NCBI GenBank assembly: GCA_946811185.2
Contig: OX328110.1
Span: 10,582,516-10,646,515 of the forward strand
Direction of reading: 5' to 3'
Source of the DNA: Hippopus hippopus
Taxonomy: Eukaryota; Mollusca; Bivalvia; Cardiida; Cardiidae
Length of the DNA stretch: 64,000 nucleotides
Shown here: piece by piece, positions 1 through 64,000 of the stretch
Layout: every line of letters begins with the position of its first letter
Numbering within the stretch: the stretch's first letter is position 1
Notes under the pieces: generated by a model
The model's input: the letters and a program-made list of their open reading frames with translations, nothing else
Databases searched by the model: none
What the model was told of the DNA's origin: nothing
Program-made: the position numbers and the translations under genes

Positions 1-43
1 CGACTTACTCTGACTGATTTTTACACAACAATGTGATATAGAA

Positions 44-3000
44 TTATTTTTTCAAACTTTTATAACCATAGGGTACAGTGTCAGTACCATTTACAATAAC
101 TCTCTTGGTGTATACAGAGCGAAATGTTTTTGTTTGTGGTTCACTGGTAACCGTTCTATCTCTGTGTCTTTTAATTTTACAATCATACTGAATTTTGATT
201 TCTACTGTGCGATCTAAAGCACATTTCGAATATGTATCAAAATTCACCACCTGTTTTGTATTGTAATCCAGAGTAATCCCCTTTACTTTACATTTGCTTA
301 TCTCTTCTCCATCTTTTGTTTTCATTTTGTAAGCATAATTCTTAGGCCCAAGACCTCTGAATTGAGTAATTTTACAATCAGGTTCTTCATCAGTCCATTT
401 TCCTAGTCGGCTGTTAATAATAGAAGGATTCCATAATTCAGGGTCGTGAATGTACATACAACTATCTGTATCGAAATACAGAACTCTATCTTTTAACTTT
501 TCAAGAACGCTGTACAATTCCAATCTTGCATAAGCTGTTACGTAAGATCCTACTACCACATTGGCTGTAGCGTGGGTGTCAATATGCTCCAACTTTGATT
601 CATAGTTAACCAAGATGAATGAACAGTCCTCGTCAAAGATTTCTACATGCTTTACAATGAAATTGGGATTGGTGATTAATTCAAAATATTTAGACGGTTC
701 ACTGATGTATTCCGTCAGGGTCATTTTTTCACGCTGTGCTAATTTTCCCCAAAGACAGTTCAACATAATCTTAGCAAATGATCTTCTCCCAGGATTTCTT
801 TGAATACAACTTGGATCAAGACGAACACCTTCCGCCTTCTCATATTCACAAACGAACTGATCTTTTTCTGAGTCTGATTGACACCAACCTGGATAACCAC
901 TGGCTTCTTGCTTAATTTTCAAGAAATTGTCCACATAATGTTTAAAGAACTGATCTGACACAGAATTGAAATGCCAAATTTCATACACTTGCAATAATCG
1001 ATAACCACAGTCAAGAGCCTTGAATAATTCAAAAGTAACCCAAGTTCCGACCAAAGCCCTCTCTTCTTTACCATGTCTACAAATGTTTGAGCTTTCTTCT
1101 GCACATTTCATACAGAGTGGAAACATCATTTTGTTGTTACAGTGAACTGGGAGAACGGGGTGAAACAAATCAGTTGGAGGTAAAACTTTACACTTGATTA
1201 ATCCCTCATATTGGCGAATATTGTTCATATCAATATTCTCAGCAGACAAAATTTCTGGCTGACCTACAGGGTAGGATTTGTGTTTACAAACATAAGGGTA
1301 TAGAGAACAGATATCGATGTACTTGATTTCCTTTTTGGTTTTTTCATCAACATCATATCCAATTTTTATTGCATTACATCTTCCCCCGGACAAACCATCC
1401 CTCGGATTGATAGGGTCCCAATGTGGATATAACTTTTCAATGAGTTTTTTGTACTCTTTATCCTTCATCTTAGCATCAAATTCGTGTTCCCAAATGTACA
1501 CTACATTATATCCCATTTCTTCGATATCTGCTATACGTTCAAAAGTACGTTCGTACAATTCAGACATGGGTTTTCCATTAATAGGATTGATCTGTTTTCG
1601 ATCTGTATAGCATACAGGACAACCATGATACAAATCCCCAAGAAATTCATAAACAGTGTTTGATTGACGGTGAAAACCATCTACACTATATTTCCCGATT
1701 TGAGCTTCACCACCATTTTTTGCATGCTGAATATTAATACCTTTTTCCTGAGCAACGCTTTGAACCCATCGTATCGCTTTCATAGAAAAGCGACGTCTGG
1801 ATGAGTCTTTACTTGAAATGATAGCTATTTGATTTTCTGGTAAATATTTGCTTCGCCACACCTTGTTACAGGCATCTGCGATGGTAATCGCCTCTAAAAA
1901 TGGACAAATACCACCCTGTTCGATAAACAGCTTTCTGAATTCAGCACACCCTCGTCTGAGGATATCAACATCTGACCTACAGTACAATTCCATCTCCTTC
2001 TGAAAATTGAATTCCTCACCATTTCGAACTTTGTCATTATACCAAACTATGAATTTTGACCTAGCCTCTTCAGACATTGAGTCGGGTTTGTAATAAGACA
2101 TATCCAAGTAGGGTCCGATGTAACTCCAAAATTCATCTGTATTCGCCCAGTGAGGAAAGTAACCTTTTTTCATTTCTTGAAGACCAAAGGTGGGTGGAAA
2201 TTTTGCCAAACCAAAACTCATGAAATTGAAAGAATCGATCAGACGTACACCATTCAGTTCTAACTTCATAATATTGTTTCCATTCATGATCAATTTTGGA
2301 AGTTTTAACCCAACTTTGACAATATAGTCAAGAATGAACTGACCGTCATAGCCTTTGAAATTATGGGCAATAGCCGTAACCCCTTTATGATGTTTTGAAA
2401 AGAGCCACTTGCAAAATTGACTCAAAGTTTCTTCACCTTGAAAAATAACTTCCCTACCCTCTTCAAATTCACTGCATGTAGAACAATGAAAATCAAGCGA
2501 TTTATCGATACATACATCACACGCTCTGTGTGCGATACAATAATTCGGGATGTGTACGCCTGTGTCTTGTTTGCATTCAAAATCAAAGAAAATAAAGTGT
2601 GGTTTTTTGACTACAGAAGAACTCGTCTCATCATCGCTGTCATGGTTCAACTTACTTTGGTAAGGTTGAATATAGCATTGATGAGAAAAGTTAACAATTC
2701 TCTTACAGATATGACATCTTTTCTTTCCATTGCAAACATGATTTTTCTTTCTGACATGATATTGTGCACCGCATTTCGAGCAGAGTTTCACTAATTCACA
2801 AATGGATTTCTTTTCTTTACCTTGAACATTTCTGTGATTTTCAAAGCATTCAGCACTAAAAAATCGTCTACTGCAAACACTGCAAACATATTCTTTTGAT
2901 TCTGATGGACATTTTCCTTTGCGGTAACAACCTTTACAGATATTTGAACAAGTATGACTTTCCCGGTTATTGTAACCCACATCACAGAACTCACAATAAT

Positions 3001-4034
3001 ATCCACAACTAAGAAAACCTTTGATAGATTTGATGTAGTCATAATGGTTTTGATGAAAGTACAAATGTATGATCTTACTATTGGCTTTCACTTCTGGATG
3101 TTTAAATATTTTTTCCACTTTTGAATGCTGTTGGTGAACTTTAATGACATAGCCTTTTTCATACAAGATTGTTTGAATTTTTTTGTATTCATCAATTCCT
3201 ACAGACTGTGTTGGTGAAACTCCAGCTTCATGTAACAATTTCTCAGCTTCAGTCTTTTGAAAAAGGTGTTTTAAACGACAAATACGACGCCATTTTCTAT
3301 TCCATACTTCGGTGTTTTCACGTTCACTGTAGCAAATTCCCACAACAACAGCTCTTGCAAAACATAGTTGGTCATGATTGCCAATTTGAATAATAGATTT
3401 CTTCTTCTGGGCAAAAAACTTTGAATCTAATTCTGACGATCTATATTTTGGTTTTCCGCTACCACTTGGTGGTATTGTATGTGTAATGTCAAATGTCATT
3501 AATCCATCGTTCAAGACGAAATCTGTATTCGATTGTAAAACTCATTCAATTTCATTCAGCATAGTTTCACCTTGTAACTGGTCTGCAGCTAAAAAAGGAA
3601 TATGGATTCCTATTTCCAACGAAGGATGATTGATGGTAATTCTAATCATGTCCGTAGGGTTAGCATTTAACTTTCGAATGATTTCATGGGTAACATCGTC
3701 AAATAATCCAAGTAGTCTCTGAGGTGTTAATTCTTCAAATTTCTTAAAACTCAGCATCAGCACATGTGATTCTGTTTTAAATTTTCTTGACTTCTTATTT
3801 CCCCTTTCTGTTAAATCATATAGACTTTTCATGTCTAAGTTAGAGTTGATACTTTCATCGTCGGTGTCATTTTCTTCTTTCAGCGGTTTAGTTTTTTTTC
3901 TTTTTTATTGCTGGAAATATCTCATCGTCACTTTCTTCTTTCAACGGTCTAGTTTTTTTCTTTTTTGTTGGTGGAAACACCTCATCGTCACTTTCACTGT
4001 CCGAATAGGTTATTATTCTTTTTCTTTTACCCAT
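44..4034 (-). pseudogene. DNA polymerase B (protein-primed type), element A copy, disrupted
   Basis: Family B DNA polymerase that would replicate the element. The long open part (44-3514) shows, in order: a DQLCFARA motif; a cysteine-rich zinc cluster (GYYCEFCDVGY, CKGCYRKGKC); exonuclease motifs FFDFEC (Exo I), HNFKGYDGQF (Exo II) and YCRSDVDIL (Exo III); then polymerase motifs DICSLYPY (A), KIMLNCLWGKLAQR (B) and YFDTDSC (C). The gene probably starts at the ATG at 4034 (MGKRKR), about 60 nt after a minus-strand TATATAAAT. The N-terminus is a basic stretch followed by repeated acidic-basic units (SDDE..PTKKKKTRPLKEE), NLS-like. Two lesions break it: one extra T in a T run near 3892-3900, and a CGA-to-TGA nonsense change at 3542-3544, judged by comparison with copy B. 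Confidence 0.9.
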
Positions 4035-4191
4035 CGTTTTAGTTCTGAGTGAAAAGACAATAATGCAGAAGTGCGAGAAAACTAGCAATTTATATAGCCT
4101 CTCCGTTGTAACAGTGTATAAATAGAGATGATAGTTGTGAAAATCTATTCATTCTCCTACTCAATCTCAGACAGTACAGCTGATAAAAAAT
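4035..4191. promoter_or_regulatory. Divergent promoter of PolB and CCHC gene (A)
   Basis: Short intergenic region between two outward-facing genes. It holds a TATA box in each direction: TATATAAAT on minus around 4089-4099, and TATAAATAG on plus around 4118-4126. Each lies about 60-75 nt from the chosen start codon. The same pair is preserved in element B at 55783-55940. No E2F or CRE motif is seen here, unlike the promoters of several small genes. Confidence 0.7.
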
Positions 4192-5055
4192 ATGAGCGAG
4201 TTAAAGCTGCAAAATACATCACCACTTAGAAAGAGGGTGTATCTGTATGTTAATCCATACACCCATGATTATGAGATCAGCAATATACCATCAAAGTATG
4301 ATGTTAAACATATCGGAAACTATGTGGGAACATTTTTATCGCAGCAACATTTAGAAGAAAAAGATGTTTACCGTACTACCAGCTACAGAGTTTTGGATCA
4401 AGCGATGATTGACAAACGATATGGTGCGAATGGTGTGAGAACAAATATTTGTTTCACATGCAACGAAGCAGGACATTGGGCCAAAGAATGTCCAGAAAAA
4501 GAAAATCAGCTAGGAACAATTGTTTTTGTCTACGTGAATCCACACAGTCACGACATTGAGATTTTACCATCGTTTTACAACGTTGATGGTCTCAAAGATA
4601 TAAAATTCGTCGGCACACTAAATTCATTATGCAGTGAAAATACATGGAAAAAAAGTTCACCACAAGCTACATCCTCATCGGTTGAAACTCAGACCGTAGA
4701 CATGCAAAGCGACACGATGGATATCAACGATTCAGAAATCTGCAAAATAACAGATGATTTAGAGACATTACGAAAAAATCTAAGAAATCAACAAACTTTG
4801 GATCTAAGAAAACAACAAACTTTGGATCTAAAAAACGAATTTTCTGCAGAACCGGGTTGCTCGTACGGAAAGGAAAAACAGCAAAACAACGAAAAGAAGA
4901 AAAAACGAGTAACAAAGAACTATTTCTTTTGCAAATCAACAAAACACGAGGACAAAATCTGTCCAGATGGGGAATTAAAAACCAACGAAAGGAAAAGAAA
5001 ACGTAAAACCAGATGTGAATCTGACATTCCAAAGAAAAAAAGAAAAACATACTGA
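4192..5055 (+). CDS. Zinc-knuckle (CCHC) protein, element A copy
   Basis: 287-aa basic protein, probably nucleic-acid binding. A canonical zinc knuckle CFTCNEAGHWAKEC (C-x2-C-x4-H-x4-C) lies near residue 90. A second knuckle near residue 245 reads YFFCKSTKHEDKIC; in copy B the same site is CFFCKSTKHEDKIC, so A has lost the first cysteine through a TGT-to-TAT change. An internal duplication of about 35 residues is visible: VYLYVNPYTHDYEI near residue 16 and VFVYVNPHSHDIEI near residue 108. The C-terminus is lysine/arginine rich and NLS-like. It is transcribed divergently from PolB. I do not recognise the family beyond the knuckles; a single-strand binding or packaging role is only a guess. Confidence 0.8.
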   Translation: MSELKLQNTSPLRKRVYLYVNPYTHDYEISNIPSKYDVKHIGNYVGTFLSQQHLEEKDVYRTTSYRVLDQAMIDKRYGANGVRTNICFTCNEAGHWAKECPEKENQLGTIVFVYVNPHSHDIEILPSFYNVDGLKDIKFVGTLNSLCSENTWKKSSPQATSSSVETQTVDMQSDTMDINDSEICKITDDLETLRKNLRNQQTLDLRKQQTLDLKNEFSAEPGCSYGKEKQQNNEKKKKRVTKNYFFCKSTKHEDKICPDGELKTNERKRKRKTRCESDIPKKKRKTY

Positions 5056-5309
5056 GTGAAAAAAAGATTTCAATACAATATTGAATATAAACAAAAAAAG
5101 ACTGACTTGATTTTTTCATTCATTTTTGTCTTTACAGTTCATTCATTTTTTACAGTTCATGATTTGATTTTTTTCATTGTACATACGTTCTTTTTGAAAT
5201 AAAAAAATATAAAATAATTACTTCTTACTTTTGATTTTTTTCTAGTTGTGACTGTAAGTCTTTTTACTTTTGACAATTTGAGAAGAAAGATCTTTCGTGC
5301 TAAATGGTT
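5056..5309 (+). promoter_or_regulatory. 3' region of CCHC gene with AATAAA
   Basis: AT-rich stretch with short repeats of TTCATTCATTTTT and an AATAAA at 5198-5203. No histone-type stem-loop belongs to this gene, so it probably uses ordinary polyadenylation. The downstream hairpin at 5310 faces the other strand. Confidence 0.5.
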
Positions 5310-5325
5310 AGCCCTGAAAAGGGCT
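5281..5325 (-). terminator. Histone-type stem-loop and GAAAG element, 3' of the zinc-ribbon gene (A)
   Basis: On the minus strand the sequence reads AGCCCTTTTCAGGGCT (5310-5325), a 6-bp stem with TTTC loop, 32 nt after the stop codon of the gene at 5358-5564. It is followed by AACCAT and, about 12 nt later, ACGAAAGATCTTTC. This matches the layout of metazoan replication-dependent histone mRNA 3' ends (stem-loop, ACCA, purine-rich downstream element). The assignment to that pathway is inference. Confidence 0.65.
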
Positions 5326-5357
5326 TTTTTTGAAGGATCTCACATTGACATCCAGCT

Positions 5358-5564
5358 CTACGATTCTTCCGCCCGATCCACTGGGATGATTTCACACCCA
5401 CAGTGTTCACAGCAAATCGTCGAACCTTCATCATCATCGTAAAATCCTTCATCTGTATCTGGACAGTTATGCTTCTGGCCAAGATACTCAAGTATGGTAA
5501 AACATTTCCCACACTCTATCAGACATCTGCTTGCACAGTGAGGGCACACAAGAATTCGAACCAT
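5358..5564 (-). CDS. Small zinc-ribbon protein (A)
   Basis: 68-aa protein with paired cysteines: CPHCASRC and CGKC near the N-terminus, and CCEHCGC near residue 52, separated by an acidic stretch (DTDEGFYDDDEGS). This suggests a zinc-ribbon-like metal-binding fold, perhaps in transcription or nucleic-acid binding. The family is not recognised. The copy in element B (57121-57327) has the same length and is nearly identical, so the frame is under constraint or recently copied. It has its own TATA promoter upstream and a histone-type stem-loop downstream. Confidence 0.75.
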   Translation of the reverse strand: MVRILVCPHCASRCLIECGKCFTILEYLGQKHNCPDTDEGFYDDDEGSTICCEHCGCEIIPVDRAEES

Positions 5565-5602
5565 TCTGTAACAAATATGATTTTATGTAAAATATCACTG
5601 GG

Positions 5603-5671
5603 CTTTATAGCTTTACAGGAGGATTGAACTAGATGACCCATGACGTCATTTTCTCCTATGTTTTTCCCGCG
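5603..5671 (-). promoter_or_regulatory. Class I promoter (TATA, CRE, E2F-like) of the zinc-ribbon gene (A)
   Basis: Upstream of 5564 on minus: TATA-like CTATAAAG (5604-5611), TGACGTCA (5641-5648) and TTTTTCCCGCG (5661-5671). The same block recurs before five other small-gene copies in elements A and B. Confidence 0.65.
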
Positions 5672-5749
5672 TCGGCGTTTCATTAACATTGTGCATTCAA
5701 ATCGACGGTTATATCGGTGTTTTTTTCACCACTCCCATTTCGATGTCAC

Positions 5750-5912
5750 ACAGTACAACCCCGGTGTTTTCCGCCAGGTCCGCACTCTTTAAAAATTTCA
5801 ATCCTCTGTAAACGTATAAAGCTCGGCGTTATTTTCATACATTCACCATTTCTTTGGTTCTCAGCTAACGATCACTTTGGAAGCAGTATCAATATTCAGA
5901 AGCAGTTTCAAT
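5750..5912 (+). promoter_or_regulatory. Class II promoter and leader of the 220-aa gene (A)
   Basis: Contains CTCTGTAAACGTATAAAG (TATA around 5814), then GCGTTATTTTCATACATTCACC and a leader ending in GCAGTATCAATATTCAGAAG. The same block precedes the 100-aa gene copies (7080-7200, 50439-50570 on minus, 58855-58995) and the B copy of this gene (57535-57674). Confidence 0.6.
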
Positions 5913-6575
5913 ATGAAGCACAACTTAGATGAAATCAACTTGGACGATTTTCCACCAGTGGAAAACAATGGAGACGTTCTTTCATCAGTTATAAATTCGA
6001 CAATCATCAATCCACCACAGGAGTTAAATTCGACAACCATCATTCCAGCGACGGTGTTTGACAACATTTATGAAGAGGTAAAGCAGCTAAATTTGAAGCA
6101 AGATAGCATGATGACCCGGATCATAGATCAGCTGGAGACTTTAAACAGGCATTTGGAGGAAATTAAAACTTTAAGCGCAAGTACTGATCAGCTCAGTAGA
6201 AATATCGAGGTACTACGCCAACAGGATCAGTGCATTTCAACAACTCCTGTGAAGATTCCTGTGGAGTTCGAGTTTGATAAATCCAATCTTCACAAGTTAG
6301 TGGACTCTATCGTAAGTGTTGTGAAGAAAAATCAACCAAAGAAAAAACAACCAGAGGAAAAACAACCAAGAAAAACAACAAAGCGGAAATCTGAGGAAGA
6401 TGCTAACCATCTCCACAAGAAGCAGCGAGTTGATCAAAAACCAACTACACCAATATTGACAGGCCAGGGCAAATACGGGAAAAACATTGACAATCACGTT
6501 GATTTCAAGATCCCGAAAAAACCAAAGACAGAGCGAAAACAACCAAGAAAAAACAACAAAACGGTAGGAATATGA
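5913..6575 (+). CDS. 220-aa coiled-coil and lysine-rich protein (A)
   Basis: The start at 5913 (MKHNLDEINLDDFPP) is chosen because the B copy opens at the same codon and an upstream in-frame ATG lies in leader sequence. Residues 60-115 look like a coiled coil (EEVKQLNLKQDSMMTRIIDQLETL). From about residue 145 the protein is dominated by K, P, Q and R (KKNQPKKKQPEEKQPRK) and ends in a highly basic tail. No known domain is recognised; a DNA-condensing or core-like role is possible but unproven. It is intact in both A and B with few differences. Confidence 0.7.
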   Translation: MKHNLDEINLDDFPPVENNGDVLSSVINSTIINPPQELNSTTIIPATVFDNIYEEVKQLNLKQDSMMTRIIDQLETLNRHLEEIKTLSASTDQLSRNIEVLRQQDQCISTTPVKIPVEFEFDKSNLHKLVDSIVSVVKKNQPKKKQPEEKQPRKTTKRKSEEDANHLHKKQRVDQKPTTPILTGQGKYGKNIDNHVDFKIPKKPKTERKQPRKNNKTVGI

Positions 6576-6589
6576 AAACAAATATGAAA

Positions 6590-6940
6590 CTCGTGGTGTT
6601 TGTGAATTTGCATTGCATAAAATTTGTTATATACTGTTTTGCGATTAATTCATTGTTAATAATTCATTGCGAAAAAAATAATTCATTGTGATTAATTCAT
6701 TGCGATTAATTCATTGTGAATAATTCATTGTTAAGAAATTTTTTCAGTGTGATTTTTTCATTGTTAAGAAAATGTTTTTTATGCTGTATTGTAAAAATGT
6801 TTCCTTGTGATTTTTTTTTCATTGTCAAGAAATTTTTTCATTGTCAAGAAATTTTTTTATGATGCATTGCAAAAAATGTTTCATTGTTTAGTTCTGTTCA
6901 ATAAATAAAAGTTCAATAAATAAAAGTTCAAAAAACAATA
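6590..6940 (+). repeat. AT-rich ATTCATTG repeat array with AATAAA signals
   Basis: Degenerate tandem repeats built on AATTCATTG and TTCATTGTTAAGAAATTTTT follow the 220-aa gene. They end in TTCAATAAATAAAAGTTC twice (6898-6930), giving overlapping AATAAA signals. The same array occurs in both arms of element B (50705-51050 on minus and 58345-58720). Confidence 0.65.
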
Positions 6941-7200
6941 GAGCTCTTCATTCTGTTGTTCCCCAAAGACTTGTTTTGTCTACATTTTTTCCATACATCG
7001 TCTCATAACTTTTTTGCTATATTAGCATGAAACGTAGCATGGAAAAAATGTATGTGCTTTCTGCCAGACCGAGCTCTTTTAAAAATTTCAAGTCTCTGTA
7101 AACGTATAAAGCCCAGCGTTATTTTCACACATTCACCATTTTTGGCTCTCAGCTAACGATCACTTCGGAAGCAGTATCAATATTCGGAAGCAGTATCAAT

Positions 7201-7431
7201 ATGGGGGAGTTAAATTATCAACTACATGAGGCTCTCCAAGAATATCTAAATGCAGGTCAACAGTTATTACAACTAAACACTCACTTTATAGGAGAGGAGA
7301 AATAAAACCAACTACAACCTATAACACAGCTCTACAAAGATCTCGGCGAAAGATTACTTCAACTATTTTTAAAGACAACGTCTGACATCATCTTAGCCAT
7401 TTACCAAGCGAATTTCGGATGTTGTCATTAG
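7201..7431 (+). pseudogene. 100-aa gene homologue, broken (A)
   Basis: Begins MGELNYQLHEALQEYLNAG, homologous to the intact gene at 50133-50438. A TAA appears at about codon 35, and the segment encoding residues 66-90 is partly deleted. The frame then ends ANFGCCH, like the intact gene. The upstream class II promoter and downstream hairpin are retained. Confidence 0.7.
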
Positions 7432-7467
7432 AAGTGGAAAAAAACATAGCCTCCAAAAAAACAAAAC

Positions 7468-7483
7468 AACCCTTTTCAGGGCT
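7468..7483 (+). terminator. Histone-type stem-loop after the broken 100-aa gene (A)
   Basis: AACCCTTTTCAGGGCT, with one mismatch in the stem, is followed by ACCCATCTACCACGAAAG. It lies 37 nt after the remnant stop. The equivalent hairpin in B (50063-50078) is perfectly paired. Confidence 0.5.
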
Positions 7484-7686
7484 ACCCATCTACCACGAAA
7501 GTTCTATCTTTTTTCAAATTGTCAAAAACTCAAAATTGTCAAAAACTCAAAAGATTTACAATCAAAAAAAAGTCATAGATTAGTCAAACTCTAGTTTTTT
7601 TCTAACCCCGAACAAGAAAAAATGCAACAAAGCTGTGGATTGGTCAACAATAAAACATTTAGTATTAGAAATAAAACGTTGATTCT

Positions 7687-7819
7687 GATTGGACAACATT
7701 AATTTTGGAGCCAAAACAGCATGAAACGCCGACGCGGGAAAAACATAGGAGAAAATGACGTCATGGGTCAACTAGTTCAATCCGTCTGAAAAGCTATAAA
7801 ACTCAGCGTCATTTCCCGC
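7687..7819 (+). promoter_or_regulatory. Class I promoter of the 77-aa gene (A)
   Basis: In order: ATTGG (inverted CCAAT, 7687-7691), CGCGGGAAAAA (7732-7742, inverted TTTCCCGCG), TGACGTCA (7756-7763), CTATAAA (7794-7800), and a second TTTCCCGC at 7812-7819 near the likely transcription start. This combination resembles promoters of S-phase genes. Confidence 0.65.
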
Positions 7820-7850
7820 ACATCGTTCATTCTCTTCAATTTACTGCAAT

Positions 7851-8084
7851 ATGGAGTGTGCTTTGAGAGATATGAGCTTCAGCGAGCTTGCGCAGCTGTC
7901 ATCCAAAAAAAAGATGGACGCCAAGAAGATGGAGTTTGTCGCACCATCGACAGAAGGTTGGAACGATGACGCTGAGCCTTCGTTCTCGTTGGACTTTGGG
8001 TTGGACGAACAGCAGTTGAAGAGGCTAAAGAGGCGGGCAGCAAGTAGCTGCCCAGCCTGCAGAAAGGTTGGAGGTTGTGCTTAA
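7851..8084 (+). CDS. 77-aa acidic small protein with terminal cysteines (A)
   Basis: Begins MECALRDMSFSELAQLSSKK. The middle is acidic and aromatic (EGWNDDAEPSFSLDFGLDEQ), followed by a basic stretch (LKRLKRRAA) and CPACRKVGGCA at the end. There are three close homologues in the window (here, 48269-48502, 60177-60410), all open and the same length. The function is unknown; the acidic patch plus CxxC could suit a protein-interaction or regulatory peptide. Confidence 0.75.
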   Translation: MECALRDMSFSELAQLSSKKKMDAKKMEFVAPSTEGWNDDAEPSFSLDFGLDEQQLKRLKRRAASSCPACRKVGGCA

Positions 8085-8104
8085 AAAACACAACCTCCAA
8101 ACCA

Positions 8105-8145
8105 GGTCCTTTTTTAGGACCACCCCAACAGCCCTTTTCAGGGCT
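8105..8145 (+). terminator. Two stem-loops after the 77-aa gene (A)
   Basis: First hairpin GGTCCT-TTTTT-AGGACC (8105-8121), followed by ACCCC. Second hairpin AGCCCTTTTCAGGGCT (8130-8145), followed by AACCATCTACCACGG. The second has the histone-type TTTC loop. Both lie within 61 nt of the stop codon at 8084. Confidence 0.6.
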
Positions 8146-8720
8146 AACCATCTACCACGGAAGATCTACCTTCCTTCAAATTGTCAGACGTAAGTTCTAT
8201 CTTTTCTTCAAATTGTCATTTCTTCAAATTGTCAGACGGAAGTTCTACCTTCAAACTGTTAGACGAAAATTCTATCTTCAAGTTGTCATTTCTTCAAATT
8301 GTCACAGCTCTTTTCAGAGCTAACCCAACAGTCCTTTTCAGGACTAACCATCTACCACGAAAGATCTATCTTCAAGATGTCAGACGAAAGTTCTATCTTC
8401 AAGCTGTCAGACGAAAGTTCTATCTTCAAGTTGTCATTTCTTCAAATTGTCAAAGCTCTTTTCAGAGCTAACTCAACAGTCCTTTTCAGGACTAACCATT
8501 ACCACGAAAGATCTATCTTCAAGATGTCAGACGAAAGTTCTACCTTCAGGCTGTCAGACGAAAGTTCTATCTTCAAGTTGTCATTTCTTCAAATTGTCAC
8601 AGCTCTTTTCAGAGCTAACCCAGCAGTCCTTTTCAGGACTAACCATTACCACGAAAGTTCTATCTTTCTTCAAAATTGTCATTTCTTCAAATTGTCAAAC
8701 TTCTTTTAGAAGAGATGCAC
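8146..8720 (+). repeat. ~148-bp tandem repeat carrying paired histone-type stem-loops (A)
   Basis: About 3.5 units. Each has CGAAAGTTCTATCTTCAAG blocks and TTCTTCAAATTGTCA, then AGCTCTTTTCAGAGCT and AGTCCTTTTCAGGACT hairpins followed by AACCA. Hairpins lie at 8306-8321, 8330-8345, 8454-8469, 8478-8493, 8601-8616 and 8625-8640. The open frames across this region repeat with the DNA unit and are probably not proteins. Confidence 0.75.
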
Positions 8721-8729
8721 TCCAAAAGA

Positions 8730-9900
8730 GTTATACTCCAGAGAGTTATACTGCAAAGAGTAAAAAACTCAGAAAAAGACTAAGTCCAACCCAGTGCTCA
8801 GTCTTTTAGAAAGAAAAAATCATTCATAATTGCGGAAAAAGACTAAGTCCAACTCAATGGTCAACCTTTTAGAAAGAGAGAAAATCATTCATAGGGTGAA
8901 AACAGCTAAGTCCAACTCAGTGATATAGGATAAATTCCTTTTAGAAAAGAGAAATCATTCATAGAGATGCAGAAAAAAGTCTAAGTCCAACTCAATGGTC
9001 AGGCAATTAGAAAGAGAAAAAAATCATACATAGGTGAAGAAAAAACTAAGTACAACTCAGTGCTCAGACATTTAGAAAGAAAAAAGTCTAAGTCCAACTC
9101 AATGGTCAGGCTTTTAGAAAGAGAGAAAATCATTCATAGGGTAAAAAACTAAGTCCAACTCAATGGTCAGGCAATTAGAAAGAGAAAAAATCATCCATAG
9201 GGTGAAAAAACTAAGTCCAACTCAATGTTCAGGCATTTAGAAAGAGAAAAAATCATCCATAGGGTGAAAAAACTAAGTCCAACTCAATGTCCAGGCTTTT
9301 AGAGAGAAACCACTTAAAGGCCAAGTAGTGGATAGAAGTAAACAATAAAGCAATCCTAATAGCATATGGGTAAAAAAACTAAGTCCAACTCAGTGCTCAG
9401 TCTTTTAGAGAAATCATTCATAATTGCAGAAAAAGACTAAGTCCAACTCAGTGATCAGGCTTTTAGAAAGAAAATCATTCATAGGGTAAAAAACATCTAA
9501 GTTCAACTCAATGTTCAGACATTTTGAAAGAGAAATCATCCATAATTGCAGAAAAAGACTAAGTCCAACTCGGTGATCAGGCTTTTAGAAAGAAAATCAT
9601 TCATAGGGTAAAAAAAGTCTAAGTTCAACTCAATGGTTAGGCATTTAGAAAAGAGAATTCATTCATAGAATGAAAAAAGCTAAGTCCAACTCAGTGATAT
9701 AGGGATAAATTCCTTTTAGAAAAGAGAAATCATTCATAGAGATGCAGAAAAAAGTCTAAGTCCAACTCAATGGTCAGGCCTTTAGAGAGAAACCACTTAA
9801 AGGCCAAGTAATGGATAGAAGTAAAACAATAAAGCAATCTTAATAGCATATGGGTAAAAAACTAAGTCCAACTCAGTGACCAGACCTGTCAGATCACTAT
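8730..9900 (+). repeat. ~50-60-bp subterminal tandem repeats (A)
   Basis: Roughly twenty degenerate units with the core CTAAGTCCAACTCAGTGATC followed by CTTTTAGAAAGAGAAAATCA and TTCATAGGG. The same family fills the outer part of both arms of element B. No gene is seen here. Confidence 0.8.
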
Positions 9901-9932
9901 AGAGTACTCGAAGATGTGTCATTTTTGGCCGG

Positions 9933-10118
9933 CCCCTTTGCCTTTAATTGCAGAAAAATTCCACTCAGGGAGGGTAGAATAGGTAAGAATAGGGAATATA
10001 AAAAATGCAAATTCTTTCAGGATGGCAGAATAGGGACAAATTTCTTTCAGGGAGGGTGATGTAGGGCACTCAGGGAGGAGAGCATAGACACCTGCCCCTG
10101 GCCTGGCAGGTGTCTATG
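9933..10118 (+). repeat. 186-bp direct repeat of element A terminus, left copy
   Basis: Appears identical to 16027-16212, offset exactly 6094 bp. It carries the terminal sequence of element A up to the second half of the terminal hairpin, where the retrotransposon LTR begins. It is far too long to be a retrotransposon target duplication. Confidence 0.85.
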
Positions 10119-10280
10119 TGTCATGAGGGCGGTGAGATCGGGATTGACGGTCCGATCCCAAGAGAGCAGACTCAACGTACGTCCGTTTACTATCGATTCA
10201 TTTACTACTATATTGTTTACAAACAAAAGTGACGTCATCAGTGAAAGGTTAACGTTACGTCAACGCGCTAAACTTTCCCA
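10119..10280 (-). repeat. BEL/Pao 3' LTR (left)
   Basis: 162 bp, plus strand TGTCATGAGG...AACTTTCCCA. It appears identical to 15862-16023 and includes TGACGTCA. It is short for a BEL/Pao LTR. Confidence 0.8.
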
Positions 10281-10499
10281 CGTTCCCGACATCCTCCGGG
10301 CCGCAGAGAAAACCCATTCACAATCCATAACGAATTGAAATTTCGCTTTCTCCGGGCTCTAAAGAATAATCGCATTCAAATTACACTGAATACTTATATA
10401 CTAACAAACAGATGAACAATGGAATATCTTTAAAGTCTATAGATTTGAAATGATGAATAGTGATTAACTGTAGCCATCTTAATTGATAGATCGAGAGTC
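10281..10499. other. BEL/Pao 3' untranslated stretch
   Basis: Non-coding sequence between the gag-pol stop and the 3' LTR. No clear polypurine tract is seen directly beside the LTR: the minus strand reads GGATGTCGGGAACG there, only partly purine-rich. Confidence 0.5.
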
Positions 10500-13400
10500 T
10501 TAAATATCTCTGATATTGTCAACGCGTAACTCTAACGGGTACAGTTTCGTTATTGGTCGGTTAGTAATTCCATTGCTGGTCCGTAAATTAACTGCTCGAA
10601 CGTGTCCGTCCCTTCCGGTGATGAGATTTTCTACAATACCAAGTTTCCAGTAAATACGCTTAGTGTCATCGTGTATCTGGACAATATCTCCGATTTTTAC
10701 TTTAGTTTCTGTTTTCCCGGAAGCTCGTTGGTATTCCCTTAAGGCGGTTACATACTCACGCCTCCACCGTGTCCAAAAACTCTGCAGGATTTCGAACTTT
10801 GTTTTTGCTTCTTCGTTTAACTTTGAATGTGATTTTGGGTGAAAGTTATTTTCAGTAGGCCTTTCATCTGGGTATGAAAATGACTTAATCCTTCTTCCAT
10901 ATAAAAGATGTGAGGGAGTAAGTGGCTCTGGGTCATTTATATACGCAGAGTTATGTGTAAGAGGTCTGTCATTCAGGATCAATTCAATTTCTGTAACAAG
11001 GGTGGATAAATGTTCACTGGTAATATATGAACGGCCTAATACTTTATTGATGCATGTTTTTGTGAGACCTATCATACGTTCCCAAAACCCTCCGTACCAT
11101 GGCGCTCTTTTAGGTATGAACTTCCATGTTGTTCCATACTGTTGTAAAGTTCTATTGACTTCCGTTGATTGGGTAAAATGTCGTAATGTTTCTGCGGCAG
11201 CGACGAATGTAGAACCATTGTCTGACAACATTACCTTTGGAATGGATTTCCTACTGGTGAATCGTCGAAACGCTAAGAGAAATGCTGCTTCAGATAAATC
11301 ATTGACGATTTCCAAATGTACCGCCCTTGTACTGGCACAAGTAAATAGGCAGATGTATACCTTCATGTCTAAACGGTCTGGTGATATTACGTGTAAGGCC
11401 CCTGTATAATCGACGCCTGTCACTGTGAAAGGAACACTTTCGTTGAGTCGATCTTTGGGTAAAGGCGGTGGATCCGGTTGATCGTAGGCTTTACCTACAA
11501 CCTTTCTGCATGTGACACATTTTCTTATTATCTTTCTTACAGCTTGTCTGATAGCGGGAATCCAGAATTTCTGTCTTATAGCTGCTATGGTCATTTCCGA
11601 TCCAGCATGTAAGTTCTCACAATGTATATTTGATATTAACATATCTGTGAATTGATGTGTTGTGGGTAGCAGAATGGGATATTTTGTATCCATCGAAACA
11701 CTAGCATTGTCAATCCGACCTCTGCACCGAATAATGTCGTTTTTATCGAGGTATAGTCGTAGTTGTCGAATCAAATCAGTTCGTTTTTCAGATTTTAGAT
11801 TGAAAATGACGTCCTTGTATGACTGCGCTTGAACGGCACGTATCCAGTCTATCGACGCACTATTGATTTCGTCAGCAGTTAAATGTTCGGTACGTTTCTG
11901 TGATTTCTCTGATTTCAAATTCCAAATAAAGCGTTTAACACGCGCAGTTGTGCGCAGCAACTTCTGAAAAGAGCTGAATTTGTTTATGTCTAACACCTCC
12001 GAGATGTTTCCGTTTTGTTGTTGACCCATGGGATCCTTTCCGTGTTCAAAATTCAAATCATTGTCTTCGCTTGAAATTGAGAGAATTGTTGACTGACTGC
12101 AATCCCAAATCGGCCACTTAGCTTTATCACTTAACCAAGCTGGCCCCTTTTTCCAGAGAACATTTTCTTTACATTCCTTCGTAGTAATTCCTCTTGTCTG
12201 TAGATCTGCCGGATTTGTGTCCGTAAGGATGTATTTCCAAGGAAATTTTTCAGTCACTTGTTTTATTTCCCTAATACGTGTTGTGATGAATTTATTTTTT
12301 ACTTTATCGGATTTAATCCAATGAAGCACTATTTGACTATCACTCCAAAAAACGGCATCATCCAGTTCCAATTCCTTCATAAGGTGTTTTCCAACTCGAG
12401 TTCCTATAACAGCAGCCATAAGTTCTAGTCTGGGTAATGTCATCCCCTTCATAGGGGCAACTCGATTCTTTGCCATAACAAAGGCTGTTTCTCCATTTCT
12501 AACTATATATGCGCAAGCCCCATATGATTTCTGACTTGCATCAACAAAAACATGAAGTACTGCTTTTCCGTGAGATTTGTTTTCGAGTGAAAAGTAATAA
12601 CGGGATAGTTTTGTCTCTTGCTGTACAGATTGTATGTCCTGTAATATTTCGGTCCATTCATTTTGTAACTTTTCGTCCAATTCAACATCCCAAGCATAAC
12701 CGTCTTTCCACAATTTTTGTATTAGTAGTTTAGCTCGGATGGTGACAGGGCTAAGTATGCCTAACGGATCATAAATCGACGATGATTTCTTGAGGATTTC
12801 ACGTTTTGTAACCAATATTACGTCAGCTTTGCTGTCGTGTTTTGTCGCAAATGTGAGTATGTCTGACTCGGCATTCCATCTCATGCCTAATAATTTCGTT
12901 TTTTCATCTTTGTCTAACACGTTTTCAGAAACTGCTTTTTTCCTCAATTTTTCACTATTTGAAGACCACCCTCGTAGATTAAACCCTGCTTTCATTAGTG
13001 ATTGTCGGCTATTATTGAAATAATCAATACACTCTGTTTCTGTATCCACACTTGTTATTATATTATCTACGTACAAATCCCTTTTCATGGCATTCTCAAG
13101 CGGCGTGTTTCCATCACTAAGGTGTTTCAGTAGCGTAGCGTTCAAAATAAATGGAGAGCAGGTAGCTCCAAATAGAACGGATTTGAAACGGTAGGTACAT
13201 AATGGACTGTTTGGATCAGATTGGTCGCTCAACCAAAAAAATCTGGTTACATCCCTGTCATCCTTGTCAAGTCCCACATGCAGGAAGGCTTTCTCTATAT
13301 CTGTGGATATTCCATATTTTTTCATCCGAAATCGAACAAGAAGACCTGTCAGTTCGTTAAGTATTGGTGGGGTAGAACACAGGCAGTCATTTAAACTTGG

Positions 13401-15788
13401 TGAATATCTATCCTGTTTGCAACTACAATCATAGACGATTCTAATAGGCGTCGTAGTCGAATCCTTTTTTACAGGATGATGTGGGATATAGTGAACCTTT
13501 GAGCTATTTTCTTTCTTGTGTGACACCCTTTCTATGAAACCTCGCCTCTCTTGCTCCTTAATTATATCTCCGTATAATTTTAGCATTTCTGGTTCTCGTG
13601 CTAGCCTTCTTATTACATTTTCCGTACGTCGTCTTGAGATTGTTTCATTTGTAGGTAGCTCAGCGTGATCTAATTTCCACGGTAATTTAGCTATGTATTT
13701 TCCATCTTTATAGCTAATGCTAGTATGCTGGTAGTTTTCTAAATAGGATTCATAATCTTCCGCTATCTGGGTATCTTTAATTCCTAATGATTCAACATTC
13801 AAAAACTTTTCTAATTCACACTCTTCTTCTTTGTGAGAAACTAGGACATCCATAATGTAAGCACCTGAATGTGTATGTCCCTCTTGTGTTGGACCCGATA
13901 GCAAAAAGCCTAACTTTGAACTGACTGCGGTTGGTCCATTGCCTCTTACGATTTGATCGCCGACGAATGTCCAGTAATAGTCTGCTCCTATAAGCATGTC
14001 AACTTCAAAAAACTCTGTTTCATTTATGGGCATGGCTAATTTCAAACCCTTTAGATATGGTAGATTCGCGTACCCTTTATGACTAGCAGCAATTGGATTT
14101 CCAATTTTCGGAATGATCAGAACCTCAACGGGAATTCTCTGTTTGTTTTCTGTTACGACGTATTCTTTGGCAACGTCCAATAGCCTCGTCCTAGGAGTCG
14201 ATTGTTCAAATCCGGAAATCGTTAAACATTCTTTCCTGATTGGTTGAATTCTGAGCAGTTCCGCTATAGATTCGGTAATGAACGATCTTTGCGCTCCTTC
14301 ATCAAAGAGAATCTTCGTGTCATGATAAAGTCCGTTGTATGATAGTGGTGCAACGGCAGTTTTCAAAAGCACGTTTTTACTTATTCCGGAGTGTAGAATA
14401 GACATTGTTGTCTCTGTTTTGTTTTCAGAGTTAGTGGGGGTATATGTCGTATCGGATTTCCCTTTAATTGCTCCTGTATTACAAATACTTGTATGGTGTT
14501 TCTTGTGGCATTTACGGCAGTTGTATTTGGATCTGCAGTCTGCTACTTTATGGGAACCGAAGCAATTGAAACACAAATTTGCCTTTTTGATAATCTCTGT
14601 CCTGGCTGTAATTTTTGTAACGTTTTCGCAATTGACCGGAGCATGAATTTCATTACAAAATATACATGGTTTGTCGTAAATATGGGTGGACTTACTTTGT
14701 GGTCGGTTACCATTTGTCCCAGTAGATCTTCCGTTCTTGTTTGCTAACGTATTTTCTCGAGATTTTGTATAAAATGCAGCAGTGCTCATGTACGGAACCG
14801 TTTTCTCAGAATTTTCAAATGGGTAGCCTGCTTCTATGATATCTAGCTCGTGTGATAAACATCTCAATAAATTTTGCAACGTCCATTCTGTAGATCCATT
14901 TTCACGTGTAATGTTTTGTCGAATTTCTGGCGGTAGCTTGTTCAAAACAATAGGTATGAGAAGTGTACCAAACGATTCCTCTGGGTGTCCGAGCGATTCT
15001 AATCCCCGAATGTAAATTTCTACTTTGTCATACAACTGTCTTAGACTAGTATTTGTTTTCAGTGGGGGAAGTAAGTCTAACAATCCTTGCATATAAGTTT
15101 GGCTAATTTTATGAGTCTTTCCATAACGATCATGAAGAAGAGATATTGCTTTCATGTAATTTATGTTGGTGAGGGCAAATCCTGTAATTGTCTGTAAAGC
15201 TTCACCTTGTAGAAGGGATCTAAGATAGTTAAATCTCTGTACATCGCTAAGGGACGGGTTTTCATGAATAGCGTTTTGAAATGAATCCCAAAAACTCTGC
15301 CATTCCAACAAGTTTCCACCAAATATCGGCAATGTCAATTTCGGCAGTTTGTGTGAGGAATTACTCAATAAGACCGTCGTGCGTGATGCATTTCCAATGT
15401 TCACTGAAGGCAAACTATTTGCATTTCGTGCTGCTAAATATTGCATAAACGGTTGTGCATCAGGGTTCAGGTTCGATTCTCCATGCGGGGTTTGGTGATT
15501 ACAACCCGTGTTTAAATTGAATATCTTTTGTAATTCTAAAATTTCCAATTCTAAATTAGAGTTATACTCATCTGAATCCAAGATTTCTTGCTCAGTTTCT
15601 TCTGCCAATATTTCTTCTAAAATCCGATTGTCCAATTCTAACAGTGTGTCTTTTTTTTTCAAGATATTGTCCATATGTTTTTGAATCGTCTCAGAATCTG
15701 TATTTGCTCTGTCGATGTCGCGTAGTTTGTTGATAATTCGTTTGACCGCTGATCTGTTTCCAGTCCGTAAAGCTCGAAGTTTTTCCAT
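10500..15788 (-). CDS. BEL/Pao gag-pol polyprotein
   Basis: 1762 aa, uninterrupted. Gag-like DUF1759 region around residues 150-290 (LPIFGGNLLEWQSFWDSF). Zinc knuckles follow (CIFCNEIHAPVNC, CFNCFGSHKVADC, CRKCHKKHHTSIC). The aspartic protease near residue 490 has FDEGAQRSF, so DEG stands where DSG/DTG is usual. Reverse transcriptase has GISTDIEKAFLHV and the YVDN catalytic box. RNase H has FVDASQKSYG and WSDSQIVLHW. Integrase has an HHCC region (HAGSEMTIAAIRQKFW, CVTCRK), core GVDYTGAL, LSDNGSTF and PWYGGFWERM, and a C-terminal DUF5641 (LYGRRI, GDIVQIHDD). All key RT, RNase H and integrase residues visible in the motifs are present. Confidence 0.95.
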   Translation of the reverse strand: MEKLRALRTGNRSAVKRIINKLRDIDRANTDSETIQKHMDNILKKKDTLLELDNRILEEILAEETEQEILDSDEYNSNLELEILELQKIFNLNTGCNHQTPHGESNLNPDAQPFMQYLAARNANSLPSVNIGNASRTTVLLSNSSHKLPKLTLPIFGGNLLEWQSFWDSFQNAIHENPSLSDVQRFNYLRSLLQGEALQTITGFALTNINYMKAISLLHDRYGKTHKISQTYMQGLLDLLPPLKTNTSLRQLYDKVEIYIRGLESLGHPEESFGTLLIPIVLNKLPPEIRQNITRENGSTEWTLQNLLRCLSHELDIIEAGYPFENSEKTVPYMSTAAFYTKSRENTLANKNGRSTGTNGNRPQSKSTHIYDKPCIFCNEIHAPVNCENVTKITARTEIIKKANLCFNCFGSHKVADCRSKYNCRKCHKKHHTSICNTGAIKGKSDTTYTPTNSENKTETTMSILHSGISKNVLLKTAVAPLSYNGLYHDTKILFDEGAQRSFITESIAELLRIQPIRKECLTISGFEQSTPRTRLLDVAKEYVVTENKQRIPVEVLIIPKIGNPIAASHKGYANLPYLKGLKLAMPINETEFFEVDMLIGADYYWTFVGDQIVRGNGPTAVSSKLGFLLSGPTQEGHTHSGAYIMDVLVSHKEEECELEKFLNVESLGIKDTQIAEDYESYLENYQHTSISYKDGKYIAKLPWKLDHAELPTNETISRRRTENVIRRLAREPEMLKLYGDIIKEQERRGFIERVSHKKENSSKVHYIPHHPVKKDSTTTPIRIVYDCSCKQDRYSPSLNDCLCSTPPILNELTGLLVRFRMKKYGISTDIEKAFLHVGLDKDDRDVTRFFWLSDQSDPNSPLCTYRFKSVLFGATCSPFILNATLLKHLSDGNTPLENAMKRDLYVDNIITSVDTETECIDYFNNSRQSLMKAGFNLRGWSSNSEKLRKKAVSENVLDKDEKTKLLGMRWNAESDILTFATKHDSKADVILVTKREILKKSSSIYDPLGILSPVTIRAKLLIQKLWKDGYAWDVELDEKLQNEWTEILQDIQSVQQETKLSRYYFSLENKSHGKAVLHVFVDASQKSYGACAYIVRNGETAFVMAKNRVAPMKGMTLPRLELMAAVIGTRVGKHLMKELELDDAVFWSDSQIVLHWIKSDKVKNKFITTRIREIKQVTEKFPWKYILTDTNPADLQTRGITTKECKENVLWKKGPAWLSDKAKWPIWDCSQSTILSISSEDNDLNFEHGKDPMGQQQNGNISEVLDINKFSSFQKLLRTTARVKRFIWNLKSEKSQKRTEHLTADEINSASIDWIRAVQAQSYKDVIFNLKSEKRTDLIRQLRLYLDKNDIIRCRGRIDNASVSMDTKYPILLPTTHQFTDMLISNIHCENLHAGSEMTIAAIRQKFWIPAIRQAVRKIIRKCVTCRKVVGKAYDQPDPPPLPKDRLNESVPFTVTGVDYTGALHVISPDRLDMKVYICLFTCASTRAVHLEIVNDLSEAAFLLAFRRFTSRKSIPKVMLSDNGSTFVAAAETLRHFTQSTEVNRTLQQYGTTWKFIPKRAPWYGGFWERMIGLTKTCINKVLGRSYITSEHLSTLVTEIELILNDRPLTHNSAYINDPEPLTPSHLLYGRRIKSFSYPDERPTENNFHPKSHSKLNEEAKTKFEILQSFWTRWRREYVTALREYQRASGKTETKVKIGDIVQIHDDTKRIYWKLGIVENLITGRDGHVRAVNLRTSNGITNRPITKLYPLELRVDNIRDI

Positions 15789-15842
15789 TTTTCCGATTTT
15801 TCGTATGCGTATGCGTTGTGTATGCCAACTATACTCAGATTC

Positions 15843-15860
15843 GAATTGGTCACGGCACCA
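15843..15860 (-). promoter_or_regulatory. BEL/Pao primer-binding site
   Basis: Minus strand TGGTGCCGTGACCAATTC begins one base inside the 5' LTR edge, the expected position for tRNA-primed reverse transcription. The priming tRNA is not identified. Confidence 0.75.
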
Positions 15861-15861
15861 A

Positions 15862-16023
15862 TGTCATGAGGGCGGTGAGATCGGGATTGACGGTCCGATC
15901 CCAAGAGAGCAGACTCAACGTACGTCCGTTTACTATCGATTCATTTACTACTATATTGTTTACAAACAAAAGTGACGTCATCAGTGAAAGGTTAACGTTA
16001 CGTCAACGCGCTAAACTTTCCCA
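15862..16023 (-). repeat. BEL/Pao 5' LTR (right)
   Basis: Second 162-bp LTR copy, identical by eye to 10119-10280. It is directly followed by CGT and then the repeated element A terminus. Confidence 0.8.
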
Positions 16024-16026
16024 CGT

Positions 16027-16212
16027 CCCCTTTGCCTTTAATTGCAGAAAAATTCCACTCAGGGAGGGTAGAATAGGTAAGAATAGGGAATATAAAAAAT
16101 GCAAATTCTTTCAGGATGGCAGAATAGGGACAAATTTCTTTCAGGGAGGGTGATGTAGGGCACTCAGGGAGGAGAGCATAGACACCTGCCCCTGGCCTGG
16201 CAGGTGTCTATG
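16027..16212 (+). repeat. 186-bp direct repeat of element A terminus, right copy
   Basis: Second copy of 9933-10118. Here it continues into the complete hairpin and the tip of the element. Confidence 0.85.
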
Positions 16213-16221
16213 CTCTCCTCC
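16168..16221. repeat. Terminal hairpin of element A (23-8-23)
   Basis: Perfect 23-bp inverted repeat (GGAGGAGAGCATAGACACC...) around the 8-nt loop CCTGGCCT. It ends 9 nt before the element tip. Element B has a hairpin of the same dimensions and position but a largely different stem sequence. Confidence 0.85.
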
Positions 16222-16230
16222 TTTACTACT

Positions 16231-18517
16231 ATTGTAGACTGGTCGAATCTTCGAAGAACATGACATGCGCAGACAATGAAGTAAAGTCCGAATGAATGAA
16301 AGGAAAAAATGAAAAGAACTGGATCGTAGGCTATATGATACCCAAAAAAGTAGTAATAAGCCATAGGTTTATTAAATTGTTTATGTGATAAATTTAGTTT
16401 TTACTCTTTTAATCGTTGAATACATTAAGCGCAAATTTCATACTATTATAGTGAACGCCCCAAAATTCCAGTTTAAAATCTGTTTTAGTGGAATAAATCT
16501 CAATATTTTGGAAAATATAGACCAAAGATTAGACCACACGTTTTTTGCTGTCTGATCTTGATGTAAACTGGCCACAAAAGTAACTGAAGCCGGGCACAGA
16601 ACTTCTTAGTCCAGTCAAATTACTGAAATTTAGGGCTTAACCCAAAACTAATTGCAACACAAGCCATTTTTTGATTTTTGTGAGGGATTACCCTCCCTAA
16701 ATAACATATAAAAAGTAGGACGAAATCGGAAGATATGAAATTCGATTTTTTCGCGCGTTTTGTTCCCTGCCGCAACTTTGTGTACAAATAGTAGCATATG
16801 TGTAAATTTTGCACATTCAAACTATTTTGGGGTTTCTATTACATGTAACATTTTCTGATAACTCTGGTGTTGAATTAACTAAATATTTGAATATTGATCT
16901 TCCTTCTTGGTGCTTTTTACGTCAAATAATGAAAGGGCCAATATCAGCTTACCCCACCCACTACATTTTGCACTAGAATTTCAGTGTCATTTTATGGTTT
17001 TTTTTTTTTTGCGGAGGGGGGGGGATGAATTACTATGTACATGATCATTTCCTTTATGATAATAAATGCTTATTAAAAGCCTAGACATTCTTTCAATGGC
17101 AGTCATCGGATAAAGTCTGGCACAATGTCTTGTGATGGAATCGTGAGTTGCCGAATCTGAGTCTTATTGTAGATTTTGTGAAACAACAAAATTGTCCATG
17201 AATAAACTTGAATGATTGGTTGAATGACGTTTTGTGCCACAATCATCTTTGTTTCAGTTATACCACGGTGACAGCTCACTTATTCACGCATTTCCTGAGT
17301 TTCACCAGTAATAAGCTAGGGCTCTGAAGTGTCTTGTCAAACGACACTCCCACGAAAAACCCAGGAATAAACTTGAATTATTGTATTTTAAGTCTTATTA
17401 CAGTTAGAAAACTGTGTAAGGATATTTTTGATAAGATGCAGGTAATAATTCAACCTATGATAATTAACAAAATTTACAACACCTTTTTGGTTTTATACTT
17501 ACCCTATTACTTTTCAGCTTTTTTTTTTTAACATAAGCAAAACCTTGAAGCACCATTTTAATAAAAGGTAAATACCGCTATCAACTGCAGGGGCATATTA
17601 AGTCAATTAAAGGTTAAATACATGTACTCCCACAGATGTATTCAGCCAAAGCTGTCATATGAACAAACGATTGTAGGTCTTATAACTTAGATTTGTAACC
17701 CACACATACAAAGTCCCAACTTTAAGATTTCACTATTCAACCATGTAATGTTCTTTTTCTAATCTTATTTGTAATTCCAGCAACAAATTCTTATTCAATT
17801 TGTTGCTATTTTAACTTTAAAAAAAGCCACAATACTGGTTTTGTGATTGGTGTCTTTCAAACTTTGTCAGAGACTTACTTTTCCAAGTTAAGCAAACGAT
17901 AACTGCACGTATGTGTTCAAAAGTCATATATGCAAGGGTTGTCCAAAATGTTTGTACACTTTATCAACAATGGCAGCAGGTTTTTTTATGATAACTGAAT
18001 GACATCGGGCATATATAAAAGATGATTTATGTTCTGCCGCATCTGTTAAATTTAGCTTTGCACTATGATAAAATGTTCTCAAGCCAACCAGTGGATCCAT
18101 GACTCGGACAGGTCTTATATATAGAAAAGGATAATTGATAAGTTATAAACAATGTAATGAGTGCTAAATTACATTTGCATAAAAGCCGACGTTATGATGG
18201 CAGTTTCAGTTATCACAAAAGAAAAGCATCGACAGAGGTACAACAATATTTGCAACAGTATTATCAAGGAGAAACTTAAAGCGCTAATTTCAGACAGAGA
18301 CATCAAGCAACAAGCCAGATCCAGTTCTTTGATGATAAAGTACGATAGACATCAATGGATTATGGACACGGACAGGCTGCAGTTTGATTTCCGTATTATT
18401 TCCTTGCGTGGTCACAAATAAAAGGATCACGGAAACAAGCAGTTTAGAATACTAGGTGATATAGGGTAGGGGCGACCTTCTGACAATCGAATGACGTCCT
18501 TGTGGTGAATATGTAAA
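16231..18517. other. Intergenic, no supported gene
   Basis: AT-rich DNA with poly-T and poly-G runs around 17000-17025. A reverse-strand SINE tail relic lies at about 17250-17370 (TTTCAGTTATACCACGGTGAC, CTAGGGCTCTGAAGTGTC). Short open frames here show no domain. Confidence 0.6.
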
Positions 18518-18811
18518 TTAGGTGATCTCCGTGTATGAACCAGAAGATAACTGCACCGAGAAGGGCAGATTCTTGGCCGGTTTTAAACCAGGCGCCAACC
18601 TTTCGAGAATCTCAAGAATCGTATCCGGTTTCAGGCGAAGGTATGACTTGAAATCTACTCGTGACTCCCGCAATAAATTCCACCCCATGTGTGTCATACT
18701 AGCCTCTAGAGCTAGGGTTTCACTTAAACAGACCTTTTTGTGTGCTTCTCCAACTTTCTCAATGCAATTTGCTGTGGCAACAAGTATATTTCTTCTTTGC
18801 TGAAGAAACAC
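18518..18811 (-). pseudogene. Possible PIF/Harbinger-type transposase N-terminal remnant
   Basis: A 97-codon frame contains NLLRESRVDFKSYLRLKP and ILERLAPGLKPA. This resembles the region before the nuclease core in HARBI1/ALP1-like proteins (a 'FRNYLRMTPEMFDELL..' pattern, then 'GLKLA'). No catalytic motifs follow and the flanks are closed. It is either a decayed fragment or a chance resemblance. Confidence 0.4.
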
Positions 18812-20844
18812 TCCGCACAGCCTCTGTTTTAAAAGAATGTTTCTTCTGATTATAATGCAGACAAAATCACAACGACAGAGAATTTTGTAATCTCAACTTT
18901 CATATAAGTTACATGTAAGCCGGGCGGCCCCAGTCAGACAAGACAACTGCCGCCCGGTGCCTGCACAGAAATCGCCCGATACACTGACAATAAACATGCA
19001 TCAGGCAGTGCCTATTTGAAAAGATGCCCGGATGACGTGTTCTTGCACTAAATGACCTCGAAAGAAAATCGCATGGTCGCCGTTAACTTTTAGGCAGTAC
19101 CTTAACCTCAAACAAGCGCCGTCTACTGACAAAATTTTCAGTTGTTCTTGTTCATTTGCAACTGCCGCTGGGCTGGTGCCGTCCGATTTTGCCCCGATTC
19201 GGGGTAAAAGGTGTACTGTTCATTGGTAGTTCCTAATTTGTGACCGTGCCATTAGAAACGGTCCATTTGCCATGTCCACTCTTTCTTAAGAAATAGGAAA
19301 ACGTAACTGTATATTGGATTCTGATGGATTATCTACATGTATATGAGTATGGTCAGTGCAAGGTCAGATCCTCGACGCTCTGTCCAGTGAACAGAGACAA
19401 AATGATAAAGGAGTGTTCTGCGGAATTTCAGAACGGTTACAACATGGATGATTATCTTCTGCATTATCATCATGGATGGGAGGTGGAAATGATGGGTGAA
19501 AATCCTAAAACAAAAGTTAAATTATCGTCGTAGGGATCACTTAACGTTAGGCCTCTGAAGAAAAGTAGAGTTCGCAAGTCCGGCGAAACAGACATGTTTG
19601 CTGATTTTTATTGATACCAGTTGCATCTTGCAAGTGAACTGAGAACAGACAGTCATGACGTATCATATTTCTGCAAGTTTTTTTTTTTTTTTTTTTTATC
19701 ATACAGTGCTAAAATATTAAAAGATCTATATATCTTTATGATAATTTTATATGCAACATAAATGGAAATATCCCCAGTGTATCTCTGTGGAACTCTGTAG
19801 CTAACATCTGTAAAGAGTAAGTCAGTGACTACTAACCTATTCATTTGTAGGAAGAGTACGAAAAGAGGTCTTTTGCGGTATTTTCTTACACCGATACTTA
19901 GCCTATGATTTATTGTAAATCTAGTTTTCATGCTAGTTTGCAAATGCATGTTGGAATGTCACATGATCATTAACATGCAACGATTATGTGGAATGGCAGT
20001 CTAATGGGAATATCATATTCGGATCGCAAAACTACCATCTCGTTTTTTCAACACCAAATTAATACCACGTAACGAAGTGTAACTGTCAAGTTTCTGTACA
20101 ATTGAAAAGAAAAATATGTTCTGAAGTGCTTATCAGTACTTCAACAAACAAGAATTGATTCACAACAAAAATCTAGATTAACCATTTTAACTGACCGACC
20201 TTAGTTTACTGTATATACACAGCGGTCCTTCCCTTTGTATTGGTGGGTGGGGTAAACCAACTCCAGTGTAAAACAAAATTGACAGAAGGGATACTGCTGT
20301 GTAAGTAAATCATGGCAGGCAGGTTGTAACAAGTTGCTGTTGGGGTTTTTCTATTACTTTCAAGAAAAAAATCGACTAGGAATGACACGTAAAACTTGCG
20401 AGATGAGCTGTAATAAAGTTTAAAATGGCGAAATTCATATGAATAAAAAATGCTTAAAAAATCAAATTTCATATCCTCCGTTTTCGTCCTACTTTACATA
20501 TGTTAAAAAGGTGTCCCTAAGGATGTTGAAAACAAAAAAGGCGTTTGTGTTGCAATTTGTTTTGGGTCTTCCTACAATTTGACTGGACTATCTAGGTTTA
20601 TATCGATTTTGTCCCCCCCAGATTCGAGTGACTCTGTTTTTGTACACAGTATATGCACTGCCAATTCGAAATCAATACCTGGACGGTCTCGCTTTTCAAT
20701 CATTAAAGTTGACTGATAAGTATTTTAAGACGCTTTCAGTGTTGTATCACGACAAAAGTTTTTAATAAATAAATAAAATAAATAAATTAATCAATACATT
20801 TAATTAATTAACTTAATTAAATTAATAATTTAATTAATTAATTT
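18812..20844. other. Intergenic, no supported gene
   Basis: Contains a locally GC-rich stretch at 18915-19215 (GCCGGGCGGCCCC, CTGCCGCCCGGTGCC), a poly-T run at 19679-19699, and AT-only TTAATTAATT repeats at 20770-20843. The frame at 19324-19533 has no recognisable domain. Confidence 0.5.
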
Positions 20845-20845
20845 T

Positions 20846-21079
20846 GGGGTCCTACGTGGCTCAGTGGTAAAGTGTAGGACTCGTAACCTGTAGGCCCCGT
20901 GTTCGAGCCGCTCTGGATCCACTGGGTTTTTCGTGGGAATGTCCTTGGGCAAGACACTTCAGAGCCCTAGCCTAGTGCTGGTAAAACCCAGGAAAACATG
21001 AATATGTGAGCTGTCGCTGTGATATAACTGAAATAATGTTGAAAGCGGCGTAAAACACCATTCAATCAATCAAACAAAG
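20846..21079 (+). mobile_element. tRNA-derived SINE, full-length-like copy
   Basis: The head has Pol III A-box-like TGGCTCAGTGGTAAAGTG and B-box-like GTTCGAGCC. A conserved body follows (GTCCTTGGGCAAGACACTTC, GTGAGCTGTCGC). The tail is GATATAACTGAAATAATG, then AAAACACCATTCAATCAATC. It shares the family with 26573-26780 and 44905-45147. Confidence 0.8.
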
Positions 21080-21356
21080 CATGCATTCATTCATTTGTTT
21101 CCTATTTTTTGTTCTTCTTTTAAGTGTTTTCCAAATGGACGGCGCTCTGCGAAAAAAGGGGGGGTTCATACATTATATACAGCAAGTCATTGCATTACAT
21201 CGATTCATTTTGCTTATAACCGGATGAATCATGAGGTAGAATGGCCCTTTGACCTGCAGAAAATTGTCCAACTAGTACTCTGATTTGTATCCTGGGTCCA
21301 GGCGGTTATGAATCCTTAACCTTTAAGCTGCTTAGCACGTCTCACTGACTTTTTGC

Positions 21357-21420
21357 GGACAGTGTAGATTAAGATCAGACTGCACAGAAGGTGCAGTCTG
21401 ATCTTGGATCTACGCTGTCC
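21357..21420. repeat. Palindrome family 1, copy 1
   Basis: A near-perfect inverted repeat built on AGTGTAGAT..AAGATCAGACTGCAC and its complement, with a loop of a few bases. It is embedded in a longer conserved unit, with CTATCAGCTTG about 65 bp downstream and GCAGGA beyond. Confidence 0.8.
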
Positions 21421-22246
21421 GATAAAAAGATTTTTTCTGTAAGAAATAGATATGAAAAAAAAAATTTTTTTTCGGATTTTTACTATCAGCTTGGAAGTTT
21501 GATTTAATTTTTTCAGCAGGATACGGATTAATCATTCCTCATCACAGTCTCCTGTCACGATTCATACACATCTGTGATAATAAACCGATAATTCGTTCTT
21601 TAATTGTCAATCTTTAAAAAGTAGCGTCCAAATATTAACAAGATAGCCGCATGCGGGTACCAACGCTCTGCTACGGTTGCTTGATTTTCAGTGAAAATTT
21701 TAAGTCGAAAAAGGGGCATAACCGCGTCAAAATACTTTGATGGTTACCTCCCCTTGCTCTATAGGCTCCTCTTTTGATAGATATCAACTTGTTCAAGTTT
21801 GAAGTAAATATCTTCAGTAATGATAGAGATATTATAAAACGTCACAGTTTTTGCACCACGACAACGACACAGACGACGACGACGAAAGGGCTATTACAAT
21901 ACTCCGTCGTTTTCTCCGAAAACAACCGAACTTAAAAAGGAAAACATGATCGGAACCCGGGCTATCAGAGTTGCTACTGTTTGCAGATGTAGTGAAACAC
22001 CCTTTCACAGAGGATGGCTGAAATGTAATATTCCTGTATGACATTTTAAACAGATATATATACTAAACGAAAAACACAGAGTAAACAGTGTATGCGATAA
22101 CTACTTCACGATAAACTTGTGGGAGAACAGCCGGAAAGGTTTGACAACTCGAACAAATACTAGTCATAGTATAAGGAATTTTGGTCATCTGACGAAAAAT
22201 GTTGAATCAAACAAATAACCTTTAGCTCGACTCAAGTGCCTTTTGC

Positions 22247-22310
22247 GGATAGTGTAGATCAAGATCAGACTGCACAGAACGTGCAGTCTGATCTTAGATC
22301 TACACTGTCC
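22247..22310. repeat. Palindrome family 1, copy 2
   Basis: Same palindrome and the same flanks (TTTGCGG before, ACTTTTACTATCAGCTTGAA after) as at 21357, so the mobile or amplified unit is longer than the hairpin. Confidence 0.8.
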
Positions 22311-22794
22311 GATAAGGAGATAACTTTTTTCACCAAAAATATCTTTGAAATAGCAACATTCAGACTTTTACTATCAGCTTGAATGTTTCATTTTGTTTCA
22401 TTTATTTAGCAGGAAAACGGTTGAACTCCCCTTTTTCTTGCATTTTAGCGTTTAAAGTGTTAACCTTGTGTTCGTTTTTCCGTTTAGTACTTCAGCTACA
22501 AAGAACGATCAATTTTAAACAATTTGTAATCGACATTGTTTGCATTAGAAAAGGTGGTAATTAACAATTAAACATCTTTTGTGAGAGGGAACCTAGACCA
22601 TTTTACTCTCAGAATTGTATCGACCAATCGAACCTGCAGACTGTGTGCAGGTAACGTTATATTGTCAAATATATATCGTTATCTCTTGTCGATAAAATTT
22701 TATGCTGGTCCAAATTGAAAGCATTTGCAGACAAAAAAAATGTGGTTGGCCAAATAACGAAATATGTTCATGATAGCGGGTAAAAAACATTGTG

Positions 22795-22856
22795 AAGAAA
22801 GGAGAAAATGCTTGTTGCCAGTATTTTCTTCTTTTCCCACTATGCTTTCAAAAGTT
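22795..22856. repeat. Palindrome family 3, copy
   Basis: TTGTGAAGAAAGGAGAAAATG and the inverse around a short centre. Further copies lie at 29748-29812, 30040-30104, 31228-31292, 32076-32130, 40543-40592 and 40853-40922. Confidence 0.6.
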
Positions 22857-23182
22857 CTCTTTCTTTGGGTCGTAAAAATTCGATAAAGAGTTAACCTTTT
22901 ACTTATTACAAAATTTTAGACTGGTTCATAGTGAAAACTTTCGCGGACAATTCAATTAAACGTGGCTGAAATACTTTGATCCTTTCCAAAGGGTAGAAAA
23001 CATTTTGATTAAATTGATTAAATTCTGGCTACCTTTTTACCTCTTGTGGTAAAAAAACACGGGATCATTTGGTGAAGTGTTAAGGCCACTAAAGAACTAA
23101 ATGACTGATTCGATTATTTGATCCAAATGATATTTTTTATTGTTCCAGTTATATCACGGAAACATCTGCCTAATTTGTCTTC

Positions 23183-23775
23183 ACGGGTAGGAAACTTCAT
23201 ATTCAAAGACAATGGCTCTGACGAGAAAATGTTGTGTTGGTCTTCCGTTCCTGAAGATGTCGGCTGAAAAACAACCAAAAAACAGGTTAGCTTGTCATTA
23301 TTTGTAATCACGTGTTCTTATGTCTTTGAAATTCCAAAAAAAGGAAAATGTCATGCAATGCTCTGGTCTTTCAACGTGTTTTCTACACTACGGAAAGTTG
23401 TAACAAGCGTACGATGTTGTCTGAATCATTTGTGGCGTGGGTTGACCTTAGCTAAAATAATACGTCACGGACCTAAATTCAGTCTATTACTGCCATACAA
23501 CTGGCAATTAAAAGAGAGTTTTGCTGTCCCAAAAGCGTTAATTAATGTCTTGAAATGTTACATTCACTGCTGGAAAGAATTGAAAAAAAATAGCACTAAA
23601 AAATGATAAAAATAAAGAAGGGCTCCGATTATGTGGACCGGCTCTGAATATGTAAGTCGGCACCGATCGATGAGGGCTTCCTTTCAGAAATTTAGTTTTC
23701 TGTAAAAATTTACTTAGGAAGTAGGCTTTGTTTTTCCGTTAATACCTTTTAGTCCAATATGTAGTACTTTTGTTG
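23183..23775 (+). repeat. Long inverted repeat, left arm
   Basis: About 590 bp whose reverse complement is found at 24797-25385 with high identity (for example TTCGACGG-free blocks such as ATGTCATGCAATGCTCTGGT and GAAAATGTTGTGTTGGTCTT). The two small open frames in the arms mirror each other and are probably by-products. The roughly 1-kb loop has no supported gene. Confidence 0.8.
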
Positions 23776-24796
23776 AATGGAATATGACCGAATTTATGAA
23801 AATACAAAGGACTGGTCTTGTCACGATTGAAAAATCCTGTCAAACCTTAGTCTATCTGACTTTTGAAAATACTTTTTGTGTAGCTTTTGATTCACAGAAT
23901 GTTCTATACATGTATATAGCGTTTGTCATGCTTTCGTCGTAAGTGAAGCTCACATGTATGAAAAAAAAATATTTGGCATCTTCGGAAGACTATCTGGTCT
24001 TGAAACAGTCATTAAAAAGCTAAGTGGAAAATGTACCAACCGTAGCAGAGATACTGAATAGAAAAAAAAAAAAACTTTTACAAAGCGTGAGAAATACAAT
24101 TGAGCTATTCGCATTACGCGCCTAGGGTATATTTGTAAACACTCTTAACTCTTTTCAACACCTAACACGACACAACAGTATGTCAGATGGGTGGGGTATA
24201 TACAAGTCTCTAACAAAAAAAAAAATCAAATTCACAAGCACATGAAGACCAAAAAATTTTCATAGATCCCTGAGTTTGATTGTGCTCACTCAGATCTTTC
24301 AATGCTCAATCAGCCAAACGCATATTAGATCAGAATATGTTATATATGAGTTATATTCTAAGCCGATGATAAACAAACATCCATCCAAGCGATCACGTTT
24401 TATGCAGTCTAATCTTGATCTACACTGGCTGCAGAACCAACAAAGTTGTGACAGGCGCTTAAAGGGTTCATAATGAATAGGTTCGAGTTATTTATTTTTC
24501 TTTTTCCGTCCTAGATATTTGTATGAATGTCCTAGACATTGTCGTTTGCACTTGTTTCAGAAATCTCGCGCCGACCCTTCCCCATTTCTAATGTAGAAAT
24601 CATTCACTTTACGCCGTAATTAGATTAAGATTCTAGCTCCAATATCATGGTATATTGAGTGTGTATGCAAATTAACTGTTTCGAGTCATTATTTAGGAGA
24701 AAAAGGCAGTTTGAAGGGTCTTTAAACGGATTATGTAAACTTGGCACCTTCTTTGTCGTGGGTTTTCGTGTTTTCCCTTGCCGAGTATTCCAACAA

Positions 24797-25385
24797 TAGT
24801 ACAACATTCTGGACTGAAAGGTGTTAACGGGAAAAAAAAAAGCCTACTTCCTAAGTAAATTTTTACAGAAAACTAAATTTTTGAAAGGAAGCCCTCATCA
24901 ATGGGTCCCGACTTACATATTCAGTGCCGGTCCACATAATCGGAGCCCTTCTTTATTTTTATCATTTTTGTGCAATTTCTTTTCAATTCCTTACCAGCAG
25001 TGAATGTAACATTTCAAGACATTAATTAACGCTTTTGGGACAGCAAAACTCTCTTTTAATTACCAATTATATGGCAGTAATAGACTGAATTTAGGTCCGT
25101 GACGTATTATTTTAGCTAAGGTCAACCCACGCCACAAATGATTCAGACAACATCGTACGCTTGTTACAACTTTCCGTAGTGTAGAAAACATGTTGAAAGA
25201 CCAGAGCATTGCATGACATTTTCCTTTTTTTGGAATTTCAAAGATATAAGAACACATGATTACAAATAATGACAAGCTAACCTGTTTTTTGGTTGTTTTT
25301 CAGCCGACATCTTCAGAAAAGGAAGACCAACACAACATTTTCTCGTCAGAGCCATTGGCTCTGAATATGAAGTTTCCTACCCGTA
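24797..25385 (-). repeat. Long inverted repeat, right arm
   Basis: Reverse complement of 23183-23775. A SINE relic on the minus strand follows directly at 25385-25530 (AGCTAGGGCTCTGAAATGTC, then a tRNA-like head). Confidence 0.8.
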
Positions 25386-25654
25386 TCTTTGTACTAAGTT
25401 TTCCCAGTACAAAGCTAGGGCTCTGAAATGTCTTACTCAAGGATACTCCAACGAAAAACTCATCGACTCAAGCAAAGATAAAACCCGGGCCGTCAGTAAG
25501 AGACTCCTTCAATTTAACCACTGAACCAGTCAGTTATTGTACTGTCATAGCTGAACATTGTCTCGACACTGGCTTTCTTTGTGGAAAAGCAGCCAGTAGT
25601 TTCGAAATGGTGTCGTCCGAACTGGTGCTTGGAGTATTACAAGGGAAGAACGAA

Positions 25655-25845
25655 TGCGGTCCAAGAAGAGGAAGAAGAAGATAAAGAAGAAGAGGAAAAA
25701 CAAGAAAAAGACCAAGACCAAAAACAAGAAGAACAAGAAAAGGAAGAGATGATGATGATAAGGAGGAGGAGGAGGAAGAAGAAGAAGAAGAACAACAACA
25801 ACAACAACCACGACAACGACGACAACAACAACGGCAAAAAAAAAA
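25655..25845 (+). repeat. Purine-rich microsatellite
   Basis: Nearly pure A/G tract of GAA, GAG and AAC/GAC triplets (AGAAGAGGAAGAAGAAG, AACAACAACAACAACC). The low-complexity open frames in all phases here are artefacts. Confidence 0.85.
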
Positions 25846-26068
25846 GATATATCTTACCTGTTTTGAAAACTTGAAATGTGTCTCTGACATTGATATAATA
25901 TGTTTGTAAAGTTATTGTTAGGTCATCATCCACAATGTTTTCTGTTTCTTCACGTCTTGCTCCGTGTTCGATGATACCTGAATTAAGTAATTCAAGAATG
26001 TTAAAACCATATAAACAATTGGAGATTTAACCAACAAGCTGTTAAGCGTGATTCACTGACCTTTTGCA

Positions 26069-26131
26069 GACAGTGTGGATCAAGATCAGACTGCACAGAA
26101 TGTGCAGTCTGATCTTTGATCTTCACTGTCC
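26069..26131. repeat. Palindrome family 1, copy 3
   Basis: Same AGATCAGACTGCACAGAATG palindrome, with the same CTATCGGCTCAAGAATTTC-type right flank as the other copies. Confidence 0.8.
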
Positions 26132-26572
26132 GTCAGGACATTTTCCCATCAAAAAGTACCTTTGTGACAGCAAACTTTGGGTTTTTACTATCGGCTCAAG
26201 AATTTCATTTTACTTATTTAGCAGGATAACTATAAACCCATTACCAAACAACAAAATTTAGACTGTTCCAAAGATAGAACTGCCGCCGACGACAAGCTGA
26301 ACCTATTTCAAATTAATGGAATGTTCGTTGAAATGGGATAAAACATTCCAGGAAAGGAGAAAATGTAGCATTTTCACCTTTTGCCATAATGTTTCCAAAG
26401 GAATTTGTGGTCTTAAGAACTTGGAATTCTGTAAAGATTTAAATCCAAGAGTGCCATATCTTAGTTCTGCACAAAACATAACATTTTATTGTGAGAACTT
26501 ACAAGATAGGTTTTACTAAAGAAAAAATTCTGTTGGAATTTAATAATCCCCACCAATCTGAACCCATGTGGG

Positions 26573-26780
26573 GTCCTGCGTGGCTCAGTGGTAGGATGTG
26601 GGACTCATAACCCGGAGAGCCCCACCTGATCCGCTGGTTTTTTCGTGGGAGTTTCCTTGAGCAAGACACTTCAGAACCCAGAATAGTAGTGGTGAAACCC
26701 AGGAAATACATGAATATGTGAGCTGTCGCCTTGATATGACTGAAATAATGTTGAAAGCGATGTAAAACACCAATCAATCA
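26573..26780 (+). mobile_element. tRNA-derived SINE
   Basis: Head GTCCTGCGTGGCTCAGTGGT, body CTTGAGCAAGACACTTCAGA, tail GATATGACTGAAATAATG and ACACCAATCAATCAAG. The B-box region is degraded. Confidence 0.75.
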
Positions 26781-27796
26781 AGAACTGACAGATCAGTCAC
26801 AGCTTGATATCTTTATATCTTCTACTACTTCTGTGCAGTCTGATCTTGATCTACACTGTCCACAAAAGCCCACAAAGTCGCGCTTAGCAGCCTGTGTATT
26901 AAAATGTTTTTTTTAATGACCAGAACTCTTTGAGGACGAAGAAAAAAATGCTGATTGCTAGCATACTCGTAATCTTCTTTTTTTCCCGCAATGTTTTCTA
27001 AAGCCTTTCCCTTCATTTTTTTTTAAAAGAAGAGTACTTAGCAGTCCCTTATTACACCTTTTTTACGCCCTGACAGTTGACTATTTTGAAAAAAAAAATC
27101 ATAGGTAAAGGAGCTATTATGAGTACCAAATGACTGCTCCTTTCCTTACATTTTTTTTTCTTTTCAATTCATAATGGTGAAGAAGAATCTTTGTGCAATT
27201 TTCAATGATTTTGGGCAGGTCAAAAAATTGCCAGTACATTTATCAGGTAACTATATTCGATTTGAACTCACCAATTTTTACACTTGCTCCGAAACATGGC
27301 ATTGGTAAACCAAAAACGATTAACCCAAAACTAACTTGAAAATACAAGAAATCCATTTTGAAACAAATCGACTTGAAAAACACCAGCCACAAAATCCTCT
27401 TTAACTAGTTAACATAATTCTTTCTTCTAAAATCATAGTATTTGAAATCATCGGAGAGTTAATTTAAAAAAATAGATGCATTAAAAAAGTCCAATTCGAA
27501 CATGCAAGAAATTGATCATTAAACGAAACAAATTCAAAGTTAAAAATGGCACAGAAAAACATCCAACGATTATTTTTGTCTGTTTTCCATAGATTTCCAT
27601 TTTCTTTTTCAAATTCCTCACTGTCACTAATGCGGCTTATAACTTCGGAAATGCCAGTTACAAATCGCTGCTCTCGGTGTCGTAAAATCAATTATTTATG
27701 CTACCCGTATCTGTGAGTTTGCTCCGTTCGTATTTTAAATAATCATAAACTTTTTAAGTCAGTTGTCACACTAGACCTATATCGAACCATTACCCG
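26781..27796. other. Intergenic, no supported gene
   Basis: AT-rich sequence with a half copy of palindrome family 1 at 26831-26862. No domain-bearing frame is seen. Confidence 0.5.
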
Positions 27797-29065
27797 CCAG
27801 GTTCGATAGCTCAGAGGTAGGGCGAGCTTTCGTGGATCTGTGGTTAGGCGAGTCCTTGTACCTCAGTCGTATTGTGAGACCTGATGGCTCGGTGGGTGAG
27901 TGAGCTGCTATAGCTTCGTAGTAAGATGAGTTCTGGAGGCTCAAAAGCAAGGCGAGCTCCGGTGGCTCGTTTGTGGGACGAGAACCTGTTGCTCATTGGT
28001 CAGGCACGCCCTCGTGGCTAATGGTTAGGCAAGGCCCCGTGGCTAATGGTTTGTCATGTCCCCGTGGCAAATGATTAGGCAAGCCCCCGTGGCTAATGGT
28101 TAGGCAAGCCCCCATTGCTCAGTGGTAAGGCGATTTCCTGTAGCTGAGAGGTAATGCGAGTTCCTGAAGCTCAGTGGTCAGGCGAACTCATATAGCCATT
28201 TGAAAAGGCGCATTGCAGTATCTCTGTTGGTAAGCAAGCCCCGGTAGCTCTGTGGTAAGGCAAGCAACAGTTACTCTCCGGTAAGCTAGCTACAGTATCT
28301 CCTTGATAAGATGAGCCCCTGTAGCTTCGTGGTAAGACGAGTTCCCATATCTCGGTAAGTATAGGCAAACCCGGGTAGCTCCGTGATAAGGCGAATTTCA
28401 GTAGCTAGGTGAGTAGGCAAGCATGGGTAGCTCCGTGGTATCTCCTGGACAAGGCGAGCTCCTGTAGCTCCGTGGTATGGCGAGTTCCCGTGTCTCAGTG
28501 AGTAGGCAAGCCTCGGCAGCTCCGTGATGAGGCAAGCTCCAGTAGCTCAGTGGGTAGATAAGTTTTTCAGTGGAAGGGAGAGAACCTTCGACTGCCCAGT
28601 CGCATGACAAGACCCAATAGTTCAGTGGGTGTGCATGCCCGGTAGGCACGCTGCGAGGCTATCCCCGGTTGTTTTGCTGTAACGTGAGCTCCCGTAGCTT
28701 GATGGAAAGGAAAGCCCCTTAGCTCTGGATTACAGCGAACTCCAGTATCTCAGTGGTTCATCTTCGGTTAAGCGAGCACCTGTAGTTCACTGGTAGGACG
28801 AACTCCTGTAGCTCAGTGGTAAAGCGAGATCTGGTTGCTCTTCAAAGAGGCGAACTCCTGTAGATGAAGGGCATGGCAAATTCCCTTAGCCCATTGGTAA
28901 GGCGAGCCCCGATAGGTCAGTGGCTGGGCAAGCCCCGGTAGCTCCGTAGTCAGCGAGTGCGAGCTCCTTTTGTTCTGCTCTGTAATTTATTAGTGAGATG
29001 AGTTCCGGTAGCTCAGTGGGTAACCGAGCCAAGAAGCGGTGGTAAAGCGAGTCCTAAAGCTAAAT
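27797..29065 (+). repeat. tRNA A-box-like minisatellite, ~26-bp unit
   Basis: Roughly 45-50 degenerate copies of a unit like GTAGCTCAGTGGTAAGGCGA plus GCTCC. The core TAGCTCAGTGG matches the tRNA A box (D-arm) consensus. No B box or complete tRNA recurs with the unit. Confidence 0.75.
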
Positions 29066-29429
29066 GGTCGGGCAAACTCTTGTATCGATTCTTCTCAACT
29101 CATGAAGTATTTATCACTTTTCATCCACTCTCTCCCGCCTTTTTTTTTTTTAATTTACGGCAAAACAGATGATAATTATATTCCTTGAACACTTACAGAC
29201 ATGACTTAACGCCCATTTTTCAGCAGACCGCATTCGAAAGAAAAAAACGTAATAAAAATAGATATTGTTCATAATGAGTAGTGTATCTTTTTGCCACAGT
29301 ATTTTATCCATACATGTTAATCATCCGTACGTTTTGCTAGTGTTTTTTTTTTCCAGACGTCTAACTTGTTCTAAGAGGATACCGAAGTCTTGCAAGTCTT
29401 GTTTTTACTCCATTTTGATGGCGAAAGTC

Positions 29430-29665
29430 CTACGTTGTACAGTGGTAGGTGGTAGATTGGAGTCTTATGTCAGTGTTTCGGGGTCTGCTCCTCACTCGAA
29501 GAGTTTATTCATTTACCTATTCTTTTTTTTTTTTGTGGGCATGTCCATGGCAAGACATCGGCTATCGGCCTTCGGCTATTTTTGGCGAAAACAAGAATAT
29601 ATAAGCTAATGTCGTGATATGACTGAAACAAAGCCGAAAGCGGAGTAAAACAACATTTAATAGCA
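29430..29665 (+). mobile_element. Degenerate SINE relic
   Basis: Recognisable by CAGTGGTAGGTGG at the head, GTGGGCATGTCCATGGCAAG in the body and GATATGACTGAAACAAAG with AGTAAAACAACATTTAATAG at the tail. Confidence 0.5.
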
Positions 29666-30309
29666 ATGCATATCGTGGTTTGTTCGACCGTTTAATGCAC
29701 AATACCGACTTTTAACGTCGCTTGGAAAGAGGCCTTTTTAAAACATTGTTTGAAAAGGAGAAAATGCTGGTAACCAGCATTTTCTCCTTTCGCCACAATG
29801 TTTTCTACCCTATCAAAGAAATATTCCACCACTAAAGTTACACTGACATTAACGTCTGCAAATGCTTTTAATATGGACAAGGCTAATTTTTTTTTTCGAC
29901 TGGTAAAGAGTTAAACTGGTGCAATATAACAACAGTCTGATATCAGTGAAATAGGAATCGTTCTGAATCAAATCATCTGTTTACCCTCGACCAAACAATC
30001 CAGAATTTTAATGACCACGAGGAAGAACGCATTTATAAACATTGTGAGAAAAGGAAAATACTGAGAACTAGTATATTCTCTTCTTCTCACAAAGTTTTCT
30101 ACCATTTCACAGAAAATGTTCATATTTTGAGTAACACTAAATTTTTCGTCTGCAAATGCTTTTAATTTGGACGATGCGAAAATTTTGTCGCCTTATAAAG
30201 AATTAATTCTTTGAGGTCTGAATCAATTAAATGTACTTATTTAATGTAAAAAAAAAAAAAATTGCAATGTAAAGAATTTTTGCCGGAATATGTCACAAAA
30301 TAGAGGAGA

Positions 30310-30367
30310 GTGTAGATGCAAGATCAGACTGTTCAAAATGTGCAGTGTGATCTTAGATTTACCATGT
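30310..30367. repeat. Palindrome family 1, decayed copy
   Basis: AGTGTAGATGCAAGATCAGA ... GTGATCTTAGATTTACCATG, with several mismatches between arms. Confidence 0.55.
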
Positions 30368-30429
30368 TTGGCACAGTAATTAATATAATAAGTTGCGTTC
30401 ATAGCTAAGAGTTATGATTAATTAAGCTA

Positions 30430-30720
30430 TCGACAATTATCGATTTGAGCCATGCTCTTTGAAAAGAGGACTTAAATCTTCTACAAAAAGTATCGACCAG
30501 GCCAGCCTGTGCAGTTTGTGCAAGCTAATCCTGGTCGAAACTTCTGCTTTTGGTCAATGTTCTGCATGTCCAAGGGCCATTAAACCTCATGATTCAGTCG
30601 GTTGTTATGCAAAATGGATTTAATGGATCCATAGTTCTATGATGACTTACTTGGTACAATGCATCACTGAGATACATTAAACCCTCTTTTCCCAGTGCTT
30701 GGCTCTTTTATTTGTCCATA
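30430..30720. repeat. Palindrome family 2b copy
   Basis: AGTATCGACCAGGCCAGCCT and its inverse around TGTGCAGTTTGTGC, inside flanks that recur at 35075-35310, 36640-36900, 36900-37170 and 42060-42330 (CCATGCTCTTTGAAAAG.. and CCTCTTTTCCCAGTGCTTGG). Confidence 0.65.
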
Positions 30721-30874
30721 TAATGTATTCTGTGTATTTTGAGATGCTATCTGAGCTCTCCCAGTTTAACCCTTAACCTGCTAAATAACCGAAATGAAAT
30801 TTTTCAGGCGATAGAAAAAAACCTAATTTTGGCTATTCAATAGGTATGTTTTGGGCGGATAACACATCTTTATC

Positions 30875-30938
30875 GGACAGTGTAGATCAAAGATCAGACT
30901 GCACGTTCTGTGCAGTCTGATCTTGATCTACACTGTCC
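30875..30938. repeat. Palindrome family 1, copy 5
   Basis: GGACAGTGTAGATCAAAGATC and its inverse. It lies in the opposite orientation to copies 1-3 relative to the flanking CTGCTAAAT-type sequence. Confidence 0.75.
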
Positions 30939-31489
30939 GAAAAAGGTCAGCGAGTCGCGCTTTGCAGCCTATGAGTTAAGGGCATAATTATTCTATTGGA
31001 ATACAGTTACGTAAATTGAAACCTGTATTGTAAATAACTCTTACACAAGCCACGTACCTTGTGCCTTGTAGTAACACGTAGGGCCCACATGGTGTGGGTT
31101 AAAATTCCTACTCGGTCACAAAACTTTCCCAGGATTAAAATTTTACACGTGTCCGTGTTGAAAAGATTAGCAGACGACAGATTAGATATTACCAAAATGA
31201 AGGGACTCGTATTTGAAAGGGTAGAAAGTACTGTGGGAAAAGGAGAAAATGCTGCTTACCATGATTTTATCCTTTTCCAACAATGTTTTCAAGAGCCTTC
31301 TTCCCCTGGGTTGGTAAAAAACGAGATTGTTTTGGTAAAGAGTGACAATTATTTGCCTCTTCTTTAGTACTTGAAACTATTTTCTGAGCTATATCGCCGA
31401 GGCCAGTGCTCCCATCATTGCTTTCGTGTAGTTTCTTTTATTAGCCTATACTAGTACGAGTATACTAGTACTATATTCTTTTCAAACAA

Positions 31490-31830
31490 CTGGTTTTCCC
31501 AAGTAAAAGAATGAATCCTTTCCCAAAGACCATTATCAATTTTCGGGATAATTTTATCTGAACTGCATGGGAATCGGACCAGCAACCCTTGGGTAACAAA
31601 TCGTGTAGGTTACTGGCCGAGCTACCAGGCCCGGGGCCCGGCAGAGGGCATCAAAGCAACATGAGTGAAATAAGTCCTTTTGCAAAGACAATCATCAATT
31701 CCAGGAATAAATTTGCCCGAACTGTGAGTCGGACCAGCCTTCATTGGGTTTCATGTCTTGTATGTTACTGGCTTAGGTACCTGGCACAGCATAATAAACT
31801 CAGCAGTTCCTGTAGAAACTAGCCCTGTTG
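31490..31830 (-). mobile_element. Two tandem tRNA-headed SINE relics (minus)
   Basis: Two adjacent blocks share AATCGGACCAGC/AGTCGGACCAGC and TACTGGC..TACCTGGC, which on the minus strand give a tRNA-like GCCTGGTAGCTCGGCCAGTA A box and a GGTCCGATTCCC B box. The bodies are degraded. Confidence 0.5.
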
Positions 31831-32194
31831 ATAATTGGGTGCTATATGACTCCCTTCCATGCAACAATACAAACATCGTCACAAATCGATCTCGGACATA
31901 TGTTGTCTTATGTAAACATCAAATAGAATGATTTTTATTGTTTCATAATGTGTTTTAGAACTTATGAATGAATACATAATTGTACAGAAAATATCTTACA
32001 GACATTTGAACCTTAAATAAAGGTAGGGCACTAAAACTGCTTAAAATGATGGTATTTGAAGAGCGGAAAATATTGCGATAAAAAGGAGAAATTGCTGGTC
32101 ACCAGCATTTTCTCCTTTTCCCACAGTGTTTCAAAAATTCTCTCAGTGTCTTTAAAAAACGGGACTGTTTAGAGTGGATTAATTGATTACGCCG

Positions 32195-32900
32195 TGGTCA
32201 CACCTTACGTAGTTGACCATAGTGGGAAATGACCATAGTTGGCCGAAGTTGGACGTATAAAACGTAGTTGAACGTAGTTACACGTAGATAACCGTAGTTC
32301 ATCGTATTAATGAACGTAGTTTGAACTTATGATTTGCCCGTAGTAAGTACATAATTTTTGAACATGTTAAAAAATTGGTTACGGTTAACTACGATGTTGT
32401 GACCCTACTGTGACCGTAGTTTGAACGTTGTTGACCTTATTTAACCGTAATTAACCCTACTTAACCGTAATGTTACTGTAGTCGACCGTAGTTTTGGATA
32501 AACATCTTTACTTCCAGGGCGGCATGGCCGAATAAGCGATCAGCAATTTCTGGCTCGTCAACTTCCATATGCACAATGACTGTAGCTTTCCCGTACTGAG
32601 CAGGCGCAGTCACAACGTTTTGAAGTAGCTGAACGCAGTTGACACCAATTTACCGTAGTTGCACGTACTTAGGACGTAGTTTATACGTAGTGTAACGTAG
32701 TTACTCGTAATTAGACATAGTGATACCCTAGTTAACCCTAGTCACTTTGTTAGCTGTTGAATGAAGTTGACCGCACTTACACGTAGTTCAACCTACTTAG
32801 ACTTTCTATATTTCCCCTGTTTGCTAATTTTGATTCTACTCCGAACGTACTTCAACTAAGTTGACCGTAGTAACACTATGGCAGACTACGTTTGAAATGA
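32195..32900 (+). repeat. Degenerate ~10-11-bp CGTAGTTNA repeat
   Basis: Dozens of irregularly spaced copies of ACGTAGTTGA / CCGTAGTTNACC words fill about 700 bp, with a non-repeat insert around 32505-32620. No gene is seen. Confidence 0.7.
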
Positions 32901-33038
32901 ACTATGGACAGCTACGTACATAACCGTAAAAATGACAATGGCTTTAATGATGGTAAGTACGTTGTACACACAGGTTAAAGTAAATTTTCTTGAACATCTA
33001 AAGTTGACCAAGAAGTTACAAAGATACCTTCGTGGCCC

Positions 33039-33040
33039 CT

Positions 33041-33076
<36 letters not shown>

Positions 33077-33274
33077 AGTTGTATAGATTGTATAGTGTTG
33101 AACACCGTTTTCAACTTTATTTCAGTTATGTCACGGTGGCCAGTGTACCTATCCATGCTTTCCTATGGTCTCTTTTATCAGTACTACGCATGATATTCTT
33201 TCCAAGCCACTGGCTGCTTTTCCACATAACCTGTTCGCAAGTCCTGTACGCTACCGACTGAGCTACCAGGGCTC

Positions 33275-33329
<55 letters not shown>

Positions 33330-33335
33330 AGAAGA
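33039..33335. repeat. (AG)n microsatellites flanking a minus-strand SINE relic
   Basis: AG repeats lie at 33039-33075 and 33279-33325, the latter running into GAA triplets. Between them, TTTCAGTTATGTCACGGTGG and CTACCGACTGAGCTACCAGG mark a reverse-strand tRNA-headed SINE. Confidence 0.75.
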
Positions 33336-33754
33336 AGAAGAATTAAGGAGGAAATTACAGTCTGCGTTCTGATTAATTTTCCCTTACCCTTTTCTTTCTA
33401 AGACAAGCATTTCAGCCTGCCTTTGTATCGAGATATCTTTAGGCTTTGTACTTGTCTAAAAGAATAGTTTGAAAAAAAGAAAACGGTATAACTTAGGTCG
33501 AATCATAACATCAATCCATTCTTCAATGTGTCTGTTGGTTATCTGTCTGTTCTTTGGCAAAACAATACATTCAGACGGAACAATTTTCAAAGCGTACTTT
33601 TTGTTTGTTAATTACCTTTTTTGTCTGATTTAAGGCCTCGTTCACCTCTACGTATTTTGCTATATACACCAGATATACACACATAGAGAGAAGTACATTA
33701 ATGTAACATGCGCTGGCAAAAGGGGGTTTAATGCATCTCCGTGATACATTATAT

Positions 33755-34016
33755 GGCCTGCAACACGCGAAAAGGGGCATTCAGACATTTGCGTAAAGTG
33801 TCGTCTCGGATCAGCCTGCGCAGTCCGCACAGGCTAATCCGAGACGACACTTTCCGTTTTTTATGAAATTTTCTGTTTTTCGCAAGTCTACTGTAGCACA
33901 AAATCTAATGTAGTCGTAAAGTGCCGTCTCGGATTAGCCTGCGCGGACTGCGCAGGCTGATCCGAGACGACACTTTACGCAAATGTCCGAATGCCCCTTT
34001 TCGCGTGTTGCAAGCC
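33755..34016. repeat. Palindrome family 2: foldback element with nested hairpins
   Basis: Outer inverted ends GGCCTGCAACACGCGAAAAG at 33755 and the complement ending at 34016. Inside are two separate hairpins around AGCCTGCGCAGTCCGCACAG and AGCCTGCGCGGACTGCGCAG, each bounded by CGTCTCGGAT and ATCCGAGACG. It has no coding capacity. A second copy lies at 42334-42594. Confidence 0.85.
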
Positions 34017-34359
34017 ATATCAAGCAAGTCATTACATAATTGTGGATCCATAAAATCCATTTTGTAGAACAAACAGCTGAATCATGGGGTAGAATTTTCC
34101 TTGGACATGAAGCCCCCTTTTCACAGACCGTGGCCCAATTTTACTTTTTCTATTGGCCACAGGTCTTCCACTAAAAATGGAAGACTGCAAGAACAAATTG
34201 CTAAAGGAGTGCTAGTTGTTAGAAAGTGTTTTATAAAGTGTTTAAGCATCTGGCCCAGCGTGCATTTGTATACATAATACGATTTCCTCGAATACAAGTA
34301 TTAGAAGAAAGCATAGAAAAAAAATAGGAGCTTTGTAGTGGTATAAAAAACAAAAGAAC

Positions 34360-34910
34360 TAGAGGCCCTGAAGGGCCTGAAATCGCTCTACTGGCAGTGA
34401 TTTTGCTTTTATGTTAGCATACACTACGAATTCATGATGCAAAAAGAAAAAAAAAAAAAATACAAAGATTAAAACAAAAAATGCTGACTTCATCGCATAA
34501 ACAAGAAATGAAAATTTTCAACTTGAAATAGATACTTTTTCCATACTGTTTCTTGGATTTTTTTCAAAATCAATAGGGTAGAAGCTATTGATGAGATAAA
34601 CAAACTGTGCAAGTTTCACAAAAATCTGATGACAAATGCAGACTTAATCAAGTAAACAAGAAAAAAAAAATGCAACTTGAAATGGCTACTTTTCCCACAT
34701 TGTTTGTTGGATTTTTCTCAAAATCAACAGGGTTGAAGCTATTGATGAGATAAACAAACTGTGCAAGTTTCATGGAAATCTGATCCCAAATGCAGGCTTT
34801 ATCGCGTAAACAAGAAAAAGACTAACGGACGGACGGACGGACGGACGGACGACGGAAACCACGCCATGACATAAGCTCTGCTGGCTTTCAGCCAGTAGAG
34901 CTAAAAATAA
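34360..34910. repeat. Interspersed repeat bounded by GCTCTACTGGC / GCCAGTAGAGC
   Basis: Inverted ends (TCGCTCTACTGGCAGTGATT and TTTCAGCCAGTAGAGCTAAA) enclose a twice-repeated block (TGATGAGATAAACAAACTGT, CTTGAAATGGCTACTTTTCC) and a (CGGA)n tract at 34825-34850. No transposase is present, so it is a non-autonomous element at most. Confidence 0.6.
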
Positions 34911-35367
34911 TAGTACAAGCATTGTATGGGAGAAGAAATTCTAGAAAAGACTACTACAGAAAAAAGGACCCCTCAAAAGAAGGCTTACCATAGACGGACG
35001 AAGATTCGGTGTTTAGGCTGAAATACGTGAAGGTCGTGCTCAGGCTAAATAGTCAAATTGAGTCATACTCCGTGTAAAGGTGGCTCCATGCATCTGCAAA
35101 AGTATCGACTCATAGCTTAGGCTGACATAGGCCGAAACATTTTGCTACTTTTAAAATTTCTGCATGTTCAAGTACCGTTTTATGTCATGATTTTGTCGGT
35201 TGATTTATACAAAATGATTTTATGGATCTTAAGTTATATGATGACTTGCTAGGTACAATGCATCAAGGAGAGGCATTTAGCCCCCTTTTGCCAGAGCATG
35301 GCTCATTTGTAAACAAATGCAGTCAAAAGGGCAGGCAAGTCTAGATACTTACATGTACAGGTTATGT

Positions 35368-36572
35368 CAGGGTGTCCATAAAATCTGGGTACGTGGTAAA
35401 AAACATACTTTTTAAAACAAAATAATTTTATTCAATTCTAATGTTGATAAATAATATTTTCAACATGATTTCCATCATTTTCAACGCATAATTTGCAAAA
35501 TTCAGGTGAACTCGATGGAATAGATCTGCATTGCCGTCGATTTCAGCACACTGACTGGTAATGCGTTCTCTCATGTGGTTAAAATCTGTAATCTTGATCG
35601 AGTACACTTTCTCTTTTAGCATACCCCAGAAAAAGAAGTCAAGGGAAAAAGGTCTGGTGAACGAGGGGACAACTCCACATGACCTATTCTTCCAATCCAG
35701 TGAGGAAAAGTGTCATTCAGCCAATCTCTAACAGCAGTAGCAAAATGGGTAGGGCCCCATCCTGCTGAAACCAGCCCAGACTTCCCTCGACTAGGCGCTC
35801 AATTTGAGGCATTAAGTTGTCTCTCAGCATGTTTAGATAAGTCTCACCCGTTACTTGTTCATCAAAGAAAAAGGGTCCTAGCACATGAGCTATCCATAAA
35901 CCACACCACACCGTCATATTTTGGCTGCCTTGCTGTTTGGATGGATCCATCCAATGTGGATTGCCTTGAGACCAGTACCGGAGATTCTGTCTGTTGACTT
36001 CACCATTTACATAAAACACAGCTTCATCACTGAACAATACAAAGTCTTTAGTAAAATTGATATTTTCATCCAATTTATCTGAAAACCATTCGCACATCTG
36101 CATTCGTCTATCGGAATCGTCTTCATTTAAGTGATGCAATATCTGTAACTTGTACGGATGATACTTCTCCTCTCCCAGGATTTTGTGGATGGTTGACCAT
36201 GGAACACCCAACTCTGTGGATGTCCGACGAAGTGATTTCTTTGGGCTAGCAAAGACCTTGGCCAAGACAGCCTCTTTCTCTGAAGTCTTTGTTCGTCCAG
36301 AACGGGGTTTGTCCAAGATACTGCCTGTTTCTTTAAACTTCGTAACCAATTTCCCGACGGCAGTAAAACAAATAGGTTGCCGATAAGGGTGCCGATGTTT
36401 AAATTCTTCCGCAATTTTGCGATAAGATCATCATACTCGTTCACTTAAGAGTACCAACTCGATTCGTTCTTCTTTAGACAAAGCCATTATTTATTCTAGG
36501 GAGGAAAAATAACATAAATAAATAAAATAGATAGTGAAATCCTCTACGTACCCAGACTTTGTGGACACCCTG
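35368..36572 (-). mobile_element. mariner/Tc1-superfamily element, dead
   Basis: Inverted ends: CAGGGTGTCCATAAAATCTG at 35368 and the complement of TACCCAGACTTTGTGGACAC, ending CCCTG at 36572. The right flank starts TA; the left flank reads ATGT, so the TA duplication is not clean. The element encloses a single frameshifted transposase. Confidence 0.8.
35428..36486 (-). pseudogene. mariner-like transposase (HTH plus DDE), frameshifted
   Basis: Starts MALSKEERIELV at 36486. It shows DUF4817/HTH-like KFKETGSILDKPRSGR and SWSTIHKIL-type helices (VPWSTIHKILGEE). DDE residues follow: LFSDEAVFYVNG, GWFQQDGA and PRSPDLFPLDFFFWG. Frame changes near 36410 and 35760-35620 split it into at least three frames, so it is inactive. 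Confidence 0.8.
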
Positions 36573-36599
36573 TATTATAGCATGTTACCCCGTCTAAAT

Positions 36600-37170
36600 A
36601 TTATACGTACTTTAACTTATGCATTTATGTTAACTGCAAACAGCAATTTTTTTTAGCCATGCTATGTATCTGCAAAAATGTTTCGACCCATGTCAGCCTA
36701 CGCAGTTCGCGCAGGCTAGCATGGGTCGAAACTTGTTATATGGTATATTTTCTGCATGTCCAAGGACCATTCTACCTTAGAATTTAGTCAGTTGTAATAC
36801 ATATGGATTTTACGGGTCCATTATTATGTGATTACATGCTTAGTATCATGTATCACAGAGATGCATTAAACCCTCTTTTCCAAGAGTACGGCTCATTTAT
36901 ATGTGAGCCGCGCTCTGTGAAAAGGGGGCTTAATGCATCTGCGAAAAGTTTCGACCCAGGTCAGCCTGCGCAGTCCGCGCAGGCTGACCTGGGCCGAAAC
37001 TTTTCGCTATTGGTCGATTTTCTGCATGTCAAAGGATCAGTCTACCTCATGATTGAGTCGGTTGTTAAAAAAAGTGGCTATTATGGATCCATAAGTATGA
37101 GATGGCTTTCTTGGTATGATGGATTACGGAGATGCATTAAGCCCCCTTTTGCCAGAGCATGGCTCATGTA
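36600..37170. repeat. Palindrome family 2b, two adjacent copies
   Basis: Two foldback units side by side: hairpin TTTCGACCCATGTCAGCCTA..TAGCATGGGTCGAAAC (36680-36733) and GTTTCGACCCAGGTCAGCCTG..GACCTGGGCCGAAAC (36948-37002), each with CTCTGTGAAAAGGGGG-type flanks. Confidence 0.75.
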
Positions 37171-37403
37171 TATGTGTAAATTTAGAGTATGTCAACTGGG
37201 CCTTAGGAGACAAATACAAACTTTTCCTTTTCAGCGCCCCGGGCAAAAACAAAGGCATTTGCGGACGGCACAGATCAATATTAGGCTAGAAGGTACATAA
37301 CTTGCAGTCTGATCTTGGAGCTACACCGTCCGCTTTATAGTCCAACCTATAAGATAAAAGAATATCTTGCTTAGTTTCAATGGCCTGTATTTTCAGCCGT
37401 AGA

Positions 37404-37441
37404 ATGAATGAATGAATGAATGAATGAATGAATGAATGAAT
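37404..37441 (+). repeat. (GAAT)n microsatellite
   Basis: About nine GAAT units. The flanking 37171-38570 shows no supported gene. Confidence 0.9.
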
Positions 37442-38574
37442 GGTGTTTTATGGCGCATCGACACCTAGAGTTATAGAGCGCGCAAAAAAGAAGTAATGAA
37501 AAGAAAGAATAGGATCTAAGAATGTGAGACATGAGTATATGATGAAAGATGTACTATGAAATGGTACCATAATGGGATGTAAAATAAAATAGATATACAG
37601 TGATAAGAATAAAGCAGTCTGAATATGAATAAAAGGTTTAAAAACAATACCATAATTTTGTATAAGGTCCAATCTCCTAGAGAAAAGCCATGATTAGTTT
37701 GACAACCTTTCTGGTATGCCTTGATCCGTCATTGCAGTTTTGCTAGAATTTATCTGTATTTCATGAAACAGATCTATTTGAATGCTTGATATTGTATACA
37801 GTATCTACATGTAGATGAAATTTTCAAACAGACGGATCTTGTATTCTCAAATACCAGCAACTAAACTAAAGTGACCTTTTATAGAATTATTAATTCATTT
37901 ACATTCAAGATCATTTATCATGCTAGATGAAATATAAAAGTGAAAAATAATATAAATAGAATGTAAAAATACGAGTAATGAATATATGATGAAAGATGTG
38001 TAATGAAATGATTCCGTAAAGGAAATAAACTAGATATACAGTGATAGGAAGAAAAAAGTCTGAATAGGAAGAAAAGGTTTTAAAACAATATCACAGTTTT
38101 GTATAAAGTCCAATCTCCTTAAGGAAGGCAATAATTGTCTCAGTGTTTACAGAATCAGAGAGCTCTCATTCTGTCAACACTTTAGAGTTTGGAACGAACT
38201 GGATGAAGATCCACACAGTGAAGAAAATGTGTTCAACGGAAAAGGGCGCATTGCAGGGAATGCACTCTGGTGCCTCATCACGAGGTCGAGATGATATATA
38301 ATTATATATTAAGGTCTGAAAGAATTAAATATGACACTTATTTGACGCTGATGATCAGTATTAAACTTTCTATCCTCTATGCGGATCATTTATAAAATAT
38401 CAGACAGTTTAAGTGTACAAGTATCACAACAGACAAAATTTTAAAAATTTGTTTTAAGCCGATTTTCGATTTTAGCACTTTCTTAAATGGAAGCTTCGAC
38501 ATAAGAGATACTTCGGTAACATAATACAATACTCGTATATATACCCTCTCCTAAACAATTCCTAATGTTCACGA

Positions 38575-38770
38575 CCCCCGGTAGAACAGTTGGTAGCGTA
38601 CAGAACTTGAGAAGAGGGTGTCGCTGGTTCGATCCCCGGCTAGATCAATTTCTTTCTGAGGACTGATGATTGTAATTGCAACAGGATTCATTCTTCTCTG
38701 ACCGCTGACTATTGTTTCGACGATGGTTAGGTGGGAAAGCAGCCATTAGCTTGGAAAATACTATTGTGAT
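38575..38770 (+). mobile_element. tRNA-like SINE head relic
   Basis: CCGGTAGAACAGTTGGTAGC (A-box-like) and GGTTCGATCCCCGGC (B-box-like) are 40 bp apart. No clean acceptor stem is seen, so it is more likely a SINE head than a functional tRNA. Confidence 0.45.
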
Positions 38771-38849
38771 AAGTAAGAGTAAAAGAAACTCCATGGAAGC
38801 ATAAGTAGGTGCACTTAGAACCACTTCTGTAATAAAACGGATATTTGTA

Positions 38850-40110
38850 ACAAATTTTCAGCTTCGGTATATTCCTTTAATATTCACCCATGTACTTCAA
38901 AATGGATATATATGGATGATTTTTATCCAAAACTTTACAGAAACATCATGGAAGATGGAAAAAATCGCATCTGAAAATTTTATTTCAAAAGGCCGTTTCA
39001 TGTGGATATTTGTAATAAAATTAAACAAGAATGCGGATATTTGAAACAAAATTTTCAATTTCGCTATATTTCTTAGTTTTCACCTATGTACTTCAAAATG
39101 GATATATATGGATGACTTGTATTCAAAACTTTACAGAAACATCATGAAAGATGGAAAAAATCGCATTTGAAAATTTTACTACAAAAGGCCGTTTCATGTG
39201 GATATTTGTTATAAGATTAAACAAAACTGCGGATATTTTGTAACGAAATTTTAAACTTCGCCTTATTCAATAAGTAATCACCCATGTACTTCAAAATGGA
39301 TATATATGGATGATTTTTATCCAAAACTTTACAGAAACATCGTGGAAGATGGAAAAAATCGCATTTGAAAATTTTATTTCAAAAGGCCGTTTCATGTGGA
39401 TATTTGTAATAAAATTGAACAAGAATGCGGATATTTGTAACAAAATTTTCAACTTCGCTATGATTCTTAGTATTCACCCATGTACTTCAAAATAGATACA
39501 TATGGATGGCTTTTATCCAAAACTTTACAGAAACATCATGAAAGATTGAAAAAATTGCATTTGAAAATTTTATTTCAAAAGGCCGTTTCATGTAGATATT
39601 TGTAATAAAATTAAAACAGAATGGGGATATTTGTAACAAAAATTTCAACTTCGCTATATACCTTTAGTATTCACCCATGTACTTCAAAATGGATACATAT
39701 GGATGGTTTTTATCCAAAACTTTACAGAAACATCATGGAAGATGGAAATAATCGCATTTGAAAATTTAACTTGAAAAGGCCGTTTCATGTGGATATTTGT
39801 AATAAAATTAAACAAGAATGCGGATATTTGTAACGAAATTTCAACTTCGCTATATTTCTTAGTATTCACCTATGTACTTTAAAATGGATAGGTATGGATG
39901 ATTTGTATCCAAAACTTTTCAGAAACCTCGTGAAAGATAGAAAAATCGCACTTGAAAACTTTATTTCAAAAGGCCATTTCTTGTGGAAATTTGTGATAAA
40001 ATTAAACAAGAATGCGGATATTTGTATTGAAATTTTCATCTTCGCTATATTCATGAAACATTATGCAAGATGTGAAAAATCGCATTTGAAAACTTTATTT
40101 CAAAAGGCCG
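38850..40110 (+). repeat. ~196-bp satellite array
   Basis: At least six units with TGTACTTCAAAATGGATA recurring near 38893, 39088, 39289, 39483, 39679 and 39875 (spacing 194-201 bp). Shared blocks include CTTTACAGAAACATCATGGA and CAAAAGGCCGTTTCATGTGG. Short open frames repeat with the unit. Diverged units reappear at 42600-43060. Confidence 0.85.
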
Positions 40111-42059
40111 TTTTTACTCAAGTGGTTGGAATGCAGAACTAGATTGATAAAAAAAAGAGGGGAAAATATGTAATAAAATTATAACCTCACTGTATTTCTT
40201 CACTATTCACTGTCATAAATAATCATATAATTATACTGACTGCCTATTGTACGTTTATATTTTGAAATATACACAGTAAAAGAATTAACGACGTTTTATC
40301 GGGTTGTCAGTGCGCAACATTTTTGCGCATGTCTCTTCGCTTCTCTGTTTTCTAGCGTAACTTTGTCTGATTGTAGTACTATTATTGGACTACTGATTTT
40401 TGCTACAAGACGTTGAGAGAGTAGTGGTAAATACATTTTTTTTAAAAGATCAGTTTATGAAGGTGTAAATCATTCCTAAACAACGAAAACGGAACATGTA
40501 CATTTGTCGGACATTACTTATCCGGATAGTAAGTTCAGTGTGGTAAAAAGAGAAAATTACAAGTATTTTCTCCTTTTCAACGTTTTCTTACCCTCTTTCC
40601 TGGATAGATATTGATAGAAATCAGGATCGTTTGATTCATTTTGCTATAAGGTTCGTAAGTAATCTATGCCTTTGAGTAATTTTGGACAGTTCTACTTGTA
40701 TTGTTCTTCCATTCTCCCATCTATTAAAATATAACACATGCATTTGGTATTAAACCTTTCCTAAATGAATTAAATTGGAACTTTAAAATTGAAAGAAGCT
40801 GCAGACGACAAATTAAACAAGGTTTAAATGAGATTAATAGAACCGTTTGTGCAGAAAAGGTTGTGGGGAAAGGAACAATTGCTTGTAATGAACAATTACC
40901 CCTTTTATCAAAATGTTTTCCAAAGCCGTCCCATACCAATGTTAAATCGAGACTATATCAAGGAAAGGGTTGACAGAGTAAAATCTTTATTGTGAAAAAA
41001 AAAAAAAACATGATTTAGTGCTAGAAATAATACATCTTACTAAGTAATTTGAAATCTTGGGTGTTTTGTGTCACTTTCTTTGTTCCAAGGGAGATAATTG
41101 AGTTCGAATATTGGGAAAAAAAGCCTGGCAACCTATCTTTTTTTTCTTGCAGTTTTTGATAAAGGATCTAATCAAGTATATTTCTGAGAAAAATGAGAAA
41201 AATCTTTGCGCTAGATTTTTTTGAGGGTCAAATAATGTCCTGATTTTCTGTGATAAAATAAGCAATTTTGTGGGCTAAGGGTTTTACTGAAACATAGATA
41301 GAGTATCATTAATTTGAAATATCTGTTAATTTCTCATCAAAGTCAGAGGATCCATTGTTTCACTATGAATTTAAATAAAACACAGAGAACATGATTTGAC
41401 TGAAATTACAGATTTTAATCACAAAATTCTGACGTATGCCGCAATAATTGGGTTTTGTGTAATTTGAAAAAAGGGTTATGTTCTTCGTGGGCTCAGAACT
41501 TTTTAGTTCATCTGGCAACGTCTGATTATCTCTTCGCATATTGAAAGAACATACTTTGAAGTGTTTCTGTGTCAAATTTCACGAAATTCTCAGAGCTAGA
41601 AATAAGTCGATGAAACGCCTTTAATATAATATCATTTGATTTTGAGGATGATGATGATGATGATCGTGATGATGATGATCATTAGCCAAAAAATTGGGCA
41701 TAAATAAGTGTTCAATAACATGTGATTGTTAATTTTTCAAAAACAGATAACAACTAACAAATGTGATGTATTCGTTGCCATTTTCTTTTGTTTGTGTGTG
41801 TGTTCATTTTGTGAGTGTAACATACACGTTTCGGTGCGCATATTAAAACTTAAGCCACACAAACATATCACATTTTATGAACCATATTCGTTTGATGCGC
41901 GTGTCATTTCGACCGAATGTATCACACGTGTGACATATTCGGCTGAACTTTTCGCTTATATAACATATTTGATCCGTGACATATACGGTTCAACAGGGCT
42001 ATTTGTTATAAATTTCAACCTCACTGTATTCCCTGATCATTCACTCAAACAGTTCACAA
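40111..42059. other. Intergenic, no supported gene
   Basis: Contains two palindrome family 3 copies (40543-40592, 40853-40922), a poly-A run at 40996 and a GAT microsatellite at 41650-41685. The 118-codon frame at 41726 has no recognisable domain. Confidence 0.5.
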
Positions 42060-42330
42060 TAGATAAGAGCTATGCTCTGTGAAAAGGGGGCTTGATGCAC
42101 CTACGTAATGCTTTGTGCCAACCAAGACATCAAAAAATGAAGGATCCATAAAATCCATTATGCCGACCGACAGGCTGAATCATGATGTAGACTGGTCTTT
42201 TGACATGTAGGAAATTGATCAGTAGCAAAAAGTTTCGGCCCAGGTCAGCCTAGCGGATTGCGTGGGCTAACCTGGGTTGATACTTTTTACAGATACATTA
42301 AGCCCCCTTTTTTACAGAGCATGGCTCATA
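42060..42330. repeat. Palindrome family 2b copy
   Basis: GCTCTGTGAAAAGGGGGCTT at the left and AAGCCCCCTTTTTTACAGAGC at the right form long inverted ends. An internal hairpin lies around TTTCGGCCCAGGTCAGCCTA. Confidence 0.75.
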
Positions 42331-42333
42331 TTT

Positions 42334-42594
42334 GGTCTGCAACATGCGAAAAGTGGCATTCGGACATTTGCATAAAGTATCGTCCCGGATCAGCCTGCGC
42401 ACTCTGCGCAGGCTAATCCGAGACGGCACTTTACGGCTACAGTAGATTTTGTCCTACAGTGGACTTGCGTGAAACAGAAAAATCACACACGATCGGAAAG
42501 TCATCTCGGATCAGCCTGCCCGGACTGCGGAGGCTTATCCGCGACGATTCTTTACGCAAATGACCGAATGCCCCTTTTCTCGTGTTGCAGGCCG
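42334..42594. repeat. Palindrome family 2 foldback element, second copy
   Basis: GGTCTGCAACATGCGAAAAG to the complement ending GTGTTGCAGGCCGTA, with two internal CGGATCAGCCTGC hairpins. It abuts the preceding 2b copy. Confidence 0.75.
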
Positions 42595-44895
42595 TATGAA
42601 AATTGAATCCAAATATTTACGGAAATATAATGAAAAGTGGAAAAAATGCATTTGAAAATAAAATGTTTCAACCTCGCTACGTTTTTTTTTTTACAATATT
42701 CACCCATATACTCAAAACAGATACGGACGATTGGCATGGAGCACAGTATTTGTAACGGAAAACGGTTATTTTTAAGGAACTTTTCAATCGCACTATATTT
42801 CTTCAATATTCTACCGAACCGTTCCAAACTGATAAATATGTATGGTTTAGGCCATAAACATATCAGAAACATTGTGAAAGGTAGAAAAAAGGAATTTGAA
42901 AAATTATTACAAAAGGCTGCTTGTAGCAAAATAAGGTGGAACAAAGTTTTCAAGATCACTATATTTCTTCTATATTCACACGCCCAATTAAAAATGGGCA
43001 AAAATGTATGGATTCAATTCTGAAGTTGACAAAAACATCATTACAGGTGGAAAAATGTGTTTAAAAAAAAAGAATGATACAAAGGGCCGTTGAAAATGAA
43101 GATCAAAAAGTGATTGAGGCTCGTATGAATACTCGTCGCCGATAAGACGATACCTTTGTTTTTTTTCATGTCTGTCGGTCGGTTGGTCGGTCGGTCACCT
43201 TTATGAGAAAACGTGAAACCCCCATGGAAATGGTTTCAAAAGAAATTTGATTTATGGTGTGGGTACAATAATCATAGTAAAATCGGGGGTTTTGGCGTCT
43301 TACTCCGTCTAATCTGCTGTCGATTAGATAACTAAGGTAGTGCTCCTATCAAAGTATCTCGGGTTTTCTTTTAAACATGCACTGACCAATTCGAAGCCAC
43401 TGGCTGCTTACGTTGATAATAACCAAAATACTTCTCAGTGCTTACATAGTGAAGAATTCGGTTGCTATGACTTCCACCATTTATTAATTCTCACTTTCTT
43501 TAGGTATGAATCTGACAAATTATGATTTTAGTGTTGCTTTGCACTATTCCAAACATCAATGCGAGTTTTGCGTTTTATTTATATGTGACCTCCACATAAG
43601 CTTTTCCAAGGCTACACCTCGGTACTAGCGTTATTGGCGAGGACCGCTAAAACCTCATAACGGCCTCCACATGATTGAATAATATCATAAACAATAACTG
43701 ATAAAATACGAAAAAAAATGAAAACAGTGTCTAATTCGAGCGAAAAGAAAACACAACGTGGTGGTAAAGAGCGTAATGCTTTTCCCAGGTACTGTTCAAA
43801 CTGTGATAGTGCCACACATTGTCATAATTTATAAATACGTTCGGTCAGTAATCATCGGCCATACTATATTCAGTAAGTAATCACTGGCCATACTATAAAC
43901 TGTTCTAGTTTTAAACTAGACGACTTGCTAAGTGACAGACACCTCATGTAACATAATTGAATTTAGAATCGGGCTTTTTTCATACTATATGTGGGCATTC
44001 TTAGTCAAAAATTTATGACACAACTTGTGAAATCTTTGAACCCCAGGTTTCTCTTATGTAATTCGAAATATTTGGACCAAAGGGTAATCAAAATGAAAAA
44101 AATGTCTCCCTTTGCGAACAGAATATAGCGATGATAATTTTCAACATGATGCGACTTCGATTTCGCATCTGTGCTTTCAAAATAAGCTACTTTTGTCTCT
44201 TGGATATCTCGGGAAATGTACCAATGAATGTAAGCTATATACTGGACATCATGCGATTGGCTGTTTTAAGAAGGCGACGTGGTTAAAGCTCCTCCCAATT
44301 TTGTGCATGCTTTAAGTTGGCTTGCCCAGCTCCGCCTTAAAGGGTAACTTCAGTCCAAAATTTTTATTTCAAATTTAGATAAAACTATACTAGAGTATGT
44401 TAAAAAAAATCTTAGCGTTCTGTGATGCTTACTTCACGAGATATAGAGGTTTAAACTTCGGATTTTCACCTGTCTGAAAGTCGTTAATTGAAAAAGTCGT
44501 GACTTCCGGTAGTCTGCCGTGACGTCACAAGTGTGAGAAGATATGGTCGCTATATATGAACTAACGCCGAAAACTGAGAAAACTGCATGAAATTTGTAAA
44601 GATATAAATCGCTTTATCACGTTTCAATCACTTGTGTACTGCAAAATTTCAATCTCTATCGCTCTTACGTCTTACTACAAACATAGGAAAGAAATTTTGA
44701 ATGAATTAGCCCAGTGGAGATGGTACTTATGAACAGGAAAAGTTATTCTTCTAGTGGGGAACAAAACTATTTTGAAATTTATTTCTTGAAGTTATTTCAA
44801 TTATACCACTGCCTCATCAACGAATTTTAATAGATAAATATAAAAAAAGAAATAATAACTCAAGATAGTTGAAACATGCCAAAAGTCTCTTCTAC
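42595..44895. other. Intergenic, no supported gene
   Basis: Diverged 196-bp satellite units lie at 42600-43060, and a TCGG repeat at 43172-43195. An interspersed-repeat-like block at 44335-44720 (AAAGGGTAACTTCAGTCC, TTCACCTGTCTGAAAGTCG) is present. If the SINE at 44905 is ignored, the last bases run into the integrase relic. Confidence 0.45.
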
Positions 44896-44897
44896 TA

Positions 44898-45150
44898 AGT
44901 GGTAGAGGGTCTTGTGTGGCTCGATGGTAAAGTGTAGGACTCGTGACCTGGAGGTCCCGGGTTCGAGCCGCACTGGCTCCACTGGGTGTTTCACAGGAAT
45001 GTCCTTGGGCAAGATTCTTCAGAGCCCATCCTAGTTAAAGTACTGGTGAAAGCCAGAAAAATATGAATATGTGAGCTGTCGCCGTGATATGACTGAAATA
45101 GTGTTGAAAGCAGCGTAAAACACCATTCAAACAAACAAACAAACAAAGTG
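44898..45150 (+). mobile_element. tRNA-derived SINE inserted in Maverick C integrase relic
   Basis: Head GTGTGGCTCGATGGTAAAGT and B box GGTTCGAGCC, body GTCCTTGGGCAAGATTCTTC, tail GATATGACTGAAATAGTG and (CAAA)n. AAGTGGTA is found on both sides (44897 region and 45146 region), a likely target duplication. Confidence 0.8.
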
Positions 45151-45154
45151 GTAA

Positions 45155-45262
45155 GAAGTTAAGGTTATCAAAAAAGGAAAAAAGAAATCTCTTGTAAAGT
45201 GGAAAGGTTATCCCAATGAATTTAATTCATGGGTTGACAATAAAGACATTAGAAATATTTAA
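45155..45262 (+). pseudogene. Integrase C-terminal chromodomain remnant (Maverick C)
   Basis: A short frame reads EVKVIKKGKKKSLVKWKGYP then FNSWVDNKDI before a stop. This is a chromodomain end (VKWKGYP..FNSWV), as found at the C-terminus of Maverick retroviral-type integrases. The upstream integrase core is absent, and an in-frame TAA precedes it at 45152-45154. It lies 10 nt before the protease start, which fits a compact viral-type gene order. Confidence 0.7.
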
Positions 45263-45271
45263 CTATAAAAA

Positions 45272-45688
45272 ATGTTAAATATTTCGATTAAAAACGTAAT
45301 TTTACCAAATAAACCATTAAATAATTTCGAGTTAGAAGATGCTGCAAAAAGATTAGAGATACCTTATTTTAGAGGAGTCTTTTTACTAGATACATTACCG
45401 AGTAAACCAAATAAAAAAGAATGTGGTATATTAGACTTTGATAAAAGTTGTGGACCTGGTACGCATTGGGTTGCTTGGTATAAAAACGGTAAAACTAAAA
45501 TTTATTTTGACAGTTATGGCATACAGCCACCTAATGAAATTCGAGAGTACCTAAAAAGTCCAATACAGTACAATACTGATCAATTACAACAAGCTGGGGA
45601 GGTATTTTGTGAGCATTTATGTTTATACATTCTTAAAGAGTTAAGCTCGGGTAAAAAGTTTCAAAATGTTTTAAATAAACTTTTTTAG
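45272..45688 (+). CDS. Adenovirus-type cysteine protease (Maverick C)
   Basis: 138 aa. It belongs by motif to the adenain/Maverick PRO family, which cleaves capsid precursors. His65 lies in GTHWVAW, Asp80 in IYFDSYG and Cys113 in VFCEHLCLYIL, preceded by QLQQAG, matching the expected His-Asp/Glu-Cys order and the upstream glutamine. The frame is complete and of normal length for the family. It is followed 11 nt later by the fibre-like gene. More AT-rich codons than element B (for example TTATTT, AAAAAA runs) mark it as a different lineage. Confidence 0.85.
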   Translation: MLNISIKNVILPNKPLNNFELEDAAKRLEIPYFRGVFLLDTLPSKPNKKECGILDFDKSCGPGTHWVAWYKNGKTKIYFDSYGIQPPNEIREYLKSPIQYNTDQLQQAGEVFCEHLCLYILKELSSGKKFQNVLNKLF

Positions 45689-45699
45689 CAATATAAAAA

Positions 45700-46747
45700 A
45701 TGCCGGTCGATAAATTCGGAAGAATGAAAGAAGATAAAATAAGCGGTGATGGTGTGTCATTCGCTTACATAAATAATAATTTTTTACGTAAAGATGGAAC
45801 AACCGTAGTTACTGGTTCTATAGATATGGCTGGTAATACATTAACGAGGGTTAGTAATCCGGTAAATCCTCAAGACATTGCTACAAAACATTACGTTGAT
45901 GAAAATTCTGTGGGGTTATTTAAAGAAAATGGTGGATACCAAGCCCTTGGATTTATAAATGTGGGTTTCAATGAAATAAGAAATGTTAAGGATCCTACAG
46001 AACCAAACGAAGCAGCTACTAAAAAATACGTGGAAAGAAGCGGTAAAGCAATAGTAGAGAACCGAGATGGTACCTTTTCCGCTATTGCAAATATAGATAT
46101 GAAAGGATATAGTTTAACTAATCTTTTGGATCCCGCAGATGCCCAAGATGCAGCAACTAAAAGATATGTAGACAGCGCAAATAAAGCTTTCGTTTATGGA
46201 GCTGGTAGGTTATATGGCAGTTGATGACGTTTCTATGGGAGGACGAAGGATTAACAATGTTGGAAACCCTTAGAAAATGATCAAGCTGTAAATAAGTTTT
46301 ACGTAGATACAATCGTTCAGGTGGCTACTGCGGGTGAAAAAGCTTTAACAAAAAAACAAGATGGATCTTTTTCAATGGCTGGGAAATTAGATATGAATGA
46401 TAACCCGATTACTGGGTTACCAAATCCTATATCCTGTGATGCCGCTGCCAATAAAAATTATGTTGATAACGGTGGAGCTATCGTAAAAAATCCGAATGGA
46501 AGTTTCACGGTGGTGGCTGACATAGATCTTCAAGGTTTTTCTATAAAAAACGCTGCAACCCCGGTAGAAGAGAGAGATTTAGCAACAAAATCCTATGTGG
46601 ATAAACAAGTATCCCTTCCTTCTCTCATAGGCCCTAAACCTATTATAACCGTGTGGGCTGAAGAACAAGGGGGAATTGTAGATGGTAATTATGAGTTCTC
46701 ATTTGGTAATGGTAATTCGGGTCGCAGCCATCGTTTAGGAGGTTACT
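45700..46747 (+). pseudogene. Fibre-like repeat protein, 5' part, interrupted by element B
   Basis: Built of repeats of about 40-45 residues ending in a KxYVD motif (QDIATKHYVDE, NEAATKKYVE, QDAATKRYVD, RDLATKSYVD) with IDM.G..LT.. strands. These resemble the shaft repeats of tail-fibre-like proteins seen in phages and Maverick-type elements. Two single-base shifts near 46215 and 46270 break the frame. Element B then enters at 46748, creating a TAG at once. The 3' part continues at 61927 in the same phase. Attachment is the likely role, inferred only from the repeat type. Confidence 0.75.
46742..46747. repeat. Target site duplication of element B, left
   Basis: GTTACT, repeated at 61927-61932. 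A 6-bp duplication is the Maverick/Polinton hallmark. Confidence 0.9.
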
Positions 46748-46756
46748 AGTAGTATA

Positions 46757-46810
46757 GGAGGGTAGAATACGGCTCTGACAGGGCCTGGTCAGAGCCGTAT
46801 TCTACCCTCC
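46757..46810. repeat. Terminal hairpin, left end of B (23-8-23)
   Basis: GGAGGGTAGAATACGGCTC... pairs perfectly with ...GAGCCGTATTCTACCCTCC around the 8-nt loop AGGGCCTG. It starts exactly 9 nt from the tip. Confidence 0.9.
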
Positions 46811-47084
46811 CTGAGAGCCCTACATTGCCTACCCTACAGAAAATTTGTCCCTATTCTGCCACCCTGAAAGAATTTGCATTATATCATTTCTACAAAAAAT
46901 GTCCAAAGAGACTACCCTGAGAGGGTTTTAGCATTCAAAATGGCGGCCGTATGGGTGGCACTCTGGGGATAAAACCACCCAAAGAGACTACCCTGAGTGG
47001 AATTTTTCTGCAAAAAAGGGAAAGTTATGGGAAAGTAAAGGGTAAGTAACGATCAAAAATGATTTTCTATTGTCAAGCTTCTTT

Positions 47085-47575
47085 TCTCTCTAAAAGCCTG
47101 ATCACTGAGTTGGACTTAGACTTTTTTCTGCATCTATGAATGATTTCTCTTTTCTAAAAGGAATTTGTCCCTATATCATTGAGTTGGACTTAGTTTTTTT
47201 ACCCATATGCTATTAGGATTGCTTTATTGTTTACTTCTATCCACTACTTGACCTTTAAGTGGTTTCTCTCTAAAAGCCTGACCATTGAGTTGGACTTAGA
47301 CTTTTTTCTGCATCTCTATGAATGATTTCTCTTTTCTAAAAGGAATTTAATCCCTATATCACTGAGTTGGACTTAGCTTTTTTCATTCTATGAATGAATT
47401 CTCTTTTCTAAATGCCTAACCATTGAGTTGAACTTAGACTTTTTTTACCCTATGAATGATTTTCTTTCTAAAAGCCTGATCACTGAGTTGGACTTAGTCT
47501 TTTTCTGCAATTATGAATGAGTTCTCTAAAAGACTGAGCACTGGGTTGGACTTAGTCTTTTTCTGAGTTTTTTTT
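47085..47575 (-). repeat. ~50-60-bp subterminal tandem repeats (B left)
   Basis: Same CTAAGTCCAACTCAGTGATC family as 8730-9900 in A and 61100-61600 in the right arm. Further units lie at 49140-49250. A poly-T run at 47569-47587 differs in length from the right arm. Confidence 0.8.
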
Positions 47576-47629
47576 TTTTTTTTTTTTGCTCTTTGCAGTA
47601 TAACTCTCTGGAGTGTAACTCTTTTGGAG

Positions 47630-48250
47630 TGCAACTCTTCTAAAAGAAAGAAGTTTGACAATTTGAAGAAATGACAATTTTGAAGAAAGATAGAACTTTC
47701 GTGGTAATGGTTAGTCCTGAAAAGGACTGTTGGGTTAGCTCTGAAAAGAGCTGTGACAATTTGAAGAAATGACAACTTGAAGATAGAACTTTCGTCTGAC
47801 AGCTTGAAAATAGATCTTTCGTCTGACATCTTGAAGATAGAACTTTCGTGGTAGATGGTTAGTCCTGAAAAGGACCGTTGGGTTAGCTCTGAAAAGAGCT
47901 GTGACAATTTGAAGAAATGACAACTTGAAGATAGAACTTTCGTCTGATAGCTTGAAGGTAGAACTTTCGTCTGACATCTTGAAGATAGAACTTTCGTGGT
48001 AGATGGTTAGTCCTGAAAAGGACTGTTGGGTTAGATCTGAAAAGAGCTGTGACAATTTGAAGAAATGACAACTTGAAGATAGAACTTTCGTCTGATAGCT
48101 TGAAGGTAGAACTTTCGTCTGACAATTTGAAGAAATGACAATTTGAAGAAAAGATAGAACTTACGTCTGACAATTTGAAGAAAGGTAGAATTTTCGTGGT
48201 AGATGGTTAGCCCTGAAAAGGGCTGTTGGGGTGGTCCTAAAAAAGGACCT
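47630..48250 (-). repeat. Stem-loop-bearing ~148-bp repeat array (B left)
   Basis: Minus-strand array with histone-type hairpins at 47713-47728, 47737-47752, 47861-47876, 47885-47900, 48009-48024, 48033-48048 and 48209-48224, plus GGTCCT-AGGACC at 48233-48249. The pair nearest the 77-aa gene end serves that gene; the rest are tandem copies. Confidence 0.75.
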
Positions 48251-48268
48251 GGTTTGGAGGTTGTGTTT

Positions 48269-48502
48269 TTAAGCACAACCTCCAACCTTCCTGCACGCCG
48301 AACAGCTACTTGCAGCCCTCCTCTTTAGTCTTTTCAGTTGCTGCTCGTCCAAGCCGAAGTCCAACGAGAACGATGGCTCATCGTCATCGTTCCAATCTTC
48401 AGTAGCTGGTACTGTGAACTGTTTTTTCTCCTTCTTCTTTTTTTCTCTCGATGCCAGCTGGGCGAGTTCCGAAAAAGTCATATCCCTCAATGCGCACTCC
48501 AT
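48269..48502 (-). CDS. 77-aa acidic small protein (B left)
   Basis: Same family as 7851-8084 and almost identical to 60177-60410 on the other arm (one C-terminal difference, SCSACRK versus SCPACRK). It has an EDWNDDDEPSFSLDFGLDEQ acidic patch and KRLKRRAA. Promoter and stem-loop context are conserved. Confidence 0.75.
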   Translation of the reverse strand: MECALRDMTFSELAQLASREKKKKEKKQFTVPATEDWNDDDEPSFSLDFGLDEQQLKRLKRRAASSCSACRKVGGCA

Positions 48503-48519
48503 TTCTTAACGACTTGAAG

Positions 48520-48668
48520 AGAATGAATGATGTGCGGGAAAATAACTCTGGGTTTTATAGCTTTTCAGACGGATTGAACTAGTTGACCCATGACGTCATT
48601 TTCTCCTATATTTTTCCCGCGTCGGCGTTTCATGCTGTTTTGGTTCCAAATTAATGTTGTCCAATCAG
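48520..48668 (-). promoter_or_regulatory. Class I promoter of the 77-aa gene (B left)
   Basis: TTTATAG (TATA on minus) near 48553, TGACGTCA at 48591-48598, TTTTTCCCGCG at 48611-48621 and CCAATCAG at 48661-48668. Confidence 0.65.
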
Positions 48669-48839
48669 AATCAGCGTTGTTTTTTTAATACTAAGTGTTT
48701 TATTGTTGACCAACCCATGGCTTTGTTACATTTTCTTGTTCGGGTTTAGAAAAAACTAAAGTTTAACTAACCTATGACTTTTTTTTTGATTATGAGTCTT
48801 CTGACAAAATGAAAAGAAAGATGTTTATTTAAGATAGCT

Positions 48840-48855
48840 AGCCCTGAAAAGGGTT
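48840..48855 (-). terminator. Histone-type stem-loop after the 46-aa gene (B left)
   Basis: Minus strand AACCCTTTTCAGGGCT, with one stem mismatch, 29 nt beyond the stop codon at 48884. Confidence 0.5.
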
Positions 48856-48883
48856 GCTTTTTTTTTGTACAGAATGCACTTTT

Positions 48884-49024
48884 TTATCCTCCTCTCTTTC
48901 TTTTGATTGATTCCATTTTATCTAGCATTTGCATTAGATGGTCAATTTCATGCCTGATATATCTGAAACGTTCTCTTTCTTCTAACCAGAAGAGCAATAA
49001 GAGAAAAAATGTTAATCCAAACAT
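48884..49024 (-). CDS. 46-aa single-pass membrane-type peptide (B left)
   Basis: Starts MFGLTFFLLLLFWLEERERF: a hydrophobic segment of about 13 residues, then a charged tail ending KRKRGG. It has a TATA-like ACATATAAAAC about 80 nt upstream and a stem-loop just downstream. An identical frame lies in the right arm at 59654-59794. It is short, so coding status rests on this context. Confidence 0.55.
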   Translation of the reverse strand: MFGLTFFLLLLFWLEERERFRYIRHEIDHLMQMLDKMESIKRKRGG

Positions 49025-49361
49025 TGTGGGATACTGACTCAGGTTTTACGAAAAGTTAATGGTGAATGAGAAAAATAATCAAGAGTTTAGTGTTTTATAT
49101 GTGTAATGGATCACTTTTTAGGCTTTTTTTTTTTTTTTTTTATTTTATTCCTATATCACTGAGTTGAACTTAGTCTTTTTTCTGCAATTATGGATGATTT
49201 TTTCTTTTCTAAAAGACTGAGCACTGAGTCGGGATTAGTCTTTTTCTGAGTTTTTTTACTCTCTGGAGTGTGGACCTTTGGAGTGTAACTCTTTGGGGTG
49301 TAACTCTTCTAAAAGAAAGAAGTTTGACAATTTGAAGAAAGAACTTTCGTGGTAGATGGTT

Positions 49362-49377
49362 AGCCCTGAAAAGGGCT
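49362..49377 (-). terminator. Histone-type stem-loop after the 104-aa gene (B left)
   Basis: Minus strand AGCCCTTTTCAGGGCT 30 nt after the stop at 49408, followed by AACCATCTACCACGAAAG. Confidence 0.65.
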
Positions 49378-49407
49378 GTTTTGAGAAGAGCTGATTTTTG
49401 AAAATGT

Positions 49408-49722
49408 TTATTCAGTATCAGCATCAGTCGATTCGCTGTCTGACTCAGCCCTTTCAGCGGCGATTTGCTCGCGGAAAAGACGGTCTACCTCCTCTGTTTT
49501 TGAAATAACATACTGAAAATACATTTCAAGCATGCCCTCAATAATGAGTTCCTTCATCCGAAGGTTATAACAGAACATCCTGTTATTAGCAAGCTGAGCC
49601 CTCTCGTATCGTCTTCTCACTCCAACCAAGCGCTGTTTAAGTAAAACGATTTGTCTCCTTGCTCTTGTTAACTTTCGCTCGGCATCCATCCAAGTGACGA
49701 GGAGTGATGGTCTTGAAGCCAT
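49408..49722 (-). CDS. 104-aa coiled-coil protein (B left)
   Basis: Begins MASRPSLLVTWMDAERKLTR. The central region is rich in K, R, E and L with heptad-like spacing (LKQRLVGVRRRYERAQ), followed by an acidic tail (AERAESDSESTDADTE). It is probably helical. The right arm keeps only its C-terminal half in a chimera (59135-59275). A class I promoter precedes it. The function is unknown. Confidence 0.65.
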   Translation of the reverse strand: MASRPSLLVTWMDAERKLTRARRQIVLLKQRLVGVRRRYERAQLANNRMFCYNLRMKELIIEGMLEMYFQYVISKTEEVDRLFREQIAAERAESDSESTDADTE

Positions 49723-49754
49723 TGTGAAAAATGAAATGTATGAAAATAAAACGC

Positions 49755-49875
49755 AGAGATTTTATAGTTTTTCAGACGGATTGAACTAGTTGACCCATGA
49801 CGTCATTTTCTCCTATGTTTTTCCCGCGTCGGCGCTTCATGCTGTTTTGGCTCCAAATTATTGTTATCCAATCAG
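49755..49875 (-). promoter_or_regulatory. Class I promoter of the 104-aa gene (B left)
   Basis: TTTATAG near 49761, TGACGTCA at 49798-49805, TTTTTCCCGCG at 49818-49828 and CCAATCAG at 49868-49875. Confidence 0.65.
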
Positions 49876-50062
49876 AATTATCGTTTTTTTTTTTTTTTTT
49901 TATACTAAATGTTTTATTGTTGACCAATCTATAGTTTTGTTGCATTTTTTCTTGTTCGGGATAGAAAAAACTAGAGTTTGACTATTTTATGACTTTTTTG
50001 ATTGTAAATCTTTTGAGTTTTGACAATTTTAAAAAAAGATAGAACTTTCGTGGTAGATGGGT

Positions 50063-50078
50063 AGCCCTGAAAAGGGCT
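50063..50078 (-). terminator. Histone-type stem-loop after the 100-aa gene (B left)
   Basis: Minus strand AGCCCTTTTCAGGGCT followed by ACCCATCTACCACGAAAG, 54 nt after the stop at 50133. Confidence 0.65.
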
Positions 50079-50132
50079 GTTTTGTTTTGGAGGCTGTGTT
50101 TTTTTTTCGTCTCACGTTGTTTTTCTCCACTT

Positions 50133-50438
50133 CTAATGACAGCACCCGTAATTCGCTTGACAAATGGGGCATGCTTCAACTCTTTTTCTGATCACCATTG
50201 CTCCATTATCGAAAGTAATCTTTCTCCCAAATTCGATATCAACCAAAATGACATCCGGTATTGTCTTTAAAAATAGTTGAACTAATCTTTCGCCGAGATC
50301 TTTGTATGGCTGTGTTATACGTTGTAGTTGATTTTGTTCCTCCTCTCCTACGAGATGAGTGGATAGTTGCAATAACTGTTGACCGGCATTTAGATATTCT
50401 TGGAGAGCCTCACGTAGTTGATGATTTACCTCCTCCAT
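50133..50438 (-). CDS. ~101-aa small protein with C-terminal CxxC/CCH (B left)
   Basis: The start MEEVNHQLREALQEYLNAG (50438) is preferred over an in-frame ATG nine codons upstream, because the homologous leader elsewhere ends at this codon. The N-terminal half is helical and Q/L-rich. The C-terminus CPICQANYGCCH suggests metal binding. This is the only intact copy: 7201-7431 is broken and 58996-59157 is truncated. Confidence 0.65.
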   Translation of the reverse strand: MEEVNHQLREALQEYLNAGQQLLQLSTHLVGEEEQNQLQRITQPYKDLGERLVQLFLKTIPDVILVDIEFGRKITFDNGAMVIRKRVEACPICQANYGCCH

Positions 50439-51053
50439 ATTGATATTGTTTCCGAATATTGACACTGCTTTCGAAGTGATCGTTAGCTGAGAGCCAAAGA
50501 AATGGTGATTGTATGAAAATAACGCTGGGCTTTATACGTTTACAGAGGATTGAAATTTTTAAAGAGCTCGGACCTGGCAGAAAGCACATACATTTTTTTC
50601 CATGCTACGTTTCATGCTAATATAGCAAAAAAGTTATGAGACGCTGTATGGAAAAAATGTAGACAGAACAAGTCTTTGGGGAAAAAACAGAATGAAGAGC
50701 TCTATTGTTTTTTGAACTTTTATTTATTGAACTTTTATTTATTGAACAGAACTAAACAATGAAACATTTTTTTTGCAAAGCATCATAAAAAATTTCTTGA
50801 CAGTGAAAAAAATTCACAAGGAAACATTTTTTACAATACAGCATAAAAAACAATTTCTTAACAATGAAAAAAAATCACACTGAAACATTTTTACAATACA
50901 GCATAAAAACAATTTCTTGACAATGAAAAAAATCACACTGAAATATTTTTTTCGCAATGAATTATTTACAATGAAAAAAATCATAATGAATTATTTTTTC
51001 GCAATGAATTATTTACAATGAATTATTCGCAAAACAGTATATAACAAATTTTT

Positions 51054-51707
51054 TTACAATGCAAATTCGCAAATACCACGAGTTTCACATTTGTTTTCAT
51101 ATTCCGTAATGTCTTTATGCAATTGGTCATACCCAAAAAACATTGTATACTCACCGTCCATATCGTCGAAATCTCGTAGTCCTATGAATGGAGCAACATG
51201 TCTAAAAGCGTCTTTTGTTGAAAGAGCTGAATTCACTACTTCTTCTGTAACATCTCTATCAAATAGAATATACCCTGACATAGTTTCCATTGTTTCTCCG
51301 TAGGAATGAACAGATCCTTTTTTGTACCGTAAGTAAAAGTCAAATAGAACTGATTTCATTTTCAGAACGTTAAGAAAACTTTCTTCTGTTCTTCCTATGA
51401 TAAAAAATGTCCATCGACTTGTGGATCGAAACAGTTTACTAATAACATTGTCTTTCAAGCAGCTATCTGCTAAATGAGTCTTGAGATCGAGATCAAAACC
51501 CGAATCGTCCACCATCATCGCAATAAAGTTGATTATGCCATACACTTTGTAGGACTTTTCTCCTTTTGCAACCCATTTAAACATTTTTTTGATCCAAATT
51601 TTCACACAGAAAAATTTAATGTTAAGCTGTGTTCGTTCATCAAGCGTATGCTGTCGAACAAATTCTCCATAAATTTTTTCACGTAGTTCTATTGGTAACG
51701 GTAACAT
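51054..51707 (-). CDS. 217-aa protein of unknown function (B)
   Basis: Starts MLPLPIELREKIYGEFVRQH, a helical beginning that loosely recalls F-box-like openings (LP.EL...I). The rest has mixed helices (FFCVKIWIKKMFKWVAKGEK, AFRHVAPFIGLRDFDDMDG) and no motif I can name. It lies 76 nt downstream of PolB on the same strand without an obvious TATA box, so it may share the PolB transcript. Its last 17 codons lie in the inverted arm and match non-coding sequence after the 220-aa gene, so the arm boundary cuts through its end. Confidence 0.6.
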   Translation of the reverse strand: MLPLPIELREKIYGEFVRQHTLDERTQLNIKFFCVKIWIKKMFKWVAKGEKSYKVYGIINFIAMMVDDSGFDLDLKTHLADSCLKDNVISKLFRSTSRWTFFIIGRTEESFLNVLKMKSVLFDFYLRYKKGSVHSYGETMETMSGYILFDRDVTEEVVNSALSTKDAFRHVAPFIGLRDFDDMDGEYTMFFGYDQLHKDITEYENKCETRGICEFAL

Positions 51708-51783
51708 GATTGTTTTTTGACCAACGGCTAATATTTTTCCTGACTTACTTTGACTGATTGGTACACAACAATGTGATATAAAA

Positions 51784-54700
51784 TTATTTTCTCAAATTTT
51801 TATAACCATAGGGTACAGTATCAGTACCATTTACAATAACTCTCTTGGTGTATACAGAGCGAAACGTTTTTGTTTGTGGTTCACTGGTAACCGTTCTATC
51901 TCTGTGTCTTTTAATTCTACAATCATACTGAATTTTGATTTCTATTGTGCGATCCAAAGCACATTTCGAATATGTATCGAAATTTACCACCTGTTTTGTA
52001 TTGTAATCCAGAGTAATCCCCTTTACTTTACATTTGCTTATCTCTTCTCCATCTTTTGTTTTCATTTTGTAAGCATAATTCTTAGGCCCAAGTCCTCTGA
52101 ATTGAGTAATTTTACAAGCAGGCTCTTCATCAGTCCATTTTCCTAGTCGGCTGTTAATAATAGGAGGATTCCATAATTCAGGGTCGTGAATGTACATACA
52201 ACTATCTGTATCGAAATACAGAACTCTATCTTTTAACTTTTCAAGAACGCTGTACAATTCCAACCTTGCATAAGCTGTTACATAAGACCCTACTACCACA
52301 TTGGCTGTAGCATGGGTGTCAATATGTTCCAACTTTGATTCATAGTTAACCAAGATGAATGAACAGTCCTCGTCAAAGATTTCTACATGCTTTACAATGA
52401 AATTGGGATTGGTGACTAATTCAAAATATTTAGACGGATCACTGATGTATTCCGTCTGGGACATTTTTTCACGCTGAGCTAATTTTCCCCAAAGACAGTT
52501 CAACATAATCTTAGCAAATGATCTTCTCCCAGGATTTTTTTGAATACAACTTGGATCAAGACGAACACCTTCCGCCTTCTCATATTCACAAACGAACTGA
52601 TCTTTTTCTGAGTCTGATTGACACCAATCTGGATAACCACTGGCTTCTTGCTTAATTTTCAAGAAATTGTCCACATAATGTTTAAAGAACTGATCTGATA
52701 CAGAATTGAAATGCCAAATTTCATACACTTGCAATAATCGATAACCACAGTCAAGAGCCTTGAATAATTCAAAAGTAACCCAAGTTCCAACCAAAGCCCT
52801 CTCTTCTTTACCATGCCTACAAATGTTTGAGCTTTCTTCTGCACATTTCATACAGAGTGTAAACATCATTTTGTTGTTACAGTGAACTGGGAGAACGGGG
52901 TGAAACAAATCAGTTGGAGGTAAAACTTTACACTTGATTAATCCCTCATATTGTCGAATATTGTTCATATCAATATTCTCAGCAGACAAAATTTTTGGCT
53001 GACCTACAGGGTAGGATTTGGTTTACAAACATAAGGGTATAGAGAACAGATATCGATGTACTTGATTTCCTTTTTGTTTTTTTTTTTTTTTTTCATCAAC
53101 ATCATATCCAATTTTTATTGCATTACATCTTCCCCCGGACAAACCATCCGTCGGATCGATAGGGTCCCAATGTGGATATAACTTTTCAATGAGTTTTTTG
53201 TACTCTTTATCCTTCATCTTAGCATCAAATTCGTGTTCCCAAATGTACACTACATCATATCCCATTTCTTCGATATCTGCTATACGTTCAAAGGTACGTT
53301 CGTACAATTCAGACATGGGTTTTCCATTAATAGGATTGATCTGTTTTCGATCTGTATAGCATACAGGACAACCATGATACAAATCCCCAAGAAATTCATA
53401 AACAGTGTTTGATTGACGGTGAAAACCATCTACACTATATTTCCCGATTTGAGCTTCACCACCATTTTTTGCATGCTGAATATTAATACCTTTTTCCTGA
53501 GCTACGCTTTGAACCCATCGTATCGCTTTCATAGAAAAGCGACGTCTGGATGAGTCTTTACTTGAAATGATAGTTATTTGATTTTCTGGTAAATATTTGC
53601 TTCGCCACACCTTGTTACAGGCATCTGCGATGGTAATCGCCTCTAAAAATGGACAAATACCACCCTGTTCGATAAACAGCTTTCTGAATTCAGCACACCC
53701 TCGTCTGAGGATATCAACATCTGACCTACAGTACAATTCCATCTCCTTCTGAAAATTGAATTCTTCAACATTTCGAACTTTGTCATTATACCAAACTATG
53801 AATTTTGACCTAGCCTCTTCAGACATTGAGTCGGGTTTGTAATAAGACATATCCAAGTAGGGCCCAATGTAACTCCAAAATTCATCTGTATTTGCCGAGT
53901 GAGGAAAGTAACCTTTTTTCATTTCTTGAAGACCAAAGGTGGGTGGAAATTTTGCCAAACCAAAACTCATGAAATTGAAAGAATCGATCAGACGTACACC
54001 ATTCAGTTCTAACTTCATAATATTGTTTCCATTCATGATCAATTTTTGAAGTTTTAACCCAACTTTGACAATATAGTCAAGAATGAACTGACCATCATAG
54101 CCTTTGAAATTATGGGCAATAGCCGTAACTCCTTTATGATGTTTTGAAAAGAGCCAGTTGCAAAATTGACTCAAAGTTTCTTCACCTTGAAAAATAACTT
54201 CCCTACCCTCTTCAAATTCACTGCATGTAGAACAATGAAAATCAAGTGATTTATCGATACATTCATCACACGCTCTGTGTGCGATACAATAATTCGGGAT
54301 GTGTACCCCTGTGTCTTGTTTGCATTCAAAATCAAAGAAAATAAACTGTGGTTTTTTGACTACAGAAGAACTCGTCTCGTCATCGCTGTCATGGTTCAAC
54401 TTACTTTGGTAAGGTTGAATATAGCATCGATGAGAAAAGTTAACAATTCTCTTACAGATATGACATCTTTTCTTTCCATTGCAAACATGATTTTTCTTTC
54501 TGACATGATATTGTGCACCGCATTTCGAACAGAGTTTTACTAATTCACAAATGGATTTCTTTTCTTTACCTTGAACAATTCTGTGATTTTCAAAGCATTC
54601 AGCACAAAAAAATCGTCTATTGCAATAACTGCAAACATATTCTTTTGATTTTGATGGACATTTTCCTTTGCGGTAACAACCTTTGCAGATATTTGAACAA

Positions 54701-55782
54701 GCATGATTTTCCCGGTTAGAGTAACCCACATCACAGAATTCACAATAATATCCACAACTAAGAAAACCTTTGATAGATTTGATGTAGTCATAATGGTTTT
54801 GATGAAAGTACAAATGTATGATCTTACTATTGGTTTTCACTTCTGGATGTTTAAATATTTTTTCCACTTTTGAATGCTGTTGATGAACTTTAATGACATA
54901 GCCTTTTTCATACAAGAATGTTTGAATTTTTTTGTATTCATCAATTCCTACAGGCTGTGTTGGCGAAACTCCAGCTTCATTTAACAATTTCTCAGCTTCA
55001 GTCTTTTGAAGAGGGCGTTTTGAACGACAAATACGATCCCATTTTCTATTCCATGCTTCGGTGTTTTCACGTTCACGGTAGCAAATTCCCACAACAACGG
55101 CTCTTGCGAAACATAGTTGGTCATGACTGTAAATTTGAATAATAGATTTTTTCTTCCGGACAAAAAACTTTGAATCTAATTCTGATGATCTATATTTTTG
55201 TTTTCCGCTACCTCTTGGTGGTATTGTATGTGTAATGTCAAATGTCATGAGTCCATCGTTCAAGACGAAATCTGTATTCGATTGTAAAACTCGTTCAATT
55301 TCATTCAGCATAGTTTCACCTTGTAACTGGTCTGCAGCTAAAAAAGGAATATGGATTCCCATTTCCAACGAAGGATGATTGATGGTAATTCTAATCATGT
55401 CCGTCGGGTTAGCATTTAACTTTCGAATGATTTCATGGGTAACATCGTCAAATAATCCAAGTAGTCTCTGAGATGTTAATTCTTCAAATTTCTTAAAACT
55501 CAGCATCAGCACATGTGATTCTGTTTTAAATTTTCTTGACTTCTTATTACCCCTTTCTGTTAAATCATATAGACTTTTCATGTCTAAGTTAGAGTTGATA
55601 CTTTCATCGTCGCTGTCATTTTCTTCTTTCAACGGTCTAGTTTTTTTCTTTTTTATTGGTGGAAATATCTCATCGTCACTTTCTTCTTTCAACGGTCTAG
55701 TTTTTTTCTTTTTTGTTGTTGGAAATACCTCATCGTCACTTTCGCTGTCTGAATAGGTTATTATTCTTTTTCTTTTACCCAT
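51784..55782 (-). pseudogene. DNA polymerase B, element B copy, frameshifted
   Basis: Same family as 44-4034. The N-terminal portion is open from 55782 (MGKRKR; nuclear-type basic/acidic repeats, zinc cluster, Exo I-III). The C-terminal portion (51784-52989) carries polymerase motifs B (KIMLNCLWGKLAQR) and C (YFDTDSC). Between about 53010 and 53095 the frame is lost: one base is missing near 53022, and a T run at 53078-53092 is longer than in copy A. This falls at motif A (SLYP). Neither lesion of copy A is present here. Confidence 0.9.
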
Positions 55783-55940
55783 CGTTTTAGCTCTGAGTGA
55801 AAAGACAATAATGCAGAAGTGAGAAAAAACTAACAATTTATATAGCCTCTCCGTTGTAACAGTGTATAAATAGAGACGATAGTTGTGAAAATCTAATCAT
55901 TCTCCTACTCAATCTCAGACAGTACAGCTGATAAAAGAAT
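55783..55940. promoter_or_regulatory. Divergent promoter of PolB and CCHC gene (B)
   Basis: Back-to-back TATA boxes: TATATAAAT on minus near 55840 and TATAAATAG on plus near 55866, as in element A. Confidence 0.7.
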
Positions 55941-56801
55941 ATGAGCGAGTTAAAGCTGCAAAATACATCACCACTTAGAAAGAGGGTGTATCTGTATGTT
56001 AATCCATACACCCACGATTATGAGATCAGCAATATACCATCAAAGTATGATGTTAAACATATCGGAAACTATGTGGGATCATTTTTATCCCACCAACATT
56101 TAGAAGAAAAAGATGTTTACCGTACTACCAGATACAGAGTTTTGGATCAAGCGACGATTGACAAACGATATGGTGTGAATGGCAAGAGAACAAATATTTG
56201 TTTCACATGCAACGAAGCAGGACATTGGGCCAAAGAATGTCCAGAAAAAGAAAATCAGCTAGGAACATTTGTTTTTGTCTACGTGAATCCACACAGTCAT
56301 GACATTGAGATTTTACCATCGTTTTACAACGTTGATGGTCTCAAAGATATAAAATTCGTCGGGACACTAAATTCATTCTGCAGTGAAAATACATGGAAAA
56401 AAAGTTCACCACAAGCTACATCATCATCGGTTGAAAGTCAGACCGTAGACATGCAGTCCGACACGATGGATATCAACGATTCAGAAATCTGCAAAATAAC
56501 AGAACAGGTAGAGAAAAAAATATCTACAATACGAAAAAATCTAAGAAAACAACAAACTTTGGATCTAAGAAAACAACAAACTTTGGATCTAAAAAACAAC
56601 GAATTTTCTACAGAACCGGGTTGCTCGTACGGAGAGGAAAAACAGCAAAACAACGAAAAGAACTGTTTCTTTTGCAAATCAACAAAACACGAGGATAAAA
56701 TCTGTCCAGATGTGGTATTAAAAACCAACGAAAGGAAAAGAAAACGTAAAACCAAATGTGAATCTGACATTCCAAAGAAAAAAAGAAAACATACTGAGTG
56801 A
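55941..56801 (+). CDS. Zinc-knuckle (CCHC) protein, element B copy
   Basis: 286 aa. Both knuckles are intact here: CFTCNEAGHWAKEC near residue 90 and CFFCKSTKHEDKIC near residue 238, each C-x2-C-x4-H-x4-C. The N-terminus has the duplicated YVNP..HD.EI module. A repeated RKQQTLDL element lies near residues 200-217 and the tail is basic (KKKRKHTE). AATAAA near 56947 is the likely poly(A) signal. Compared with A there are scattered substitutions and small indels but no break. Confidence 0.82.
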   Translation: MSELKLQNTSPLRKRVYLYVNPYTHDYEISNIPSKYDVKHIGNYVGSFLSHQHLEEKDVYRTTRYRVLDQATIDKRYGVNGKRTNICFTCNEAGHWAKECPEKENQLGTFVFVYVNPHSHDIEILPSFYNVDGLKDIKFVGTLNSFCSENTWKKSSPQATSSSVESQTVDMQSDTMDINDSEICKITEQVEKKISTIRKNLRKQQTLDLRKQQTLDLKNNEFSTEPGCSYGEEKQQNNEKNCFFCKSTKHEDKICPDVVLKTNERKRKRKTKCESDIPKKKRKHTE

Positions 56802-57074
56802 AAAAAGATTTCAACACAATATTGAATTTAAACAAAAAAAGACTGACTTGATTTTTTTCATTCATTTTTTGTCTTTACAGTTCATTCATTTTTTGTCTTT
56901 ACAGTTCATGATTTGATTTTTTCATTGTACATAAGTTCTTTTTGAAATAAAGAAATATAAAATAATTACTTCTTACTTTTGACTTTTTTCTAGTTGTGAC
57001 TTTTTTCTAGTTGTGACTGTAAGTCTTTTTACTTTTGACAATTTGAAAAGAAAGATCTTTCGTGCTAAATGGTT

Positions 57075-57090
57075 AGCCCTGAAAAGGGCT
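57075..57090 (-). terminator. Histone-type stem-loop after the zinc-ribbon gene (B)
   Basis: Minus strand AGCCCTTTTCAGGGCT 30 nt after the stop at 57121, followed by AACCATTTAGCACGAAAG and ATCTTTC. Confidence 0.65.
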
Positions 57091-57120
57091 TTTTGAAGGA
57101 TCTCACATTGACATCCAGCT

Positions 57121-57327
57121 CTACGATTCCTCCGCCCGATCCACTGGGATGATTTCACACCCACAGTGTTCACAGCAAATCGTCGAACCTTCATCATCAT
57201 CGTAAAATCCTTCATCTGGATCTGGACAGTTATGTTTCTGCCCAAGATACTCAAGTATAGTAAAACATTTTCCACACTCTATCTGGCATCTGCTTGCACA
57301 GTGAGGGCATACAAGAATTCGAACCAT
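57121..57327 (-). CDS. Small zinc-ribbon protein (B)
   Basis: 68 aa, nearly identical to the copy at 5358-5564, with all paired cysteines retained (CPHCASRC, CGKC, CCEHCGC). Few amino-acid changes (for example CLIECGKC to CQIECGKC, and TDEG to PDEG). Confidence 0.75.
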   Translation of the reverse strand: MVRILVCPHCASRCQIECGKCFTILEYLGQKHNCPDPDEGFYDDDEGSTICCEHCGCEIIPVDRAEES

Positions 57328-57364
57328 CCTGCAACAAATATGTTTTTTATGTAAAATATCGCTG

Positions 57365-57434
57365 GGCTTTATAGCTTTACAGGGGATTGAACTAGTTGAC
57401 CCATGACGTCATTTTCTCCTATGTTTTTCCCGCG
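57365..57434 (-). promoter_or_regulatory. Class I promoter of the zinc-ribbon gene (B)
   Basis: CTATAAAG on minus near 57368, TGACGTCA at 57404-57411 and TTTTTCCCGCG at 57424-57434. Confidence 0.65.
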
Positions 57435-57674
57435 TCTGCGTTTCATTAACATTGCCCAATTAAATCGATAGTTATATTGGTGTTTTTTACCACTCCTAAT
57501 TCGGTGTCACACAGTTCAATCCTGGTGTTTTCCGTCAGGTCCGTACTCTTTAAAAATTTCAATCCTCTGTAAACGTATAAAAACTCAGCGTTATTTTATA
57601 CAAAACACCATTTCTTTGATTCTCAGCTAACGATCACTTCGAAAGCAGTATCAATATTCAGAAGCAGTTTCAAT

Positions 57675-58337
57675 ATGAAGCACAACTTAGATGAAATCAA
57701 CTTGGACGATTTTCCACCAGTGGAAAACAATGGAGACGTTCTTTCATCAGTTATAAATTCGACAATCATCAATCCGCCACCGGAGTTAAATTCGACAACC
57801 ATCATTCCAGCGACGGTGCTGGACAACATCTATGAAGAGGTAAAGCAGCTAAATTTGAAACAAGATAGCATGATAACCCGGATCATAGATCAGCTGGAGA
57901 CTTTAAACAGACATTTGGAGGAAATTAAAACTTTAAGCGCAAGTACTGATCAGCTCAGTAGAAATATCGAGGTACTACGCCAACAGGATCAGTGCATTTC
58001 AACAACTCCTGTGAAGATCCCTGTGGAGTTCGACTTTGATAAATCCAATCTTCACAAGTTAGTGGACTCTATCGTAAGTGTTGTGAAGAAAAATCAACCA
58101 AAGAAAAAACAACCAGAGAAAAAACAACCAAGAAAAACAACAAAACGGAAATCTGAGGAAGATGCTAGCCATCTCCACAAGAAACAGCGAGTTGATCAAA
58201 AACCAACTACACCAATATTGACAGGCCAGGGCAAATACGGGAAAAACATTGATAATCACGTTGATTTCAAGATCCCGAAAAAACCAAAGACAGAGCGAAA
58301 ACAACCAAGAAAAAACAACAAAACGGTAGGAATATGA
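57675..58337 (+). CDS. 220-aa coiled-coil and lysine-rich protein (B)
   Basis: Same length and start as 5913-6575, with about a dozen substitutions. The coiled-coil region is followed by (K/Q/P)-rich repeats and a basic end (RKQPRKNNKTVGI). A class II promoter lies upstream. The last few codons sit at the inner edge of the inverted arm. Confidence 0.7.
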   Translation: MKHNLDEINLDDFPPVENNGDVLSSVINSTIINPPPELNSTTIIPATVLDNIYEEVKQLNLKQDSMITRIIDQLETLNRHLEEIKTLSASTDQLSRNIEVLRQQDQCISTTPVKIPVEFDFDKSNLHKLVDSIVSVVKKNQPKKKQPEKKQPRKTTKRKSEEDASHLHKKQRVDQKPTTPILTGQGKYGKNIDNHVDFKIPKKPKTERKQPRKNNKTVGI

Positions 58338-58995
58338 AAACAAATATGAAACTCGTGGTATTTGCGAATTTGCATTGTAAAAAAAATTGTTAGATACTGT
58401 TTTGCGAATAATTCATTGTAAATAATTCATTGCGAAAAAATAATTCATTATGATTTTTTTTCATTGTGAATAATTCATCGTGAAAAAAATATTTCAGTGT
58501 GATTTTTTTCATTGTCAAGAAATTGTTTTTATGCTGTATTGTAAAAATGTTTCAGTGTGATTTTTTTTTCATTGTTAAGAAATTGTTTTTTATGCTGTAT
58601 TGTAAAAAATGTTTCCTTGTGAATTTTTTTCACTGTCAAGAAATTTTTTATGATGCTTTGCAAAAAAAATGTTTCATTGTTTAGTTCTGTTCAATAAATA
58701 AAAGTTCAATAAATAAAAGTTCAAAAAACAATAGAGCTCTTCATTCTGTTTTTTCCCAAAAGACTTGTTCTGTCTACATTTTTTCCATACATCGTCTCAT
58801 AACTTTTTTGCTATATTAGCATGAAACGTAGCATGGAAAAAATGTATGTGCTTTCTGCCAGGTCCGAGCTCTTTAAAAATTTCAATCCTCTGTAAACGTA
58901 TAAAGCCCAGCGTTATTTTCATACATTCACCATTTTTTGGCTCTCAGCTAACGATCACTTCGGAAGCAGTATCAATATTCGGAAGCACTATCAAT

Positions 58996-59157
58996 ATGGA
59001 GGAGGTAAATCATCAACTACGTGAGGCTCTCCAAGAGTATCTAAATGCAGGTCAACAGTTATTACAACTAAACACTCATCTCGTAGGAGAGGAGGAACAA
59101 AACCAACTACAACGTATAACACAGCCCTACAAAGATGATCATTGCAGCCACACTTGA
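58996..59157 (+). pseudogene. Truncated 100-aa gene at an arm deletion (B right)
   Basis: Starts MEEVNHQLREALQEYLNAG like 50438 but runs into foreign sequence after RITQPYKD at about 59133, where the deletion joins it to the 104-aa gene. Confidence 0.7.
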
Positions 59158-59275
59158 AATGTATTTTCAGCATGCTAATACAAAAAGTGAACAGTTAGAC
59201 CGTCTTTTCCGCGAGCAAATCGCCGCTGAAAGGGCTGAGTCAGACAGCGAATCGACTGATGCTGATACTGAATAA
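59135..59275 (+). pseudogene. Truncated 104-aa gene, C-terminal half (B right)
   Basis: A 46-codon frame begins with an ATG near the deletion joint and shares LEMYFQ and LFREQIAAERAESDSES with 49408-49722. The residues between them differ more (HANTKSEQLD versus YVISKTEEVD), so this arm may carry a divergent allele here rather than a simple deletion of the left sequence. Confidence 0.6.
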
Positions 59276-59305
59276 ACATTTTCAAAAATCAGCTCTTCTC
59301 AAAAC

Positions 59306-59321
59306 AGCCCTTTTCAGGGCT
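59306..59321 (+). terminator. Histone-type stem-loop (B right, after the 104-aa remnant)
   Basis: AGCCCTTTTCAGGGCT 30 nt after the stop at 59275, followed by AACCATCTACCACGAAAG. Confidence 0.65.
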
Positions 59322-59653
59322 AACCATCTACCACGAAAGTTCTTTCTTCAAATTGTCAAACTTCTTTCTTTTAGAAGAGTTACACCCCAAAGAGTTACAC
59401 TCCAAAGGTCCACACTCCAGAGAGTAAAAAAACTCAGAAAAAGACTAATCCCGACTCAGTGCTCAGTCTTTTAGAAAAGAAAAAATCATCCATAATTGCA
59501 GAAAAAAGACTAAGTTCAACTCAGTGATATAGGAATGAAATTAAAAAAAAAAAAGCCTAAAAAGTGATCCATTACACATATAAAACACTAAACTCTTGAT
59601 TATTTTTCTCATTCACCATTAACTTTTCGTAAAACCTGAGTCAGTATCCCACA

Positions 59654-59794
59654 ATGTTTGGATTAACATTTTTTCTCTTATTGCTCTTCTGGTTAGAAGA
59701 AAGAGAACGTTTCAGATATATCAGGCATGAAATTGACCATCTAATGCAAATGCTAGATAAAATGGAATCAATCAAAAGAAAGAGAGGAGGATAA
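59654..59794 (+). CDS. 46-aa single-pass membrane-type peptide (B right)
   Basis: Identical frame to 48884-49024. TATA-like ACATATAAAAC lies near 59576-59586, about 70 nt upstream. The hairpin AACCCTTTTCAGGGCT follows at 59824-59839. Confidence 0.55.
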   Translation: MFGLTFFLLLLFWLEERERFRYIRHEIDHLMQMLDKMESIKRKRGG

Positions 59795-59823
59795 AAAAAG
59801 TGCATTCTGTACAAAAAAAAAGC

Positions 59824-59839
59824 AACCCTTTTCAGGGCT
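59824..59839 (+). terminator. Histone-type stem-loop after the 46-aa gene (B right)
   Basis: AACCCTTTTCAGGGCT, 29 nt after the stop codon, with one stem mismatch like its mirror copy. Confidence 0.5.
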
Positions 59840-60009
59840 AGCTATCTTAAATAAACATCTTTCTTTTCATTTTGTCAGAAGACTCATAATCAAAAAAAAA
59901 GTCATAGGTTAGTTAAACTTTAGTTTTTTCTAAACCCGAACAAGAAAATGTAACAAAGCCATGGGTTGGTCAACAATAAAACATTTAGTATTAGAAATAA
60001 AACGCTGAT

Positions 60010-60140
60010 TCTGATTGGACAACATTAATTTGGAACCAAAACAGCATGAAACGCCGACGCGGGAAAAATATAGGAGAAAATGACGTCATGGGTCAACTAG
60101 TTCAATCCGTCTGAAAAGCTATAAAACCCAGCGTTATTTT
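60010..60140 (+). promoter_or_regulatory. Class I promoter of the 77-aa gene (B right)
   Basis: CTGATTGGAC (inverted CCAAT) at 60011-60020, CGCGGGAAAAA near 60059, TGACGTCA at 60081-60088, CTATAAAAC near 60120, and TTTTCCCGC near 60137. Confidence 0.65.
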
Positions 60141-60176
60141 CCCGCACATCATTCATTCTCTTCAAGTCGTTAAGAA

Positions 60177-60410
60177 ATGGAGTGCGCATTGAGGGATATG
60201 ACTTTTTCGGAACTCGCCCAGCTGGCATCGAGAGAAAAAAAGAAGAAGGAGAAAAAACAGTTCACAGTACCAGCTACTGAAGATTGGAACGATGACGATG
60301 AGCCATCGTTCTCGTTGGACTTCGGCTTGGACGAGCAGCAACTGAAAAGACTAAAGAGGAGGGCTGCAAGTAGCTGTCCGGCGTGCAGGAAGGTTGGAGG
60401 TTGTGCTTAA
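60177..60410 (+). CDS. 77-aa acidic small protein (B right)
   Basis: Begins MECALRDMTFSELAQLASRE and ends CPACRKVGGCA, like the two other copies. Stem-loops GGTCCT..AGGACC (60430-60447) and AGCCCTTTTCAGGGCT (60456-60471) follow directly. Confidence 0.75.
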   Translation: MECALRDMTFSELAQLASREKKKKEKKQFTVPATEDWNDDDEPSFSLDFGLDEQQLKRLKRRAASSCPACRKVGGCA

Positions 60411-60429
60411 AAACACAACCTCCAAACCA

Positions 60430-61030
60430 GGTCCTTTTTTTAGGACCACCCCAACAGCCCTTTTCAGGGCTAACCATCTACCACGAAAGTTCTACCTTTC
60501 TTCAAATTGTCAGACGTAAGTTCTATCTTTTCTTCAAATTGTCATTTCTTCAAATTGTCAGACGAAAGTTCTACCTTCAAGCTATCAGACGAAAGTTCTA
60601 TCTTCAAGTTGTCATTTCTTCAAATTGTCACAGCTCTTTTCAGAGCTAACCCAACAGTCCTTTTCAGGACTAACCATCTACCACGAAAGTTCTATCTTCA
60701 AGATGTCAGACGAAAGTTCTACCTTCAAGCTATCAGACGAAAGTTCTATCTTCAAGTTGTCATTTCTTCAAATTGTCACAGCTCTTTTCAGAGCTAACCC
60801 AACGGTCCTTTTCAGGACTAACCATCTACCACGAAAGTTCTATCTTCAAGATGTCAGACGAAAGATCTATTTTCAAGCTGTCAGACGAAAGTTCTATCTT
60901 CAAGTTGTCATTTCTTCAAATTGTCACAGCTCTTTTCAGAGCTAACCCAACAGTCCTTTTCAGGACTAACCATTACCACGAAAGTTCTATCTTTCTTCAA
61001 AATTGTCATTTCTTCAAATTGTCAAACTTC
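60430..61030 (+). repeat. Stem-loop-bearing ~148-bp repeat array (B right)
   Basis: Hairpins at 60430-60447, 60456-60471, 60632-60647, 60656-60671, 60780-60795, 60804-60819, 60928-60943 and 60952-60967. At 60804 the outer pair is G-T (GGTCC..GGACT), still able to pair as G-U in RNA. Confidence 0.75.
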
Positions 61031-61099
61031 TTTCTTTTAGAAGAGTTGCACTCCAAAAGAGTTACACTCCAGAGAGTTATACTGCAAAGAGCAAAAAAA

Positions 61100-61605
61100 A
61101 AAAAAACTCAGAAAAAGACTAAGTCCAACCCAGTGCTCAGTCTTTTAGAGAACTCATTCATAATTGCAGAAAAAGACTAAGTCCAACTCAGTGATCAGGC
61201 TTTTAGAAAGAAAATCATTCATAGGGTAAAAAAAGTCTAAGTTCAACTCAATGGTTAGGCATTTAGAAAAGAGAATTCATTCATAGAATGAAAAAAGCTA
61301 AGTCCAACTCAGTGATATAGGGATTAAATTCCTTTTAGAAAAGAGAAATCATTCATAGAGATGCAGAAAAAAGTCTAAGTCCAACTCAATGGTCAGGCTT
61401 TTAGAGAGAAACCACTTAAAGGTCAAGTAGTGGATAGAAGTAAACAATAAAGCAATCCTAATAGCATATGGGTAAAAAAACTAAGTCCAACTTAATGATA
61501 TAGGGACAAATTCCTTTTAGAAAAGAGAAATCATTCATAGATGCAGAAAAAAGTCTAAGTCCAACTCAGTGATCAGGCTTTTAGAGAGAAAAGAAGCTTG
61601 ACAAT
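61100..61605 (+). repeat. ~50-60-bp subterminal tandem repeats (B right)
   Basis: Mirror of 47085-47575, with the CTAAGTCCAACTCAGTGATC core. No gene is seen. Confidence 0.8.
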
Positions 61606-61863
61606 AGAAAATCATTTTTGATCGTTACTTACCCTTTACTTTCCCTTAACTTTCCCTTTTTTGCAGAAAAATTCCACTCAGGGTAGTCTCTTTGGGTGGT
61701 TTTATCCCCAGAGTGCCACCCATACGGCCGCCATTTTGAATGCTAAAACCCTCTCAGGGTAGTCTCTTTGGACATTTTTTGTAGAAATGATATAATGCAA
61801 ATTCTTTCAGGGTGGCAGAATAGGGACAAATTTTCTGTAGGGTAGGCAATGTAGGGCTCTCAG

Positions 61864-61917
61864 GGAGGGTAGAATACGGCTCTGACCAGGCCCTGTCAGA
61901 GCCGTATTCTACCCTCC
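61864..61917. repeat. Terminal hairpin, right end of B (23-8-23)
   Basis: Same stem as at 46757-46810, with loop CAGGCCCT, the complement of the left loop. It is followed by TATACTACT to the tip. Confidence 0.9.
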
Positions 61918-61926
61918 TATACTACT

Positions 61927-61932
61927 GTTACT
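61927..61932. repeat. Target site duplication of element B, right
   Basis: GTTACT, matching 46742-46747. Confidence 0.9.
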
Positions 61933-62207
61933 GCATGAGTGCACCGGGTAGAATTATAAGAGGAAGTTTAACGATTGTTAAAGATAACTATAACGCACTA
62001 GAAGAGGTACAAGTTAATATTGCGGTAAACGGAATAGAGCAGGTTGATTACTCTATTATTAAAAAAGAGGATGAAATTTGTAGCTGTACGATTTTTCCGA
62101 GGGCGTTGGAGGTAAAGCAATGCGACATCGTAAATTTTGTTTCAAAAACAACCGACCGTGATGTAATACACGCTTATATATCTATTTTGATAGAGTTAGA
62201 CTTATAA
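61933..62207 (+). pseudogene. Fibre-like protein, 3' part (Maverick C)
   Basis: Continues the frame broken at 46747. It contains IIRGSLTIVKDNYNALEEVQ and ends VIHAYISILIELDL. It was separated from its 5' part by element B. The short ATG-initiated frame at 61935 is therefore a gene tail, not a separate gene. No repeat motif is left in this part, so it is probably the distal domain. Confidence 0.7.
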
Positions 62208-62329
62208 AGGTCATATTTTATATCATATGACGAAGTAAAAAATGTTGTAATTTCGCTCATATAGCTATATGAGCTAAAAATATGGATCGTTGGGATGTAG
62301 TAATAAGCAGGGATATGGTTAGGTTTTAG
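62208..62329 (+). other. Maverick C remnant after the fibre-like gene
   Basis: AT-rich spacer with an inverted word CTCATATAGCTATATGAG (62254-62271), then an ATG (62282) opening MDRWDVVIS that collapses into the minisatellite after 15 codons. It may be the start of the next Maverick C gene. Confidence 0.4.
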
Positions 62330-63078
62330 ATTTAAGCAGGGATATGGTTAGTTTTAGATTTAAGCAGGGAGATGGTAAGTTTTAGATTTAAGCAGGGATA
62401 TGGTTAGTTTTAGATTTAAGCAGGGATATGGTTAGTTTTAGATTTAAGCAGGGGGATGGTTAGTTTTAGATTTAAGCAGGGAGATGGTTAGTTTTAGATT
62501 TAAGCAGGGATATGGTTAGGTTTAGATTTAAGCAGGCAGATGGTTAGTTTTAGATTTAAGCAGGGATATGGTTAGTTTTAGATTTAAGCAGGGATATGGT
62601 TAGTTTTAGATTTAAGCAGGGGGATGGTTAGTTTTAGATTTAAGCAGGGAGATGGTTAGTTTTAGATTTAAGCAGGGATATGGTTAGTTTTATATTTAAG
62701 CAGGGGGATGGTTAGTTTTAGATTTAAGCAGGGGGATGGTTAGTTTTAGATTTAAGCAGGGAGATGGTTAGTTTTAGATTTAAGCAGGGGGATGGTTAGT
62801 TTTAGATTTAAGCAGGGATATGGTTAGTTTTATATTTAAGCAGGGGGATGGTTAGTTTTAGATTTAAGCAGGGAGATGGTTAGTTTTAGATTTAAGCAGG
62901 GGGATGGTTAGTTTTAGATTTAAGCAGGGATATGGTTAGTTTTAGATTTAAGCAGGGAGATGGTTAGTTTCATATTTAAGCAGGGATATGGTTAGTTTTA
63001 TATTTAAGCAGGGGGATGGTTAGTTTTAGATTTAAGCAGGGGGATGGTTAGTTTTAGATTTAAGCAGGGGGATGGTTG
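62308..63078 (+). repeat. 28-bp minisatellite
   Basis: About 27 copies of GGTTAGTTTTAGATTTAAGC + AGGGATAT, with GATATG / GGGATG / GAGATG variants interspersed. Confidence 0.9.
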
Positions 63079-64000
63079 GTATAATATTTTAATCATACAC
63101 ATGGTTAAAATGTTAATTAAAGCATACATATGGTTAAAAAACTAGCTCATTCGTAGATGGTCAAATTTGTGGTTAAAACCCAGCTCTCTCTATTTTATTA
63201 CTACTGACAAGCTTGTCCAGTTGCATTTTGGATAGCTTTGAAACATGTTTAACAATTGTTCTGGCTGACGAACAAATGTGATGCAATTGTGAACAAAATG
63301 TGTGAATTTCTTTTAACAAAGTGCTTGTGTAATTTGTATCCATTTACAAATAGGTGGGCTTATTTGTTTCCCCCACAAAACAATGTTGGGGTGTGGGTGA
63401 GTTAAATAGGAGTTACTTTTTTGGTTGGTCCAAGGACCATCCACCAGTTCTTTGCGTCTTTTTCAGCTCAATTTCCCAACAACTGTTGGACTTTTTTTAC
63501 TCAAATTTCATACATTTAAAATATGAAGCAAAGATATGCGTGTTGGATTTTGGTTAGATATTTATGATCGTAAGCTCTGCTGGCCAAAGGCTAGAAGACC
63601 TTGTGCGATGGCATGTTTCACGGCCTTCCATCTGTTTGTTTGTATTGGTTTTTACACCGTTTTGAACAATGTTCCAGTTATATCAAGGCGAATTTCACTT
63701 ATTAATGTGCTTCCTGGGTATCACTGGTACCAGGCAAAAGCTCTGAAATGTCTTGTCCAAGGACATACCCACATGACCAGAGGGGTGGTTTGGATTCAAA
63801 AGCATGACCCATTACTCATCAAAAAGTCTGCATTACGAATTTTATGTCCTAACCACTGCACCACAATATCAGATCCTCTTTCACAGATTGATCGTATTGT
63901 CATAAGGAAGATACCTTTTGAAATTTGGATGATTCTGTAGGAAAACAAGGAATAAGGGGCCTAATGGAAATGTTATGAAAATGTTCTCGTTAATGCAATA
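63079..64000. other. Intergenic with minus-strand SINE relic
   Basis: A degenerate reverse SINE lies at about 63650-63900 (TTCCAGTTATATCAAGGCGA, AAAGCTCTGAAATGTCTTGT, CCTAACCACTGCACCACAAT). Nothing else is supported. Confidence 0.5.

Follow-up and report, generated by a model that had tools for sequence, protein, structure and literature searches.

Small genes of PolB-bearing, Maverick-like elements in Hippopus hippopus probably end through the host's histone 3'-end pathway

Outside replication-dependent histone genes, 3' ends of the histone type are hardly known. The locus described here raises the question of whether the small genes of a mobile DNA element end in the same way, and what such ends would do for it. 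The window that we analysed is a 64,000-nucleotide stretch of Hippopus hippopus contig OX328110.1 (assembly GCA_946811185.2), and it holds two copies of the element. Element B (46748-61926, no strand assigned) is 15.2 kb long and carries PolB; its 2.78-kb terminal inverted repeats (TIRs) are 98.8% identical, its termini are AGTAGTATAGG, and it has a 6-bp target duplication, GTTACT. Element A (1-9879, no strand assigned), whose left end lies beyond the window, is 94.6% identical to B across 7.4 kb and is adjoined on its right by a Pao/BEL retrotransposon that occupies 10500-15788. The PolB region of B (51784-55782, minus strand) consists of two open frames, 53023-55782 and 51784-52968, and matches PF03175 (E=6.5e-44) and PHROG 1907 (E=7.2e-51), as expected of a candidate protein-primed type-B DNA polymerase; a PDB sequence search with PolB gave no match. 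B also carries a zinc-ribbon gene (57121-57327, minus), a CCHC zinc-knuckle gene (55941-56801, plus) and a 220-aa gene (57675-58337, plus). The top PDB sequence matches of the CCHC protein cover its zinc knuckle only, and its predicted fold (mean pLDDT 54) was not relied on.

A first-pass annotation of this DNA had claimed at least 25 six-pair hairpins with a TTTC loop on the coding strand, and this was borne out. Elements A and B together contain 25 hairpins of the form RGYYCT-TTTC-AGRRCY, all on the strand of the adjoining genes, so that hairpin strand tracks gene direction (plus in the right-hand parts of the elements, minus in the left-hand parts). Eight have the stem AGCCCT/AGGGCT, eight AGCTCT/AGAGCT, seven AGTCCT/AGGACT and two GGTCCT/AGGACT, with an outer G-U. 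Perfect TTTC hairpins number 24 in the window, 23 of them inside the elements, whereas 100 first-order Markov simulations of the window gave a mean of 0.56, a maximum of 3 and none with an A-rich CCA flank. That flank is present at 23 of the 24, and 13 have CGAAAG in the next 45 nt; the one outside the elements, at 34556 (plus), has neither flank nor GAAAG. The 25 hairpins are not independent observations, since the TIRs duplicate genes and arrays, the arrays are tandem, and A and B are themselves copies. Four further stems are broken at a single pair (7468 and 59824 on plus, 48855 and 48048 on minus). A plain TTTCN6ACCA pattern (10 matches, 4.4 expected) is a poor test and carries no weight.

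We then compared these sites with the host's own histone genes, a tandem cluster of which lies on the same contig. The H1, H2A, H2B, H3 and H4 genes read there have a six-pair stem-loop followed 11-13 nt later by a GAAAG-like element (GAAAG in H2B, GAGAG in H1 and H3, GAAAA in H4, only GAATT in H2A) and, 18-24 nt beyond that, by a TGTCA block, which the element layout shares. This third block was not in the list of the first-pass annotation. A covariance model, R1, built only from these five host ends picked out, at E<=0.01, 20 sites belonging to the window's elements (best 3.3e-9), and 27 of 30 loci retrieved from the genome have an R1 site at E<=5.5e-5; the remaining three, which lack element genes, have no site or one at E=0.85. 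A host profile stripped of its stem still gave 12 matches at E<=1, though its best E is only 0.013; none of the 12 falls outside the elements, and 11 come immediately after a hairpin, with 1 inside the array of A. TGTCA lies 19-24 nt past ACGAAAGWTCT at 28 of 32 sites, many of them tandem copies, versus 2.7% of random positions. By BLASTN, element ends match the host H2B 3' end at 82% over 45 nt (E=1.5e-5) and the H1 3' end at 75% over 65 nt (E=1.9e-4). The proposed comparison of the GAAAG block with host histone genes, made with the host-only R1 and the stem-less profile, turned up that block and TGTCA as well.

The individual gene ends fall into four classes in the window (zinc-ribbon, 100/101-aa, 104-aa and 77-aa), and bit scores given for them are from R1 unless stated otherwise. 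The zinc-ribbon end of B (57030-57097, minus) has its stem-loop at 57075-57090 and its GAAAG element at 57053-57063, followed by ATTGTCA (42.6 bits, E=2.7e-7); that of A (5265-5333, minus; stem-loop 5310-5325) scores 46.9 bits (E=2.7e-8). The 100/101-aa end of B (50015-50086, minus; stem-loop 50063-50078) scores 44.8 bits, and 28.5 bits with RF00032. The 104-aa end in the left TIR (49317-49385, minus; stem-loop 49362-49377) scores 50.8 bits (E=3.3e-9), as does, in bits, the 104-aa-type end in the right TIR (59298-59366, plus; stem-loop 59306-59321), which stands behind a truncated 46-aa copy. The 77-aa ends of B lie in the left TIR (48162-48232, minus; stem-loop 48209-48224; GAAAG variant CGAAAATTCT; 39.1 bits) and the right TIR (60448-60518, plus; stem-loop 60456-60471; 38.8 bits), and that of A at 8122-8192 (plus; stem-loop 8130-8145; variant CGGAAG, CGGAAGATCT; 34.5 bits). 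In B the stem begins 30, 54, 30 and 44-45 nt past the stop for the four classes in the order named, within the 29-61 nt first reported for gene ends. The 46-aa entry of that list needed correction: the 46-aa reading frame with an intact hairpin lies in the right TIR and is what remains of the 104-aa gene after truncation. The succession of AACCA or ACCCA and ACGAAAG[AT]TCT, said to occur at every gene end, is mostly present, but two of the eight intact gene-end hairpins have a variant GAAAG block.

Some ends have decayed. The remnant 101-aa end of A (7460-7530, plus; 39.7 bits) is broken at stem pair 2 and retains GAAAG and TGTCA. The other 46-aa gene (48884-49024, minus, and 59654-59794, plus) has pair 2 broken and AATAAA in the position of GAAAG, with TTTTGTCA retained, both at its left-TIR end (48794-48863, minus; 23.0 bits, E=0.01) and at its right-TIR counterpart (59816-59885, plus). 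Such decay, together with the many TIR and tandem duplicates in the window, is what would be seen if an ancestral element had acquired host histone 3' DNA and its copies had carried it unused ever since. We regard this passive hitch-hiking as very improbable, on account of how the stems vary and where they are placed. Joint change on both sides of the stem, as the first-pass annotation had noticed, holds up: 96.8% of cells are paired and the covariation score is 0.303, each matched by none of 500 shuffles, and slid-position controls reach at most 60.3% paired. Two other statistics are not significant: 3 pairs show change on both sides, a figure reached in 44 of 500 shuffles, and the count of pair types was reached in 484 of 500. 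When three pairs were left free in the pattern, 75 hairpins were found, with 68 Watson-Crick, 7 G-U and none broken at the free pairs. Copies of the 104-aa gene at loci L048 and L062 have hairpins that differ solely at both sides of one pair. A divergent element at L055-L058, with proteins 42-74% identical, keeps three of four gene-end stems intact, and at L056 the 16-nt hairpin is identical although the preceding stretch appears unrelated by eye. The stem lies 23-79 nt past a stop, across five different genes, in 22 of 27 hairpin loci; in the other five the script picked another or a disrupted frame. Broken stems occur at two of the 30 loci (L057 and L065). Recent copying and gene conversion from the arrays could explain some of the paired changes, and the 30 loci, having been chosen for an intact GAAAG site, are uninformative on GAAAG constraint.

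The element stems differ from those of the host at the outer pair, which is A-U in 15 of 16 distinct element rows and G-U in one, versus G-C in all five host genes. The second pair of the stem matters more than this outer one, but the A-U pair may give element stems a lower SLBP affinity. Scoring with the Rfam histone model RF00032 gave a mixed outcome: 18 of the 36 Rfam matches in the window at E<=10 are to this model, and each of the 18 is at an element site (best 28.5 bits, E=5.5e-4). Only 5 of them have E<0.01, however, and none attains the gathering score, which is 34; microRNA models with no relation to histone ends give comparable E-values on other hairpins. Eight of nine host histone ends (L042/L043) also fall under that score (30.0-33.7), and one reaches 34. 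Since the element ends stay under it, we describe them as candidates for working like histone ends and not as curated RF00032 members. Comparison with the host's own histone genes supports, at the level of sequence, their assignment as histone-type 3' ends.

Not all element genes have such an end. PolB, the CCHC gene and the 220-aa gene lack the hairpin in the window, as first reported, but four other copies of the 220-aa gene (L047, L049, L058 and L059) have one. Their suggested use of AATAAA fits the CCHC gene, with a polyadenylation hexamer 144 nt past its stop, and the 220-aa gene, with hexamers at 355-374 nt, but the nearest AATAAA or ATTAAA to PolB in B lies 163 nt past the stop, within the next reading frame (217 aa). 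Hexamers also occur near some hairpin genes: AATAAA spans the stop codon of the 104-aa gene, the 101-aa gene has a hexamer at 214 nt, at 10 of 27 hairpin loci one follows the hairpin by no more than 300 nt, and at 6 of 27 AATAAA stands between the hairpin and the stop codon assigned to the gene. The histone signal might therefore have been captured only as a compact cleavage and termination site, with no S-phase logic and with mRNAs that may alternately be polyadenylated downstream; for human H2AC18, processing by both routes has been described (PMC9756948). This account seems to us rather unlikely: the zinc-ribbon and 77-aa genes of B have no AATAAA or ATTAAA within 500 nt of the stop, and a promoter motif common to three of the four hairpin genes, the 101-aa gene being the exception, hints at regulation.

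In its favour, the arrays stand between the outermost gene and each element terminus. Array A (8221-8666, plus) has three 147-bp units, each with a pair of stem-loops, GAAAG and TGTCA blocks; the left-TIR array of B (47687-48133, minus) and the right-TIR array (60547-60993, plus) have three 148-bp units of the same kind, and in the former the stem at 48033-48048 is broken at one pair. The AGCTCT hairpins of the arrays are followed by the second hairpin, not by GAAAG directly. Their place in the TIRs alongside other tandem repeats could also suit inverted repeats bound, as DNA, by a replication, packaging or transposition protein. We find this extremely improbable: the zinc-ribbon and 101-aa hairpins sit outside the 2.78-kb TIRs, the loop and downstream blocks are oriented with the genes, and the match to host histone genes spans stem-loop and downstream blocks alike.

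We favour the reading that the small-gene transcripts of these Maverick-like elements with PolB are matured by the host histone 3'-end pathway, which the sequence comparisons make quite probable. The argument for working ends is that stem-loop, GAAAG and TGTCA occur at host spacing, on the coding strand and near stops, with signs of constraint on the stem. The zinc-ribbon, 101-aa, 104-aa and 77-aa genes, joined in some copies by the 220-aa gene, would then end in working copies of the host replication-dependent histone signal. From established histone biology, host SLBP would bind the stem-loop, U7 snRNP would pair with the GAAAG block, and CPSF73 would cut between the two, so that the element mRNAs would lack poly(A), be translated via SLBP and be destroyed at the end of S phase. 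That the element borrows this machinery had been proposed at the outset, and the match to host ends and the presence of an SLBP gene (two exons match PF15247, at 60.7 and 33.1 bits, and have no internal stops in the translation inspected) agree with it, but U7 RNA was not found by RF00066 (best 25.9 bits, E 0.77, among only 65 of 398,645 candidates scored) or by an Sm-site pattern (50 matches versus 47 in the control; none of the 20 examined U7-like by eye and fold). The best RF00066 match (L009) was rejected as U7, having no U7-like 3' hairpin by eye.

With PolB and CCHC presumably on poly(A) and the small genes on the histone signal, element genes would fall into two classes resembling early and late ones, with the latter coupled to DNA replication. 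The arrays may serve as fail-safe cleavage sites that halt read-through into host DNA. Tentatively, at close to an even call, we picture a virus-like lineage of probably hundreds of copies whose late-type genes use the histone-mRNA pathway, with tail-less, S-phase-locked messages and arrays capping both ends, and which may compete with the host histone genes for SLBP and U7. ACGAAAGWTCT occurs 17,135 times in the genome, versus 2,564 for the reversed control, and the arrays multiply the downstream block; one could suppose that these abundant stem-loops and GAAAG blocks act as decoys that titrate SLBP or U7 snRNP off host histone mRNAs. A decoy role strikes us as improbable, as it would need high transcription and as gene-end placement is accounted for without it. 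If the pathway reading is true, an integrating DNA element would couple the expression of its genes to the replication of host DNA, and RNA sequencing after poly(A) selection would overlook genes of this kind. The element would also serve as a natural reporter of the pathway's requirements, with an outer pair unlike that of the host and a downstream element that the two share, and TGTCA, common to host histone and element genes, would be a candidate functional signal.

Relatives and precedents were sought more widely. The viral_contigs set gave no relatives of the 101-aa protein, a PolB piece or the zinc-ribbon and CCHC alignments, and one match to a histone-type pattern, whose 120-nt surroundings lack GAAAG or TGTCA past the hairpin; an element-type pattern had no match there or in genome_contigs, and the zinc-ribbon relative P0037 had none in genome_contigs. 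Among the open-licence PMC papers listed, no literature linking mobile elements with histone stem-loop ends was found. In the element reading frames scanned, no integrase was recognised (rve occurs only in the Pao/BEL element), nor, by sequence-level comparison with Pfam or PHROGs, any capsid, ATPase or protease gene. The element resembles Mavericks/Polintons in its PolB of protein-primed-polymerase type, its 15.2-kb length, its long TIRs and its 6-bp target duplication, and is unlike them in its histone-type gene ends. C. elegans histone genes have a hairpin, a conserved AATCC element and a polyadenylation signal (PMC1924863); the element likewise has a further conserved block past the hairpin, but a different one, on a mobile element and not on host genes. 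In human H2AC18 and H1C the polyadenylation signal overlaps the downstream element and histone processing still works (PMC9756948); the 46-aa gene, with AATAAA where GAAAG should be, is similar, but its stem is broken as well. Unlike metazoan histone 3' ends (RF00032 plus downstream element), those of the element are on non-histone, mobile-element genes, have an outer A-U instead of G-C, occur in arrays and score under the RF00032 gathering score. Like them, they have a six-pair stem, a four-base loop, an AAC/AAA 5' flank and an ACCA/ACCCA-type 3' flank, a purine element 11-13 nt past the stem and a TGTCA block as in the histone genes of the host.

Hairpins of the form RGYYCT-TTTC-AGRRCY (a 6-bp stem with a TTTC loop) occur 25 times in the two PolB-bearing elements of the window, A (1..9879, its left end lying outside the window) and B, and their orientation is always that of the neighbouring genes. 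Perfect TTTC hairpins number 24 in the window, 23 of them in the elements, against 0.56 in a first-order simulation, and none with the observed flank arose in that simulation; the first-pass annotation's report of such hairpins at element gene ends is thus confirmed. In element B the zinc-ribbon, 101-aa, 104-aa and 77-aa genes have them 30–54 nt past their stop codons, and three-unit hairpin arrays lie between the 77-aa gene and the terminus on either side. Because the terminal inverted repeats (TIRs), the arrays and elements A and B are copies, the window holds about four independent gene ends. Four additional stems in the window have one broken pair each.

The host histone cluster lies at C15:40.57-41.47 Mb by a PF00125 search (150 matches scored; among those listed, four sit outside this interval). 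We took three stretches of it and read gene ends in two, L042 and L043, where the stems lie 28–39 nt past the stop codon. The hairpin is GGCCCT-TTTA-AGGGCC in H2A, H3 and H4, GGCCCT-TATC-AGGGCC in H2B and GGTCCT-TTTC-AGGACC in H1, and all 30 H3 loci cut out from the PF00125 matches have one common 78-nt 3' end. The element sites carry GAAAG (in full ACGAAAGWTCT) 12–13 nt past the stem, and this block, for which a histone parallel had been proposed, does have a counterpart at like spacing, 11–12 nt past the host stem: GAAAG in H2B, the variants GAGAG in H1 and H3 and GAAAA in H4, and GAATT in H2A. A third block, TGTCA (mostly ATTGTCA), follows 18–22 nt further on in all five host genes (H1, H2A, H2B, H3 and H4) and 19–24 nt after GAAAG in 28 of 32 element sites (2.7% at random positions). 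The closest host BLASTN match to the element is H2B (82% over 45 nt, E=1.5e-5), followed by H1 (75% over 65 nt, E=1.9e-4). Short matches elsewhere are numerous, one of them at an equal E-value, and their repetitiveness makes them look low-complexity. A histone repeat unit also holds two long ORFs of 744 and 566 aa (L042:5171-8987), the former resembling a LINE endonuclease by eye.

A covariance model, R1, was trained on the five host histone ends only. It gives these ends 70–75 bits by construction, and 45.1 bits instead of 75 to an H4 copy with a duplicated downstream element (L043:1661-1727); beyond these, nothing in the 60 kb tested exceeds 15.2 bits. In the window R1 finds 23 matches at E<=1. 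Twenty are element hairpin sites at E<=0.01, the strongest scoring 50.8 bits (E=3.3e-9); the remaining three have E of 0.058–0.87, one at 21578 outside the elements and two in element A. Thirty loci were taken around intact GAAAG sites on contig C1, a choice that makes them uninformative on constraint of the GAAAG block; in 27 of them R1 finds a site with E no higher than 5.5e-5 (top score 54.9 bits), and the other three (L053, L054 and L064) have neither such a site nor an element gene. A stem-less profile of the host downstream region gives 12 window matches at E<=1, all in elements (best E=0.013), which, weak as they are individually, is consistent with a histone-type downstream region. Scoring with the Rfam histone 3' element, RF00032, proposed in the first-pass annotation, had a divided outcome: 18 element sites match, five at E<0.01, and all fall under the gathering score of 34, as do eight of nine host histone ends, so that the score does not separate element from host here. 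By the curators' score the element module is not an RF00032 member; judged from its sequence, it agrees with the 3' ends of this host's histone genes and would work in their manner.

The stem itself appears to be under constraint in part of the measures applied to 21 distinct host and element hairpins with 500 shuffles. Pairing in 96.8% of cells and two-sided changes in 11 cells were each reached by 0/500 shuffles, and slid controls were at most 60.3% paired; neither the three pairs with a two-sided change (44/500) nor the number of pair types (484/500) reaches significance. Among 75 hairpins matching a pattern with pairs 1, 3 and 4 free, which omits stems broken elsewhere (e.g. L057 and L065), 68 are Watson-Crick there, 7 have G-U and 0 are broken. 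Two 104-aa gene ends (L048 and L062) have hairpins differing solely on both sides of one pair. A divergent element with proteins 42–74% identical (L055-L058, C1:3.589-3.600 Mb) has three of its four stems intact, and the fourth, L057, has one broken pair; in L056 the stop-to-stem stretch looks unrelated to B by eye, yet the 16-nt hairpin is identical.

The zinc-ribbon, 104-aa and 77-aa genes have in common a promoter motif, GACGTCAT-GGGTCAACTAGTT (up to 2 changes allowed in the second part), followed by a TATA box. All six window matches of this motif, GACGTCATGGGTCAACTAGTT, at 5639 (-), 7765 (+), 48589 (-), 49796 (-), 57402 (-) and 60090 (+), lie upstream of these hairpin-bearing genes; the 101-aa gene is hairpin-bearing, yet the window search found no motif before it. 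PolB and the CCHC gene are divergently transcribed, have different upstream sequences and lack hairpins, with poly(A) hexamers 144 nt after the CCHC stop and, in B, 163 nt after the PolB stop, inside the next ORF. The 220-aa gene, said to share their hairpin-less state, does so in the window (hexamers 355–374 nt after the stop), but its copies in L047, L049, L058 and L059 carry a hairpin 23–79 nt past their stop codons. Conversely, the 46-aa gene (48884-49024 - and 59654-59794 +) has a broken stem and AATAAA in the GAAAG position, an apparent switch from a histone-type end to polyadenylation. Since the two genes show opposite changes, gene-end type appears to change in the course of element evolution. 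Polyadenylation may also provide an alternative end for the hairpin genes, given that 10 of 27 hairpin loci have a hexamer no more than 300 nt past the hairpin.

PMC7026596 describes SLBP on the histone stem-loop, U7 snRNP downstream and cleavage between them by CPSF73. The element mRNAs are probably processed likewise: host SLBP (gene on C11) would bind the stem-loop and U7 snRNP the GAAAG block, with TGTCA perhaps extending the U7 pairing, and CPSF73 would cut between stem-loop and GAAAG block, giving messages without poly(A) that are active while SLBP is present, i.e. in S phase. Host U7 snRNA was not found by RF00066 (65 of 398,645 candidates scored) or by an Sm-site pattern (20 of 50 matches read). 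The outer pair of the element stems is near-constantly A-U and differs from the host pair, which might weaken SLBP binding.

Element B (46748-61926) has both ends inside the window, with TIRs of 2.78 kb that are 98.8% identical. Its termini read AGTAGTATAGG, and the target duplication, GTTACT, is 6 bp long. A long palindrome lies just inside each terminus (46758-46809 and 61865-61916), with weak mir-4788 matches in an Rfam scan. Element A is a second copy, most of its length lying in the window, with a Pao/BEL retrotransposon (9930-16212, ORF of 1762 aa) at its right end; by eye, 16169-16227 resembles the end of an element, complete with a palindrome. The window also holds satellites of 196-bp (38838-40054, 6.2 copies) and 28-bp units (a minisatellite, 62304-63077, 27.6 copies). 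In the genome searched (1.07 Gb, 34 contigs) ACGAAAGWTCT occurs 17,135 times versus 2,564 for the reversed pattern, and dividing this excess by the 23 sites in B gives a rough estimate of 630 element equivalents. The annotation of a Candidatus Thiodiazotropha MAG includes a zinc-ribbon relative, P0037; as these bacteria inhabit lucinid clams, its contig may be host DNA, and bivalves may carry related elements. Both A and B encode a type-B DNA polymerase sequence (PF03175; A also PHROG 1907; the frame in B is split in two). Each also has a CCHC protein gene, and their small proteins gave no informative match in Pfam. Since neither integrase nor capsid genes were recognised in the element ORFs scanned (Pfam, PHROGs), we call the element Maverick-like; PolB, TIRs and a target duplication are common to Mavericks and the Hippopus element.
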